Shown one piece after another: positions 1 through 64,000 of a stretch of 64,000 nucleotides of DNA (position 1 is its first letter; the number at the start of each line of letters is the position of its first letter). This DNA is from Leuctra nigra (taxonomy: Eukaryota; Arthropoda; Insecta; Plecoptera; Leuctridae). The notes beneath the pieces are model-generated. The model was not told the DNA's origin, made no database searches, and saw only the letters and a program-made list of their open reading frames with translations. Made by a program: the position numbers and the translations under genes. The DNA lies in NCBI GenBank assembly GCA_934045905.1, contig OW203771.1, positions 930,001 to 994,000 of the forward strand. Reading direction: 5' to 3'.

Positions 1-2
1 TC

Positions 3-1292
3 AAGTCCAACACGGGGCAAAACATCAGGAGTTTTGCTAAAGAGAGGAATCATTTCCATGTCATGGTCTATATTGAAGAAATGGAAACTGGTGAAAAGGG
101 AACTAAATTAATACAACTTGCTGTCAAGAGAGGGGAAATAAACATTGTACGACATCTGCTTGACCACAATGGTGATCTATCAGTGACCAACAAAGCTGGG
201 GACACACTTCAACACTACACATGTAGGTATGGAAAGTTAGACGTGCTCAAGTATCTGGTACTCGAACACAGTGCTGACCTCAATGTGACCAACAATGATG
301 GGGACACACTTCAACACTACACATGTCGAGGAGGTCCGTTAGACGTGCTCAAGTATCTGGTACTCGAACACAGTGCTGACCTCAATGTGACCAACAATGA
401 AGGGGACACACTTCAACACTACACATGTTGGCAAGGGAAGTTAGACGTGCTCAAGTATCTGGTACTCGAACACAGTGCTGACCTCAATGTGACCAACAAT
501 GCTGGGGACACACTTCAACACTACACATGTAGGTATGGAAAGTTAGACGTGCTCAAGTATCTGGTACTCGAACACAGTGCTGACCTCAATGTGACCAACA
601 ATGATGGGGACACACTTCAACACTACACATGTCGAGGAGGTCCGTTAGACGTGCTCAAGTATCTGGTACTCGAACACAGTGCTGACCTCAATGTGACCAA
701 CAATGAAGGGGACACACTTCAACACTACACATGTTGGCAAGGGAAGTTAGACGTGCTCAAGTATCTGGTACTCGAACACAGTGCTGACCTCAATGTGACC
801 AACAATGCTGGGGACACACTTCAACACTACACATGTAGGTATGGAAAGCTAGACGTGCTCAAGTATCTGGTACTCGAACACAGTGCTGACCTCAATGTGA
901 CCAACAATGATGGGGCCACACTTCAACACTACGCATGTCGAGGAGGTTCGTTAGACTTGCTCAAGTATCTGGTACTCGAACACAGTGCTGACCTCAATGT
1001 GACCAACAATGAAGGGGACACACTTCAACACTACACATGTTATGGAGGTTCGTTAGACGTGCTCAAGTATCTGGTACTCGAACACAGTGCTGACCTCAAT
1101 GTGACCAACAATGATGGGGACACTTTGCTTCACTCTGCTGCTTGGCAAGGGAGTATGCAAATTGCTGAATACCTGATTAAGCAAGGCGCTAATCCTAAAG
1201 CTAGAAACAAGGCTGGGAAGCGACCTGTTGACATGGTTGATGCTAAGACTCCTGACAGAGAGATGTTGCAGTACTTGCTTCCATTGTCTTAA
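3..1292 (+). CDS. Ankyrin-repeat protein, 3' part (5' end outside window)
   Basis: The reading frame is open from the window edge, so the ATG at 63 is probably internal and the true start lies to the left. About 429 residues are visible. After a short lead, roughly ten ankyrin repeats follow, each 34 residues (102 bp) with a core like GDTLQHYTC..LDVLKYLVLEHSADLNVTNN. Most have YT where the ankyrin consensus has AA; only the last repeat reads LLHSAA and ends in a typical capping repeat (AEYLIKQGANPKARNKAGK). The repeats fall into a three-repeat, 306-bp higher-order pattern (RYGKL, RGGPL, WQGKL). Ankyrin repeats bind other proteins; no partner domain is visible. The pattern also resembles ankyrin ORFs carried by transposons or endosymbionts, but the AATAAA downstream fits a nuclear gene. 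Confidence 0.85.
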   Translation, partial: KSNTGQNIRSFAKERNHFHVMVYIEEMETGEKGTKLIQLAVKRGEINIVRHLLDHNGDLSVTNKAGDTLQHYTCRYGKLDVLKYLVLEHSADLNVTNNDGDTLQHYTCRGGPLDVLKYLVLEHSADLNVTNNEGDTLQHYTCWQGKLDVLKYLVLEHSADLNVTNNAGDTLQHYTCRYGKLDVLKYLVLEHSADLNVTNNDGDTLQHYTCRGGPLDVLKYLVLEHSADLNVTNNEGDTLQHYTCWQGKLDVLKYLVLEHSADLNVTNNAGDTLQHYTCRYGKLDVLKYLVLEHSADLNVTNNDGATLQHYACRGGSLDLLKYLVLEHSADLNVTNNEGDTLQHYTCYGGSLDVLKYLVLEHSADLNVTNNDGDTLLHSAAWQGSMQIAEYLIKQGANPKARNKAGKRPVDMVDAKTPDREMLQYLLPLS

Positions 1293-1423
1293 TCATCATG
1301 AGATAGTGTATTGTATGCTAAGTTCTTGGACTCATTTGACTGAACATTGTTAAATGTGATATAAGTTGGTCTCGTAGAGAATGTTGAAATGTTGAAAATG
1401 TGTATTGCACAAAGGACTAAAAC

Positions 1424-1429
1424 AATAAA
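1424..1429 (+). terminator. Polyadenylation signal of the ankyrin gene
   Basis: AATAAA lies about 130 bases after the stop codon of the ankyrin frame, a normal spacing for a short 3' UTR. Confidence 0.5.
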
Positions 1430-2290
1430 TCATACTTATTCCGGGAAAAAAATCGTCAAAGTGTGAAGCTTACTTAGACCTTTGCTTGGACGTAAATCCA
1501 AAAGTTCAGAATCAAATTTTAACTTCAACATCTCAACATCTAGAGTTAGTCTAACCCTGAAAGTGCTCTGTTCTCTTTTACAATAAGTCAGATCATATCG
1601 TAAACAACAACGAGTGTCACAACATACCTACTCGTACCTCAGCTGTAGGAACTTCTTCCGTATTCACTGTAACCCTCAGTTGAGTAGCAAATTGTACAAA
1701 ACAAAGCGGGACAGATGCCCAGTTCTTCAGAAACACTCGGCGAGTTACGAGCTCTTGTTACAGAACGTATAACAAGGGATAATTGTCAGAATACAAAGAG
1801 GAAATGATTTTTAAAACTGCATACAAACTGGGACAAACTGTATAATATACCAATTATTTTATAATATGCGACATTTTGAAAATAACTGCGAAAAGCGAAT
1901 TAAGCTCTTGATATTTTCAACTCTTATAATATGTCTTCTATTTTGTTCCATATTAACCCATTTATGCTGTAAATAAATCTTTGTGAATTTTTTTACTTGT
2001 TTTGATATTTACTCATGACGTTTACTGTCATGGACAGGAGACAGGAAATAGAAATACAATACTTGAAAAATATTGATAAAGTTATTTTGTTCGGGTGACG
2101 AGAAGATGTTAAAATAAGTCGCATAATTAATTCAATTTTTTGGGAAGTTGTTGTCACGCATTACATGTTAATTTTAGTTTCATATTGCTAGAACTAATTA
2201 GAAATGTAAATACAAGTAGGTAGCTGTTTAAAATTGATAGAGTTGTATTTTTGGGGTGACAGGAAGATGTTAAAATAACTAATTATTTCT
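1430..2290. other. AT-rich intergenic DNA
   Basis: No coding region or clear repeat seen. A phrase like 'gtgacaggaagatgttaaaa' occurs near 2095 and again near 2257, so a short local duplication is likely. Confidence 0.4.
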
Positions 2291-2292
2291 TA

Positions 2293-2508
<216 letters not shown>

Positions 2509-4377
2509 ATTTAAACGTCCGTTAAGTAGTTGATTCAATTGCTGTCATGAAGCTTTGGCAGTCGAGAGAGTTAAAGAAATAATGTATTTTTGCAAAGGTT
2601 TCTTTTTCACTACTTATGAGTAGGTACTTATAATAACGATTTTATTGGTACGCCATTTCGTTTACGTTTCTTGTATATATTGTATATACTTATAATAATT
2701 ACAACGTGTATTTTTGTACATTTATCGCATTATTGTATAGTAAATAATTGTAATTTCAACTTTATCATTCAGCTAAGCCCAAGTGGCTTTAATTGGAAAC
2801 ATGATAATATTCCCTGTGTGACATTGTATAACAATTAAAATAATGATTTTATATTTGAAATAAATATATTGTTGTTTTAATTTCATTAGATTAATTCTAT
2901 CTTACCTCAGCTATACCTATAAACTTTTATTTACTGCAGCACTTGAGAGCCTATGCATTTCAAGACAGTGGACACTGGCCGAGGGTCCGCCATGTTTTGT
3001 CCCGCAGAGACTGAGATGAGCAGGCGCAATAGTGTGAAGGTAGTAGAATTGACTATATGAATGTTTCTTCAAGTACTTAAGCTGTTATTTGCAGGTCAAT
3101 CATTTCTTCCAAATATCAATATAATTTCGTCCAGCGATTATTTAGTATTTTTTTCTGTGTTTGATTATAATTTTAATTTGATAATCGGTAAACTTGATAC
3201 GTTGTCAAGTACAGTGTGAAGAAATCGCACTTTGTTCTTCTGATCCGTTGATCAGAAGGTATATTTTCTTATCTCTAAAATAAAGGGAATCTCCGCCTAT
3301 CCATCTTTCCCTTGGACAAAGTATACTGACATGCCATATTTTTTTGATTTCACATATTTCCAACGCTGATTTTTCGAAGTAATGTATTTTAATTGACGAG
3401 TATAATTGACTGGTGTATATAATATACCAGAGTGATTAAATTAATGTGGCTAAGTAGAATTTATTGTCATACAATTTTCATTTGGTTTGGAAGTGACAAG
3501 GAATTCGAGATATAAGTTATTTTCCACCAGGAACAAGGATATTTATTTATTGAAACATAAATCATCCATCCGTTGCTGAAATGTACACTTTGCAAAACAA
3601 TAGACAATCTTTCTTATTTTGTTTATCAGTATTTTGTACACAAAGTAACTTATAATTCACAAACATGCTTCATTCGACCCACAGAATTATCCCATGCATC
3701 AAGAACATATTCTGGTCTAAGAAATACTAAGGTTTCTAAATTATCATTTATTCAGGAATCAATTACCCTTCCGCTGTTTACCAGCATTTTTGTAATACAT
3801 TTGGAATAGTTATATTGAAAAAATATTGTGGTTACATATTTATTTTGTATGTCGATCGTTAGGCTGTACACAATGTTAATGAGGTATCGATCGATACGGC
3901 CAGCAAGAATTACACATCAATCATAAATAATGTTATCTTCTTATTTGTACACAAAACAAATTCATGTTTTTAAATTAAAATTATTAAACAGCTGGGAAGA
4001 AAGAGTTTTCTTAAGAGATTGAATGAACGATTTTATTAATCTATTTCTCTCAGAAATCTAAATTTTTATGAAATAAGTAACTTAATTATCTACTCTCTAT
4101 TGGAATGTTTTCTTTTTCTTTTTCCCCACGGAAAAATTGTCATTAAATATCAGATATATTGATGAACAAATTGATAGTTTCCAGTTTGTGATATTGGTTG
4201 AAAACTTCCAGACTTAATCACCACCTTCATAATCATCAAAAATAATTTTATTTGCCTTTATTTCAATACATTATTCGATTTTTTTTTACATAGAATTTAT
4301 AATTTTAAAGTGTGATGATTTAGTGTAGATTTAAGAGTAAAGTTACAACATCTTTGTCGGTTGTAATCTGTATGTAA
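2509..4377. other. AT-rich intergenic DNA without recognised gene
   Basis: Short open frames here (for example 3573-3809) have no recognisable domain, signal peptide or splice context. Nothing else was recognised. Confidence 0.4.
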
Positions 4378-4379
4378 TA

Positions 4380-4958
4380 GAGGTCAGATCCGGGTATTTG
4401 GATGGGACGGGGTTTGTACCTGCAGCACGATTGTGTATGCTTCACTTGCGAGTTGGACGAGCATCGTCTAATCTCGTCCATCGTCCATCTCCTAGACGCT
4501 GAGTGTGTAACTCACTTTAGAGATGGAGTACTACACCTCTAGCCAGAGTTAGACGGACTACATCTCTAAAGTGAGTTACACTTTCAGCATCTAGGAGATG
4601 GACGATGGACGAGATTAGACGATGCTCGTCTAACTCGGAGGTGAAGCTTACACAATCGTGCTGCAGGTATGGTGGTTTAATTATAAAGCTGGAGGTGGAA
4701 TTAGATTCTGAAGAAATTTCAACCGGTCCGGCTAGCCGATTGAGACAAAAGCCTTAGTATGGGGGGTCAATAACCATGAGGGTCAATGAGAGTATGATTA
4801 TGTATTTAAATGGTCTATACCCAGTACCACCTGACCCACTTTTGTTTTGAACAAGGGTTTGAAATACAAAATATGATACTCGGGTAATAGCGTACCCGGA
4901 TCTGGATCGGGTAATATAGTACCCGGGTAATTGGTAATAAGGTGCTCGACCTGACCTC
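4380..4958. mobile_element. Non-autonomous element with inner palindrome, TA-flanked
   Basis: Eight-base inverted ends GAGGTCAG / CTGACCTC are each bordered by TA, as in Tc1/mariner-type insertions. Inside, 4417-4669 is a long palindrome: the arm starting CTGCAGCACGATTGTG is mirrored at the other end, and the middle carries inverted blocks around 'ctctaaagtgagtta'. The right part has several GGGTAC/CCCGG words. Superfamily assignment is a guess from the TA flanks. Confidence 0.55.
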
Positions 4959-5824
4959 TAGTAAGTATTACGCCGATTCACATAAGCGTTTGATTTTCCC
5001 ATTACAATCGGATGGAGAAGCGTCGACTAATAGTTAGCTACTTAACAACAGTTAGTGTTACCTTATAATAAATACAATTTGCTTTCAAGTGTCAACATTT
5101 ATAGATTTGATTTAGTTAATTTATTCGCCTGTGGCCGGCATAGATGTGATAATAGTTTATATTTACAATATTTGTATTTGGGTCCCAGGATTTACAATAA
5201 CATGACTATTTACAGAAGAATCACAGTATTTAGATAATCATGGCTTCTTAGGGGGCCATACATCAAATACACATTGGGGATGTGCCCTGCAAAGAACATA
5301 TTTATGGAATTTTAAATAAAATCCTTCCACAGCTTTCAACATAACACGTATTTCTGTTTATATACTGTGTAATAATTAAACATTTTGTAGCCCTTAATGA
5401 CATCTTTGGTCCAATCAACATGTTCATACTTGTCAGTTTCAACATACAACAGGTTGAACATTTACAGAAAGCTTTGAGACGAACTTCTTGGTAGCTTTAG
5501 GTATGTGCATGGGTACATTAAATGCAAGAACAGCCATATATATAGACTTAATAATGTGTTGTACTACTAAATGATAAACAAATGATGAAAATCATAATAT
5601 AAGTGTCAAAATATTACATAAGAATTCGCTACTAACAAATTAACAAATGGAATGATTCTCCTTTACACATTTTTTCTAGAAATGCTCCATTACGAAATAC
5701 GTTAAATTTACAGTATGTTTTTTATTCATAGTTTCAAAAGACAGTCTGTACCAACAGAGAGTGAAATAGAATCAACATAAAGATGATCCATTTTCTATGA
5801 TATTTAAACGTTCACTTAAAGGGT
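4959..5824. other. AT-rich intergenic DNA
   Basis: No gene or structured repeat recognised in this stretch. Confidence 0.35.
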
Positions 5825-5930
5825 CATTCTAATTTCCTTGTCGTTTTGTTTCATTTGATTCTCACTGTTGTCTATTTAACATGAAGTGAGACCGTATCAA
5901 TTGATACGAGACGACAAGGGAATTTAGAAC
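5825..5930. repeat. Small inverted repeat
   Basis: About 22 bases near 5825 (TTCTAATTTCCTTGTCGT) are mirrored with few mismatches at 5908-5930. It is probably a decayed miniature element. Confidence 0.5.
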
Positions 5931-6239
5931 AACAATGTTAAAATTCCACATGCAATAAAGCTGAACCATTGTTTACTTGTCTGTAAAGTGGAGCATAAAA
6001 TCAAACAATAAACGTATAAATGTAGATCATATTACCTTGCCATCTTCAAAAATGGTCTGCATTTTTTCTTATGGCGATTGAACAGCTGTTTAAGATCTCA
6101 AAAGTCAATTAAAAAGCGAAATGATTAACATGATACAGGGAACATTTGACAACTTAACATCTGTTTAAAAGCGCATATGTAACCTAAAATGTAGATTTAA
6201 TTTCCAATGGAAGTTTATATCCAACATAAAACGGTGTGT

Positions 6240-6835
6240 GAATAAATTTAATGAATGTTAGTGATGTTCCTTGACAATCAATCCTTGTTATTATCAATGA
6301 ATTGAGAGCTCACCTACTAGAGTTAGATGACTACCTATGTTGGTGCGATCAAATCATTTTCAGACAATCCGATGACTTCAAAACCGTTTTATCTTTTGTT
6401 GAGTGTAGGCTCAAACAAATAATAAACGGTATTCGAAAGAAATGGATTCGCAATAGTTGATATTAGTTGGATGGCATCATCCCATGAAGTCTTTGCTAAC
6501 TCGCGTCATCTAACTGTAGTAGAGCTCTGATTCATGATATTAACAAGGATTGATTGTCAAGGAACCTGACCAGCAGCCAATCCGTTTTGTTCAAATACTG
6601 ATTTTCCTTGGTCCAAATGTACACTCGGCACAACAAAAATTGATCGGTGACAAATTTAAATGACTGCTGGTCATGTTTCGTAACAATCAAAGCTAGTTAT
6701 TATCATTGAAATGTGAGGTCACCTACTAGAGTGAGACAATGAGATCGCTTGGGCTGACTTCGGATGGTGCGATCTTACATTCAGTCAATCAGATTTATTG
6801 AACGATCATTTTTAGTTGTGCCAAGTGTACATTGT
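6240..6835. repeat. Cluster of three copies of a dispersed ~180-bp repeat
   Basis: A copy reading forward from about 6240, one reading backward (about 6440-6600) and one forward (6655-6835). Hallmarks are CACCTACTAGAGT, GGTGCGATC and, at one edge, CTGACCAGCAGCCAAT or its complement. Further copies lie at 9668-9835, 14138-14330, 14340-14495 (reverse) and 49264-49435. The first two here form a head-to-head dimer that recurs at 14138-14495. Confidence 0.75.
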
Positions 6836-6846
6836 GTGTTTTTCTT

Positions 6847-6852
6847 TTTATT
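6847..6852 (-). terminator. Candidate polyadenylation signal of the receptor gene
   Basis: AATAAA on the minus strand, about 125 bases after the stop codon at 6976. Confidence 0.4.
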
Positions 6853-6975
6853 AAATTGAGAAACAATACAAAGTCAAATGCATGTAATTCCATCCTTGCA
6901 AGTCGTCTAAATCCACGTCTGAATCCTCGTGGCCGTGACCGGCGTCAGCGCCTCAGTCGGTAAGGCAGTCTCCTG

Positions 6976-7166
6976 TCAGGTGTTGGCTCTCGGCTCGTGC
7001 TGGCCGTTGGTCCGCCATCTTGTCGCCACCGGCTTGCTGGCTGCGCGGAACGTGGAGTAGTGCGCAGACGCGGCGCTGTTCACGTACGTCACCGCGCCGA
7101 CGTCGTGTTTGAGCGCGCGATTTGAATTGTCGGTGGCGCCGAGCTGCAGTGGAATGTTCACGGAGC
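6976..7166 (-). CDS. TkR99D: Tachykinin-type receptor, last coding exon (cytoplasmic tail)
   Basis: The acceptor (pyrimidine-rich ...TTGCTTCCAG) at 7167-7170 opens a frame in phase 1, exactly what the strong donor G|GTGAGG at 11091-11096 needs. The join reads ...RIIRNG-SVNIPLQLGA and continues for 62 residues to a stop at 6976. The block is GC-rich in AT-rich surroundings, which supports coding. The tail is rich in Ser, Thr, Asn and Arg, as usual for a GPCR carboxyl tail that is phosphorylated and binds arrestin. A second frame across the same DNA (LREHSTAARR...) is open too and would need a weaker donor. The tail sequence itself is not conserved enough to prove orthology, so the exon rests on splice logic. 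Confidence 0.72.
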
Positions 7167-7244
7167 CTGGAAGCAAGCGGGACAATCAGATTGCTTGACA
7201 TGACGGAAGACATCTTACGATACCAAGGTCAGATAGCATCGATA

Positions 7245-7397
7245 AAGGTACGTTTACGTTCGTTCGACGTTCGGCGCTCAGCGCTCGCCGTTGAGCCTCC
7301 TGATTGGCCAACGCCGAGCGCTGGCGTCCAAGGTCAAAGATAAACCAGCGCTTGCGCTGAGCGTCGAACGTCGAACGTCAAGCTGTAAACGTACCTT
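7245..7397. mobile_element. GC-rich foldback MITE
   Basis: Inverted ends AAGGTACGTTTAC / GTAAACGTACCTT. The arms contain mirrored blocks around CGCTCAGCGC and CGTTCGACGTTCG. It sits just upstream of the last receptor exon, inside the intron. Confidence 0.75.
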
Positions 7398-7490
7398 AAT
7401 GTAGCATAGAACTAAAGTATAATTCCATAGTCTTAGACTAAGCCAAGTCTAAGCTATAGTCAATAGGTTTTCGCTATACCTGTTCCTCAT

Positions 7491-7621
7491 GAGGCCTATT
7501 CTAGAACTATTTCCCAAAACCATTCTGATGGAATCCGGTCATGGTCATAAGGAGGATTAACATTGCATGAAATCGAATTTAAGTGGCGTTAGGAATGTAC
7601 AAGTTTTAGAATAGCAGGGGG
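7491..7621. mobile_element. MITE, GAGGCCTATTCTA family
   Basis: Starts GAGGCCTATTCTAGAAC and carries TGATGGAATCCGGTCA. A second copy with clearer inverted ends is at 51611-51738. Confidence 0.6.
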
Positions 7622-7626
7622 CTTAT

Positions 7627-7780
7627 TCCTGAAAAACGTTAGAGCGAGTATGATAAAAAAAATAGTGACAAAATCAAAATCGGTATCAGCCAATAGAATC
7701 TAAGCCTGCTGGATTCCTATTGGTTGATAACAATTTTCTCACTGTTTTTTTTCCACATTCACTCTCACTTTTTTTCAGGA
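7627..7780. mobile_element. Foldback MITE
   Basis: The arm CCTGAAAAACGTTAGAGCGAG at the left is mirrored by CTCTCACTTTTTTTCAGG at the right. The centre holds a second inverted pair (CCAATAGAATC / GATTCCTATTGG). Confidence 0.65.
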
Positions 7781-7792
7781 ATAGAGGTCTAG

Positions 7793-7928
7793 GGGTGCGA
7801 TCACATAAAATGAGAACTTTTTTGTCGCGTGACAATTGTCTCATCTCAATGTTATTCACGGCCTTCTCGGGTGAGATGAGAAGCTTGTCACTGCGAGAAG
7901 AAAGTTATCATTTTATGTGATCGCACCC
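7793..7928. mobile_element. Foldback MITE, GGGTGCGATCACATAAAATGA ends
   Basis: Near-perfect inverted ends of about 21 bases. A related copy with ends GGGTGTGATCATGTAAAATG is at 12848-12973. Confidence 0.75.
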
Positions 7929-7929
7929 A

Positions 7930-9665
7930 AAGTATAATTTCTGAAATGTCGCAACTGGAGCTTGACACTTTGAGCTATGTTCAGACTTACATTGATGCCA
8001 AATAACAAAGGTAGACGTTTTAATGTTTTATAAATAGGTAAAGCGAAAACCTACGGATCATAAACAGAAATGTACATTGAGGAGGTTCAATCCCAAATGA
8101 TATTTTCATCGTATTTGACCCTACTTCTGAATTGAATTTTGACAACTTAAAGCTGTTTACTACGAATATTCTTAGCTTTCACGAGCTTCACTTGTTTGTC
8201 ATTCAGGACACAAGCTCAAAAATCAAAATTAAAACAAAGTTTAAACAAACCAAACAAACTGTATATCTATTTGAAACAAACAGGATTTCTCGTGCGAACT
8301 ATATGAATAATCCAATAGCATGGAGCCTTTTGGTGTGGATTCTTTTTCTTTCTACTCGGGCTACTTTATGCCATATTTAGACATTTTAAAATGCTACATG
8401 AAATTTATTTCAACGACATTTTAGTTCTAAATAAATATTAAATATAAATTATGTTATTATTTTTATGATCACCATAATATCTGGATATCCTATTCAACGA
8501 AACGTGTGCGTGCATAATGTAAATAAAAGTGTATCTACCTTTCAATGGGTGCAAAAATGGAAGAGTGACGAAACTGAAACAAAACGGAACATTTTGTTTG
8601 TCTCCGGGCATTCTGCAGGCTGAGATTATGCAGTATAAACAAGAGACACTGAACTCAAGTGACACAGAGGAGACAGCGGGGTAAAGAATACTTTGAAGAG
8701 GTTCATGCGTCCATTACTTTACCAAGACTTTATAACAAATAACATTCAAATGACACTTACATTCAAATTAAACTTATTATTTTGGACAACCCTTTACCAA
8801 ACCCTTCCGACAATGTGTAAAGGTAGAACTAATTCTTAAATGTTGTCAAAAGGGGGGGGGGATCTCTTATAATATATTATGTTTAAATATATTAGTGAAT
8901 TAGTATTGTAATGAATGATATACTGAAACTGAATGTGCAAGGATACTGATGTTCTGAACGTCAATGGATCTGAACAAAACAGGGAGTATGGAATCTTATG
9001 GCTCTCGTGCACAAGCGCAGAGCAAGCAACTAACTGTTGCTTCCGTCACAATGAACATACAATCAGTGGAGACAACTTCCTGTTCATTTTCAAACAAGTC
9101 GCTACATAGGAAAGTTACAGGAGGAGTAAATAGAATAAATCATAACTAATTGTTATATTCTTTATGGGATCAACACAAAGTTATAAATAAACAATAACAC
9201 ACATAGGTAATTCAAGTGTAAAGAAGCTACTACAAATGTGCGAATAATAGAATCTAAAACAAAGTGACACATAAAAAGCAAATACACATATCCAAACAGT
9301 GACAATAATGTGGAATTTAGCGATGGTAAATAAAAATAAGTGAGGAGATATGTTAACAAATTACAATCACATGCTACTAAACGTACACACATACAAAACA
9401 AACAACTAATTTACACAACAATAAACAGACATGACACCAGTTACAACTGTTTTACCAACATGTTTTAATATTTCATACACTTTTTTAAACGAGGGACTGG
9501 CAACTGAAATAGTTCTAAGATAATGTACATACCAAAATACAAACAATCGATCTGATACCAGATCAAAATAATACAATTGCTTTGTAAACAACAATGATCT
9601 AAGTGATGTGGAAGCAACAAGTTGTAACACCCAACACTCTACAGAAGTAAAAACTGTTTTTGAAC
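7930..9665. other. Receptor intron DNA, AT-rich
   Basis: Several short open frames (8132-8380, 8438-8665, 9162-9630) show no domain, conserved motif or repeat relation. A G9 run lies at about 8852. Nothing else recognised. Confidence 0.35.
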
Positions 9666-9667
9666 GA

Positions 9668-9835
9668 AACGGATTGGCTGCTGGTCAGGTTCCTTGACAA
9701 TCAATCATTGTTATTATCAATGAAATCAGAGCTCATCTACTAGAGGAGCTATACTTCATAGGATAATGGCATACAATCTTTATCAGTCAATCAGTTTATT
9801 TCGAATAGCGTTTTTCTGTTGTTGGATGAACTTTA
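9668..9835. repeat. Dispersed ~180-bp repeat, divergent copy
   Basis: Shares GGCTGCTGGTCAGGTTCCTT, TTATTATCAATGAAAT and the CATCTACTAGAG block with the copies at 6240-6835. Confidence 0.6.
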
Positions 9836-10261
9836 GCAACAATATTTTATTTCATGGCCACATGAAATTAATTTGTATTTCTAACTTTCTTACCTACTGT
9901 GTCTGAAGCATCATTGAATACAGATGATCGTGAAATCCATTTCATATCAACACATCGCCCTTTAATAGGTACTCTTTAAGCAGATGTTCTACGAGCAGAA
10001 TTGTATCTGCGGAAGGCAATCTATGATAATATAATAAATTCCGGAAGGCTTTTTTATGCCATCAATATTATTGTATATGATACGTTCGATATAGGAATTT
10101 GTTCAAAATTACCGAAAACTAATGTTAATTACTACTTATCTCTACTTTTTATAGAGTAGATAAGAAATTAGGCGGTTTCCAGAATTATTTTGAGAACTTT
10201 GTGTTTACAACGTATTTTAGCAGTGTTTAAGGTCGCATTGTTCTGTAACTAATGGGAACTA

Positions 10262-10481
10262 AAGCCTCGTTTACACGGTCAAATTTCATATCAAATCTTT
10301 TACAAAATAAATTCTTCAAAGAAATTTCACCACAATTTGATGGTAAAATGTTCCGTCAAAGGGCTGTGTTAAATCTTTTTTCATATAAAGCAAATCTATT
10401 TCTGTAAAAGATTGTATAAAAGTTTTGACAAAATAATTGAATAAAGATTTTATAGGAAATGTTACGGTGTAAACAGGGCTT
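10262..10481. mobile_element. MITE with TTTACAC ends
   Basis: The left end AAGCCTCGTTTACACGGT is mirrored by the right end (AAGCCCTGTTTACACCGT when reversed). Ends of the same type occur at 40989-41309, so both probably use the same transposase. Confidence 0.7.
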
Positions 10482-10514
10482 AATGAATGATTCTGATGAT
10501 TGGGAAATGATGAT

Positions 10515-10960
10515 GAATGAAGCTAGGATATTTAGGACCTAAGAAACGTCCAACAAGGCAGGCAAATAATACCTTAAATCATTTAAAAAGGACCATAAAA
10601 TCCTTAAAAAGGATCTATAAAATATATATGGTTTTGTAATATTCGTCAACATATTCGATTTCTTGGTTTAGGACTTGAATTTCGAGTAAGATATTAAAAT
10701 GAATTTAAATTATTGTATGAACGTGTCAATGTGTCAAGTATCATTATTGGTCATCCAAGTGGAGGACGGACATTTTGTGAAGACAACAATTTTATTTGTA
10801 GATTGAAACAAATATTTGATATTATTTGCCCAAATGATTTTTAAAAAGGACAAAAATTCTTTAAAATAGCAAGAAAAGGACTGAATTCATAAAAAAATTA
10901 GAAAAAAGAATTTTAATGCAAAATAAATCATATTTTTGAAACCAGGAACACTTGAAACAT
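10515..10960 (+). mobile_element. Transposon fragment encoding a conserved GHPSGG peptide
   Basis: Aligned by eye over several hundred bases with the reverse copy at 56525-57003. Both contain GCTAGGAT(A/G)TTTAGG, AAACGTCCAA and the region at about 10720-10845 that reads VSSIIIGHPSGG..FCED and LKQIFDII. The peptide is kept in both copies despite base changes, so it is probably a remnant of a transposon protein of unknown type. Confidence 0.55.
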
Positions 10961-11054
10961 ATCAATGTGTCATTTATAGACGTGTCTGAACAAAAAACTA
11001 AAAAGGATATGTCCTAAACCATGATAATGATGAAAATGCTGAGACACATTAAGA

Positions 11055-11095
11055 TCACCACTCGTCCTCTGAGTCCGTGTCCAACTGCTCCTCAC
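11055..11095 (-). CDS. TkR99D: Alternative read-through end of the receptor (short tail)
   Basis: If the donor at 11091-11095 is not used, the frame continues as GEEQLDTDSEDEW and stops at 11055-11057. This gives a shorter, acidic carboxyl tail. It is a possible isoform formed by intron retention; which form dominates cannot be told from sequence. Confidence 0.45.
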
Positions 11096-11238
11096 CGTTA
11101 CGTATGATCCTGCACTGCGCCTCTGGCGATCCCGACACACTGAATCTGCTGGTGACGACATCCCTCCTGCTCAGTCCCTCAGGAGTCATGTGGATGCAGG
11201 GACACCAGGAGAAGAACTGCTTGAACCCGCGCCGGAAC
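11096..11238 (-). CDS. TkR99D: Tachykinin-type receptor, exon after TM7 (helix 8)
   Basis: The acceptor ...GCACGCAG at 11239-11241 joins in phase with the exon at 14901: the split codon gives R, and the join reads CWMNS-R-FRRGFKQFF. This is the NPxxY-helix 8 transition of tachykinin receptors. WCPC just after helix 8 is the usual palmitoylation site. The exon continues with SRRDVVTSRFSVSGSPEAQCR; the SRRE/D..TSR.S.SGSP pattern matches what I know of insect TkR99D tails. It ends at the donor G|GTGAGG. Confidence 0.88.
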
Positions 11239-11239
11239 C

Positions 11240-11950
11240 TGCGTGCATCAAACAGTTAACTACAGTTAGCAGCTAGTCCATCCACAGCTGCTAGCTTGCT
11301 TAGGTTATCCAGAAGTAAGCGGAGCGGATCTAGAAATCGATTTTACAGTGAAATCAATATACTGATCTTGCTAGAAATCAATAGGGAGACGAACAAGATG
11401 GCAACGAATCTTTTATAAAAACATTAGCCTGATCCGTTACTTCGTTTCATCCTGAAATGCGAAAGTACGCATCCAGAAAACAGATGTGTTCAAGTTTTCT
11501 AGTTGTCAACTTTTTCAAGTTTTCAACAATGAAACAGTTCGCCTTTTCATTATTTAAAACTAGAAAAAGATGACAACTTATAGCCATCGACTTTTTCAAG
11601 CTGTAGACAATCCAAACGCTTTTGAAACGTGTCTTCCCAAGAATATCCTCCAGCATTGCTAAACACAATCTGTTCAATGAAGAAACACGAGGACTTCTGT
11701 CAATGTACAGGCCCATGCACGTGACAATATTACACAGCATGCCATGTAACTGGTATGCTATGACAGTGTACCCCCCCCCCCCCCCCCCCCCAGACACGTG
11801 TGGCGGGGCTAACTCAATAACCGCCTCATCAGGTGGTTCTCCTCTGCATTCTAACTGCCGTGATGACGTATACAGCCAACTCATTATGTTCAAGGAACCG
11901 GAACCCTGATTTAGTTTTATTTTTTTAATAGCGGGTTGTCTACAGCTTAT
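11240..11950. other. Receptor intron with a C20 tract
   Basis: A run of about 20 C lies at 11771-11790. Open frames on both strands across it (11447-11893 and 11622-11909) code poly-Gly or poly-Pro there and have no other feature, so they are not taken as genes. Confidence 0.5.
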
Positions 11951-11952
11951 TA

Positions 11953-12220
11953 ATAAGACGGCTGGGTAGTGAGTTTGACCTTGAAGAGTTTTTTAATCGA
12001 TTTTTATCAATATCTTTTACCAATATAATTGTTAATAAAATAAGGCTATGGACGTGAATTCAGAAGAGTTCAATGAAAATAATTTCATAGTTTGGAATAA
12101 GTTATTAGTTTTATTTTGTCCAACAGGTGCTTAGAACCCGAAAATGTAGTAATTTTAAAGATATTGATAAAAATCGATTGAAAAACTCGTCAAGGCCACG
12201 CTCACTACCAAGCCCTCTTA
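11953..12220. mobile_element. Foldback element, GACGGCTGGGTAGTGAG family
   Basis: The left arm starts TAAGACGGCTGGGTAGTGAG and the right arm mirrors it up to CTTAA. The central part (GTGAATTCAGAA..GTTCAATGAAAATAA) is shared with the better-preserved copy at 48370-48705, where both TTAA flanks are intact. Confidence 0.8.
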
Positions 12221-12847
12221 AGGAACCCTTATTAATACTAAATATTATTTGGGTTCCATAACGGTTCCATAAGGGTTCTTTAAATAAATAATTGAATTGA
12301 ATTTTTACTTAATTTCCTTTAAAATCTGAAATTATTTACTACCATTTACAGTTTTTCAAATAAATGATCAGCGAGTCAAATTAATGTTAGACATATCTGA
12401 GCATGTAAGTTCCCAAAAGTCGATTAAAATAATAGGTTATTTGAATCATTGTCTGAATTTGATGGAACGGATTGGAACCCTTATGGTACCGGGACCGGAT
12501 CATGTTATGTTGTGATAAACGTACCTACCCCCTATCGCGACTACCAGTCGTACACAGACGTAGTATAAGTTGCCTAATATATTGATATTTGTATACCGAG
12601 GGGTGATTTGCAAGACTGGTTGTATCACAACATAACGAGACGGCTGTACACTAAGAGATGTAAAACGCAAACGATATGCGACCCGGCCCAACCATTACTA
12701 CGTTTAAATGCTTTTTAAGTGGATCAACAGGTTGATTGCACTCAAAAGATGTCTCATGACAGGCCGACAGCTTAATTCAATAAAACAATTATTCTAGCTT
12801 TATGCCATTTTGTGATTTTTATTTCATGTGTATTTACAATGCAAGCT
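12221..12847. other. Receptor intron DNA
   Basis: A short inverted pair around TGTTATGTTGTGATA (12503) and TATCACAACATAACG (12624) suggests a decayed foldback at about 12500-12640. Nothing else recognised. Confidence 0.4.
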
Positions 12848-12973
12848 GGGGTGTGATCATGTAAAATGACAACTCGTGTTCTCGCGTGACAATCTTCTCG
12901 TCTCACCCGCAAAGACTGTGAATAACATTGATTCAATGCCGTGACATTGAATGAAAGTTACATGATCGCACCC
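12848..12973. mobile_element. Foldback MITE, second copy of the GGGTG(C/T)GATCA family
   Basis: Ends GGGTGTGATCATGTAAAATG and a mirrored ACATGATCGCACCC. Interior shares CGCGTGACAAT and CTCATCTC/CTCGTCTC words with 7793-7928. Confidence 0.65.
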
Positions 12974-13309
12974 AGGAGAGGTTTTATTTACCGTATTTCT
13001 AGTTTGCACGAGCTGCTTTTGTTGTATATCAGCAATGCAAAACATTAGGTTTTCCTCCGATGACTTATGTTGACATGTTGACGCTCAGATTTAACATGTA
13101 AATGGAGGTAAATCGACGTATTGTCAAGTTAGGGATTCCTATTCGTATTAAAGAGTTCTCTGGAGCCAACGCCTAGCCATTAAACTATCAAATATCACCA
13201 AACATGCACAGATTCACAGCTATTCTGAATGTGCCATCAAGATGGTGGCAACAATGAGAGGAAATACCTTGGTTGTTAGTTGTTGTGAAATGTTTGATTG
13301 TTGGTCGTT

Positions 13310-13790
13310 GTTAATGTGATACTAGCGCTCGGCCGTTTTAGCAAATTGAGAGATAAAAATTGTTTCACAGTATGTGTAACTTTGATAGGATGTTCACATG
13401 ATCAGTCTGATTGTATATTAGTAGCACTGTTTTCATTTTTGCTTCGTGCCTTGTTAATTAAGCGCCCGTTATTCAACAAAACCACGCAAAACTAGGAAAA
13501 ATCTGATACGATTGGAGATCAAACCAGTTAACCAATTGATATCAAATTTTAATCATGATTAGATAAAAGACAAGCTTAGGGTTATCGCTTGGTACATTTT
13601 TAAAATTTGATTTCGTACAGCAGTCAGAGAGACAAAGCAAAAAAATTTAATATGTGCCAAGTGATAACCCTATGTTTGTCTTTTATCTAATCATAATTAA
13701 AATTTCAAATCATTTCGTCTCGAATCGTATCCAAAGAAGTGCCTGCAACAGGCGGTAAAATCGCTCGCGCTTGCACCAGAATAAGTGACA
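13310..13790. repeat. Dispersed ~450-bp repeat with GCGCTCGGCCGTTTTAGC
   Basis: Shares long stretches with 38735-39235 (CGCTCGGCCGTTTTAGCAAA, GGATGTTCACATGATCAGTC, and at the far end CAACA.GCG..AAAATCGCTCGCG). A partial reverse copy is at 36005-36160, and the far-end motif recurs at about 55745. The inner part also contains an inverted pair around GATTAGATAAAAGACAA at 13558 and 13680. Confidence 0.7.
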
Positions 13791-14137
13791 ATGTAACGTG
13801 TTACCCGCTGCGACTGTACCTCCCCCCACCCCAGGGCGTGAGGGGGAGGGGGATGTTATTTCCGCGGCAATCAGCGGTGTTATTAACAGCAGTCACGTGA
13901 CATGATCCAAGTGTTGTGAGTTCAGCACATCCGGGTGACAATCAGAAGAGTGCTGATTGATTGCGTCATGGGATATGTAGTTGCTGACGTCACAACACTT
14001 CGAGTTCAAGCCCAAGTAACACTGGAGATTATATTTCTGAATCCCATTATAACTTTTCATCCACTCAAAATTTTATGAAAATGTTACAATATGTAGGTAC
14101 ACTCGACCAAACAAAACCTGAACGTTGACCAAATTTG

Positions 14138-14495
14138 AATGACTGCTGGTCATGTCCCATAACCAATCAAATTGCTTGTTATTATCATTGAAATGTGAGG
14201 TCACCTACTAGAGTGAGACAATGAGATCGCTTAGACTGACTTCTGATGGTGCGATCTTACATTTATCAGCCTATCAGATTTATTGAACGTTCAAGTTTTG
14301 TTTGGCCAAGTGTACACTCAACAATTGATAAAACGGTATTTGAAAGAAATGGATTGGCTGGAAAAAATGTTATGGCATCAAGTCGTTGCTAACTCATCAT
14401 CTACCTCTAGTGAGTGAGCTCGGATTTCATTGATAATGACAAGGATTGATTGTCAAGGAACCTGACCAGCAGCCAATTTGTTCCGTTCAAATACA
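14138..14495. repeat. Head-to-head dimer of the ~180-bp dispersed repeat
   Basis: Forward copy 14138-14330 (CTGCTGGTCATG ... CACCTACTAGAGTGAGACAA ... GGTGCGATCTTACATT), then a reverse copy ending CTGACCAGCAGCCAAT at about 14477. The junction AGTGTACACTCAACAA with CGGTATTTGAAAGAAATGG is matched at about 6400-6450, so the dimer itself has moved or been duplicated. Confidence 0.75.
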
Positions 14496-14699
14496 GTTTT
14501 ATGATTCGTTGGGTGTACCTTCTTTAGAAACAAATCGGAGAAGATTCAAAAGTCTGTTTTCAAAGAACGAACAAAACTTTAATACTTGAGGTACATGAAA
14601 TTAATTCGATTTTAGTTTCTAGTTAAATTATATTCAATACTTTCGTAATAGTATGTCCATCATTGCACCAAAAAATAAGTTTTAAGTTCCAATCTCAGA

Positions 14700-14870
14700 A
14701 TACAGAAAATAGACCTTCATTTTAGCTTTAAATTACACGATTTTTCTTGGCTGCATAATATATCATGGGGGAAACAAATGTATTTAATTGAGTTGTTTCC
14801 CCATTGTTATCTCAGAAACTAGACACAAGAAATGATTTATGATTGATTGCGTATGGAATGATAACCAATA
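14700..14870 (-). mobile_element. Partial copy of the TTAA-type MITE interior
   Basis: On the minus strand it reads like the middle of the elements at 17163-17649 and 57619-58151 (TGTCTAGTTTCTGAGATAA, CCATG, GGC(A)GCCAAG.AAAA). No terminal repeats were found here. It ends about 30 bases from the next receptor exon. Confidence 0.6.
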
Positions 14871-14900
14871 ATAGACATAACTAAAAATGTTTCTATTTAC

Positions 14901-15097
14901 CTGGAGTTCATCCAGCAGTAGATGATTGGGTTGTACATGGAGTTGGACATCGCCAGCCAGTAGATAGCGAGGTAAATCTCCTGGATGTAGGGAGAGTTGA
15001 CGATGTCAGGGAACAGTGACGTCACTATGAAGTAGGTGTGGAATGGCAGCCAGCACACCACGAATATCGTCACCACCACCATCATCATCTTCACCAC
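14901..15097 (-). CDS. TkR99D: Tachykinin-type receptor, TM6-TM7 exon
   Basis: The acceptor GTTACAG at 15098-15104 starts the exon with VVKMMMVVVTIFVVCWLPFH. This follows directly on SKRR of the previous exon, giving the family signature SKRRVVKMM. TM6 carries the CWxP motif (CWLPFH). The third extracellular loop follows, then TM7 with YLAIYWLAMSNSMYNPIIY, which contains NPxxY. The exon ends after CWMNS with a good donor (AG|GTAAAT). Residues match human NK1 receptor at most core positions and, as far as I recall, insect TkR99D more closely than TkR86C. Intron positions also fit tachykinin receptor genes. Confidence 0.95.
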
Positions 15098-15098
15098 C

Positions 15099-15266
15099 TG
15101 TAACATCATTAACATCATTAACATCATTAACATCATCAACAAACATCAGACATCGTTAACATCATCATCTTCACAACCAAGAACATAATTAAATCTTTAA
15201 CATCATCAACAAACATCAGACATCGTTAACATCATCATCTTCACAACCTAGAACATAATTAAATCA
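15099..15266. repeat. Degenerate (CATCATTAA)n / (ATC)n simple repeat
   Basis: Tandem words ACATCATTA and CATCATCTTCAC, with an approximately 65-base unit (starting CATCAACAAACATCAGACATC) repeated twice. The same words resume at 15669-15835 beyond the inserted foldback, so the insertion split one array. Confidence 0.75.
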
Positions 15267-15668
15267 TTAAGAGGCAAACGGAAGCGAACGGGAATCGCTC
15301 GGTTCTTCAGGGCGTTTTTTTTGTTGAAATTTTGTCTTCTCACTAAATAATTATAAAAAATCAGATAGTTACGACCCATAACAGCCCAATAGACCAAATA
15401 ATGCCACACACTGGAGTACTTTATGATCTCTGGTGCGACCTCAAAGTGTAAAATACGATTATTTTACCCTAAATATCGTATTTAACACTTTGAGGTCGCA
15501 TCAGAGGTCATAAAGTACTCCAGTGTGTGGCATTTTTTAATCTATTGAGCTGTTATGGGTCGTTACTATCTGATTTTTTATAATTATTTAGTGGGAAGAC
15601 AAAATATCAAAAAAAAAAACGCTCTGACGAACCGTGCGATTCCCGCTCGCTTCCGTTTGCCTCTTTAA
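15267..15668. mobile_element. Large near-perfect foldback at TTAA
   Basis: TTAA-GAGGCAAACGGAAGCGA on the left is mirrored by TCGCTTCCGTTTGCCTCT-TTAA on the right. Arms of about 190 bases remain highly similar, meeting at about 15465 around AAATACGATTATTTT. It sits inside the simple repeat that lies next to the TM6-TM7 exon. Confidence 0.85.
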
Positions 15669-15839
15669 CTTCTTCATCTTCACCACCTAGAACATCGTTA
15701 ACATCATCATCTTCATCATCTTCACCCCTAGAACATCATTTAATCATTAACATCATCATCTTCAACATCTGCACCACCTAGAACATCATTTAATCATTAA
15801 CATCATCATCTTCAACAAACATCAGACATAGTTCAGGCA

Positions 15840-16650
15840 GATGTATTCTTATACCGGGTCGAGCAATAAGAAGTTCCCGCTGTTTGATAGGTCACTCCGA
15901 CAAAACTATAAATGATAAAGATCTGAAACTTTCACACATTATAGATCAGATCATAATATATGAAAATATAATATGTTACATTTTTAGAAATGTGTGGATT
16001 ATGAGAATAAATATACTGACATTTGAATTCAGGCGTCCAAAGTTCAAATCAATGACCTATTAATACTTGTTCAAATAGTACGCATTTTATTTGAAACAAG
16101 AACCGGGTGCTTTTAAAATCAGCTGCTTTTCATACTAGTAAGTTTGCGTTTGAAGCCATTATTAGACAGAAAACTGATTCGATTAAATATGATCTGTATT
16201 GAGACGTGGTTTTAAGAAAAGAAAAGGAAAGGGAAGAGAACTGTGAATTTTAAACCAAGAATGTAAATGAAGCTTGGTTAATGTCTTTAAACGAAAGTAA
16301 CACAAATTCGCACATAAACTCACTCAATAAATTAAAGATATGCGTATACATAGATGTGTTAAACATAAACCAAATTCTGGATTTATAAAGACATAGTATT
16401 CATTCTGTTTACGATCTGATAATGTCTTAATATTTAACATACAACCCCGTAAGATTCATATTGTTGTACTGTGTCAGGTTTCCCTACATTCTGGTGAAAT
16501 CTGAGCCCCTACAAGTAATTTACCTTTGTTCATTACATTATTCATAAACGACAGAGTACTGTATTCCTAATAAACATCGTTTGTCAATGATTATCGTCAA
16601 TGTTCTTCACAAAGACTTCTATAGCTCGCTAGTAAAACATACATTACCTG
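15840..16650. other. Receptor intron DNA
   Basis: AT-rich, no gene or clear repeat recognised. Confidence 0.35.
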
Positions 16651-16651
16651 T

Positions 16652-16775
16652 GTTACCAGCACATCAGCATTACTAATTAGCTCTTTCTGTCTCATCATCA
16701 TCAAGCCAGCCAGAAAGCTTAGCGCAAGAACGCAGTACAAACTTTATTATTTCTTGTTACCCGAGTTATAGTTAC
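16652..16775. repeat. Left copy of a local segmental duplication (empty site)
   Basis: From CCTGTGTTACCAGCACATCA through CAAGCCAGCCAGAAAGCTTAG it matches 17766-18070. The right copy carries a 187-base insertion that this copy lacks. Confidence 0.8.
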
Positions 16776-16784
16776 CCAGAAAAA

Positions 16785-16900
16785 AACACCACGTGTAAAA
16801 AAGGCAGCCAAGTCTCTGTCAACTAAAAAAAATATATGAAATAAAAAATCAGCACTGAAAAGGAGTAAAGTTATATCAAAAAAGGAGACAAATTATTCAA
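16785..16900. repeat. Half copy of the AGCCAAGTCTCT foldback
   Basis: CACGTGTAAAAAAGGCAGCC..GTCTCT and TCAGCACTGAAAAG correspond to the left arm of the foldback at 53652-53953. Confidence 0.55.
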
Positions 16901-16919
16901 ATTTCCAAATATTTAATCG

Positions 16920-17736
16920 TACTTTGAAATAGAGCTTAAATAATGACCGTTCAACAGATCGATCTAATATTGGTAATATCGATCATATGAGTGGTCCCAG
17001 GTATATTTTTTTAACGAGATCCTGTGATTTTTTGAAAATTAACAATTAACCGTATGATCGATCAACTTAAAACTTTACATTGTTATTGGGAAATATTTTA
17101 GGATTTTTTTTAGATTTTCATACAAGTCTGTGAAGAAATTCAAGAATGATTGCTTTTAAGTTTTAAGGTGGCGCGATCACTCGAGGCATAGTTTCGGATC
17201 TTCATAAATTTTTGTGTACTTATTGATAATCATGCCATACATAAACCTTGAAAAAATTAAACACTTCTCGTGTCTAGTTTCTGAGATAATTTAAGTTTTC
17301 TTCCCCATGTTAGCTTATGGCAGCCAAGTAAAATTGTGTCATTTTTAAGCTAAAATGAAGTTCTAATTTTTTCGTACCGTCAGATTTTAACAAAAAACTT
17401 TTTTTCTGGTAGACCTACGGACATTCTATCAGGGAAAAAAATGAAAACGATACCAACGTGTGCTATTTTAAAAGTTATTAACCAAATTCGAAATGATTTT
17501 CCTATACCTTCCATGTTAAAGTTTTGTATATTCTCAAAAGACATAAAATGGAATACTTATTATTGGACGGGAGTTGCAAACTATAGGACATTATATGAAT
17601 TTCAAAAATAAATTAAAATGTGCTATATCGAGTGATCGCGCCACTTTAAGGACATTTTCGATAGACAGAATTCGGTTCGAGGTGTTGCGCGTATCCGTGC
17701 TCGCTCATCAACGCGTTACTCAGAGCGTTTTCCTAG
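16920..17736 (+). mobile_element. Helitron-like element, 3' part, split by a nested MITE
   Basis: Matches the 3' half of the copies near 26.2-28.9 kb (GACCGTTCAACAG, ATATGAGTGGTCCCAGGTATA, GACATTTTCGATAGACAGAA, then CGAGGTGTTGCGCGTATCCG). The 3' end is AACGC..GCGTT hairpin + TTC + CTAG followed by T, the layout of a Helitron terminus. The element is interrupted by 17163-17649. Confidence 0.65.
17163..17649. mobile_element. TTAA-flanked MITE nested in the Helitron-like copy
   Basis: Ends TTAAGGTGGCGCGATCACTCGA and a mirrored TCGAGTGATCGCGCCAC-TTTAA. Interior is homologous to 57619-58151 and to 14700-14870. The intact counterpart of the target (GGCTTTTAATGACATTTTCG near 28810) lacks it. Confidence 0.85.
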
Positions 17737-17765
17737 TTAATTGTCATATTATACAAAAAGCATAA

Positions 17766-18070
17766 CCTGTGTTACCAGCACATCAGCATTACTTATAGAC
17801 AACATCATAAATTATCTAGTTAGCTCTGCTTTTCAAAAAATTTCATATGCAGTACCGTGGTCCAAGTATCTATTATGGGTTTTCAACAATTGATCATAAC
17901 CATAATAGATACTTGGATCACGGTACTGCATATGAAAAATTTTGAAAAGCAGAGCTAACTAGATAATTTATGATGTTGTCTATTAGCTCTTTCTGTCTCA
18001 TCATCATCAAGCCAGCCAGAAAGCTTAGCTCGACAACGCAGTAAAACTTCTTGTTATCCGAGTCATAGTT
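17766..18070. repeat. Right copy of the local duplication (filled site)
   Basis: Same sequence as 16652-16775 but with the element 17796-17982 inserted between CAGCATTACTTA and TTAGCTCTTTC. Confidence 0.8.
17796..17982. mobile_element. Foldback MITE with 3-bp TTA target duplication
   Basis: Ends TAGACAACATCATAAATTAT and its mirror; arms of about 80 bases meet near GGTTTTCAACAATTGATC. The paralogous empty site at about 16685 has one TTA where this copy has TTA on both sides (17793-17795, 17983-17985). A 3-bp TWA duplication is typical of PIF/Harbinger elements. Confidence 0.85.
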
Positions 18071-18295
18071 TCCACGTGGCTTTGACATGTAACGCGGTGT
18101 TTATGATGATGCTAAGACTGCTGTGGCGGCGTAAAGAGCTCCAGGGCAATTATATGACGGGGCTTCTCAGGTTGTTTACAGCCCGGAGTGTATAACTACT
18201 GGTTATAAAAGTCACTGTCGTGTTCTGGTTAGTTAAATGAAATGAAACATGTGGGCCGAAGTCAGTGTTGGGAGAAAATGAGAGAAAAGTGGTTT

Positions 18296-19922
18296 GAAGG
18301 TTTCAGAATATTCGTTTCAGAATATTCAGAATATTCAGAATATTCAGAATATACAGAATATTTTCAGAATATTCTTTCTCACAAATATAGTAAATAAATC
18401 AATGAAAGATGGCTATGTACCTGATATATTAAAACATAGTATTATCTGCCCAGTCCCGAAGATAGTGAATACTAATGATGTTGAAAATCATAGACCAGTC
18501 AACACTCTACATATCATAGAAAAGGTAATTGAATATGCAGTAAAAATTCAGGTAGAAAAGTTTGCTAGTATTAATGAAATTTTAATTGAGGAACAATCTG
18601 GATTTAGAGAAAAGCATGGGTGTGAAACGGCTATTCAGTTGGTAATAGATCAAATAAAATCTGCGTCAATAGAAGGTAAAAGCACAATGGCAGTATTCTT
18701 AGACTTTAAACGAGCATTTGAAACGATTGATAGAGACATTTTACTTAAGAAATTAGAAAGGTACGGGTTTAAAGGTACAGTACTTACATGGTTTCGATCT
18801 TACCTAGATAATAGATTTCAGCAAGTAAAATATAACAACACATGGTCTGAAAGTAGGAGCAATAATACTGGTGTGCCACAGGGTTCTGTGTTGAGTGCTC
18901 TCTTATTTATAATCTATATTAATGACTTAGGAAATGTATTGCGTCATTGTAAAATATTTAAATATGCTGATGATGCATTGATTAGGCTATCTCATTACTA
19001 AATTCTGATCTGATAGCTGTTGAGAATTGGTTGTGTTGCAATAAAATGAAACTTAATGTTGGTAAAACGAAAGCAATGATGTTCAAAAATAAAAATTCAA
19101 GGATCATAAATGTAAATGATATAATCATACAAATGGAAGGTAAAGTTATAGAAATTGAAACGGAATACAAATATTTAGGGGTGTTTATAGATAATCAATT
19201 AAATTTTAAAAAACATGCAAACTATGTAATAAAGAAAATGGCACGAAAAGTGGGTTTATTTAGGAGACTTAGTGGATGCCTTAGAGCAGAAACCAAAATT
19301 AAAATTTATCAGTCAATTATACTTCCTCATATAGATTATTGCAGCTCCATACTTTTCTTACTCAACAAAAATGAAATCAGTTCTATGCAAAAGATTCAGA
19401 ATAAAGCTATGCGAGTTATATTGAGAGTGCCAAGAGACACATCATTAAAGAAAATGTGCTCTACCTTATGCTGGCTTAATGTAAAGCAGATAATTCTCCT
19501 TAATACAATGGTACTAATTTTTAAAATAACAAAAGGTCTTGCCCCCAATTACCTCTGCAAACTTATAAACATTAATCCAAAACATGACCATAACATTAGA
19601 AAGAGAGATAAATTTGTAATAAACAAAAAGATTGTAACACAATTTCAAGAAAATTCAATTTTTGCTAAGGGGATAAAAATGTATAATAGAATCCCCCTAG
19701 AGATTATGAATTTAGAAAAAGAAAAGATTTTTAGGCGATATTGTTCAAAATTTGTTAGAGGTAACCAACTGTCCCCCAAACCAGGTGAAAGATCAACTTT
19801 CTGGGAGAAGGGGGACGGATAATTATTATTAGAGATAAGAATTGCATTACCTATGTTTACCTATGTATGTATCAAATAGCACAAACTTGCTAATAAAGAT
19901 TTACTACTACTACTACTACTAC
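18296..19922 (+). pseudogene. Non-LTR retrotransposon, 5'-truncated, broken reverse transcriptase
   Basis: Frame 18294-19001 carries the reverse transcriptase: AVFLDFKRAFETIDR (first Asp), NNTGVPQGSVLSALLF, and KYADDALI (catalytic YADD). It then breaks. A second frame resumes from about 18995 (NSDLIAVENWL..KMKLNVGKTKAM) through 19822, covering the thumb and a typical LINE C-terminal region (IQNKAMRVIL, LCWLNVKQ). A small deletion just after YADD explains the shift. No endonuclease domain is left. The 5' junction is a repeated AGAATATTC tract and the 3' end is a (TAC)n tail at about 19901-19921. The protein resembles CR1/Jockey-group LINEs; the exact clade is uncertain. It is dead as it stands. 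Confidence 0.9.
18300..18375. repeat. (AGAATATTC)n short tandem repeat
   Basis: Five to six imperfect 9-base repeats at the 5' junction of the LINE copy. Confidence 0.85.
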
Positions 19923-19950
19923 GTTCTGTTTGTATGCATATTGAGTCCTA

Positions 19951-20828
19951 AAGATACATGAAGGGTACAGGGGAAGAACGCGATGTTGAAACTTGTATCT
20001 ATCTTCCATTGAAATCGATGTTTTAATTGCGTTTTTCAAGACTTTGAGGCAATATTTTCTAAAAACCGAGGATATTCTAAAAGCTCATAAAAATCACTGC
20101 AAGATTACAACTTAAGGGGGGATGCCCAAGTAGAGGTCTCCGATAGATATTTGAATTAATATGCTTATTTAATAGATATTTTCCTTGTGCACCATATAAA
20201 CGCAAGAAAAAGTGGGGTAGCCGAACTAATTTCCAAGATATATCACTTCATAAATTTGAGTTAGCCCTATCTTTAACATGGTAAGTCGAAAAAACACGGT
20301 AATTTGCCTAGTAAATATTAGATTTAAACTATTTTCCACCGATAGATTTTTTCCAAAAACTAATATTATGTGTAATAGACATAGAGGTATTTATTAAGAT
20401 TTTATATATACATCTAGCCGTACGTTTTTAAAAGTTAGGCACCAAATTCTAAATAATTTTCCTATACCTCCTGTGTTAAAATTTCTTAATTTTCCGAAGA
20501 CATCATATTGAAAACTCTATATAATTCGAGAGTTGCAAGTTAAAAGACATTTGATGAAACTTTTACATAAAAATATAGTTGAAATGTTGAAAAAGTTAAT
20601 AAAAGTAGTACATTTCAACAAAAAATATTTTCGGAAAATCTACTTGGGCATCCCTCCTTAAACTATATTTTTTAAATGGACTTATAGCGTTATTTCCCTG
20701 TACCCTTCATATTTAAACATGGGCTGTAGATGCATAGGCACAAGTTTTTCACTTTCTAACTAAGTTAATTTTCGACTTGAATTAAATGGACTTGGTAACT
20801 TTCTTCCCCTGTACCTTCATATGGCTGA
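19951..20828. repeat. Outer inverted words CATGAAGGGTACAGGG around a nested MITE
   Basis: TACATGAAGGGTACAGGGGA at 19957 is mirrored at 20695-20713 and again, less well, at about 20805-20823. This suggests an older foldback into which 20112-20661 was inserted. Confidence 0.45.
20112..20661. mobile_element. TTAA-flanked MITE with GGGGGATGCCCAAGTAGA ends
   Basis: TTAAGGGGGGATGCCCAAGT on the left and the mirrored ACTTGGGCATCCCTCCTTAA on the right. The interior shares words with 57619-58151 (GAGTTGCAAGTTAAA, ATATAGTTGAAATGTTG, ATTTTCCTATACC), but the ends differ from those of its relatives. Confidence 0.85.
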
Positions 20829-20829
20829 G

Positions 20830-21514
20830 GAAAATCATCGGTAAATTAAGCTGATTAACTCTCCATTTGAGACTAGTGACTTGAATCTCTGTTATTTGTG
20901 TGTGTTTTCACATTACACGGCAAACGAAGTAACTTATCATGATTCATTTCTATCCTGTTTGTTTACTTATTGATTTCTAGCAAGATCTGTCTCTTGGTTT
21001 TACTATAATATTGATATATAGTGTTTCCACTGTGCTTTACTGCTGGATAATCTGATCGAGAAGCTGTGGTCAAGGTCAGTGCTCGCTTATCAACGCGGCA
21101 ACTCTGCGAAACATGAAATATCCTTGCAAAATATAAGGATTCCGAAATTACATCACTTTAATAATATGCTTGGTGCATATCGTTAAATTTTCATATGAGG
21201 AAAGCGTGTTGCTGTATATTGTTAATTTGCCTTTAGCTTGCATTATTAAATTAACTATCAAATAAAAAGTTCATATGTTTAACTGTGTCTTTAGTACCTA
21301 GTAATACCAACTTTTGAACTATAAAATATGTCGTGAAAATGAGAAAACTAGTTTATTTAAAATAACATGGATGATAAAATTATAGGTCTGGTTGTGACCA
21401 TGCTAACTAGGTTTATCACATTCCTTATTCCTTCATTTCGTCCATAGGAGTTCACATGAAACCATTTATAAAAAATAGGTTCATTCGGAAAAACGTAAAA
21501 CGGATATGTGAACT
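20830..21514. other. Receptor intron DNA
   Basis: A word GTGCTCGCTTATCAACGCG near 21080 is a fragment of the Helitron-like 3' end. Otherwise nothing recognised. Confidence 0.35.
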
Positions 21515-21516
21515 AT

Positions 21517-22232
21517 AGGGAAGTCTCCTTTAAATAAAATAAAGAAAGTAATAACAAGTGAGGAATTTACAGTATGTAAAGCCACGCTTAGTCACTGCAC
21601 TTGATACAAGAGCTGATTTTTAAATGTTTTTCACCTCCAATAATACGTTATTTAATCTCTAAAGTACTGGAAATTTACCATACATCCAAAAAATAGCGTC
21701 TATTTGAAGAAATGTGTCAGAATTCAATTTTAATAATACAAATATCATAATCTGATGTTTAGAAATAAAATTAAAATCTGCTGGACTAATTAGAACGAAA
21801 TAGAGAAGTCTCTTAGAATGTAGAATGGAATAAATAAATGGATTTTTAAAAATATACATGTTTCTGATCTCGATGATCAAAAAATTTATTCTGTGGGATA
21901 AATACTCGTAGTAGCAGAGTTTTAATCGAATCTGAATGAAATGAGTCACTTATCGAGAGCGCAAGAACGACCCAAGGGACAATTGACGTCAAAAACGTGT
22001 ATTGAATCACATAAACCCAATGTATAATCATGATGAGACCGGTTGCTGATAACATTGCTGTCTACGTCATAATCGTTCATGCTCCAACTCCGTTTTACCA
22101 GCCTGAATGTAAGGCGATATTTCAATGCGAGATTTGGCAATGAAATTGACGGACTAGACAAGGAAAACAAGTGTTGACATTTATCATTTTTCCTCTAGTT
22201 TTTAAACTTAAGAAAAAATGAGGAGACTTCCC
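21517..22232. mobile_element. Non-autonomous element, TA + GGGAAGTCTCCT ends
   Basis: TA-GGGAAGTCTCCT at 21515-21528 is mirrored by AGGAGACTTCCC-TA at 22221-22234. About 715 bases, with no transposase frame: the short minus-strand frames inside have no domain. It ends about 110 bases upstream of the TATA box of the LRR gene. Confidence 0.7.
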
Positions 22233-22340
22233 TATTATCTCCCGTGTTTTCCTTGTTGCTGGCCACATGATAACCAGAAGGATATTTACATATTATGTTC
22301 AATGTGCGTCATGTTCTGACCTCGTGACCTCTACAAGTGA

Positions 22341-22400
22341 TATAAATGCAAGGCGCATGAGCGAACTCAGTCACTTCTTCGAGTGGAAGATTCAGAGATG
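22341..22400 (+). promoter_or_regulatory. Core promoter of the LRR gene: TATA, Inr, DPE-like
   Basis: TATAAA at 22341-22346; TCAGT, the arthropod initiator, at 22367-22371 with its A at 22369, 28 bases after the start of TATA; and AGATG at 22396-22400 (+28 to +32), which fits the DPE consensus RGWYV. The first ATG follows 29 bases after the predicted start site, and a consensus splice donor 19 bases further on. Confidence 0.7.
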
Positions 22401-22416
22401 GTCTCCAACAAACAAG
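22398..22416 (+). CDS. Secreted LRR protein, exon 1
   Basis: ATG at 22398 codes MVSNKQ plus one base, ending at the consensus donor CAAG|GTGAGA. The phase left over is exactly what exon 2 at 25124 needs, and the joined start MVSNKQGWLLLRLLVALLVL is a good signal peptide. The short first exon directly behind a complete core promoter makes the assignment convincing, although no transcript is available. Confidence 0.75.
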
Positions 22417-22429
22417 GTGAGATGAACCT

Positions 22430-23230
22430 CAATTACATTTCACAGACAGCAGCTTTCTAAGCAGAGTGTTGGAGGAAAGACGACGAAACAGCCCTCTCGC
22501 ATGATTTGCATTCACCGTTTCGTTCAAGAAGGACTCTATGTAGATGCTACATTGTGGGGAGATTATCTTTGTGAATCCGTGAACAATTTTATAAATGTTG
22601 ATAACAGAATTGTTATGAAAATTATACAAAATTAAGAAAAATAAACTAGATAGTCATAATAAGAAGAATAGTCGATTCTCGTATGCATATTGCATCCAAA
22701 TTTTATAAAATTACGAAAACTTGGCATCAGACTGTATTTATCTCTATTGGCACGATTGATAGGTCAGATTAGACATTGATGTTATTAAATTTATTTTTAT
22801 ACAAGAATGGTTCCAATAATAGGGATTTGGGAATGGGGAAAATTGGGAATTAAATTTGTGTAGGTCAAATACTTGTTAATTTGACCACGAGAAATGAACA
22901 AAATGTATGGACTCAAGCTGAATTAACTTTAACTATCGTAGAAGTTAATTCAATGTAACAAAATGTATAATAATGCATCTTTCAGGCTTTAGCGTTTTAA
23001 AATAATGTAATTTATTTTATAATAAAAAATTAACTAATTTGTATGATAAGGATATTCAATATTTTCGTAATTGTTTAGTTGATTTAAAGTAATGTCTAAA
23101 ACCTGATATTGAAGAATGAGAATATTTGTGTAGGTACAAACAAATTATACTCCAAATCTGATTACTAAAACATGTGGAGACTGCTCGAGATTATCTTTCA
23201 GTGGTTTATCAACGAATTCCCGAAGCTTGT
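22430..23230. other. LRR gene intron, no feature seen
   Basis: AT-rich intron DNA; short frames (22429-22629, minus) have no recognisable domain. Confidence 0.35.
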
Positions 23231-23233
23231 TTT

Positions 23234-23884
23234 CAGTGGCGCCGACTTCTTGGGTGCTCTGGGGCTTGAGCACCCATTGGAAGCTTTCGAGGGATGCTAT
23301 AAGCTCCATCGAAATAATTTAAAAAAACATTAAAATAGAGAATTTTAACCATCTACTATAATCAGCGATTTAAATTGAAAATAATTTTAGCATGACCTCA
23401 ATTTGACATACTTTTAATTTGTGTGTTTTTTAAATGTTGAAATATTGAGCTTCAGTAGATGATGACACCTAAAACTCAACCCAAATCCCATAAAAACGTA
23501 CTACAAAAAGTGAAAACATTTAAGATATTTTCTGGGCTATGCGTACCGGATGCGTCTGCATGTCATCTACCTCCAGTCTCAAAAAAATTGGTTAACTTTA
23601 TTTATCGGGCTCCAGGCCCCTCTAGGTCACTCAAGCAGTCTGACTACATTAATTTAAAAAATTAAGTTTAGCGTCCGAAAAATATTTAAATTTTTTTACA
23701 TTTTAAAAAAACAACCTGCTTGGCAACGTTGTTAGTACCTAAATCACTTATTTTCTTAATTCTACAAAATGCCCGTTCCTGCCATACCTTTCTCCGAGTA
23801 TGGCAGACCTCCCCCCCCCCCCCCCTCCTCCACGATGAAAACAGTTTCTACGCGCCTGTCGGCCACCCAAAAGTCGGCGCCACT
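23234..23884. mobile_element. Element with AGTGGCGCCGACTT ends
   Basis: AGTGGCGCCGACTTCTTGGG at 23237 is mirrored by CCCAAAAGTCGGCGCCACTT at 23866-23885. No transposase is left. It contains a C15 tract at about 23810-23825. It ends about 110 bases before the first unit of the 113-bp array. Confidence 0.65.
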
Positions 23885-23993
23885 TCTTGTTTTGTTTGAT
23901 ATATTCTGGTGTAGAATGAAATTGTCATTAAGAATGAGGAGCTACATCGATTTCTCTTGATGTTGATGTTATAACAGTTCGTCCTGATTCTAA

Positions 23994-25123
23994 GCTGGTT
24001 GCTCCTGCGCCTCCTGGTGGCTCTCCTCGTCTTGCACACGTCACATTGCCAGGAGGATGACACGGAGCCGAGCTGCGAGTTTGATGACGTGACGTCCTGA
24101 TTCCAGGCTGGTTGCTCCTGCGCCTCCTGGTGGCTCTCCTCGTCTTGCACACGTCACATTGCCAGGAGGAAGACACGGAGCCGAGCTGCGAGTTTGATGA
24201 CGTGTCGTCCTGATTCCAGGCTGGTTGCTCCTGCGCCTCCTGGTGGCTCTCCTCGTCTTGCACACGTCACATTGCCAGGAGGAAGACACGGAGCCGAGCT
24301 GCGAGTTTGATGACGTGTCGTCCTGATTCCAGGCTGGTTGCTCCTGCGCCTCCTGGTGGCTCTTCTCGTCTTGCACACGTCACATTGCCAGGAGGATGAC
24401 ACGGAGCCGAGCTGCGAGTTTGATGACGTGTCGTCCTGATTCCAGGCTGGTTGCTCCTGAGCCTCCTGGTGGCTCTCCTCGTCTTGCACACGTCACATTG
24501 CCAGGAGGATGACACGGAGCCGAGCTGCGAGTTTGATGACGTGTCGTCCTGATTCCAGGCTGGTTGCTCCTGCGCCTCCTGGTGGCTCTCCTCGTCTTGC
24601 ACACGTCACATTGCCAGGAGGATGACACGGAGCCGAGCTGCGAGTTTGATGACGTGTCGTCCTGATTCCAGGCTGGTTGCTCCTGCGCCTCCTGGTGGCT
24701 CTCCTCGTCTTGCACACGTCACATTGCCAGGAGGATGACACGGAGCCGAGCTGCGAGTTTGATGACGTGTCGTCCTGATTCCAGGCTGGTTGCTCCTGCG
24801 CCTCCTGGTGGCTCTCCTCGTCTTGCACACGTCACATTGCCAGGAGGATGACACGGAGCCGAGCTGCGAGTTTGATGACGTGTCGTCCTGATTCCAGGCT
24901 GGTTGCTCCTGCGCCATCTGGTGGCTCTCCTCGTCTTGCACACGTCACATTGCCAGGAGGATGACACGGAGCCGAGCTGCGAGTTTGATGACGTGTCGTC
25001 CTGATTCCAGGCTGGTTGCTCCTGCGCCTCCTGGTGGCTCTCCTCGTCTTGCACACGTCACATTGCCAGGAGGATGACACGGAGCCGAGCTGCGAGTTTG
25101 ATGACGTGTCGTCCTGATTCCAG
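23994..25123 (+). repeat. 113-bp tandem array: ten extra copies of intron end + exon 2 start
   Basis: Units start (at the first exon base) at 23994, 24107, 24220, 24333, 24446, 24559, 24672, 24785, 24898 and 25011; the real exon follows at 25124. Each holds about 100 bases equal to the first part of exon 2 (signal peptide to CEFDDV) and about 13 bases of intron end, ...CCTGATTCCAG. The first unit has TTCTAAG. Copies differ by single bases (GAGGAAGAC or GAGGATGAC; CCATCTGG at 24913). In every unit the LRR frame hits TGA inside CGTCCTGATTCC, and 113 is not divisible by 3, so no unit can be added to the protein. Minus-strand frames of 111 residues here are artefacts of the array. Confidence 0.95.
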
Positions 25124-26037
25124 GCTGGTTGCTCCTGCGCCTCCTGGTGGCTCTCCTCGTCTTGCACACGTCACATTGCCAGGAGGATGACACGGAGCCG
25201 AGCTGCGAGTTTGATGACGTGTCATCCACCTGCAGACATGTGACGTCATTCGCCTCCATCACTCCGCTGCTTCCAACTGAACCTCGAGCATTCTATTGGT
25301 TCCATCTAGAAGACAGTCCGGATGTGCAACTCACAAGTAGAGACTTCAACCATACGGCGTTCCAGAACACGTGGCGGATAAAACTAATCCGTTGTAACAT
25401 TTCCACAATCAATCCAGAACCTTTCACATTCTTGCCAAGATTAACAGAACTCAGAATCTGGTCCAACAATCTCACCGAGATCAGTTCAAGCTCATTCTTA
25501 GGTTTGGAACGCTTGGAGATGCTTGAACTGAATGACAACCAGATAGCGCCAGTAGCTGCTGACACTTTCAAGAACTTGCTCAATCTGACGGTTATAGATC
25601 TGAGCAACAACAAAATATCTTCTATAGCTGATAATATGTTTGAGAATCAGAGGGAACTTGAGGCGCTGCTCTTATCGCGTAACCAGATCGCAGTTGTGAA
25701 TGACAACACATTCAAGGGGTTGGTTCAGTTGGAGTACTTTCATTTGAGTAACAACAGGATCGAGAGTATAAGTCCTGGAGCCTTCACTGAGTTGACTCAA
25801 TTGTGGTATTTGCATCTCGGTAATAATAATCTCCAGAGTCTGCCTCCAGCGTTATTCCAGACCAACAAACAACTCTGGTACTTGGAACTGTCAGGGAATA
25901 ACCTGGCCAATCTGGCAAACTATCCTTTGAACATTCCATCTTTACATAGAATCGATCTGAGTAATGTCAAAATGAAGTCAATTTCCGATCTTTATTTCGA
26001 AATTTTGAAGAATGTGTCAATTCAATTCAATTTATAA
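25124..26037 (+). CDS. Secreted leucine-rich-repeat protein, exon 2
   Basis: The acceptor TGATTCCAG at 25115-25123 joins exon 1 in phase; the full protein is 310 residues. Residues 1-25 form a signal peptide (hydrophobic LLLRLLVALLVL, cleavage near HTSHC). A Cys-containing N-terminal part follows (CEFDDVSSTC). From about residue 90 to 298 there are nine leucine-rich repeats of 24 residues, such as LEMLELNDNQIAPV, LTVIDLSNNKISSI and LEYFHLSNNRIESI. No transmembrane segment, C-terminal cysteine cap or intracellular domain is seen, so it should be an extracellular binding or adhesion protein; the ligand is unknown. The end (IQFNL) directly meets repeat-like DNA and could be truncated. There is no ATG in the exon before the LRRs, which is why exon 1 is needed. 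It lies inside an intron of the receptor, on the opposite strand. Confidence 0.88.
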
Positions 26038-26084
26038 GCATTTTATTCTCCGATTCATATTTATACAGAGTACAATTACAAAAA

Positions 26085-26145
26085 AATAAAAAAATATATA
26101 AAAAGAAGAATAGCCCTCATGGGGTCAAAGAGACCCTGTGTGAGG
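26085..26145 (+). terminator. AATAAA and GCCCTCA..TGAGGGC hairpin after the LRR gene
   Basis: AATAAA at 26085-26090 lies 48 bases after the stop. Just behind, TAGCCCTCATGGGGTC and GACCCTGTGTGAGGGCA (26111-26145) form a stem with a five-base loop. The stem may instead belong to a retroelement tail. Confidence 0.45.
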
Positions 26146-26248
26146 GCATGGAAAGGTAAAGTAAACTTTTTAAACATAATTCAGATTGACAACTAAGGAA
26201 AAACAGACTGTGAGAAACAGATAAATACAACATTACCTATTAACAATA

Positions 26249-27190
26249 CTAGGAAAACGCTCTGTGTAACGCGTTGATGAGCGAGCACGGACACGCGCAA
26301 CACCTCGAACCGAAATTATGTCTATCGAAAATATCATTAAAAGCCAATAATTCTTGAAATTCGTCAGACTTGTAGGTATAAAAATCTCCAAATATTCCTG
26401 AAGTATTAGTCCCAATAACCATGCAAAGGTTTAAGTTGATCGATTGAACCTTTATGATTAAAATGTTCCTTGTTAATATTCAAAACTCTTAGGATCTATT
26501 TAAAAAAAATATACCTGGGACCACTCATATGATATAAGTGTGTGTACTTACACAATATTAGACGATCTGTTGAACGGTCATATCAGTTTCATACGTTTGA
26601 AAGTTTCTGCTCTAACTACCTTGGAACTATAAAGAGTCGAAGTAGCCGTGATCAACATTTTTGAGTTATTTGACAGCCATCACGCAAAATGCCCGTAAAA
26701 TGTCAATAACGTTTGGATTTAAACACAGATAAGTCTGAAAAATGTCAAAAATACAGATACTATTGGTACCAATGACCACGCGAAGTTTTAAGTTGATCGC
26801 TCAATCGGTTCTAGTTTAAATTTCAAAAATCATATGAAATATTTTTTTTAAATTTTAACCAATGGGAGGATTTGGCTGAAATTTTGTATGATTGGGTACA
26901 ATGTTGGTTGCAATGACTCTGCTAAATTTCAAATTGATCGGAGCAACCAATCGAAAGATAATTTTTTTTAAACTTGAACCAATCAAAGGAGCCCGTTCAA
27001 AAACGATCCCAGGGATCGCATAGATTACGTTAGCATATGTGCAAAGTTTCAGATCGATTGAATGTGCGGTTTAGCCTGGGCTGTGCGGACAAAAAAACAA
27101 AAAAACAAAAAAACAAAAAAACAAAAAAACAAAAAAACACACAGAGAAAGTGCCATAAGAGTACCGTGGTGACGCTCGCTACGCTCGCTC
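26249..27190 (-). mobile_element. Helitron-like non-autonomous element, full-length copy
   Basis: On the minus strand it starts near GAGCGAGCGTAGCGAGCGTC (27190) and ends ...AACGCGTTACACAGAGCGTT-TTC-CTAG at 26249, followed by T. It is about 940 bases. A (CAAAAAAA)n tract lies near its start (27085-27137). Interior phrases (GATCGATTGA, TTTCAGCCAAATCCTCCCAT) are shared with the copies at 28.1-28.9, 41.5-42.5 and 53.9-54.4 kb. No Rep/helicase frame is present. Confidence 0.65.
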
Positions 27191-27477
27191 AATAACGAGC
27201 TCGGTAAGAAATTATTAATAAATTAATATTCAACGGTAAGGTTACAAAAGTATTGTCATTTACATTTTCAACACACACTTGCATATTCAAGAAACTGAAT
27301 TAATTATGAAAACGCTATGTGTAACGCGTTGATGAGCGAGCACAGACACGCGCAACATCTCCAATCGAGCACGATCCATTCAATCAAAGATAGCTAACTG
27401 CATTATTACTGATTTTCATAGCAACTTTCCAACACTCTGGAACAACTGAGTGACAGATAGTGAGGGCTTTTAGCATA

Positions 27478-27945
27478 CTAGGAAAACGCTCTGTGTGACG
27501 CGTTGATGAGCGAGCACGGATACACGCAACACCTCGAACCGAAATTATGTCTATCGAAAATGGCATTAAAAGCCAATAATTCTTGAATTTCGTCACAGAC
27601 TTATATAAATATCTCCAAAATCTCCAAAAATATTGGTCCCAATAACCTTGCTAAGTTTTAAGTTGATCGATTACCCTTTGATTTAACGGTTCCTTGTTAA
27701 GTTTCAAAAATCACAGGATATGTTTCAAAAAATATACCTGGGACCACTCATATGATATGATATTAGTGTGTACACAATATCAGATCATAGATCAGATCAA
27801 TCTGTTGAACGGTCATTATTAGTTTCATTTCGTTTGAAACTTTCTGCTCTAACTACCTTGCCTTGAACTGAAGATTCGAAGTCGCCGTGAATTTGACAGC
27901 CAACGAGCAAAATGTCCCTAGAATTACAAAAACGTTTGAAAATAA
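27478..27945 (-). mobile_element. Helitron-like element, 3' half, reverse
   Basis: Begins with CTAGGAAAACGCTCTGTGTG on the plus strand (the reversed 3' end) and runs through the phrases shared with the 26.2-kb copy. The 5' half is missing, and it meets the forward copy at about 28.0 kb across an AT-rich junction and a T30 tract (28046-28075). Confidence 0.65.
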
Positions 27946-28044
27946 CGACAGATTAGACTGGAAATTGGCAAAAATATTAATAATAATTATTATTAATATT
28001 ATTATTAATAAAAATAATAATTGGCTCTTTTGGCACGGACCTCT

Positions 28045-28075
<31 letters not shown>

Positions 28076-28079
28076 CTGT

Positions 28080-28890
28080 TACTGACGATATACAGGTCAG
28101 AGTTTTTCTTCGATCGAGCTGAAATTTTGCACACATGTACGTAACATTTCTGATTGTTGCAGACCCTAATTTTTTTGAAATCCATTGATTGGTTCAAATT
28201 TAAAAAAAATTAACTTTCGATTGGTTGTTTTGATCAAATTGAAATTTTGACAAGTCATTACCCCCAACATTGTACCCAATCAAACAAAGTTTCAGCCAAA
28301 TCCTCCCATTGGTTAAAATTTAAAACCATCTTTCCTGTGTTTTTAGAAATTTAAACTATAACCGATTGAACGATCAACTTATAACTTCGCATGATGGTTG
28401 GGTCCAACATTATCTGCATTTTTGACAATTTTCATACTAATCTGTGTTTAAATCCAAACGTTATTGATATTTTACGGACTATTAGCGTGTTGGCTGTCAA
28501 ATTCACGGCGACTTCGACTCTTCAGTTCAAGGCAAGGTAGTTAGAGCAGAAACTTTCAAACGCAAATGAAACTGATAATGACCGTTCAACAGTCGATCTG
28601 ATATTGTGTAGACACACTTATATCATATGAGTGGTCTCAGGTATATTTTTTGAAGGAGATCCTGTGATTTTTGAAAATTAACACGGAACAGTTCAATCAT
28701 AAAGGTTCAATTGATCAACTTAAAGCTTTGCATGGTTATTTGGACCAATATTTTAGGAATGTTTTGAGATTTCTATACAAATCTGTGGCGAAATTTTAGA
28801 ATTATTGGCTTTTAATGACATTTTCGATAGACAGAATTTCGGTTCGAGGTGTTGCGCGTATCCGTGCTCGCTCATCAACGCGTTACTCAG
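28080..28890 (+). mobile_element. Helitron-like element, forward, lacking its very end
   Basis: Same interior as the other copies, in forward direction; stops at CAACGCGTTACTCAG without the final GCGTT-TTCCTAG. It contains the empty TTAA site GGCTTTTAATGACATTTTCG (about 28808) that is filled at 17163. Confidence 0.65.
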
Positions 28891-29239
28891 ATTCATTGGT
28901 TAAAATTTAAATAAATATCTCCTGATAGGCTGAAAAATGAAAACGGTCTTCGATAATTCTGATCAAACTCATATTTTGCATGATCATTAAGACCAATATT
29001 GTCTCTTATTTTACAAAATTTCATCCCAATCAGTTAAGAACGTATGAAGTTATTTACATTTTTAATATCTGTCAGTAATGAAGTATCGAAATGAATGTTT
29101 TCCAGTGCCAATTGAAAATTGATTCTGATTTGCTTTATGAACCAGGTGCTTAGATGCTATTTTAAAGTTTCGATGAAAAGCATACACTTTTAAGTTGATA
29201 TCATAATCAATTCCATATGGATGTATATGTTTTCTGTGC

Positions 29240-29319
29240 GTTGTGTACGCATTTCCGGTTCGAGAATTTGCACGTACCCGTGCTCGCTTATCAACGCGTT
29301 ACACTGAGCGTTTTCCTAG
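29240..29319 (+). mobile_element. Helitron-like 3' end fragment
   Basis: Terminal part only: GTGCTCGCTTATCAACGCG, hairpin, TTC-CTAG at 29316-29319, followed by T. Confidence 0.6.
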
Positions 29320-29379
29320 TATATTATTTGTGTACGAATAGGTAGTAAACAATGTGCAAGGATGATAGCGTATCATTTA

Positions 29380-29600
29380 AAAATCTAGAGGGGTAACCAA
29401 AGTTGTATTTTTCTAAGTTAATAAATATATAGGCAGATTTAAAATGACCGCCATTTTATGTCCATAATAATTGACCTTTATCCAATATTGCTTTATCCAA
29501 AAACAACATTTCATTGCTCTCAAAGTAAGTAGTCGAAATAATTTAATTCCAGTTTTGCTACTTTGAAGATTTAACAAAGCGCAGCAAGCAATGTGATTGG
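29380..29600. repeat. Fragment of the CAAAGTTGTATTT / GACCGCCATTTT repeat
   Basis: AACCAAAGTTGTATTTTTCT and AAAATGACCGCCATTTT correspond to words inside the palindrome at 54437-55380. Confidence 0.5.
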
Positions 29601-29655
29601 AGTGGTCTCCTGGCATACAAATGCGGACCTACATAACATACATGTCGCTAGGGCA

Positions 29656-29792
29656 GTCTTGGGGGGGGGGGGGGGGGGTAGACGGGGGGACAGACGGCGA
29701 TTCAATTTCCATCTTGTGGAAAATGCTCAATCAGCACTGCCAGAGCCTTTGCCAGTTCTCCCGTGGGGGGGGGGGGGGGGGGGGGGGGGCGT
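29656..29792. repeat. Two long G tracts
   Basis: About 18 G at 29661-29678 and about 25 G at 29764-29789 on the plus strand; G-quadruplex potential and sequencing-error risk. Frames crossing them are not taken as genes. Confidence 0.9.
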
Positions 29793-30236
29793 CCTCTGGG
29801 AGATGTACACTTTCGGAAACATAAATTGAGGAAGGTACAAGGGAAATGACGGACAATCGATGACTGCTTGTATTCAGAGGACATGAATCTATCTTCTTCA
29901 AAAGGCTTTTACTGATTCTGAAATCTTACTTTACCGTGTTGATATTTTAATATGTAGCTATCTATTGAGATAATCCCGTTATTATCATATCATTGGTCTT
30001 GTCACACAGCTGCTTTCAAGGTCTTTAGATCATCAAATATCAAACAGCATATTATTTGCTTCCTACTTGTGCTCGCTTATCAACGCTTTACCATTGCAGT
30101 ATTCCAGTTCATTATTTACATTTCACTGATATGCAAACTTCTTAAATCAGGCTAAATCTCAAGGCTTATCCTCGCAATGAACAGAAAAATGGTATTCGTT
30201 TTCTGTTCATAAGTTTGGCTTTTAATAGATTGATAT

Positions 30237-30702
30237 TATATTGCATATAGAACGTTTCACAAACTTTATTGTTCATTGTTTTAAATTATTTTAATCATTG
30301 TTTACTACCTGTCAAACTGTTATGTCAAACTCCTGATGAAGCTTGTCGAAGAAAGGCGAAAACGGAACTTGGTTGGCTGAGTGGTAACGCTCTGAACTTG
30401 TATTCGGATGCCCGGGTTCGATTCCCGCGGCCGTCCTTCCTGACTGGGTTTTTTTCGTGGTTTTCCCTCAGTCGACAGGCAAATGCTGGGAAGGTACCCT
30501 ACTAATAGGCCAACACCGCCTTCTTCCCACCTTACATCCTTTCCTACTCTTCACCATCATCTCCCAATCATCATCATAATCATTCATCCGTCGCCATTAG
30601 CCTCGCTGCAGAACAGTGCGACGTTAAGCCCCAGACAGGCGAAATTTTGAAAGATTCAATAAATAATGAAGTTTGTGAAACGTTCTATGCAATATAATGT
30701 TA
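30237..30702. mobile_element. Inverted-repeat element carrying a SINE in its loop
   Basis: TAGAACGTTTCACAAACTTT at about 30247 is mirrored by AAAGTTTGTGAAACGTTCTA near 30672-30690, with TTATATTGCAT continuing the arm. Between the arms lies the SINE at 30369-30660. Confidence 0.7.
30369..30660 (+). mobile_element. tRNA-derived SINE
   Basis: A box TGGCTGAGTGG at 30374-30384 and B box GGTTCGATTCC at 30415-30425, about 40 bases apart as in a pol III promoter, followed by a tRNA-unrelated body (TTTTTCGTGGTTTTCCCTCA, GCCATTAGCCTCGCTGCAG) and an A/T-rich tail. Reverse fragments of the body are at 40629-40785 and 31595-31660. It is not a tRNA gene: the cloverleaf does not close. Confidence 0.85.
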
Positions 30703-30754
30703 ATCCAGAAAAGTGACAAATAATTATAAAATAACATGCGTTAATGAACATCAA

Positions 30755-31302
30755 TAGGTCTGTTCGTTTTGCTTACTGCAGTTGCAGTAGCCGCAGCTTA
30801 CAGTAGGCCCTGGTTACTCTTGCAGTAGCTTGCTGTACCAACACAAAACGAACGCATTTGCAGCAGGATGGCAGGCTGGCCTTTTCCTATTGGTTGGGAG
30901 GTTTGTGAATTGGCGGGAAGATTGTAAAAATAAGTGAGGTTATGTTCTGCATTTATAGAATTCTTGTCTAATCCCAATGCATTTTTATATAAATATGTAT
31001 CATTTCATAACATATAACTAAACTTAACTCTGAAACAAATACTCATTTCCCTCCTCCTTAGGACTTTTTCACTATCCATCCATAAGAAACACATGTTATA
31101 TTTCAAACATCGGCCATTTTGCCGCCTACTGCAAAGTTACTGCATTTACATCATCTCCCTACCCAGCTGTAAGAGCAGTCACTGCGCAGCTACTGTCAGT
31201 GTCAAATCGAACACAATCGCAGTGACGGAACAGCAAGTTTAATGCAAAACGAACGGATTTGCAGTGAGCAGTAAAGTGCAGTAAGCAAAACGAACAGACC
31301 TA
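30755..31302. mobile_element. MITE with GGTCTGTTCGTTTTGCTTAC ends
   Basis: TA-GGTCTGTTCGTTTTGCTTAC..GCAG on the left is mirrored up to GAACAGACC-TA on the right. About 24-base inverted repeats, no frame, TA at both flanks. Interior is rich in GCAGTAGC/CTGCAGT words. Confidence 0.85.
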
Positions 31303-31367
31303 ATGATAACGTATTGTGCTGTACAATCCCCGACTAGTACTACATGTCTTACTACTCAAGATAACTA

Positions 31368-31512
31368 CAGATGCATCTGATGAGATACGTCAACTCTGAC
31401 TAGAGAGTAGACAATGGCGTGTAGTAGACTATGATGGGTTATGTTTTCATTGAAATCACTGTCTGTCACTTCGCCTATTCATTCATAGTTCACGTATCTC
31501 AAATCAGATGTA
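31368..31512. mobile_element. Small foldback MITE
   Basis: AGATGCATCTGATGAGATACGT is mirrored near 31490-31512 (ACGTATCTCAAATCAGATGTAT). Confidence 0.6.
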
Positions 31513-31654
31513 TTATACGAAAGCTTGAATATTACAAATGGTGGCAGAATGTGGGATATTCATGTTTATTTTTTCTCTTACTCAAATAAGTTGGTATTTA
31601 GTGGTGTTTAGCGTCACACTGGTCTGCAACTAGGCTAATGGCGACGAAAACATC

Positions 31655-31800
31655 TGTAACTCAGAGGTAGAAGGCCTCAAGTCCATTTCAATGAGTCTTC
31701 TTATTATCCATCATATTTGTAATGGTGACATGAGTCATTGTGCAAGAGAATACTTCAATGTAACTGTATTTGTTACATCAGTCAAATGACAATTGATGGA
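31655..31800. repeat. Dispersed repeat, also at 40153-40320
   Basis: Both contain AACTCAGAGGTAGAAGGCC, ATATTTGTAATGGTGACATG and AGTCATTGTG.AAGAGAATAC. Confidence 0.65.
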
Positions 31801-32004
31801 GCTCGATTACATGATTCCAAAAGTGTGCAGCCCAAAATCGAGAATATGGACTTCCGTCCTTCTACCTCTTAGGTAAAAATGAAAATGATGAGGAATTGGT
31901 AAGGATTGGCAATGGGAATGTTGCGATCGTGGCCGATTAGTATGTAACATTCCCAGAATATGCAGTGGAGTTAAAAATACAATATTGAGTCTCTTGGGCA
32001 CAAC

Positions 32005-32640
32005 CTATTCGACACTAAAAGTTGCAAGACGCCACTTAGCAGAAAAAATTAACATCTCAACCACGAGTACTTGTGCTCATGCGCACAGGGCACGAGCAGG
32101 CAAGTCACTTATATGTCAATCGTATAACGAGTTCAGTAAAAGTTATAATTACATCGCGAAATAACAAGAAATTGATGCTTACCTCAGTATCAACAATCAA
32201 ATACCATCGGCATATTTCATTACAGCACACATTCATTTAAATTATTGTGAAAACGAGATGTCTATTCACCAAAAATCACCATTTGACAGTTGCAATTGTT
32301 TTTCTCACGGCCTTCTGAAAACACATTATTCTTGACGCATCGTTCAAACAACTGCAATCTGTCAAATGCTGCTTTTGGTGAATAGACAACTCGTTTTCAC
32401 AAGAATTTGAATGAATGTGTGCTGTAATGAAATATGGCAATTGTATTTGATTGTTGACACTGAGGTAAGCATCAATTTAGGTTATTTCGCGATGTATTTA
32501 TAACTTTTTACTGAACTCGTTACGATTGACATCTAAGTGACTTGTATGTAAGAGTACGCACGCGCACTGGGACTGTACTCGCAGGAGCGGCCATCTTACT
32601 GATATCAGCGCAATCTCTTGGTACTTTTAGTGTCGAATAG
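32005..32640. mobile_element. Long foldback element, CTATTCGACACTAAAAG ends
   Basis: Terminal CTATTCGACACTAAAAGT is mirrored at 32623-32640. Arms of about 300 bases stay alignable (ACATCGCGAAATAAC, TTGATGCTTACCTCAGT.TCAACAATCAA) and meet at about 32310. A one-armed, rearranged copy lies at 37496-38130. Confidence 0.85.
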
Positions 32641-32644
32641 TGAT

Positions 32645-33815
32645 TAATTGGACAAAATATGACTGCCTTACGTCGTCACTGACTGTCTATGGCAGAATGT
32701 ACAAGCGAAGTTAACAAGAAGAACATAACATTAATGCATTTTGAGTTATTATGAGAGCGCTCCTAAGGGGTTTTCTATTTCACTTTACCTTTCAGTTTGT
32801 TTTTTGTTTGCTATTTTGTGTTTTTGTAGGCAATATCAATGTTCAATCACGCTTTCTGATAGTTTGCAATTCGCTAATATAATAGCAGTCACACATATAG
32901 GATTTGTGCAACATCCTTCATTTACTCCTCACTTATACAACTTTATTTACTCCTTTATTTACAGGTACCCAACATTGCACTTACTTTGTTCAATTATAGT
33001 TTTATTTTGCTGATCACGTATTAAGTGATTTGATTTGTACAAAGCCCCTCTCAAGCCCAGTATAACGGCTCTCGTATTGCCCCAGGGGATGGGGGGGGGG
33101 GGAGGGAGGGGGCAAAGGATCAGTCTTAATCCGTCTCAATCCCTCTTCTTAACCAACACAGACCACGTGATTACAATGACTTTTATAACTCATCCATTAC
33201 GTTCTTCTTCTCTGCGGTGAAGTCTCTAGACACTGTCCATGGTTTTAATAAGTCTGGATACAACAAGCCATTTTCACGTATTTTTCAGGTTTTATGTTGT
33301 CAAACATTCCCATTTTCGCAGCTGTTATTCTTTCAAATTTTCCAAATGTTTGCTCGTCCATTTTTTTATGTATGATTAGTTTCCTCCACATTTTGTTTTA
33401 ATTATCATGTTTTGTTTTACAAAACAAAACTTTTTTTAAAAGTAAAATTTTTATCTAATTGTTTTCTGATTTTCTAAATTTCTTGACTTTTAAAACCTTT
33501 ACGATTTTTACATAAGACATGCTTTTTTGTTAACTTTGTTTGTTTTGACAAATTATCTCCCCATTTATGTTGTGATATTCATACAACCTTTTAATTTTTG
33601 CCTTTTCATATTTTTTTTTCTATAATTAACTATTATTGATTTCATTGAAAACCGTAAATATTTTTTTATTCTTAACATAATATGCTCATTGTTTACTTTC
33701 CTAATTCTTTTATGATAAGATTGCTGAACAAATAAAGATACACTTATAAGGATTGCTCCTACATCATCTTGAAAATTATTAACAAAATTATAAAAAAAAA
33801 TCATCAAATTATAAA
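32645..33815. other. Receptor intron DNA
   Basis: Contains a G10 tract at about 33090 and a T-rich, low-complexity stretch at 33330-33800. The short frames have no domain. Confidence 0.35.
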
Positions 33816-33821
33816 AAAAAT

Positions 33822-34850
33822 TCATTGCATTCATCGACTTTGAGAAGGCTTTTGATAGAGTAAATAGACCTAAGTTGATGGAAGTTCTGAGGCGTCGAGG
33901 GTTTCCGGAACATCTGGTCAAAGTAACTGAAAGTCTATATACCAACACAAAAATAGAAATAAGGACGGATGACAGGGTTTCAAAGACAACTACAGTAAAT
34001 AGAGGAGTACGGCAAGGTTGCAGTCTTTCACCTAGTCTTTTTAACATTTATATCGACGACATTCTTAGAGAATGGAAACTAATCAATAATGGAGGCATTA
34101 GGTTAGGACAAGAGCACACAATTAATTCATTGTTGTTCGCTGATGATCTTATAATAATGGAGCAAGATGAGGATGGACTGCAAAGAGCTATATTTACATT
34201 GGTACAGCTTGGCCGCCGTTATAATTTGAAATTATCCACAGGGAAAACGAAAATCATGGCTTTCAAGGGAACATTCCCGGTAAGATCGAAAATTGTAATT
34301 GACAATCAGTCTATTGAGCAAGTCTCTCACTTCAAATATTTGGGCTGTGACATAACATATGCTTTTGAGGAGGACATTACTCAGAAGCTGCACAAGTTTC
34401 AGTCTATATGTGGGACTATTCGACGAAATTTAAAAAACAAGACAAGGAAGGATACCCAAATCAGATTGTATAAGGTAATGGCGGTGCCAGCATTACTTTA
34501 CGGAAGTGAATCGTGGGTCGACAAGACTCGGGATAAGAGTCGCATCCAAGCTGCCGAGATGAAATTCCTAAGGTCGGTGAAGGGATGCACGAGGTTGGAT
34601 TGTGTAAGGAATGAAGAAATAAGGCAAGAGCTTCATGTTGAGAGTGTTAATGACACGATGGTGAAGTACAGAAGCAAATGGATTGAACATCTATCCAGAA
34701 TGCCTCCAGATAGGATCCCCCGGAGTGCCTACCATTACCGACCTCATGGAAGAAGAGATGTTGGCCGTCCACGGAAGAGGTGGAAGAACCCTTAGATGCC
34801 GGAACAGGCTAGAAGCCTACTCCTTGATGGGAAGAAGAAGAAGAAGAAGA
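33822..34850 (+). pseudogene. RTE-like non-LTR retrotransposon, 5'-truncated reverse transcriptase
   Basis: The frame begins within the palm (AFIDFEKAFDRVNR, first catalytic Asp) and is intact from there to the stop at 34793-34795: RGVRQGCSLSPSLFNIYIDDI, SLLFADDLIIM (catalytic FADD), KYLGCDI, and the C-terminal WIEHLSRMPPDRIPRSAYHY..GRRDVGRPRKRW typical of RTE-type elements. Endonuclease and fingers are missing, so the copy is dead on arrival. The 3' end is an (AAG)n tail at about 34832-34851, followed by AT-rich filler. It lies about 220 bases from receptor exon 35075-35225. Confidence 0.9.
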
Positions 34851-35074
34851 AGATAAAAAAAATAAAAAAAATGTAAATAAAATTCAAAAAATTATAAGAA
34901 AACACATCAAAAATTATTTAAAAAAATAAAAAAACAAGTATGACAAAAAAAATAAAAATACAAATACAAAAATCAAAAAATTACAAAATAAAATCAAAAA
35001 AATCAAAAAATCAAAAAATCATAAAAACAAAAGATTTATGTTTATTAAAATGTCATTCCCCATGCATGTCTCAC

Positions 35075-35225
35075 CCTGCGTTTGCTGCGTATGTTGTCCA
35101 GCTGCCTCTGCGTGCATTCCCCTATGCTCTGGCTGCCCCACAGCTCGATCCCCACACGAGCATACGTGAACGTCATGGAGCTGATCGGCAGGAAGTAGGT
35201 GATGAGAGTGAAGAACACGTTGTAG
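35075..35225 (-). CDS. TkR99D: Tachykinin-type receptor, TM5 exon
   Basis: The acceptor TGTGTTTCAG at 35226-35235 and donor AGG|GTGAGA at 35069-35074 bound 151 bases. The first base completes the Leu codon of the exon at 58241. The exon codes YNVFFTLITYFLPISSMTFTY (TM5), then YARVGIELWGSQSIGE and ...RQLDNIRSKRR, the third intracellular loop that contacts the G protein. RVGIELWG and SKRR before VVKMM are tachykinin-receptor hallmarks. The phase to the next exon is 0. Confidence 0.93.
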
Positions 35226-35278
35226 CTGAAACACACAAGACACAAGCTCTCAGTACACAAACTCAAACATGATTGTGG

Positions 35279-36020
35279 ACACTTCGTCGGCCTGGTACTT
35301 GTTTGTCCTATATCCGCTCTTAGCTGGTCGGAGATAATGAGGTTTAAAGATTGAATTCATTCTCACGGCAAAACGACTTAATCTATGTAATAGAAAAGAA
35401 TATCACTCATTCTTATGGATGTCTTGAATAATATCCAGTAGTATTTTTCTATCCTGTACTCTTAATTACCCCAATAAAGGGCACCCCCGTTTGGATATAG
35501 GACAAAGAAAGTCATGGGAACGGAATATTTGTTACGCATTTTGTCCTACATCCAATGTTTACATAGTTTTTGTACAGAAGGAGGTACATTTTAACTATTT
35601 AAACATTTTTTCATTATATATTTATATATATTTATATTTTATATATTTATATTATATTTTAAGAAAAAAAATATTTCAAAAATTATTATATTTTTTTTGT
35701 TTCTTAAAATTCAAAATTAAAAAAAACGCCGTGTAAAGTAGCAAAAGACAATGTCTATTTTCTATCACATTTGAATTAAGTTTGAGGGGGAATTAAATCT
35801 ACATCAAAAGGTACCTTATTTGAGAAAAATTTTGGCATTTTTAGAAATTATTCAAAATTCCACCTTGAAGCAAATAGCTCAAAAATTTATGTTTTCTTGA
35901 AAATTAGTATTTTTATGTTATGTATGTATTGAAGGTGTATCAATGAGCAAAATCCAATACCTAACTCAAAATTTTCAAAAAGTGGATATAGGACAAATAA
36001 GTACTAAGCCGACGACTTTG
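35279..36020. mobile_element. Element with GTTTGTCCTATATCC inverted ends
   Basis: ACTTCGTCGGCCTGGTACTT followed by GTTTGTCCTATATCCGC at 35281-35317 is mirrored at 35981-36019 (about 38 bases, few mismatches). The word GGATATAGGACAAA also occurs inside at about 35493. No transposase frame. Confidence 0.8.
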
Positions 36021-36160
36021 TAGGGGTGGTTGAATTTTCACAACAAACCGGTGAGAAATAAAGGGTACAGTCAACATCCTATCAAAGTTACACCCACTTA
36101 TGAATCCATTTTTCTCTCTCAATTTGCTAAAACGGCCGAGCGCTTGCCCCACCTTAAGTT
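36005..36160 (-). repeat. Partial reverse copy of the GCGCTCGGCCGTTTTAGC repeat
   Basis: CAATTTGCTAAAACGGCCGAGCGC at about 36118-36143 and AACATCCTATCAAAGTTACAC match 13310-13420 reversed. Confidence 0.65.
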
Positions 36161-36164
36161 TGTC

Positions 36165-37235
36165 TTCACATTAACATAATTTTAAAATATCAATGACTAT
36201 CAAGCTCACTATACTAATACTGCCAAACACTTAGGTACACATTACGACTTCAAAGTGTTCAATACGAAATTAAAAGTAAAATATTCGTAGAGGTATCTCA
36301 CCACCTGTAAGTCGAATATTGGTACAGAAATAATATTCAAACCACGCAAATCAAGCAAATCAATAGTCGTTCCATTTCAGTGTTCAATCTCTAACAATTG
36401 TCTAGATTGTGTGGTTTACAGAGTCCGTTTATATCCCCCCCTCCCTCCGTCCAGCATTATATATAAAACACCCCCACCCCTCCCCAACCTCCCCCACCCA
36501 CTGCCCGGATGCAATCTACGTTTTAATCAGACTCTGTGTTTAATTACGTCATCATTAATAACTCTAATTAACTGATTTTATCTCCTTGTAATCTAATTAA
36601 GCTGTGACGTCAGCAGTTGGCAGCCCTGGAATGAATTAGCAGTTAGAAATATGTGATTATCTTGTCGTTTCGATGTTGGCAGCACTGTGATGACGTCATG
36701 GGTGTAATGTTGAGAGATAAGGACTCGTATGGCTGGATAAAAGTTTTATTTAGTTTAGTAGCTCAAAATAGAGCAACACATCGGAACAGTTTTTTTTAAG
36801 AGTTTTTATGCACCAAAAGATATACAATAACATCAATACAATAAAAAAGTAATGATAAATAATAGAAATACTTGAAGCAGCGCTCCTTTACTTTCTAAAT
36901 ATAATGTGAAAAACAAGTTGAAATATTTATAAAATTGATTGTAAGCAAGTACATGAATACGGTAAGGTTACAGGAAAAATTAGTGCTGTAAAAAACCTGT
37001 GAAATTAAAATCGGAACAAGTAAAAAGGATGGGCTAAATACAGAGGTATTCTTGAGATTATACTTTAATACGTCATCGCCTTTTATCTAGTGTTAAAAAT
37101 ATAATATATTATATGAACTCTGCTATATTGTTTCTACTGGCAATAAACGTCTTAGATCAATTGTTTTTATCTTTCGAACAGTGGTGAAAGTGGGCATAAA
37201 AAAGCTGAAACCTCTTTATCTAGATTATGTTTTAA
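36165..37235. other. Receptor intron DNA with C-rich tract
   Basis: C-rich, low-complexity stretch at about 36434-36510. Otherwise AT-rich with no gene recognised. Confidence 0.4.
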
Positions 37236-37239
37236 AGGT

Positions 37240-37494
37240 AGGGTGCTGGCACCAGTGCGCGGACAGTAAACTTTCAAAATAACATGCTCTTTCATTGTTT
37301 GAAGGTTTTCTATGCCTTACAACTCTATAGGAAACCTTCAATGAAAATACATCTTATTTAAAATAATATTCAATAATTTAAGATGTTTCCCAGATAAAAA
37401 ATATTAAATTTGATAAGTAAGGTATAGAAATCCTTGAAACAATCTTTCCAAGAATTTGAAATCAGAGTTTCCGCGCACTGGTACCGGCACCCTT
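37240..37494. mobile_element. MITE with AGGGTGCTGGCACCAGTGCG ends
   Basis: The left end AGGGTGCTGGCACCAGTGCG is mirrored by CGCACTGGTACCGGCACCCT at the right. The centre has a further inverted pair (TTGAAGGTTTTCTAT / ATAGGAAACCTTCAA). Confidence 0.8.
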
Positions 37495-37495
37495 T

Positions 37496-38130
37496 TCGAC
37501 ACTAAAAGTTGCAATCGCGCCACATAGCGTCAAAACTTAAAATCTTGAGGCAAAAGTGCAACTCTAGAGCGCATGAGCACTCAATTTCATGCAAAATGGA
37601 AACGAGTTCGGTAAAAGTTATCATTACATCGCGAAATTACAGAAATTGATGAATACCTCAGTGTCAACAATCAAAATTCAATCGGCATATTTCATTACAG
37701 AACATTTCTTTGAAAATCTATGTTATTCGAACAAATAAGCGATACGTGATGGAGCCACTTCTGACAGGAAACTTTTTAGATGCACTTTTTTATTTTGAAG
37801 TTCGTGTTTCCACAGGGCAGTGAAAAATGAGAAACAATTGAAATCTAATAACAAGTTTACGTTTTCAGCCACAACAAACAACTAAAGCAAATTTAATATA
37901 ATTTATTTATATAAATATCCCCCTGATATCCTCCCTGATCCCCCCTATGTCTAGGACCGAAGAATTTACCAGAGGTCAGCCAGGTTCCTTATTTTCTCGA
38001 ATTCACTAAAAGAAGCATGTTGAGAGATTGCAATTGTTTTGATCACGGTCTTCTGAAAAAGGTGCCAAGAAGACGGTGTAGTGCCCTGGTTTCTTCAGCC
38101 ATCTTATTTTACTGGTACTTTTAGAATCAA
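37496..38130. mobile_element. Rearranged copy of the TTCGACACTAAAAG foldback
   Basis: The left arm from TTCGACACTAAAAGTTGCAA to CGGCATATTTCATTACAG follows the element at 32005. The interior is replaced, and a decayed other end (GATCACGGTCTTCTGAAAA .. TGGTACTTTTAG) appears at about 38040-38125. Confidence 0.65.
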
Positions 38131-38134
38131 ATGA

Positions 38135-38730
38135 CCTTAATTCTGAGTCTGTACAAACAACGTCATATAAAACAAACCCAGATATGTAAAAGTCATATAA
38201 ACCTCTTGCAAGGTATGCAAAGTGTTGAACAAACCTCCTCGCAGTAAGATCCATCGGGCCGTGATATTGTCACCGCCATCTCGAAGCTCTCATATTGCCA
38301 CAGCCTTCTCGAACCCCGCGGGAAATTCAATCGACGTGAAAACACAAACATTCTAAAGCTTCTACTTTTCATCGCGCAGCAGGAAATCTGCTGGGATTTT
38401 TATCAGCGATGGAAGATTTTCAAATGGAAATCCTCCGTATATTGTCAGTGTAATATCTTTCCTTTCAATATTTATGCAGAATTCCTTACGCGCTAAAGAA
38501 TTTGATACAATAATGCAATGCTTTTGTATATGTTTGAAAGTGTGTCATCTCATGAAAAGATTGAGTTGATAAATGTAAATAAGGGGATTATGATATTGGC
38601 AAAAGGAATCCAGCACGTTTCTTCAATCTCATGGGAATCCTTGTCTAGGTTTCTATCAAGTAAATCTCTCATACAATGAGTCTATATTGCAGTGGGCTAT
38701 TAGATCAACTGTCAGTACACAAGATTAAGG
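38135..38730. other. Receptor intron DNA
   Basis: No gene or structured repeat recognised. Confidence 0.35.
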
Positions 38731-38734
38731 TGAT

Positions 38735-39235
38735 ACAAGCGCTCGGCCGTTTTAGCAAATTACGTGAGAAAAATTGTTTCATAAGTGGGTGTAACTTTGA
38801 CAGGATGTTCACATGATCAGTCTGGTTGAATATTAGTAGCACGTTTTAATTTTTACTTCGTGCCTTGTTAATTAGGCGCCGGTTATTCAACAAAACCGCG
38901 CAAAACTATTGAAATATCCGATACGATTGGAGACCATCTCAAATTTTAATTATAATTAGATAAACGACAACTTTATGGTTGTCACTTGAAGTATTTTTTT
39001 AAGTTAAATTTCATACGGCACCCAGCGAGACAAGAAAATATACAATTTTTTTCACCTAAAAACAAAATTATTACAAATTTACAGAGCAAAAATTAAAAAT
39101 ATACCTAGTGATAACCCGTTGTATTTATTTAATCATGATAAACATTTCAAATCATTTCGTGAAACCATTTTGTCTCCAATCGTATCCAAAAAAGTGCGTG
39201 CAACAAGCGACAAAATCGCTCGCGCTTGCAGCAGC
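38735..39235. repeat. Dispersed ~450-bp repeat, second long copy
   Basis: Matches 13310-13790 from GCGCTCGGCCGTTTTAGC through GGATGTTCACATGATCAGTC to CAAAATCGCTCGCGCTTGCA, with small indels. Confidence 0.7.
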
Positions 39236-39249
39236 TTAAAATGCACATG

Positions 39250-39902
39250 TTAAGGTGGCTGCATATCACGTGACTTTTCAACCAAAAAGCTACACATTTT
39301 CATTTGGAAGGGTTCAGTTTAACAAATACTTCTCACACATCAGATAAGTTAGGACACATCTGTTGGAACTAATCTACGCAGAAAAAAACTGCGAAAATAA
39401 CATATTAGATAATTTTACTTCCTTGCACCTAAATATTCTCAAATCAAGACCTGAAGTTGAAGGAAATCCTATGAGTTGCCAAGAACAGCAAACTTTAATC
39501 TAATAAAAGGGCACATATGCATCACAAACCTGACACAATTTTGCCAACAAAATTGTCTTCATTTCTTCATCTCTCTTCATCTTTCTTCATCTTTCCAACG
39601 AAATGTTGAGATATTAATTATATCCACTATTATGAATGTAATATTTAAAATAACAGCACTGGGTTTTGACAGCTTTCAAACGCGTACGGATAAACACGAT
39701 TTTCATTTATTTTATTTTTAAACCACTGCAAAAATAAATATTATTGACTGAAATTATTGATGAGCTCCAGTATGCAGTGAATTTCCTTCATAAATCACCT
39801 TGGATTACTCAACATGAACGATGTAAGGTATGTACTCATAGGTAACTATTTCTTTTGATCGGATGTAGAGAAATAAAGTCACGTGATATGCAATGGCCTT
39901 AA
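39250..39902. mobile_element. TTAA-flanked MITE with GGTGGCTGCATATCACGTGA ends
   Basis: TTAAGGTGGCTGCATATCAC..GTGACTTT on the left is mirrored by AAAGTCACGTGATATGCA..GGCCTTAA on the right. No transposase. Confidence 0.8.
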
Positions 39903-40628
39903 CCAATGATTTTCAAAGCTGATGGCTTCAATCTCGGTTTTTCTTCTGTTCCCATTACATGTCAAATGAGGTAGCCGATCAAGACAACTTTTTCGGGAAA
40001 GATTATCACAATCCTGTTCGTCTACCTAATGATTTCTAGCAAGATCTGTCACTTGGCTTCACTGTAATATTGATGTATAGTCTCCACTGTGCTTTACTGC
40101 TGGGTAATCTGAGCGAAAAGCTGTGGTCAAATTCAGTGCTCGCTCAACGCGCCAACTCAGAGGTAGAAGGCCCGATGTCCATTTCATTGATACTTGAGGT
40201 GAGCTCAAAAACCAGTAAATCTGTCTTAATCCAATCATATTTGTAATGGTGACATGAGTCATTGTGTAAGAGAATACTTCAAATTTGTTGACATCAGTCA
40301 AATTGAAAATGAACTTCGGGCCTTGACGTACAGAACTGTATTTAAAGCGTTGTCGTTCAGAACCTTTAAATGAAAGTGAAGGGAAATCGACTCAGCAAAC
40401 TTACGTAAACAATAAATAATTCACAACACTAAAATAACGACAATTGCCAGGAAGTTTCAGCAAGCAAGAGTCGAAGAACCTACAATAGCTTCTCAACAAT
40501 GTTCTCGGTAAACACAGCTACAACAATTGCTTCGGCAGTGTTTGCTGAACAAACAGGTGAACAATGACGAGTCAAGGAGGCAGTGATCGACAACAATACA
40601 CGGGACTCCATTGTTGTCGCAGAGAGGT
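39903..40628. other. Receptor intron DNA with dispersed-repeat fragment
   Basis: Holds the repeat copy at about 40153-40320 shared with 31655-31800, and a Helitron-like end word (GTGCTCGCTCAACGCG) at about 40137. Confidence 0.45.
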
Positions 40629-40785
40629 TGCGGTGTTTTACGTCGCACTGTTCTGCAATTTGGCTGGCGACGGATGAATGATTATGATGAAGTATAGGTT
40701 AGGGTGGGGAGTGGGAGAGTCGTGGCCTATTAGAAGGGAACCTTCCCGACATTTGCCTCTCGACAGTGGAACACGAAAACACTTC
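40629..40785 (-). mobile_element. SINE body fragment, reverse
   Basis: ACGTCGCACTGTTCTGCA, GGCGACGGATGAATGATTAT, GGCCTATTAGAAGGGAACCT and TTGCCTCTCGACAG correspond, reversed, to the body of the SINE at 30369-30660. The tRNA head is missing. Confidence 0.75.
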
Positions 40786-40988
40786 CCGGTACAGATGCGT
40801 CCGTACAAGATTGTAAGATTGTAATATAGTACCTACTTAGTTATATTGTAGACTGAAGTCAAAATAACAACCGGAAACAATATCATAAACGTGTTAACTC
40901 TAACAACGCTGTAAATTTGAACGATTCAATTTTTATTTATTTAACGAAGCTAAGATTCTGATCATTGCAGTACAAACAATTTTACTTC

Positions 40989-41309
40989 AAGCCTGAATTA
41001 CACGGTTCAAGTTTCCTTGAAGGGGTTTAATTCAACCCTTGATTTCAAGGAAACATGAAAGAGAATTTAGACAATTAAATGTTTATTGTTGATTGAAATT
41101 GCGGTGAAATTAACAATTGGTTGAAGTATTTCAAGACTTGAAGGAAAATATGACATGTTCTAATTGAAAATGCTAAAGAAATGTCTTGAATTAAAGACTT
41201 GGAAACGTGTTAAATGCTTCAATGTTTTCATTTAGACGATCCAAGTCTTGAATTCAACCCCCTTGAAAGGGTTGAATTCAAGGAAACTTGAATCGTGTAA
41301 TTCATCCTT
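40989..41309. mobile_element. Foldback MITE with GAATTACACGGTTCAAG ends
   Basis: GCCTGAATTACACGGTTCAA followed by GTTTCCTTGAA is mirrored by TTCAAGGAAACTTGAATCGTGTAATTC at the right, with more inverted TTGAATTCAACC words inside. Confidence 0.8.
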
Positions 41310-41543
41310 CACGTAAAAAAGAATAAGGTAGTCACACGCTAGATTTCATTAATATCCAATCACTGTGGAAAAACATCGTGAAACTTTGTCACGAGTGTTT
41401 TACATTTAGTTAATTGGAACCCCTTTTGTGTCTACACGATGTAATGTTGCCATAGAGGAAGGAAAAGATTTAGTTAATTTCTAAATACGGATAAGTTTAT
41501 TGGCTGCGTTGTGCTAGCGCCCCACTACATTTGAAGTTAATTA

Positions 41544-42505
41544 AGCGAGCGGAGCGAGCGTCTCTACTCGACTATTGCGGCACTTTCTCTGTGTGTGTGT
41601 GTTTTTTTGTCGCTTCAACCCAGGTCGCACCGGTCAACGTATCGATCTGAAATTTTGCACACACCTTCATCTCATACTAACTTAGACCTGTATAGTTTTT
41701 GAGAAAGATCCGTCCATAAATTAAAAAAAATCGTGTTTTCCCATATAAATAGCATTGTAGGTTCGAGGAGTCCGTTGCGGCCGCTCGATGCACCCCATTC
41801 AAAGAAACTCGGAAGCAGTAGCTGTCTATAGATTATTGTTAGAATACGTTTTACGGTTAAATAGGTATAGTTATAGCAATACCTGCGAGGTTATAGTTTT
41901 TATTTTATTTTAACCGATAGTATAGGTATTTATTGTTTATAAAAGTTTTAACATGCAGTCTTACTTTCAATCCTTTCAAATGCTAAGCAAATTTTTTGTA
42001 GACCGGCGAAATGTCTGCTTGATTGTAGAAATAGATTGGTTGGTTGGTTGATAAATGAAATTACGTTTATGAATTATTTTATTTATTCAGTCAATACGCT
42101 ATATTTATAGTTACAATACAATGTGTTGGGTAATAGGAAATTGCTCTATTGTACGGAACGGCAAGTAACTGTTTGAATACTATTTCTTAAATTATGTCAT
42201 GTTGCCTATTTTGTGAGTTTCAATCTCTGTATTTATCTGTATTGTTTAATTATCTGTTTTGTTTCTGTAATTATTATTTGGAATAAATCCCTTTGATACA
42301 CACCTAAATACTCCAAAAAATACACATGAGTGTGTGTCTGTTACTAACTTGCAATGAGACACAAATGCAGTTTTTTTTTATATAATTTAGTGAATCATGC
42401 TTCTAGCCTTCAGTATATTATTGCCGTGTTTTAAGGAATTATGGTTCGAGGTGTCGCACGTATCCGTGCTCGCTTATCAACGCGTTACACAGAGCGTTTT
42501 CCTAG
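41544..42505 (+). mobile_element. Helitron-like non-autonomous element, full-length forward copy
   Basis: Starts near AAGCGAGCGGAGCGAGCGTC and ends CGCGTTACACAGAGCG-TTTTC-CTAG followed by T. It is about 960 bases, like the 26.2-kb copy. It ends 200 bases before the start codon of the Ly6 gene, so it may have replaced or added promoter DNA. Confidence 0.65.
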
Positions 42506-42705
42506 TTTAGTATTTCACATTAATGGACCGTGACCACTTGGCTGTTCAAGATGAAATGAAACAAAGAAGGCTGTGATGTCAACAGTAAACAAAAACAATT
42601 CGCAGCAGTTTAGATCACTGATTGATTCGATACTGTCTGCAATTTCGAAGTAAAGGATCTTTCTTGATTTTACTATCTGAAGTAAATATTCAAAACAGTG
42701 GTAAG

Positions 42706-42801
42706 ATGCGTCGAGCAGTTCTTGTACTTTGCCTACTGGTTTGCCTGATGGAGTTTACGTTTGGTCTCAAATGCAATGAGTGTGCCGATGGATTTAAAGG
42801 G
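42706..42801 (+). CDS. Ly6/three-finger GPI protein, exon 1
   Basis: ATG at 42706 was chosen because it begins a clean signal peptide, MRRAVLVLCLLVCLMEFTFG, cut before LKCNEC, the usual mature start of Ly6 proteins. An upstream in-frame ATG at 42622 would spoil the signal. The exon ends in phase 0 at GGG|GTGTGT; without splicing the frame stops at 42850. The first two of the ten three-finger cysteines lie here. Confidence 0.82.
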
Positions 42802-43310
42802 GTGTGTACCTACCTTCCAATTATAATCTACTTCTACTTGGGTGTCTTCTGATCACCGAGGTTAAGATGCCTGATGTTTGTCAAGCGATATTCTCATTCT
42901 ATTATTTTCTTTTACACTAAAGCCCTATCACACTGTGTTTGAAACCGTGAACCCGCGGCTAGAAATCATTGGTTGGCCGCGTATGTGCAGAGATTGAATT
43001 TCGTCAAATAGAGAATTCTAAATTTTGACAGTTCCAACAAGATTCATGGACATCATTACTACATTCATACTAGTAGAGACGGTTGTCTCACTCCTATACT
43101 GATAACATTGACCGCAGTGAAGCCATTTTAGACCCTGTGATTGGAGAAATCTGGTAGGACCCCGTGATTTGAGCGACGTCTATAGCGTGAAGAGTAAACT
43201 ACTTGATGACCAATCTCTGACGATGGCTCAACCGCTAATTCATAGTTTGCACTTGATGTGCCTGCTGGCACGCAGAACAGCTGTTATTTGACGATATTTA
43301 ATGGTTTTAT

Positions 43311-43375
43311 CACCACCTTCTTCATGCACTCCTCTCTCCCCTTCTGGGAGAGAGGAGTGCATGAAGAAGGTGGTG
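43311..43375. repeat. Perfect 30-bp hairpin with 5-base loop
   Basis: Bases 43311-43340 (starting CACCACCTTCTTCATGCACT) are the exact reverse complement of 43346-43375, with loop CTTCT. The hairpin is flanked by an 8-base direct repeat GGTTTTAT (43303-43310 and 43376-43383). It lies in the Ly6 intron. Confidence 0.95.
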
Positions 43376-43389
43376 GGTTTTATAGTTCA

Positions 43390-44120
43390 TTTTATAGTTT
43401 AATTGTAAATATATGATATAAAACAAAAGAACGTCGTGCATAGCATATAAATGCAACGACGGCTCAATGGATACATTTAGCAGTTTGTTCATATTTTTAC
43501 CACTAGTGCTGATATATGCGCTAACGATGCCCGGATACTCCAATATTTCTCATGTCGAAAAGGCTTCACGTTCATTGGTGGAGTGAGAATACCTCTGCTA
43601 TAGTGTAGTGTATATCTATATATCTCTCTCTGCCGTGGTTCCAACAATTTGTTAGGGTACTTACCACGTGACGTTAACTGACCAATGGTAAGTAACCGGA
43701 ACCGGAAACAGTGTTTTCTGCGCAACTCAGAGTGTCAATTGTGAACCAACCAACATCGACCCAAACAGTTGCGTGTGATAGGCTTTTGGGCCTCTTTTTG
43801 CAACAAAAGTTTCCATACGAGAGTTCCAGCCACGGGTTGAAACTCAGAGTGATTGAGCGTGCCTTGCTTTACAAATATTTCATAATAAAAGACAGGCATC
43901 TTGTCTACTTATCCTCTATTCAATCTATCATCAAATACTCTTGATATCCACTTCTAGCGCCAAGTAAAACCCTTATGTACAGTATAATTTTATATTGCTT
44001 GTAGGTATGCTGTTTTTGTAGTTTTTATCTTTGTTTTGGCAATCGAGCGGTATCGAAATGGCAACTCATTTCGGTATGAGTAAAAAGATTCGTAAGCTAG
44101 CCAAGGTAATCTACGAGTTT
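43390..44120. other. Ly6 intron DNA
   Basis: No gene recognised; short frames have no domain or splice support. Confidence 0.35.
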
Positions 44121-44694
44121 TTGGGTCATTCTCCCGAAACGTGCAAAAATGAAAATGAAAATAATTCAGAAATTTTTCGTCCGAATTTAAAAATGTAAAA
44201 ACTTAAATTGTATTTGAAGTCATGTGCAAAAAGGTAAAAATATCAGCCGAGATCGTTTCCCCAAATTTACATTTTTGTATACATTGTGCATTGTGTGTGT
44301 TGTGGTAATGATGAGTTGTGGTAATGACGATTTCATGCCTTTTTTTAAAATCACAAGCACATTTTAGATATCAGCAATTTGAGGTTCGGTATTTGTTATG
44401 ATGTCCATTGAAGCTATTACATTGCAGGCGATTTTTTTTTATTACATGCAGAACCCTAAAATTCTTGCGCCTTGGTAATGATTTGAATTAAAATATTTCC
44501 GAAAATTTGCTTGCTTTTTGTATGTTTTAGTCAACATGATTGTCAAAAAGCTGCCATGTTGATTTTCACTGAGTAGATTGGCGCCTTCTAAGCATTGCTA
44601 CACCAAGGTCATTTACAATACTGCCAACCTACCCCCTGAAAAATCCCTATTTAATTGACGCCTTGGTAATGATGCCAACTCCATGTGACAGCCC

Positions 44695-45784
44695 TTAACG
44701 GCCCTATCCCTTTCGGACCCTGGGTACACATTTGTGCAGGTAGACGTTTGAATTTTTTCCCGCCAGTGGGATCGCTTTTAAGTCTTGAGACCCATCCTAC
44801 ACGATTGTGTAGGTTCAAGACATTGACAATCAGCTGTGAAGTTGATGGTTTTTCTCAACAGATGTCAGTTGTTTGACATTCACCATGGCTGATGGAAGCA
44901 AAAGGGCGTCTTCGGCAACAACAAAAAGTAAATATTTATTATTAATATATGAAAGTAATTGGAGATATTTCAAAATAAATTATAATTTTAGGAATTGTTT
45001 GACGAATCAAAATCTGTTATTGACAGTTCACAGGTATTTGTTTTAGCTTCTCAAAACAAATATCAAAGATGCTACTACACGTTTGTGTAGTGTGGGTCGA
45101 ATGTCAGTGTGCTACATAACCCTACTTTTCGAAATTATTTACTTCATGATACTATTTTGAGATGTTTTGATGATAAAATACCAATTAACTCGTTTTTTCT
45201 GTAATCCTGCATACCAGCGATGCTGTTTTGGATTTATTGAACGAGTCGGACATCGATACGCTCAGCAGCGATGATGACGATTCGGACAAGACGACCCTAC
45301 GACCCTAAACCACCGGCTAAGAAGACCCGAGTTGCACCAATTCCATTCGATGAGAAGCATTTGGATGGATTCGGACATTGGCCCACGGTTGATGAGCAAT
45401 CAACAGCTCGAAAGTGTCGACAGGTCAATTGCACGAAGCGAAGCCGCACTCGATGTGTGAAATGCGATGTATATTTGTGCCTTACAAAGGACACTAACTG
45501 TTTTATGAACTTTTATGTCTAATCTTATAATAACTCATCAACTGTAGGCCATGGCCAATTTGTAAACAATAAATTTGTTGCTAAAATTGAATTTATGTTG
45601 TAATAATATTTTACCAGTACAGCCCCAGGGCACACAATTGTGTAGGGGTCATTTGGGGTAGTTGGGGTCAAAAATAAAAAAAAATGGGAAACTATATTTT
45701 TACTTGGATTATTTGATAGTAGAAAACAGCCTTTTTATAAAAATTGTATGCAAATTTAACCTTGGGTCTGAAAGGGCTATATGT
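44695..45784 (+). mobile_element. Internally deleted piggyBac-type element
   Basis: TTAA at 44695-44698 precedes the left end CCCTATCCCTTTCGGACCCT; the right end mirrors CCCTTTC(A)GACCCA at about 45760-45780, its TTAA being lost. A palindromic word CTACAC..TTGTGTAG occurs near 44725, 44797, 45075 and 45631. A start MADGSKRASSATTK at 44885 and the fused frame at 45213-45522 are what remains of the transposase. Confidence 0.75.
45213..45522 (+). pseudogene. piggyBac transposase remnant: acidic N-part joined to Cys-rich C-part
   Basis: One frame reads SDAVLDLLNESDIDTLSSDD followed by DD, an acidic N-terminal stretch common in piggyBac transposases. The neighbouring frame then reads GFGHWPTVDEQSTARKCRQV and C..CDVYLCLTKDTNCF, the Cys-rich zinc-binding C-terminal domain of the family. 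The whole catalytic core with its Asp residues is missing, and the two parts are in different frames, joined near 45290-45305. The protein is therefore inactive. Confidence 0.8.
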
Positions 45785-46460
45785 CCCTCTTCGTTTCAAT
45801 TATAAATTATGTCAATATTATATTCTTATTCTCTTATGAATTTGCATCAATACACAACATCTCAGAATTAAAAAAGGCATAGATTTGGTAAATAAATTAT
45901 AGTAAAGACCTAAAAACCTGTGGTGTGACACGCCTTGGTAATGATTTTTAAGGTATATTTTGATTATTTAGGAATGGACCAAATACATTTTTTGAATATA
46001 TTGATGATGAGAATATGAGAATATATGATGAGAATAACAAAGTAAATAACTATCATATGCCAAAAAATGGGGGAAAAAACAAAACATTGAGCCATTATTT
46101 TTGGCTTGTGACAAGGATTTGCACGTTTCGGGAGAATCACCCTTTTGCTACAGTATGTATACCTATTCGTTTTCTATTGTTCGGGAAAATGTTGTTCTGC
46201 TGTGCATACAAACCAATTCTTGATACATTTCTCGTCAAATGTGAAGTAAAAAGAATAAAGGTGAAAATTAGGTTTTATTTTAAAATAGGTTTACAACGGT
46301 AAACGTGGAATGGGTAGACAGGGTCATGAAACGGGTTGTATCTTGTCAAAGTTTCAACTTTCGAACAAAGCCTGAATGCCGTTCACGCCACTTTTTGGCA
46401 ACACGCTCGCTTGCCAATGTATCACTAATTATTCCTTACCAACTGGGATCACATTTCTAG

Positions 46461-46946
46461 GGTGAACGTAAAAAAACCGACAATATTGACAGAGATTTAT
46501 CCACGGAAGCGCCATCCTGTACAGCAGCTGCTTTAAAAGAGAGAACTTGCCGCAGAGGCTATGAATACTGTGCGACTATCACAGCCAAGTCTGAGAGTTC
46601 GTACAAATTCGTGCGGCGATGTTCTAAAGGCAACGCGGGCGAAAGTGTCCGCATACCCGAGGGCAAAAAGTCACATTGCGAGGCGGATATATTATCTACT
46701 TCATCTTCTACTGATAAAGATGATTTATCTGGGAGTTTCACATCGGAAGTATGCCTTTGCGAGACTGATCTGTGCAACACGGAGGAGCTTAAGAAGACGC
46801 CCAAGGACTGCATTGAGAAGAAGGGGAAGGATTGCGACCCGAAGTCGGGTGGAAGCGCAGCAAGCGCTGGATCCGTCGTCAAGGCGGTGAAGAAGATTTG
46901 GTACACCGCAGCCGCCATTTTGTTGGTCTTGGTTATGACCTTTTAG
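46461..46946 (+). CDS. Ly6/three-finger GPI protein, exon 2
   Basis: The acceptor CACATTTCTAG at 46450-46460 opens phase 0 (GERKKTDNIDRD...). Joined to exon 1 the protein has 193 residues. The mature part has ten cysteines in Ly6 order: LKC-NEC, SC, TC, YC, RRC, HC, VC, LC and LCN, ending with the diagnostic EVCLCETDLCN. A linker with two further cysteines follows, then SGGSAASAG, a likely GPI attachment area, and a hydrophobic end (AAAILLVLVMTF) with no charged tail. Such proteins sit on the outer cell surface; insect members modulate channels or septate junctions, but the exact role of this one is unknown. No insect paralogue can be named from memory. Confidence 0.88.
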   Translation, partial: GERKKTDNIDRDLSTEAPSCTAAALKERTCRRGYEYCATITAKSESSYKFVRRCSKGNAGESVRIPEGKKSHCEADILSTSSSTDKDDLSGSFTSEVCLCETDLCNTEELKKTPKDCIEKKGKDCDPKSGGSAASAGSVVKAVKKIWYTAAAILLVLVMTF

Positions 46947-47072
46947 ATTCAGAAACATCTCGGAATAGTTCTCAACTGAGAACAGGAAACACTAGAATTC
47001 CGATAAATTCCTGTTTTGAGGATTGTATTTGACTATTAAATGCTCTCCATCATTCAATGTAAATTATACGTC

Positions 47073-47078
47073 AATAAA
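47073..47078 (+). terminator. Polyadenylation signal of the Ly6 gene
   Basis: AATAAA 126 bases after the stop, followed within 25 bases by the GT-rich TTTCTTGGGTGTTTG, a typical cleavage context. Confidence 0.75.
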
Positions 47079-47202
47079 CCTGTTTCTTGGGTGTTTGAAA
47101 TGGTTGTTTATTTGTTGATCATTTTTGTCAACATACATCTCTAAGAAATACGGAGGGCCAGTTTTTCAATTCACTGTTATAACCACCGGTCGTACTAAGT
47201 AA

Positions 47203-48347
47203 TCCCAGCAAACACGGGACATGGCAGGGACGTCCCTGCCATGTCCCCAAAATCCCAAAAGGGATATCCCTTTTGGGACCTCCCTGCCATGTCCCAGGGA
47301 GGTCCCATTTGGGATATCCCTTTTGGGACGTCCCCGCCATGTCCCAGGGAGGTCCCATTTGGGAGATCTTTATTTGAAAGTTCTCCCTTTTGGGACCTCC
47401 CCGCCATGTCCCTGGGAGGTCCCATTTGGGATATCCCTTTTGGGACGTCCCCGCCATGTCCCAGGGAGGTCCCTGTCGGGAGCTCTTTTTATGCTTCAGA
47501 AAATGTTTTGAACTTGTGACTAATCAAGTTTTAGATTCCGTTTGCAGCAAGCCGATTTTGAATAAAGTAATTGAATCAAATGTCTTTAAAATGAACATGT
47601 AAATATTTCCGTTTTTGTAGAATTATCATCTCTTTTCGATAACGACACCATCCAAAACCATCGCCACCATCATTTTGTATCCAAAATCAATTTACGATAG
47701 GTAATTATTAAATAAGGTAACAGTAGGTATTCAAGATGTTGATTAGTATCATAAACTATGCCAGAAATCTCAATAGGTACATTTAAAACAGATTTCTTTT
47801 ATCCGTTTCAATGTTTCAAAAATCTACTCAAAGCATGTCTAAAGCGACCTCTTTCTCACTTCGCGCCGTGGTCCCGTGGTTAGCCCGTCAGCCTTCTAAT
47901 CACAAGATCGTGTGTTCAAATCATGTTGGGGTAAAATAATTTGTATTGGTGTACTAATCATAATTGTAATTGTCTCTGTAATTTCGTCCACAGAATTGAA
48001 ATCCGATCAAAACTGACTGGGAAATAAATTATTTAATACAATTTTATTATTTTGTTGTCCAAGGCGTGTATCAGCCAAAGGCTGTTATTTAGCTAACAGA
48101 GGGCACCAGTAACACGATTTCTTTGGGACATGGCGGGGACCTCTCTGGGACCTCCCTGGGACATGGCGGGGACCTCCCTGGGACCTCTCTGGGACATGGC
48201 GGGGACCTCCCTGAGAGCAGTTTGGGGGGGTTATTGGACCTGGCCGCCATGTCCCTGGGATGTAACGGGGACCTCCCTGGGACCTCTTTGGGACCTCTTT
48301 GGGACGTGGCGGGGACGTCCCCACCATGTCCCAGTGTTTGCTGGGAT
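47203..48347. mobile_element. Element with TCCCAGCAAACAC ends and GGGACATGGC-repeat arms
   Basis: TCCCAGCAAACACGGGACATGG on the left is mirrored by CCATGTCCCAGTGTTTGCTGGGA on the right. The left arm (to about 47485) is built of GGGACGTCCC, CCATGTCCC and CCCATTTGGGATATCCC words; the right arm (48124-48330) of the reverse words GGGACATGGC and GGGGACCTCCCTGGGACCT. The middle holds unique DNA and a SINE. Overlapping frames on both strands are repeat artefacts. Confidence 0.75.
47868..48030 (+). mobile_element. Second tRNA-derived SINE, diverged
   Basis: A-box-like TGGTCCCGTGGTTAG at about 47870 and B-box GTTCAAATC near 47915, then a body with no further tRNA similarity, and TAAATTATTTAATAC-type tail. 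Different head from the SINE at 30369. Confidence 0.55.
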
Positions 48348-48369
48348 GTCATTGGTTGGTGACAAGGGA

Positions 48370-48705
48370 TTAAGACGGCTGGGTAGTGAGTTTGACCTTG
48401 AAGAGTTTTTTAATTGATTTTTATCAATATCTTTTTCCAGTGTAATTGTTAACAAAATAGGGCTATGTACGTGAATTCAGAACAGTTCAATGAAAATAAT
48501 TTCATAGTAGTAATTTTCGGGTTCTAAACACCTGTTGGACAAAATAAAACTAATAACTTATTCCAAACTAGGAACTTATTTTCATTGAACTGTTCTGAAT
48601 TCACGTACATAGCCCTATTTTGTTAACAATTACACTGGAAAAAGATATTGATAAAAATCGATTAAAAAACTCTTCAAGGTCAAACTCACTACCCAGCCGT
48701 CTTAA
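48370..48705. mobile_element. Near-perfect foldback at TTAA, GACGGCTGGGTAGTGAG ends
   Basis: TTAA-GACGGCTGGGTAGTGAGTTT on the left, mirrored to AAACTCACTACCCAGCCGTC-TTAA on the right; arms of about 140 bases with few differences. Young copy of the family also at 11953-12220. Confidence 0.92.
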
Positions 48706-48709
48706 ACTA

Positions 48710-49260
48710 ATGAACTGTTTAAGTAATTAGTTGAGAATTAAAATTATGACCCTCTAGACCAATTTAACCAGCAAATATTATATAGTCAGCTTTTAATCGA
48801 AGTCGACAAAGCCGTTTTAAAATTGCATTATTTAATTTCCATCATCAGTCATCACATAGATAGGTAGGTACTGGTTTAAAATTAATTTTAAAGCAATTGA
48901 GCGACTTTGATGAAAATAATGTAAAATATTATAACGCGTTTGTTTTAGTGACCTTCCAACAATGTACTCCCATAGAGTGAGCTTGAAGTGCCCACATTTA
49001 GTAAAATATTTAATAGTGCAATGTTTCAGTCGGCTTGTATCGGCCTTCAGCAGTCAATAAATGACAAAGCAAACAAAACTCACAATAGGTGGTTATAAAA
49101 AGGAAAACTAAACTACCTGGAACACAATAAAATGCAAGGTTTCTAAATTAAAGAAAATCAAGGTTTCAAAATACATTAGTTTGGGAGGCAAGGCGAGTTG
49201 GGAGATAGTTTTAACAAATAAGAATAATAATAAACAATACATAAGATTCGTTTAGTAAAT
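48710..49260. other. Receptor intron DNA
   Basis: No gene or structured repeat recognised. Confidence 0.35.
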
Positions 49261-49263
49261 TTG

Positions 49264-49435
49264 TAGACTGCTTGGTCATGTTCCACGTCAATCAATGCTT
49301 GTTATTATCATTGAAATGTGAGGTCACCTACTAGAGTGAGACAAGGAGATCGCTTGGACTGACTTCTGATGGTGCGATCTAACATTCAGTCAATCAGATT
49401 TATTGAACGATCATTTTCAGTTGTGCCAACGTTAT
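49264..49435. repeat. Dispersed ~180-bp repeat
   Basis: Very close to the forward copies at 6655 and 14138 (GTGAGGTCACCTACTAGAGT, GGTGCGATCTAACATTCAGT). Confidence 0.75.
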
Positions 49436-49836
49436 TCTTTGACTTGATAAAACTGTGTTAGTGTGAAACAAAACTAACAAAAACACTTGAACCTTATGCA
49501 GGCCTCTACATTCCAACCAATGTTCGTGTGTGATCGAATACATAAGACCCTACAACTCTGAACTCAAGTGAATCTACATTGTAGATCGTCCGCCTGCTTA
49601 ACTGCTAAATCAAGCACTTAATATTCACGACGTTCCAATGTCGTGTAAACAGTTCACGCATTGACAGCTTTCACTCATGACACTCATCAATATTTCATTG
49701 TTATGTCATGGTTAAATAACATAATAAAACGAAGAAGTTAATGAAAGTACCGGGAATGTATAATTTAATAAAGATTAAAACACGGAGAGCAATATTTCGC
49801 TGCCTTCTTCAAGCCAACTGACGAGAAGACATAGAT

Positions 49837-51304
49837 GGGCCATTATCCCACTATATTAGTTTCAGACATTTTTTTTCATCAATTTTTTTTTACTAGTTTC
49901 ATGTTGCATTAATTTTTTTAATATTACTTATATATTTGGGAAGCCATCTGGAAAGTAGCTTCGATCGATTCTCGGGTGTTTCGAAATTATTTACGATTTT
50001 GCATGATGAAACGTTCATTTTAGTAACCTCCGTCCCACACATATTTAATCCTACAATATAAAATATGTAACTCTGATTACTTGCTTATGGTATTTATTCG
50101 GAAGCTGATGATATGACTTATTATAAAAAAAATTATCGTGACTTGGAAATACAAATAACTTAAAATGTGTGCCATAAGTACTTACTATTTTGACGGAATT
50201 TATCAAAATTCCACATTAAATTTAGTTTTGCACATGCAAATCACAGTGCAAATGATACAAACTAAATTCATATGAATAAACTGTTGTATATATTATGAGG
50301 AAAAAAATATAAACAGATGCTATCAACTGTATTTTAATTTTGTCGACAGTTTTAAGGGTGGGACAGTGGTTATTTCGGAAGGTCGGTAGTTACTTGAGTC
50401 CAATAAAATCATATTTATAGCACTTAATGCAAGAGTTTTTCTATTCTAACATACTATTGTACATATAATGGTCACTTTTAAAGCATCAGATCATGCACAA
50501 ATGAAAATTTCAAAATTTTCGTTGTTCCCGGCCCCATTAAAATTGCTGTTTTGGGACAGGAGTTACGCGGGACAGTAGTTACTTTTAAGAAAAAAATTGA
50601 TGACTGTAATTTAGGGGTAGATGCCAGAAACTTAAAACTCTAGAAATATTCCGTGGCAACATCATACAATATAATAAAAATTAATGCTAGTATGTAACTT
50701 GACACGTTTTAATTATACATGGGTGGACAGGAGTTACGGGAGAAAGGGTACTCCCACCTTTTTTGATGAATAATAATTTCTCATTTTTTGACGTTTCGCC
50801 ATATCGCCATGAAGCAAGCAGCAAATTCAAGGAAACAGGTTGACGAACCAATAAAAAAAAATCTGGATCTGTACTACCAACTTAAGAATATAATAAGCGG
50901 CAGTTTTCAAACGGGACGGAGGTTACAACCAAAGTGATGGACAGCCATTAAATAAATAGCTACAATTAATTGTGTGGACTAACTGATGTTTAATCTGTGT
51001 AAATGTAAACTTTGCGTGGACTTTTCACTAGAAAAAAATCATCCTACTATATTTACTGCCTCAACATTAAATGCCGTGCGCTCAAACATAGACTTTTCGA
51101 AGTAGGACACGGGACGGAGGTTACTTTTCACCCATAAAAGTAGCAAAATTGAAAATATTATTGTACATAAACACAAAAATAGTGATTGCAACATGTAGAG
51201 GGGTACGTAATACAAATTAAAAAAAATATTTCCCTTCATTTTCTTTCAATTGCTTTTAGCAATTCAACTCGGACAGCGAAACTAATATAGTGGGATAATG
51301 ACCC
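49837..51304. mobile_element. 1.5-kb element, GGGCCATTATCCCACTATAT ends, 4-bp AGAT duplication
   Basis: GGGCCATTATCCCACTATAT..TAGTTTC on the left is mirrored by GAAACTA..ATATAGTGGGATAATGACCC on the right; AGAT flanks both sides (49833-49836, 51305-51308). A word of type GGGACRGWRGTTAC (also reversed as GTAACCTCCGTCCC) recurs at about 50023, 50352, 50556, 50571, 50727, 50915 and 51112. No transposase frame remains. Confidence 0.8.
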
Positions 51305-51610
51305 AGATACGTAGATAAATTAAACCACACCCCAACTCACCTCCCCAACATTAAGACAACAAGTTATTGTCATGCATGGAATGAAGGCAGGTTCAATTAA
51401 TTTACTTTTCCTACTATAAATACAACAATCAAAATCAAAATTATTGCAATGCATGTTTGGCTCCCACATACACGTCTTTTACACTGACAAGATAACGTAT
51501 CAACAAATTTTGTAAATATTTTGTAAACGTGAAATTTTGTAAATCGCAAAGAAAGATGGTCTATTTTACCTTAATAGTGATGAAAAAGCTACCAGTAGTA
51601 TTTCTTCCTG

Positions 51611-51738
51611 GAGGCCTATTCTAAAACGGTTTCCCAATTCCATTCCTGATGGAATCCGGTCACAGCCATAAGGAATAATATTGCACCGCATCGGATTCCA
51701 TCAGAATTGGGAATTTAAAAGTTATAGAATACGGCCCC
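51611..51738. mobile_element. MITE, GAGGCCTATTCTA family
   Basis: GAGGCCTATTCTAAAAC on the left and ATAGAATACGGCCC on the right, with inner mirrored TTCCCAATTCCAT / GGAATCC words. Confidence 0.7.
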
Positions 51739-51872
51739 AGATAGCAAAAAAGCATAGGATATAATTCATATTTTAGCCTAATATTGTAAAACGCACCAAA
51801 ATTATAATAGGTTTAGAATGCACTAACTTCGAGGCAAATTATTTGACTTTCTTTCACAATGACTTGGTATCT

Positions 51873-52340
51873 AGTGAAGGATGTAAGCACAAAAATAGTG
51901 CAAAATGTGATACTAATTTTTCCTTTGGTAGTCTTATAGAAAATTTTCCGCTCTTTCATAATTTTTCGATATCCTCAAAATATCGGGCGGCCATTTTGGG
52001 CTCCAGGGCTGTCCAAAGTGCCAAAAGGAGTGTATTTCAGTGAAATTATAATACTTTTGTCAATGTATTGTTCTTGTATAATAAATGATATGTCAGGAAG
52101 GTACGATAAAAAAATAAAAATTCTAAGTCTAACCAAAGTTGTATTTATTCAAGAAATTAAAAATGTCGGCGGATAAGCTCTAAAATAACAGCAATTTTCA
52201 GGGAATTCGTTTTTCAAGGTTGCAGTTGCTTATGTAGGTTCATATTATGGACAATTATCTTAAATATTGATGGATCACGAAATTCACCCTTTGGGGGGTG
52301 GGGGGTGGAGACCTAAACGTTTCGATATCTGTAAAATAAA
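51873..52340. repeat. Single arm of the 54.4-55.4 kb palindromic repeat
   Basis: AGTGCAAAATGTGATACTAA, TTTTCCGCTCTTTCATAATT, GGCGGCCATTTTGGGC and CAAAGTTGTATTTATTCAAG occur in the same order as in 54470-54900. Confidence 0.75.
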
Positions 52341-52344
52341 CGAT

Positions 52345-53580
52345 AGTAGATAGGGACTAATAATTTCTTGCATACACTAATAAAATTGTGCTCTGTTCGA
52401 AAAAAATCACAAGATCCCAAAATTATGTCGCCATCTTGGATGAGACGCGTTTATATTTCGTTCTTTTGCGCTCAGCAGTTCAAAAATCACGATAAATTTG
52501 CTATTTTGGTCATCCCTTGTTCACTGCAAAGGTATCGAGTCACCGCCTCCTGGACTAACATTACATGCTAAAATCCCTATCTTGGGACGTTTTTTCAATA
52601 CAAGAATGCAATTTCAATGAGAACGGTTGGAGATTCAGAAAATATGCAAATTACAAATTTAATTATCTAGTGGAGCGGTCGCTCCACCCAGCCAAGTCGT
52701 ACTATACACTCACACTCACTCAACATACCGTAAATGCCTAATAAACTGAGGAGCAGACCAAACACTTTTACTGTAAGCAACAACATGGCATTTTCGGCCT
52801 ACTGGATCTCAAAATTGGGAAATCTCACATTGTTGCGAAATAACTTAATTTCGAGCTATGGCCCACCTGACAACATATACCAAATTTGGGAACAATACGT
52901 TATGCCGTTTGGGTGCTAGAGGGCCGTGAAAACAGTGAAATTACACCCCTTTTAAAAGCTATCTGATGATGATGATGATGATGATGATGATTCAGATTCT
53001 GATTCAGATATCAGGAAACGTTGCTATCACCGCCACAGCCTAAACGGCTGAACCGATCGATATGAAAATTTTACCACATGTGCACTTTTGGCGTCTGATG
53101 ATACCTTTGTTCTTATAAATTTTTTGTGCCGCCATTTTTAAACCGGAAGTGACGTCATATATCAAAAACGGCTGGACCGATTAGAACGAAATTAGCGCCA
53201 TTCGATTTAGAAGGTCATCTATAAGGAATACCAATAGTGAAAGAAGAAATGTTCTATAACCCAAACCGGAAATGACGTCATAAAAATGACAAATCTGACT
53301 AAAATCATCTCTTATATCAATAACTACATATTCAGATGGCTTATAATGTTACATAACATTTATAGATACAAATTTTAGGTGGCAGTGATGTCAACCGCCA
53401 TTTTGAAAACCGGAAGTGATGCCGTAACTCGAGAACGGCTGGACCGATTGGAACGAAACTTTTGCTATACTTTGTAACATATTATTTATAGCATTAACAC
53501 AGTAACAAGCACAACATTTCTTAGCAACCAAATCACAAAATCTTATTTTTTAAAAGAATTATAATCTTTGGTGCCACAAT
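52345..53580. other. Receptor intron DNA with short simple repeats
   Basis: (GAT)n at about 52966-52990. The phrase ACCGGAAGTGACGTCA and CGGCTGGACCGATT.GAACGAAA each occur two to three times between 53020 and 53470, so an old internally repetitive element is likely. Confidence 0.5.
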
Positions 53581-53651
53581 ATGTTACAAGTTGTAATAAT
53601 AAACTGAAAATAGGAGTGATATCCCCTTAAAAAACACTCCGTGTAAAAATA

Positions 53652-53953
53652 CCAGCCAAGTCTCTTCAATTAAAAAAAAATAGAAGAAATCTAAAAATTC
53701 AGCACTGAAAAGTAGTGATATCAAAAAATTGGCCAAGTCAAAACTTTTCAAAAAATACTTGGCGCATCGTTTTTTTAGGACATGTGTAGATGAGTACATT
53801 TCATTTCCTGCCTACTTCTATACTATTTATATGCACGATGCGCCAAGTATTTTTTGAAAAGTTTTGACTTGGCCAATTTTTTGATATCACTACTTTTCAG
53901 TGCTGAATTTTTAGATTCCTTCTATTTTTTTTTAATTGAAGAGACTTGGCTGG
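53652..53953. mobile_element. Near-perfect foldback, CCAGCCAAGTCTCTTCAATT ends
   Basis: Arms of about 120 bases (CCAGCCAAGTCTCTTCAATT .. TACTTGGCGCATCG) are mirrored with almost no change, with a central spacer of about 60 bases around 53770-53830. Confidence 0.9.
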
Positions 53954-53955
53954 TT

Positions 53956-54415
53956 GAGCGAGCGTAGCGAGCGTCACCACGGTACTCTTATGGCACTTTC
54001 TCTGTGTGTTTGTTTGTTTGTTTGTTTGTTTGTTTGTTTGTTTGTTTGTTTTTTGTGGTCACAGCCCAGGTCAAACCGCTCAAGCAATCGATCTGAAATT
54101 TTGTACACATACTAACGTAATCTATGCGGTCCCTGGGATCGTTTTTGAATGGGCTCCCGTGATTGGTTCAAATTTAAAAAAAATAATCTTTCGATTGGGT
54201 GCTTCGATCAATTTGAAATTTAGCAAAAACATTGCAACCAACATTGTACCCAATCATAAAAAGTTTCAGCCAAATCCTCCTATTGGTTCAAATATAAAAC
54301 CATTTTTCATGTGATTTTTGACATTTAAACTAGAACAGATTGACCGATCAACTTGAAACTTCGCGTGGTCATTGGTACCAACATTTTAGATATTTTTGCC
54401 GAGTGTTTTTTATGG
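53956..54415 (+). mobile_element. Helitron-like element, 5' part
   Basis: GAGCGAGCGTAGCGAGCGTC at the start, a (TTTG)n tract at about 54010-54050, and the shared interior to about 54415, where the palindromic repeat begins and the 3' half is missing. Confidence 0.65.
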
Positions 54416-54436
54416 AGATTAGTATTAGGGCTATTA

Positions 54437-55380
54437 GTGAGGGCTGTTAGCACAACATATTGGCTGAATAGTGCAAAATGTGATGGAAATTTTTCCTTTG
54501 GTAGTTTTATAGGATATTTTCCGCTCTTTCATAATTTTGAGATCCTCAAAAAATCGGACGGCCATTTTGGGCCCCAGGGCTTTTTAAAGTGCCAAAAAAT
54601 TTGTATTTCAGTGAAATTATAAAACTTTTGTCATTTTATTATTCAAGTATAATAAACTATGTTTCAGGAAGGTACGATAAAAAAATAAAAATTCTAAGCC
54701 TAACCAAAGTTGTATTTAATCAAGAAATTATAAAGATGTCGGCGGGTACGCTCTAAAATGACCGCCATTTTCAGGGAATTTGTGTTTCAAGGTTGCAATT
54801 GCTTATGTAGGTTCAAATTATGGACCTTTATCTTAAAAATCGATGGATCACGAAATTAACCCTTTGGGGGATGGGGGGTGGAGACCTAAAGGTTTCGATA
54901 TCTGCACAATAGCCCATACTAGCTACAAAAAATTGATTTCTTGCACATACTAAAAAAAATTTCGTGATCCATCGATTTTTAAGATAATGGTCCATAATAT
55001 GAACCTACATAATCAACTGCAACCTTGAAACCCGAATTCCCTGAAAATGGCAGTCATTATAGAGCATACCCGCCGACATCTTTAATTTATTGATTAAATA
55101 CAACTATGGTTAGTCTTAGAATTTTAATTTTTTTATTGGACCTTCCTGACACATTGTTTATTATACTTGAACAATAAATTGATAAAAGTTTTATAATTTC
55201 ACTGAAATACAAATGTTTTAGCACTTTGGACAGCCCTGGAGCCCAAAATGGCCGCCCGATTTTTTGAGAATATCGAAATTATGAAAGAGCGGAAAATTTC
55301 CTACAAGACTGCCAAGGGAAAAATTAGTATCACATTTTGCACTATTTTGCCAAATGTATGTGCTAACAGCCCTCACTAAT
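54437..55380. repeat. Large palindromic repeat (two inverted arms)
   Basis: AGTGAGGGCTGTTAGCAC at 54437 is mirrored at 55363-55380. Arms of roughly 450 bases carry AGTGCAAAATGTGAT, GGCCATTTTGGGC.CCAGGGC and CTTATGTAGGTTCA, and meet at about 54930. A single arm occurs at 51873-52340. Confidence 0.85.
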
Positions 55381-55860
55381 CTGAGAGCTGGTCTCGTGAA
55401 GTTTGTTGGCACTCAAACTTTGATGAAGAACATTGCGTCTGCAGTGAAATTGCGTTCTCTGCAGGTGAATTAATTCGACTCATCAATATGTAGATTCCGT
55501 CTGTGTAGTGAGGGGGGGGGGGGGGTGAAGTTGGGCAGGGAACTTAGCAGGGAGTTGGTAATACTTCGTTAACACTAGAGTACGCGTTGATAAGCGCGCA
55601 CTGGAATGCATGACCTTGATCACATCTCGCTAAAACATCCAAGCACACATTCAAACAATATGATTTTCACCATCTCGTGAGGGCCTGAAATAATCAACTT
55701 ATTACCATCTACCATTTACCTTTTGCCAGGCATCTACCATTTGCCTGCAACACGCGGCAAAATCGCTCGTGTTTGCACCACATTGCTCTTTAATTATAAT
55801 ATTTTTTTGTATTATTTATTAATTTATACTTGTTAAGTTGGTTGGTTTCTACCCTGATTT
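55381..55860. other. Receptor intron DNA
   Basis: A G17 tract at about 55510-55526. Fragments of the GCGCTCGGCCG repeat end (AACACGCGGCAAAATCGCTCG at about 55747) and of a reversed Helitron-like end word (CGCGTTGATAAGCGCGCACTGG at about 55583). Confidence 0.5.
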
Positions 55861-55862
55861 TG

Positions 55863-56015
55863 TTAGGCCGGGTAGGACCAACTCTGGATTAAGTTAACTC
55901 TCGATGATTAGTGGAAATTAGTGAATCTTATTGGCTATGGAATTCGCGCCAACTTGTTTCATTGGTTAACCCTCGAGAGTTAACTTAATCCAGAGTTGGT
56001 CCTACCCGGCCTTAG
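55863..56015. mobile_element. MITE with TTA duplication and GGCCGGGTAGGACCAACTCT ends
   Basis: TTA-GGCCGGGTAGGACCAACTCT..AGTTAACTCTCGA is mirrored almost perfectly to CCCGGCC-TTA. A 3-bp TTA target fits PIF/Harbinger-type elements. Confidence 0.85.
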
Positions 56016-56520
56016 TATCTCGCTTCTCACGTATCCTTCCTAATAATCCCCCCCCCCCAACCCCCCTGATGTCACAACTATACACACAATCTCGACCAAA
56101 GAACCTCATCGCAAGACAACGCCCAATGTTTGTCAAGGGAAAGATATCCCTCATCTCCGTGGACTTTGGCTCGCTATTTACCCGGCCAGTCTCGCCGAGA
56201 GACTGAAGTTGTTTGCACTCGGAATATCGCAAGGCAAGTAAACAAATAACCCCGGCGCACCTAATAGAGACGGAGGTCAAATGTAAACGAGAAGTTGCCG
56301 GGAAGTTGACAAAGAGTAATTATAGCTGGCCTTGAGGGTTTTGGACATTGGGGAGTTTGTTGAGAGTCTGTTGCGATACTTTTGTTCGGGGATGTACATG
56401 AGGCCCTAGGGTTTGAAGTTAAGTATAGAGAAAAGTTTCTTCGGGTTGGACAGGGAAAGCTATCAGGTATATGAGATGGGGTAAATATGTTTAAGCAACC
56501 AAATTTAAAGATTAATATAA
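56016..56520. other. Receptor intron DNA
   Basis: C-tract at about 56049. The frame 56002-56280 (minus) has no recognised domain. Confidence 0.35.
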
Positions 56521-56524
56521 GATA

Positions 56525-57003
56525 TTAGTAGGGCTAGGATGTTTAGTACATTTCCCTTTTTAATTTTTTGTTTAGACATGTCTAAAAATGATACATAAAT
56601 ATTTCTCATGTGTTCCTGATTTCAAAAATAAGTGTTTTATTTTGCCTGATTCTTTCTTTTTAAGGTATTTTTATCCCTTTTTATATTATTTAGGAAAATA
56701 ATATCAAATATTTGTTTCAAGTTACAACAATTCTTGTCTTCACAAAACTTCCATCCTCCACTTGGATGACCAACAAAGATACTTGAAACATCGACACATT
56801 CATACAACATTAAGTTCATTTTAACATCTTACTCCAAATTCAACTCCTAAACCAATACATCGAATAATATGTTGACGTATATTACAAAGCATAACATTGC
56901 ATAGGTCCTTTTTCGGGATTTTATGGTCCTTATTTAAATAGTCTTAAGGTACTATTTGCCTGTCTTTTTGGACGTTTCATAGGGCCTAAACATCCTAGCC
57001 CTA
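56525..57003 (-). mobile_element. Transposon fragment with GGGCTAGGATGTTTAG ends and GHPSGG peptide
   Basis: TAGGGCTAGGATGTTTAG at 56529 is mirrored by CTAAACATCCTAGCCCTA at 56985-57002. On the minus strand 56637-56819 codes ECVDVSSIFVGHPSGG and KFCEDKN..NLKQIFDII, also preserved in the copy at 10515-10960. Confidence 0.65.
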
Positions 57004-57004
57004 G

Positions 57005-57618
57005 TTATTAGATATAGATATTGCATTTAACACTTCGAGGTGCTTGAAAAGCTCCGCTTGCGAGCTTGTGAGCTTAAAATATGCATTTTTCCTTGAGTTG
57101 TATACATTCTGTTAGTGTGAAGATTTAGCTCAAGAATTGAAGAACCATTTGTGCCGCTGCTCTACCAAAAACCGATGATTTAGATGAAAACATCGACATC
57201 AATTTAAGTGATTACCTACAGTTTTTAAATTTGCGAAGTTTGGTTGATACTTGAAATCATGTTAGTGATGTTTGTCATAGAAATACAATTATTTTGGCAT
57301 TCAATGTTTGATCTTTAAAAATAACAGAAATTTAGTACCAAATTATAAGATGAATATATATTTTTAGTAAATTCAGCTTGGCTACATTTTCCTGACGAAA
57401 CTATGTTCTATGTATTCTATATTTGTTTTTGTTTTTGTTAAAATTTTCACCGTGGGGACATGGAAAATAGAATTTCCTCCCTTTATACCACTTTCAATTT
57501 TAAGTATAGGACAATTTATGAACTTCTGTGAATATTTCGGAATTTGGGTTAGGTGCTGCTTTACTAATTTATTCTAAGGTATAGGAGACCTTCAAACAAT
57601 GAAAATACATATTATTTC
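57005..57618. other. Receptor intron DNA
   Basis: No gene or structured repeat recognised. Confidence 0.35.
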
Positions 57619-58151
57619 TTAAGGTGGCTCAGACAATCGGGCATGGTCACAGATCTTCATAATTTTTTGTCTACTTATTGATAATCATGCCATACACAAT
57701 CCTTGAAAAAATTAAACACTTCTCGTGTCTAGTTTCTGAGATAAATTGAGTTTTCTTCCCCATGTTATCTTATGGCAGCCAAGTAAAATCACATTTAGGC
57801 TAATAATGAAGATCTAATTTTTATGTTGTCCCAACTTTGAACAAAAAACTTAATAGATAGTTGGACATCCTATAAGGAAAAAATTTAAAACAATACCAAC
57901 GTGTGCTATTTTAAAAGTTAGTATAAGCCAAAAACGAAATGATTTCCCTATAATTCCTGCGTTCAATTTTTGTTCATTCTCGGAAGTCAATAAATTGAAA
58001 CCTCGCTCTAAGACAGGAGTTGCAAGTTAAATGACATTTTATGATTCTTTTATACATAAATATAGTTGAAATGTTGGAAAAAGTAATTCATCATGATGGT
58101 CAATTCAAAAAATAAATATTTTTGAATGTTCGATCGGTGAAGCCACGTTAA
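57619..58151. mobile_element. TTAA-flanked MITE, diverged ends
   Basis: TTAAGGTGGCTCAGACAATC at the left and the reversed right end TTAACGTGGCTTCACCGATC; the interior follows 17163-17649 (TTATTGATAATCATGCCATA, CTTCTCGTGTCTAGTTTCTG). It ends 90 bases from the TM4 exon of the receptor. Confidence 0.75.
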
Positions 58152-58240
58152 TTCCAAACATTTAAAACTCGACTGAACTGGTGCTTGTTGCGTCAATTGA
58201 AAGTTAGAAAGCTTGTCAGTGGAGACATCACTGTACTTAC

Positions 58241-58456
58241 AGATACTCCTGATAGCTCTCAGTGGTCGGTCCGTCCGGCCACTCCGAGTAGCAGACAGTG
58301 CGCTGGTCTCCACTGGGGAACTCGTGTACATACGTCGTGAAGAACACCAGCATGGGACTGCTCAGCATTGTGGCCAGCACCCACACACCAGCAGCTATGA
58401 GCAGTGTGGTGCGCCGGCCCATGCGAGGACGCAGCGGCTTCATGATGGCCATGTAT
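58241..58456 (-). CDS. TkR99D: Tachykinin-type receptor, TM4 exon
   Basis: The first base after the acceptor ...TTGTGTTCTAG completes an Arg codon, so the exon begins at the R of the DRY motif: R-YMAIMKPLRPRMGRR (second intracellular loop). TM4 follows (LLIAAGVWVLATMLSSPML), then the second extracellular loop with VCYSEWPDG, whose Cys forms the disulphide to TM3. The donor is CT|GTAAGT and its last codon is completed by the exon at 35075 (QEY-L-YNVFF). In human NK1 receptor the same region reads MAIIHPLQPR..VCMIEWPE. Upstream exons are beyond the window. This exon's head is the template of the 150-bp array that follows. Confidence 0.93.
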
Positions 58457-61400
58457 CTAGAACACAAGCACAGTCATGTGACATATGTCGTGAACACCAG
58501 CATGGGACTGCTCAGCATTGTGGCCAGCACCCACACACCAGCAGCTATGAGCAGTGTGGTGCGCCGGCCCATGCGAGGACGCAGCGGCTTCATGATGGCC
58601 ATGTATCTAGAACACAAGCACAGTCATGTGACATATGTCGTGAACACCAGCATGGGACTGCTCAGCATTGTGGCCAGCACCCAGACACCAGCAGCTATGA
58701 GCAGTGTGGTGCGCCGGCCCATGCGAGGACGCAGCGGCTTCATGATGGCCATGTATCTAGAACACAAGCACAGTCATGTGACATATGTCGTGAACACCAG
58801 CATGGGACTGCTCAGCATTGTGGCCAGCACCCAGACACCAGCAGCTATGAGCAGTGTGGTGCGCCGGCCCATGCGAGGACGCAGCGGCTTCATGATGGCC
58901 ATGTATCTAGAACACAAGCACAGTCATGTGACATATGTCGTGAACACCAGCATGGGACTGCTCAGCATTGTGGCCAGCACCCAGACACCAGCAGCTATGA
59001 GCAGTGTGGTGCGCCGGCCCATGCGAGGACGCAGCGGCTTCATGATGGCCATGTATCTAGAACACAAGCACAGTCATGTGACATATGTCGTGAACACCAG
59101 CATGGGACTGCTCAGCATTGTGGCCAGCACCCAGACACCAGCAGCTATGAGCAGTGTGGTGCGCCGGCCCATGCGAGGACGCAGCGGCTTCATTATGGCC
59201 ATGTATCTAGAACACAAGCACAGTCATGTGACATATGTCGTGAACACCAGCATGGGACTGCTCAGCATTGTGGCCAGCACCCACACACCAGCAGCTATGA
59301 GCAGTGTGGTGCGCCGGCCCATGCGAGGACGCAGCGGCTTCATGATGGCCATGTATCTAGAACACAAGCACAGTCATGTGACATATGTCGTGAACACCAG
59401 CATGGGACTGCTCAGCATTGTGGCCAGCACCCACACACCAGCAGCTATGAGCAGTGTGGTGCGCCGGCCCATGCGAGGACGCAGCGGCTTCATGATGGCC
59501 ATGTATCTAGAACACAAGCACAGTCATGTGACATATGTCGTGAACACCAGCATGGGACTGCTCAGCATTGTGGCCAGCACCCACACACCAGCAGCTATGA
59601 GCAGTGTGGTGCGCCGGCCCATGCGAGGACGCAGCGGCTTCATGATGGCCATGTATCTAGAACACAAGCACAGTCATGTGACATATGTCGTGAACACCAG
59701 CATGGGACTGCTCAGCATTGTGGCCAGCACCCACACACCAGCAGCTATGAGCAGTGTGGTGCGCCGGCCCATGCGAGGACGCAGCGGCTTCATGATGGCC
59801 ATGTATCTAGAACACAAGCACAGTCATGTGACATATGTCGTGAACACCAGCATGGGACTGCTCAGCATTGTGGCCAGCACCCACACACCAGCAGCTATGA
59901 GCAGTGTGGTGCGCCGGACCATGCGAGGACGCAGCGGCTTCATGATGGCCATGTATCTAGAACACAAGCACAGTCATGTGACATATGTCGTGAACACCAG
60001 CATGGGACTGCTCAGCATTGTGGCCAGCACCCACACACCAGCAGCTATGAGCAGTGTGGTGCGCCGGCCCATGCGAGGACGCAGCGGCTTTATGATGGCC
60101 ATGTATCTAGAACACAAGCACAGTCATGTGACATATGTCGTGAACACCAGCATGGGACTGCTCAGCATTGTGGCCAGCACCCAGACACCAGCAGCTATGA
60201 GCAGTGTGGTGCGCCGGCCCATGCGAGGACGCAGCGGCTTCATGATGGCCATGTATCTAGAACACAAGCACAGTCATGTGACATATGTCGTGAACACCAG
60301 CATGGGACTGCTCAGCATTGTGGCCAGCACCCAGACACCAGCAGCTATGAGCAGTGTGGTGCGCCGTCCCATGCGAGGACGCAGCGGCTTCATGATGGCC
60401 ATGTATCTAGAACACAAGCACAGTCATGTGACATATGTCGTGAACACCAGCATGGGACTGCTCAGCATTGTGGCCAGCACCCAGACACCAGCAGCTATGA
60501 GCAGTGTGGTGCGCCGTCCCATGCGAGGACGCAGCGGCTTCATGATGGCCATGTATCTAGAACACAAGCACAGTCATGTGACATATGTCGTGAACACCAG
60601 CATGGGACTGCTCAGCATTGTGGCCAGCACCCACACACCAGCAGCTATGAGCAGTGTGGTGCGCCGGCCCATGCGAGGACGCAGCGGCTTCATGATGGCC
60701 ATGTATCTAGAACACAAGCACAGTCATGTGACATATGTCGTGAACACCAGCATGGGACTGCTCAGCATTGTGGCCAGCACCCAGACACCAGCAGCTATGA
60801 GCAGTGTGGTGCGCCGGCCCATGCGAGGACGCAGCGGCTTCATGATGGCCATGTATCTAGAACACAAGCACAGTCATGTGACATATGTCGTGAACACCAG
60901 CATGGGACTGCTCAGCATTGTGGCCAGCACCCAGACACCAGCAGCTATGAGCAGTGTGGTGCGCCGGCCCATGCGAGGACGCAGCGGCTTCATGATGGCC
61001 ATGTATCTAGAACACAAGCACAGTCATGTGACATATGTCGTGAACACCAGCATGGGACTGCTCAGCATTGTGGCCAGCACCCAGACACCAGCAGCTATGA
61101 GCAGTGTCGTGCGCCGGCCCATGCGAGGACGCAGCGGCTTCATGATGGCCATGTATCTAGAACACAAGCACAGTCATGTGACATATGTCGTGAACACCAG
61201 CATGGGACTGCTCAGCATTGTGGCCAGCACCCAGACACCAGCAGCTATGAGCAGTGTGGTGCGCCGGCCCATGCGAGGACGCAGCGGCTTCATGATGGCC
61301 ATGTATCTAGAACACAAGCACAGTCATGTGACATATGTCGTGAACACCAGCATGGGACTGCTCAGCATTGTGGCCAGCACCCAGACACCAGCAGCTATGA

Positions 61401-64000
61401 GCAGTGTGGTGCGCCGGCCCATGCGAGGACGAAGCGGCTTCATGATGGCCATGTATCTAGAACACAAGCACAGTCATGGGACATATGTCGTGAACACCAG
61501 CATGGGACTGCTCAGCATTGTGGCCAGCACCCAGACACCAGCAGCTATGAGCAGTGTGGTGCGCCGGCCCATGCGAGGACGCAGCGGCTTCATGATGGCC
61601 ATGTATCTAGAACACAAGCACAGTCATGTGACATATGTCGTGAACACCAGCATGGGACTGCTCAGCATTGTGGCCAGCACCCAGACACCAGCAGCTATGA
61701 GCAGTGTGGTGCGCCGGCCCATGCGAGGACGCAGCGGCTTCATGATGGCCATGTATCTAGAACACAAGCACAGTCATGTGACATATGTCGTGAACACCAG
61801 CATGGGACTGCTCAGCATTGTGGCCAGCACCCACACACCAGCAGCTATGAGCAGTGTGGTGCGCCGTCCCATGCGAGGTCGCAGCGGCTTCATGATGGCC
61901 ATGTATCTAGAACACAAGCACAGTCATGTGACATATGTCGTGAACACCAGCATGGGACTGCTCAGCATTGTGGCCAGCACCCACACACCAGCAGCTATGA
62001 GCAGTGTGGTGCGCCGGCCCATGCGAGGACGCAGCGGCTTCATGATGGCCATGTATCTAGAACACAAGCACAGTCATGTGACATATGTCGTGAACACCAG
62101 CATGGGACTGCTCAGCATTGTGGCCAGCACCCAGACACCAGCAGCTATGAGCAGTGTGGTGCGCCGGCCCATGCGAGGACGCAGCGGCTTCATGATGGCC
62201 ATGTATCTAGAACACAAGCACAGTCATGTGACATATGTCGTGAACACCAGCATGGGACTGCTCAGCATTGTGGCCAGCACCCAGACACCAGCAGCTATGA
62301 GCAGTGTGGTGCGCCGGCCCATGCGAGGACGCAGCGGCTTCATGATGGCCATGTATCTAGAACACAAGCACAGTCATATGACATATGTCGTGAACACCAG
62401 CATGGGACTGCTCAGCATTGTGGCCAGCACCCAGACACCAGCAGCTATGAGCAGTGTGGTGCGCCGGCCCATGCGAGGACGCAGCGGCTTCATGATGGCC
62501 ATGTATCTAGAACACAAGCACAGTCATGTGACATATGTCGTGAACACCAGCATGGGACTGCTCAGCATTGTGGCCAGCACCCAGACACCAGCAGCTATGA
62601 GCAGTGTGGTGCGCCGGCCCATGCGAGGACGCAGCGGCTTCATGATGGCCATGTATCTAGAACACAAGCACAGTCATGTGACATATGTCGTGAACACCAG
62701 CATGGGACTGCTCAGCATTGTGGCCAGCACCCACACACCAGCAGCTATGAGCAGTGTGGTGCGCCGTCCCATGTGAGGACGCAGCGGCTTCATGATGGCC
62801 ATGTATCTAGAACACAAGCACAGTCATGTGACATATGTCGTGAACACCAGCATAGGACTGCTCAGCATTGTGGCCAGCACCCACACACCAGCAGCTATGA
62901 GCAGTGTGGTGCGCCGGCCCATGCGAGGACGCAGCGGCTTTATGATGGCCATGTATCTAGAACACAAGCACAGTCATGTGACATATGTCGTGAACACCAG
63001 CATGGGACTGCTCAGCATTGTGGCCAGCACCCACACACCAGCAGCTATGAGCAGTGTGGTGCGCCGGCCCATGCGAGGACGCAGCGGCTTCATGATGGCC
63101 ATGTATCTAGAACACAAGCACAGTCATGTGACATATGTCGTGAACACCAGCATGGGACTGCTCAGCATTGTGGCCAGCACCCACACACCAGCAGCTATGA
63201 GCAGTGTGGTGCGCCGGCCCATGCGAGGACGCAGCGGCTTCATGATGGCCATGTATCTAGAACACAAGCACAGTCATGTGACATATGTCGTGAACACCAG
63301 CATGGGACTGCTCAGCATTGTGGCCAGCACCCACACACCAGCAGCTATGAGCAGTGTGGTGCGCCGGCCCATGCGAGGACGCAGCGGCTTCATGATGGCC
63401 ATGTATCTAGAACACAAGCACAGTAATGTGACATATGTCGTGAACACCAGCATGGGACTGCTCAGCATTGTGGCCAGCACCCACACACCAGCAGCTATGA
63501 GCAGTGTGGTGCGCCGGCCCATGCGAGGACGCAGCGGCTTCATGATGGCCATGTATCTAGAACACAAGCACAGTCATGTGACATATGTCGTGAACACCAG
63601 CATGGGACTGCTCAGCATTGTGGCCAGCACCCAGACACCAGCAGCTATGAGCAGTGTGGTGCGCCGGCCCATGCGAGGACGCAGCGGCTTCATGATGGCC
63701 ATGTATCTAGAACACAAGCACAGTCATGTGACATATGTCGTGAACACCAGCATGGGACTGCTCAGCATTGTGGCCAGCACCCAGACACCAGCAGCTATGA
63801 GCAGTGTGGTGCGCCGGCCCATGCGAGGACGCAGCGGCTTCATGATGGCCATGTATCTAGAACACAAGCACAGTCATGTGACATATGTCGAGAACACCAG
63901 CATGGGACTGCTCAGCATTGTGGCCAGCACCCAGACACCAGCAGCTATGAGCAGTGTGGTGCGCCGGCCCATGCGAGGACGCAGCGGCTTCATGATGGCC
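58457..64000 (-). repeat. 150-bp tandem array: at least 37 extra copies of intron end + TM4 exon head
   Basis: The phrase CATGGGACTGCTCAGCATTG occurs at 58351 (real exon) and then every 150 bases from 58501 to 63901, running off the window. Each unit, read on the minus strand, has a 26-base intron end (GTCACATGACTGTGC..TTGTGTTCTAG) and about 124 bases equal to the start of the TM4 exon. Relative to the units the real exon has three extra bases (FF for F). In nearly all units the receptor frame stops at TGA in CACATGACTG; only the unit boundary at about 63424 lost it. A C/G change (CCACACACC or CCAGACACC) splits units into two types in blocks, and about a dozen private single-base changes mark single units. 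Confidence 0.97.

Follow-up and report, generated by a model that had tools for sequence, protein, structure and literature searches.

Probable splice-junction minisatellites in genes of the plecopteran Leuctra nigra

Within about 330 kb of the genome of the plecopteran Leuctra nigra, we detected six genes that carry tandem arrays with units extending across a splice junction. These arrays probably originated by tandem duplication of GC-rich exon edges followed by a selective filter, and would accordingly represent splice-junction minisatellites of the 'mirage' kind; a machinery directed at the 3' splice site is likely to be dispensable for their formation. The window, i.e. the stretch of 64,000 nucleotides of contig OW203771.1 that was analyzed, contains arrays with periods of 113 bp and 150 bp on opposite strands, each spanning an acceptor and ending at a functional exon (Table 1), in agreement with the first-pass annotation. 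That annotation placed them in two unrelated genes; the genes are indeed two but the loci are not separate, the leucine-rich-repeat (LRR) gene being nested antisense inside the TkR99D intron that is bounded by the exons at 35225 and 15097. Both arrays reported in the window are genuine but the tally is incomplete, given that a third, degenerate acceptor-spanning array is present at the TM6 exon of TkR99D.

Arrays of the TkR99D region

The 150-bp unit covers the acceptor of the TM4 exon in the gene for the insect tachykinin receptor TkR99D, with CTGTGCTTGTGTTCTAG (17 nt of intron tail) and 133 nt of exon head. In the adjoining genome sequence, this array continues past the window to position 70922 in window coordinates (C10:1000922), beyond which the intron is non-repeated; the full array (58342-70922) comprises about 84 copies (83.9), including the functional one, with 99% matches. 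A gap of 200 N is located 2.5 kb past the array. The functional TM4 exon, which shares 59-79% identity with the ten proteins found, is directly followed by a donor (CT|GTAAGT), and its acceptor (TAG|A TAC) falls within the DRY motif, with the phase taken from relatives (the upstream exon was not found). From TM4 through the C-terminus, the TkR99D exons are collinear and open. The copies differ from each other by only 0.9%, and the exon-side edge of the array is diverged.

The unit of the 113-bp array consists of TCGTCCTGATTCCAG (15 nt of intron tail) and 98 nt of exon head, and the first copy is diverged, with a damaged acceptor (TTCTAAG). The upstream exon with the start codon of this gene was not identified. 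The acceptor, AG|GCTGG, is retained in all 15 aligned paralogues (preceded as CCAG in 14 and TCAG in one), and no array of this unit was found at the loci of these 15 paralogues. The only motif that we noticed by eye to be common to the 113-bp and 150-bp units is a 7-mer.

The degenerate array at TM6 encompasses five extra copies, each with a TTCTAG|GTGGTGAAGATGATGATG-like acceptor and about 18-20 bp of exon head, and is split by an inserted element. It is partly of low complexity (GATGATG), and the shuffles used for comparison preserved the dinucleotides of the whole window rather than the local composition; the argument for this array is carried by its TAG|GTGGTGAAG part.

Table 1. Arrays, exons and an inserted element in the window
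Feature	Coordinates	Strand	Remarks
Terminal coding exon of TkR99D, including stop codon	11055..11238	-	without array; edges by eye
Functional TkR99D TM6-TM7 exon	14901..15097	-	edges by eye at AG and GT
Degenerate third array, TkR99D TM6	15160..15840	-	adjoins TM6 exon; acceptor-spanning
Inserted element, ~395 bp	15271..15664	-	located between TTAA sites; long terminal inverted repeats
113-bp array, LRR gene	23979..25227	+	11 copies; step exactly 113 bp throughout
Functional LRR exon	25124..26037	+	hydrophobic leader and leucine-rich repeats, through stop codon
TkR99D TM5 exon	35075..35225	-	without array; edges by eye
Functional TkR99D TM4 exon	58241..58456	-	216 bp; terminates 150-bp array
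150-bp array, TkR99D TM4	58342..64000 within window	-	38 copies

Arrays elsewhere and a census

Outside the window, further acceptor-spanning arrays were detected in a lipocalin gene (at least 72 copies), a stomatin gene (32 copies; 25 nt of intron and 23 nt of exon per unit) and, with less certainty, an odorant-receptor-like gene (4.8 copies). A mirror-image array that spans a donor (88 bp, five copies, 22 nt of exon and 66 nt of intron per unit) is located in a gene that we presumptively denote CUB-like from the look of its sequence; the exon shows no Pfam match, and homology with a Rhodnius protein reaches the donor. The array-bearing lipocalin exon has no Pfam match and meaningless PDB matches (E-values of 0.41 and worse), and the name comes from the next exon, which matches a Pfam profile with E=0.011 (below the cut-off) and, in the PDB, sandercyanin, which we take to be a lipocalin, with E=1.6e-4. 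The odorant-receptor-like label reflects a 7tm_6 match with E=4e-4, under the curated cut-off. The first copy in the latter array lacks an intron tail and all three decoys are free of stops inside the array; this could be an in-frame exon repeat instead of a junction array.

A census of 327 kb, for which the threshold (period of at least 40, at least four copies) was chosen after arrays had been seen, yielded ten arrays: five acceptor-spanning, one donor-spanning, two exon-internal and two unplaced. Arrays were seen at seven loci on C1, C3 and C10. The suggestion of the first-pass annotation that such arrays recur above random placement is borne out by these data: all three arrays in 90 kb of DNA chosen arbitrarily and six of the ten overall span a splice junction. 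The exon-internal arrays are that of an ankyrin gene (period 102) and L024 (69 bp); the L010 array (165 bp) is open in frame, yet was left unplaced. Neither Rfam searches of the window, L010 and L020 at gathering scores nor Pfam searches of the open frames of L010 and L020 at curated cut-offs produced a match.

The GC content of all ten arrays lies within the GC-richest 0.9-11.2% of background windows of the same length. In the five acceptor arrays (for TkR99D, the part in the window), GTAAGT, GTGAGT and GTATGT are absent, and the donor array contains five GTGAGT. The functional exons are 216, 204, 424 and 125 bp long. Apart from the odorant-receptor-like array, reading from the decoys leads to stop codons in each of the other four acceptor arrays: a stop is met by all 36 TkR99D decoys checked within the window (after 43 codons in 35 of them and after 93 in the remaining one), 10/10 in the LRR gene, 71/71 in the lipocalin gene and all 28 stomatin decoys found by exact pattern.

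Origin of the arrays and competing explanations

Under the scenario that we favor, a GC-rich segment of roughly 50-150 bp across an exon edge would have been tandemly duplicated. Judging from the anatomy of the arrays, a complete splice site would persist where the array meets the exon body, namely in the final copy of an acceptor array and the initial copy of a donor array; this site is presumably the one chosen, and the duplication would be tolerated. Decoy acceptors seem equally good locally but have no strong 5' splice site nearby, so that, under the exon definition model, the functional acceptor should be picked; transcripts that use a decoy would usually run into a stop codon. If a duplication lay entirely within an exon, it would survive only in frame. 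Growth and homogenization by unequal exchange or slippage would then make neighboring copies more alike and the edges more diverged. This last step is partly observed: neighboring copies are more similar than in shuffled arrays in TkR99D and the lipocalin gene (p about 0.005 each), and in the LRR gene the excess is not significant (p=0.15); the comparison covers these three arrays, the units of the stomatin array having been out of register.

This duplication-and-filter scenario is supported by the involvement of both acceptors (LRR, TkR99D TM4, odorant-receptor-like, lipocalin, stomatin and the decayed TkR99D TM6 array) and one donor. It is also supported by the periods of the junction arrays (113, 150, 126, 143, 48 and 88), which follow no frame rule, being multiples of 3 in three of the six cases, next to the period of the exon-internal ankyrin array; the latter is the one independent instance of the in-frame rule because L024 was classed as coding on its open frame alone. 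GC-richness is confounded with exon content, and GC-rich exon seeds alone are insufficient to account for the stomatin and CUB-like units, in which intron makes up half or most of the sequence. Furthermore, no purely intronic, exon-adjacent array was recognized among the ten although selection would tolerate such arrays equally, which hints at a junction-specific factor.

That no such intronic array was recognized among the ten would also fit mutation coupled to splicing or transcription at exon starts, whereby copying back of a lariat intermediate, an R-loop or replication stress favors acceptor-spanning units. We regard this explanation, which the first-pass annotation put forward for consideration as a process linked to the 3' splice site, as rather unlikely. 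Five acceptor arrays stand against one donor array, and inclusion of the decayed TM6 array raises the ratio to 6:1, but on ten arrays only, 5:1 is indistinguishable from 1:1 (p=0.22; for 6:1, p=0.125), and the very existence of the donor array leaves a mechanism restricted to the 3' splice site unsupported. The intron tails of the acceptor units (15-42 nt) are close to the usual distance from branch point to acceptor and, by eye, the left edge of the TkR99D and LRR units lies a few nucleotides downstream of candidate branch sites; however, survival of the acceptor alone would also demand a short intron tail. R-loops are not generally favored either, with a coding-strand GC skew of about 0 in four of the five acceptor units (TkR99D, LRR, odorant-receptor-like and lipocalin), though it reaches +0.48 in stomatin.

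Selection for decoy acceptors, also raised in that annotation, would imply that the arrays regulate their genes via wasted transcripts or delayed splicing, which appears improbable. The AG is kept in nearly all TkR99D copies (two substitutions at AG positions in 82 full-length decoy units), and the distinct changes in the decoy exon heads, 8 synonymous and 8 non-synonymous compared to 89 and 247 possible, show a marginal synonymous excess (p=0.045); mutation density does not differ between the spacer and exon head of these decoys (p=0.13). The low divergence of copies, in TkR99D as well as in the lipocalin gene (0.8%), explains this conservation by youth and homogenization. The arrays contain from about 5 to 84 copies with no common design, the genes are functionally unrelated and, among the matches listed, only one of the 40 LRR family places carries an array; neither the 39 places without one nor the interrupted decoy frames seen in all acceptor arrays but the odorant-receptor-like one give any indication of such selection.

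Translation of the arrays as in-frame protein repeats is very improbable: the periods of 126, 150 and 48 are divisible by 3 and the odorant-receptor-like array, the only one compatible with a coding repeat, is open in frame, but 113, 143 and 88 are not divisible by 3, the decoys of the LRR, TkR99D, lipocalin and stomatin arrays encounter stops, and the TkR99D repeat is absent from all six TkR99D-type relatives compared by sequence. An assembly artefact can be practically dismissed in view of the spread over seven loci, the non-repeated flanks on both sides of the LRR, TkR99D, stomatin, CUB-like and odorant-receptor-like arrays and the ordered differences between copies in two arrays, despite the gap near the TkR99D array and the uncertain copy numbers of long arrays.

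Possible scale and known systems

Three arrays in 94 kb extrapolate to a point estimate of about 17,000 (Poisson 95% range of about 3,500-50,000). It is conceivable, albeit doubtful, that L. nigra harbors thousands of splice-junction arrays produced by a mutational process acting at junctions, with exon edges as the main source of new satellites and introns that lengthen by duplicating their splice sites. Should this density apply to the whole genome, such arrays would rank among the main routes by which introns grow and satellites arise in this lineage, and gene predictors could be misled into calling decoys exons. The 84 near-identical acceptors ahead of a single working exon in TkR99D amount to a natural experiment on the choice of the 3' splice site by the spliceosome and on the decoy load that one gene can tolerate.

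The following comparisons refer to the passages of the cited papers considered here. Lancelet 'mirage' minisatellites are described in Adh3 and the globin genes BflGb6 and BflGb9 (PMC3087553) and in PGBD5, with Adh and troponin C also cited (PMC3902484). The BflGb6 unit (150-160 bp) joins the 3' end of an intron to the 5' part of an exon, and that of BflGb9 (157 bp) covers an exon 3' boundary; splice signals are kept in many copies, and concerted evolution operates inside the arrays, excluding the edges (PMC3087553). Likewise, the TkR99D TM4, LRR, lipocalin, stomatin and CUB-like units cross an intron-exon boundary, and acceptors and, in the CUB-like gene, a donor are affected in one genome. 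The BflGb6 haplotypes carry 3 and 6 copies, and RT-PCR suggests undisturbed splicing (PMC3087553), whereas the L. nigra arrays, known from DNA sequence alone, reach 84 copies (12.6 kb). Thus, the L. nigra arrays appear to match lancelet mirages, in an insect and with more copies. Among titles and the beginnings of abstracts, we found no insect junction array named, which does not prove absence.

In human segmental-duplication genes, variable internal tandem repeats occur at exon-intron boundaries (PMC2812944); these are similarly minisatellites that alter exon or intron length, but average about 30 bp in four copies, half of them coding, and arrays in which a splice site is repeated dozens of times are not mentioned in the passages considered. 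With the AGGT intron gain of Rogers and with the potato RdRp gene (PMC4974935), the L. nigra arrays share the tandem duplication of sequence surrounding splice signals, including an inherited branch site, tract and acceptor; in contrast to that process, the acceptor units lack a strong donor and nothing points to a new intron. The unit that provides both GT and AG in that model was not found in the TkR99D (window part), LRR and CUB-like arrays, all without AGGT; the 10.4 kb lipocalin array contains two. In the odorant-receptor-like and stomatin arrays, AGGT occurs 4 and 30 times, respectively; the units of both carry AG|GT at the junction and could evolve into introns.

Splice-junction arrays in two nested genes

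Tandem Repeats Finder recovered in the window both arrays described by the first-pass annotation, of 113 bp (plus strand) and 150 bp (minus strand), each of which ends in an exon, and this observation was right. The annotation had assigned them to two unrelated genes; the genes are indeed two, but they are nested rather than separate, because the leucine-rich-repeat (LRR) gene lies antisense within the TkR99D intron that separates the TM5 and TM6 exons. The 150-bp (TkR) array has 38 copies inside the window, each of 150 bp, and extends into the adjoining genome for a total of 83.9 copies, one of 149 bp; beyond it lies an AT-rich intron ending in ...CATCTCCCT/CTGTGCTTGTGTTCTAG/ATACATGG. The exon that follows the 150-bp array (71 aa, YMAIMKPLRPRMGRRTTLLIAAGVWVLATML...) matched 10 proteins, all from insects (59-79% identity), 7 of them named tachykinin-like peptides receptor 99D and the rest general receptor or hypothetical proteins. 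Mapping these proteins on the window identified three more collinear TkR99D exons, with edges adjusted visually to AG and GT. The window covers C10:930001-994000; upstream, as far as C10:1054000, no TM1-3 exon was recognised, so the intron preceding the TM4 exon probably exceeds 50 kb. In a public gene model, the partial Bacillus rossius TkR99D (P0085), the matching sequence starts at the same TM4 exon and the sequence upstream is unrelated, as though the upstream intron had defeated the gene predictor there too.

The 113-bp array consists of 11 copies at steps of exactly 113 bp and terminates in an LRR exon, which also encodes a hydrophobic leader. This gene family occupies at least 40 places in the genome (40 of 48 candidates scored), among which only the window locus shows a ladder of matches. 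In all 15 paralogues aligned, AG/GCTGG follows a similar intron tail. One paralogue lacks 1 bp shortly before the AG; since such a loss would disrupt a coding frame, it favours reading this stretch as intron. In the last copy, as read, no in-frame ATG separates the upstream stop from the leader, and an exon carrying the start codon was looked for and not found.

A decayed third array adjoins the TkR99D TM6 exon. The 20-mer AGGTGGTGAAGATGATGATG, the acceptor end plus exon head of this exon, has six further matches with at most 3 mismatches, all at 15160-15779, and none elsewhere in the window or in 100 shuffles, the motif being partly low-complexity. On reading, TTCTAG/GTGGTGAAG... recurs in this stretch five times in partial form, with TAG kept in four copies and TTG in one. 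Inside the array sits a ~395 bp element, presumably a piggyBac-like MITE; the array therefore predates its insertion.

Features and arrays (L, fetched stretches outside the window; C, contigs)
Feature	Position	Strand	Unit or basis	Class
Ankyrin-repeat gene end	183-1123	+	9 copies of 102-bp in-frame unit; 306-bp triplets 97% alike	exon-internal
TkR99D C-terminus exon, includes stop	11238-11055	-	protein mapping	
TkR99D TM6-7 exon	15097-14901	-	protein mapping	
~395 bp element, long inverted ends, between TTAA sites	15271-15664	-		
Reverse-transcriptase-like open frames	18282-19822; 33815-34795	+	by look only	
LRR array, 113 bp	23979-25227	+	15 nt intron + 98 nt exon	acceptor
TkR99D TM5 exon	35225-35075	-	protein mapping	
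Quiver/Ly-6-like open frame, weak	46461-46946	+	Pfam E=2.6e-4, below cut-off	
GGGACCTCCC-type minisatellite	47261-48305			
TkR array, 150 bp	58342-70922 (window coordinates)	-	17 nt intron + 133 nt exon	acceptor
GC-rich array	L010:64-880 (C10:1004064-1004880)		165 bp x4.9	unplaced
GC-rich array	L020:7751-8572 (C6)		149 bp x5.3	unplaced
69-bp array	L024:8050-8720 (C6)		x9.7	exon-internal (sole ground: open frame)
Odorant-receptor-like array, 126 bp	L023, L029		32 nt intron + 94 nt exon	acceptor
Lipocalin array, 143 bp	C1		42 nt intron + 101 nt exon	acceptor
Stomatin array, 48 bp	C3		25 nt intron + 23 nt exon	acceptor
88-bp array	C3		22 nt exon + 66 nt intron	donor

Junction arrays elsewhere in the genome

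From the genome (536 Mb, 144 contigs), 327,007 bases were surveyed: 144 kb at and around the window, 93 kb from the surroundings of LRR paralogues (including 5 kb added to trace one array) and 90 kb of arbitrary stretches at round coordinates fixed beforehand (C1:20.00-20.06 Mb, C3:10.00-10.02 Mb and C5:25.00-25.01 Mb). Ten arrays reach a threshold set after the fact (period at least 40, at least 4 copies), five spanning acceptors, one a donor, two exon-internal and two unplaced; the TM6 array falls under it and is left out. Among the LRR paralogue flanks, the last copy of a 126-bp array (x4.8) runs into the exon of a gene that resembles the 7tm_6 (odorant receptor) family. On C1, a 143-bp array has at least 72.5 copies, since a 4-kb extension did not reach its far end; at the other end it terminates in the exon GVWYEVERSFYMMEIASS... 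of a lipocalin gene, a label taken from the following exon, with matches to PDB sandercyanin (E=1.6e-4) and, below cut-off, to Pfam lipocalin (E=0.011). On C3, a 48-bp array (x31.9) ends in a stomatin exon (PDB stomatin E=2e-23; Band_7 E=6e-9), and an 88-bp array (x5.0) is the mirror image of the acceptor arrays, with the exon tail ACAGTGCCGTCCGCAGTGTTCA before a GTGAGT intron start and the exon body upstream. The latter exon matches one Rhodnius protein (56% over 77 aa), which aligns to the donor codon and continues past it. The C5 stretch contains no array of such size.

All three arrays in the arbitrary 90 kb span junctions (random-placement probability 2.5e-6 to 2.6e-4), as do 6 of the 10 overall (probability at most 1e-4, in a sample that includes a window picked for its arrays); both calculations assume 0.2-1 junctions per kb and use exon assignments of our own. 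At these assumed densities, the proposal that such arrays recur beyond chance holds. The proposed mechanism tied to the 3' splice site is unproven, the 88-bp donor array being a counter-example.

The ankyrin array is a repeat of coding sequence and does not belong with the junction arrays. The 69-bp array is probably coding too, both of its strands being open in frame. Most of the 165-bp array forms an open frame; a gene was sought for it and for the 149-bp array, and no link was established. The window minisatellite has no link to a recognised exon.

Unit structure and a probable origin

Splice sites are retained in nearly all decoys (array copies of a splice site) read, and three of the six junction periods are divisible by 3. 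Decoys lead to a stop in the gene's own frame in 36/36 TkR copies tested in the window, 10/10 LRR copies, and 71/71 lipocalin and 28/28 stomatin copies found by exact pattern; a stop inside the array follows in 0/3 odorant-receptor-like decoys. GTAAGT, GTGAGT and GTATGT are absent from the five acceptor arrays (for TkR, the window part), and GTGAGT occurs five times in the donor array. In GC content, all ten units rank in the top 0.9-11.2% of same-length background windows (136,500 bases, GC 0.358).

Copies differ on average by 0.9% (TkR) and 0.8% (lipocalin), and in these two arrays neighbours resemble one another more than copies in shuffled order do (p about 0.005 for both); in the LRR array this similarity is not significant (p=0.15). 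The first 114 nt of the TkR unit are almost the same as the functional exon, and 18 nt near the end of its exon part (ACGACATATGTCACATGA) resemble TTCACGACGTATGTACACGAG just past the array, with TTC missing and a few changes. The first LRR copy has lost the normal acceptor.

Most likely, such arrays start by tandem duplication of a junction-spanning segment, which would survive because the functional copy, adjoining the exon body in junction arrays, would retain a complete splice site and be favoured by exon definition, a model of splice-site choice. Mis-spliced RNA would be removed through nonsense-mediated decay, and the array would grow via unequal exchange. Sheltering of poorly spliced novelties by nonsense-mediated decay has been proposed, in part of one study, for new introns in Drosophila (PMC2809761).

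Sections of the report on mirages, lancelet minisatellites spanning exon-intron boundaries, describe them at both acceptors and donors, with RT-PCR suggesting undisturbed splicing (PMC3087553); a second paper adds PGBD5 as a case and cites Adh and troponin C (PMC3902484). The arrays described here, read from genomic DNA, share this design and both boundary kinds. Diverged edges are also reported for mirages (PMC3087553), and those of the TkR and LRR arrays may correspond to them. The present arrays differ in animal group, copy number and apparent density; should it hold, this density would be extreme, and therein lies their real interest.

The odorant-receptor-like (L023/L029) and stomatin (L036) junctions read AG/GT, so that, in principle, each such unit might serve as a short intron or as a site of recursive splicing.
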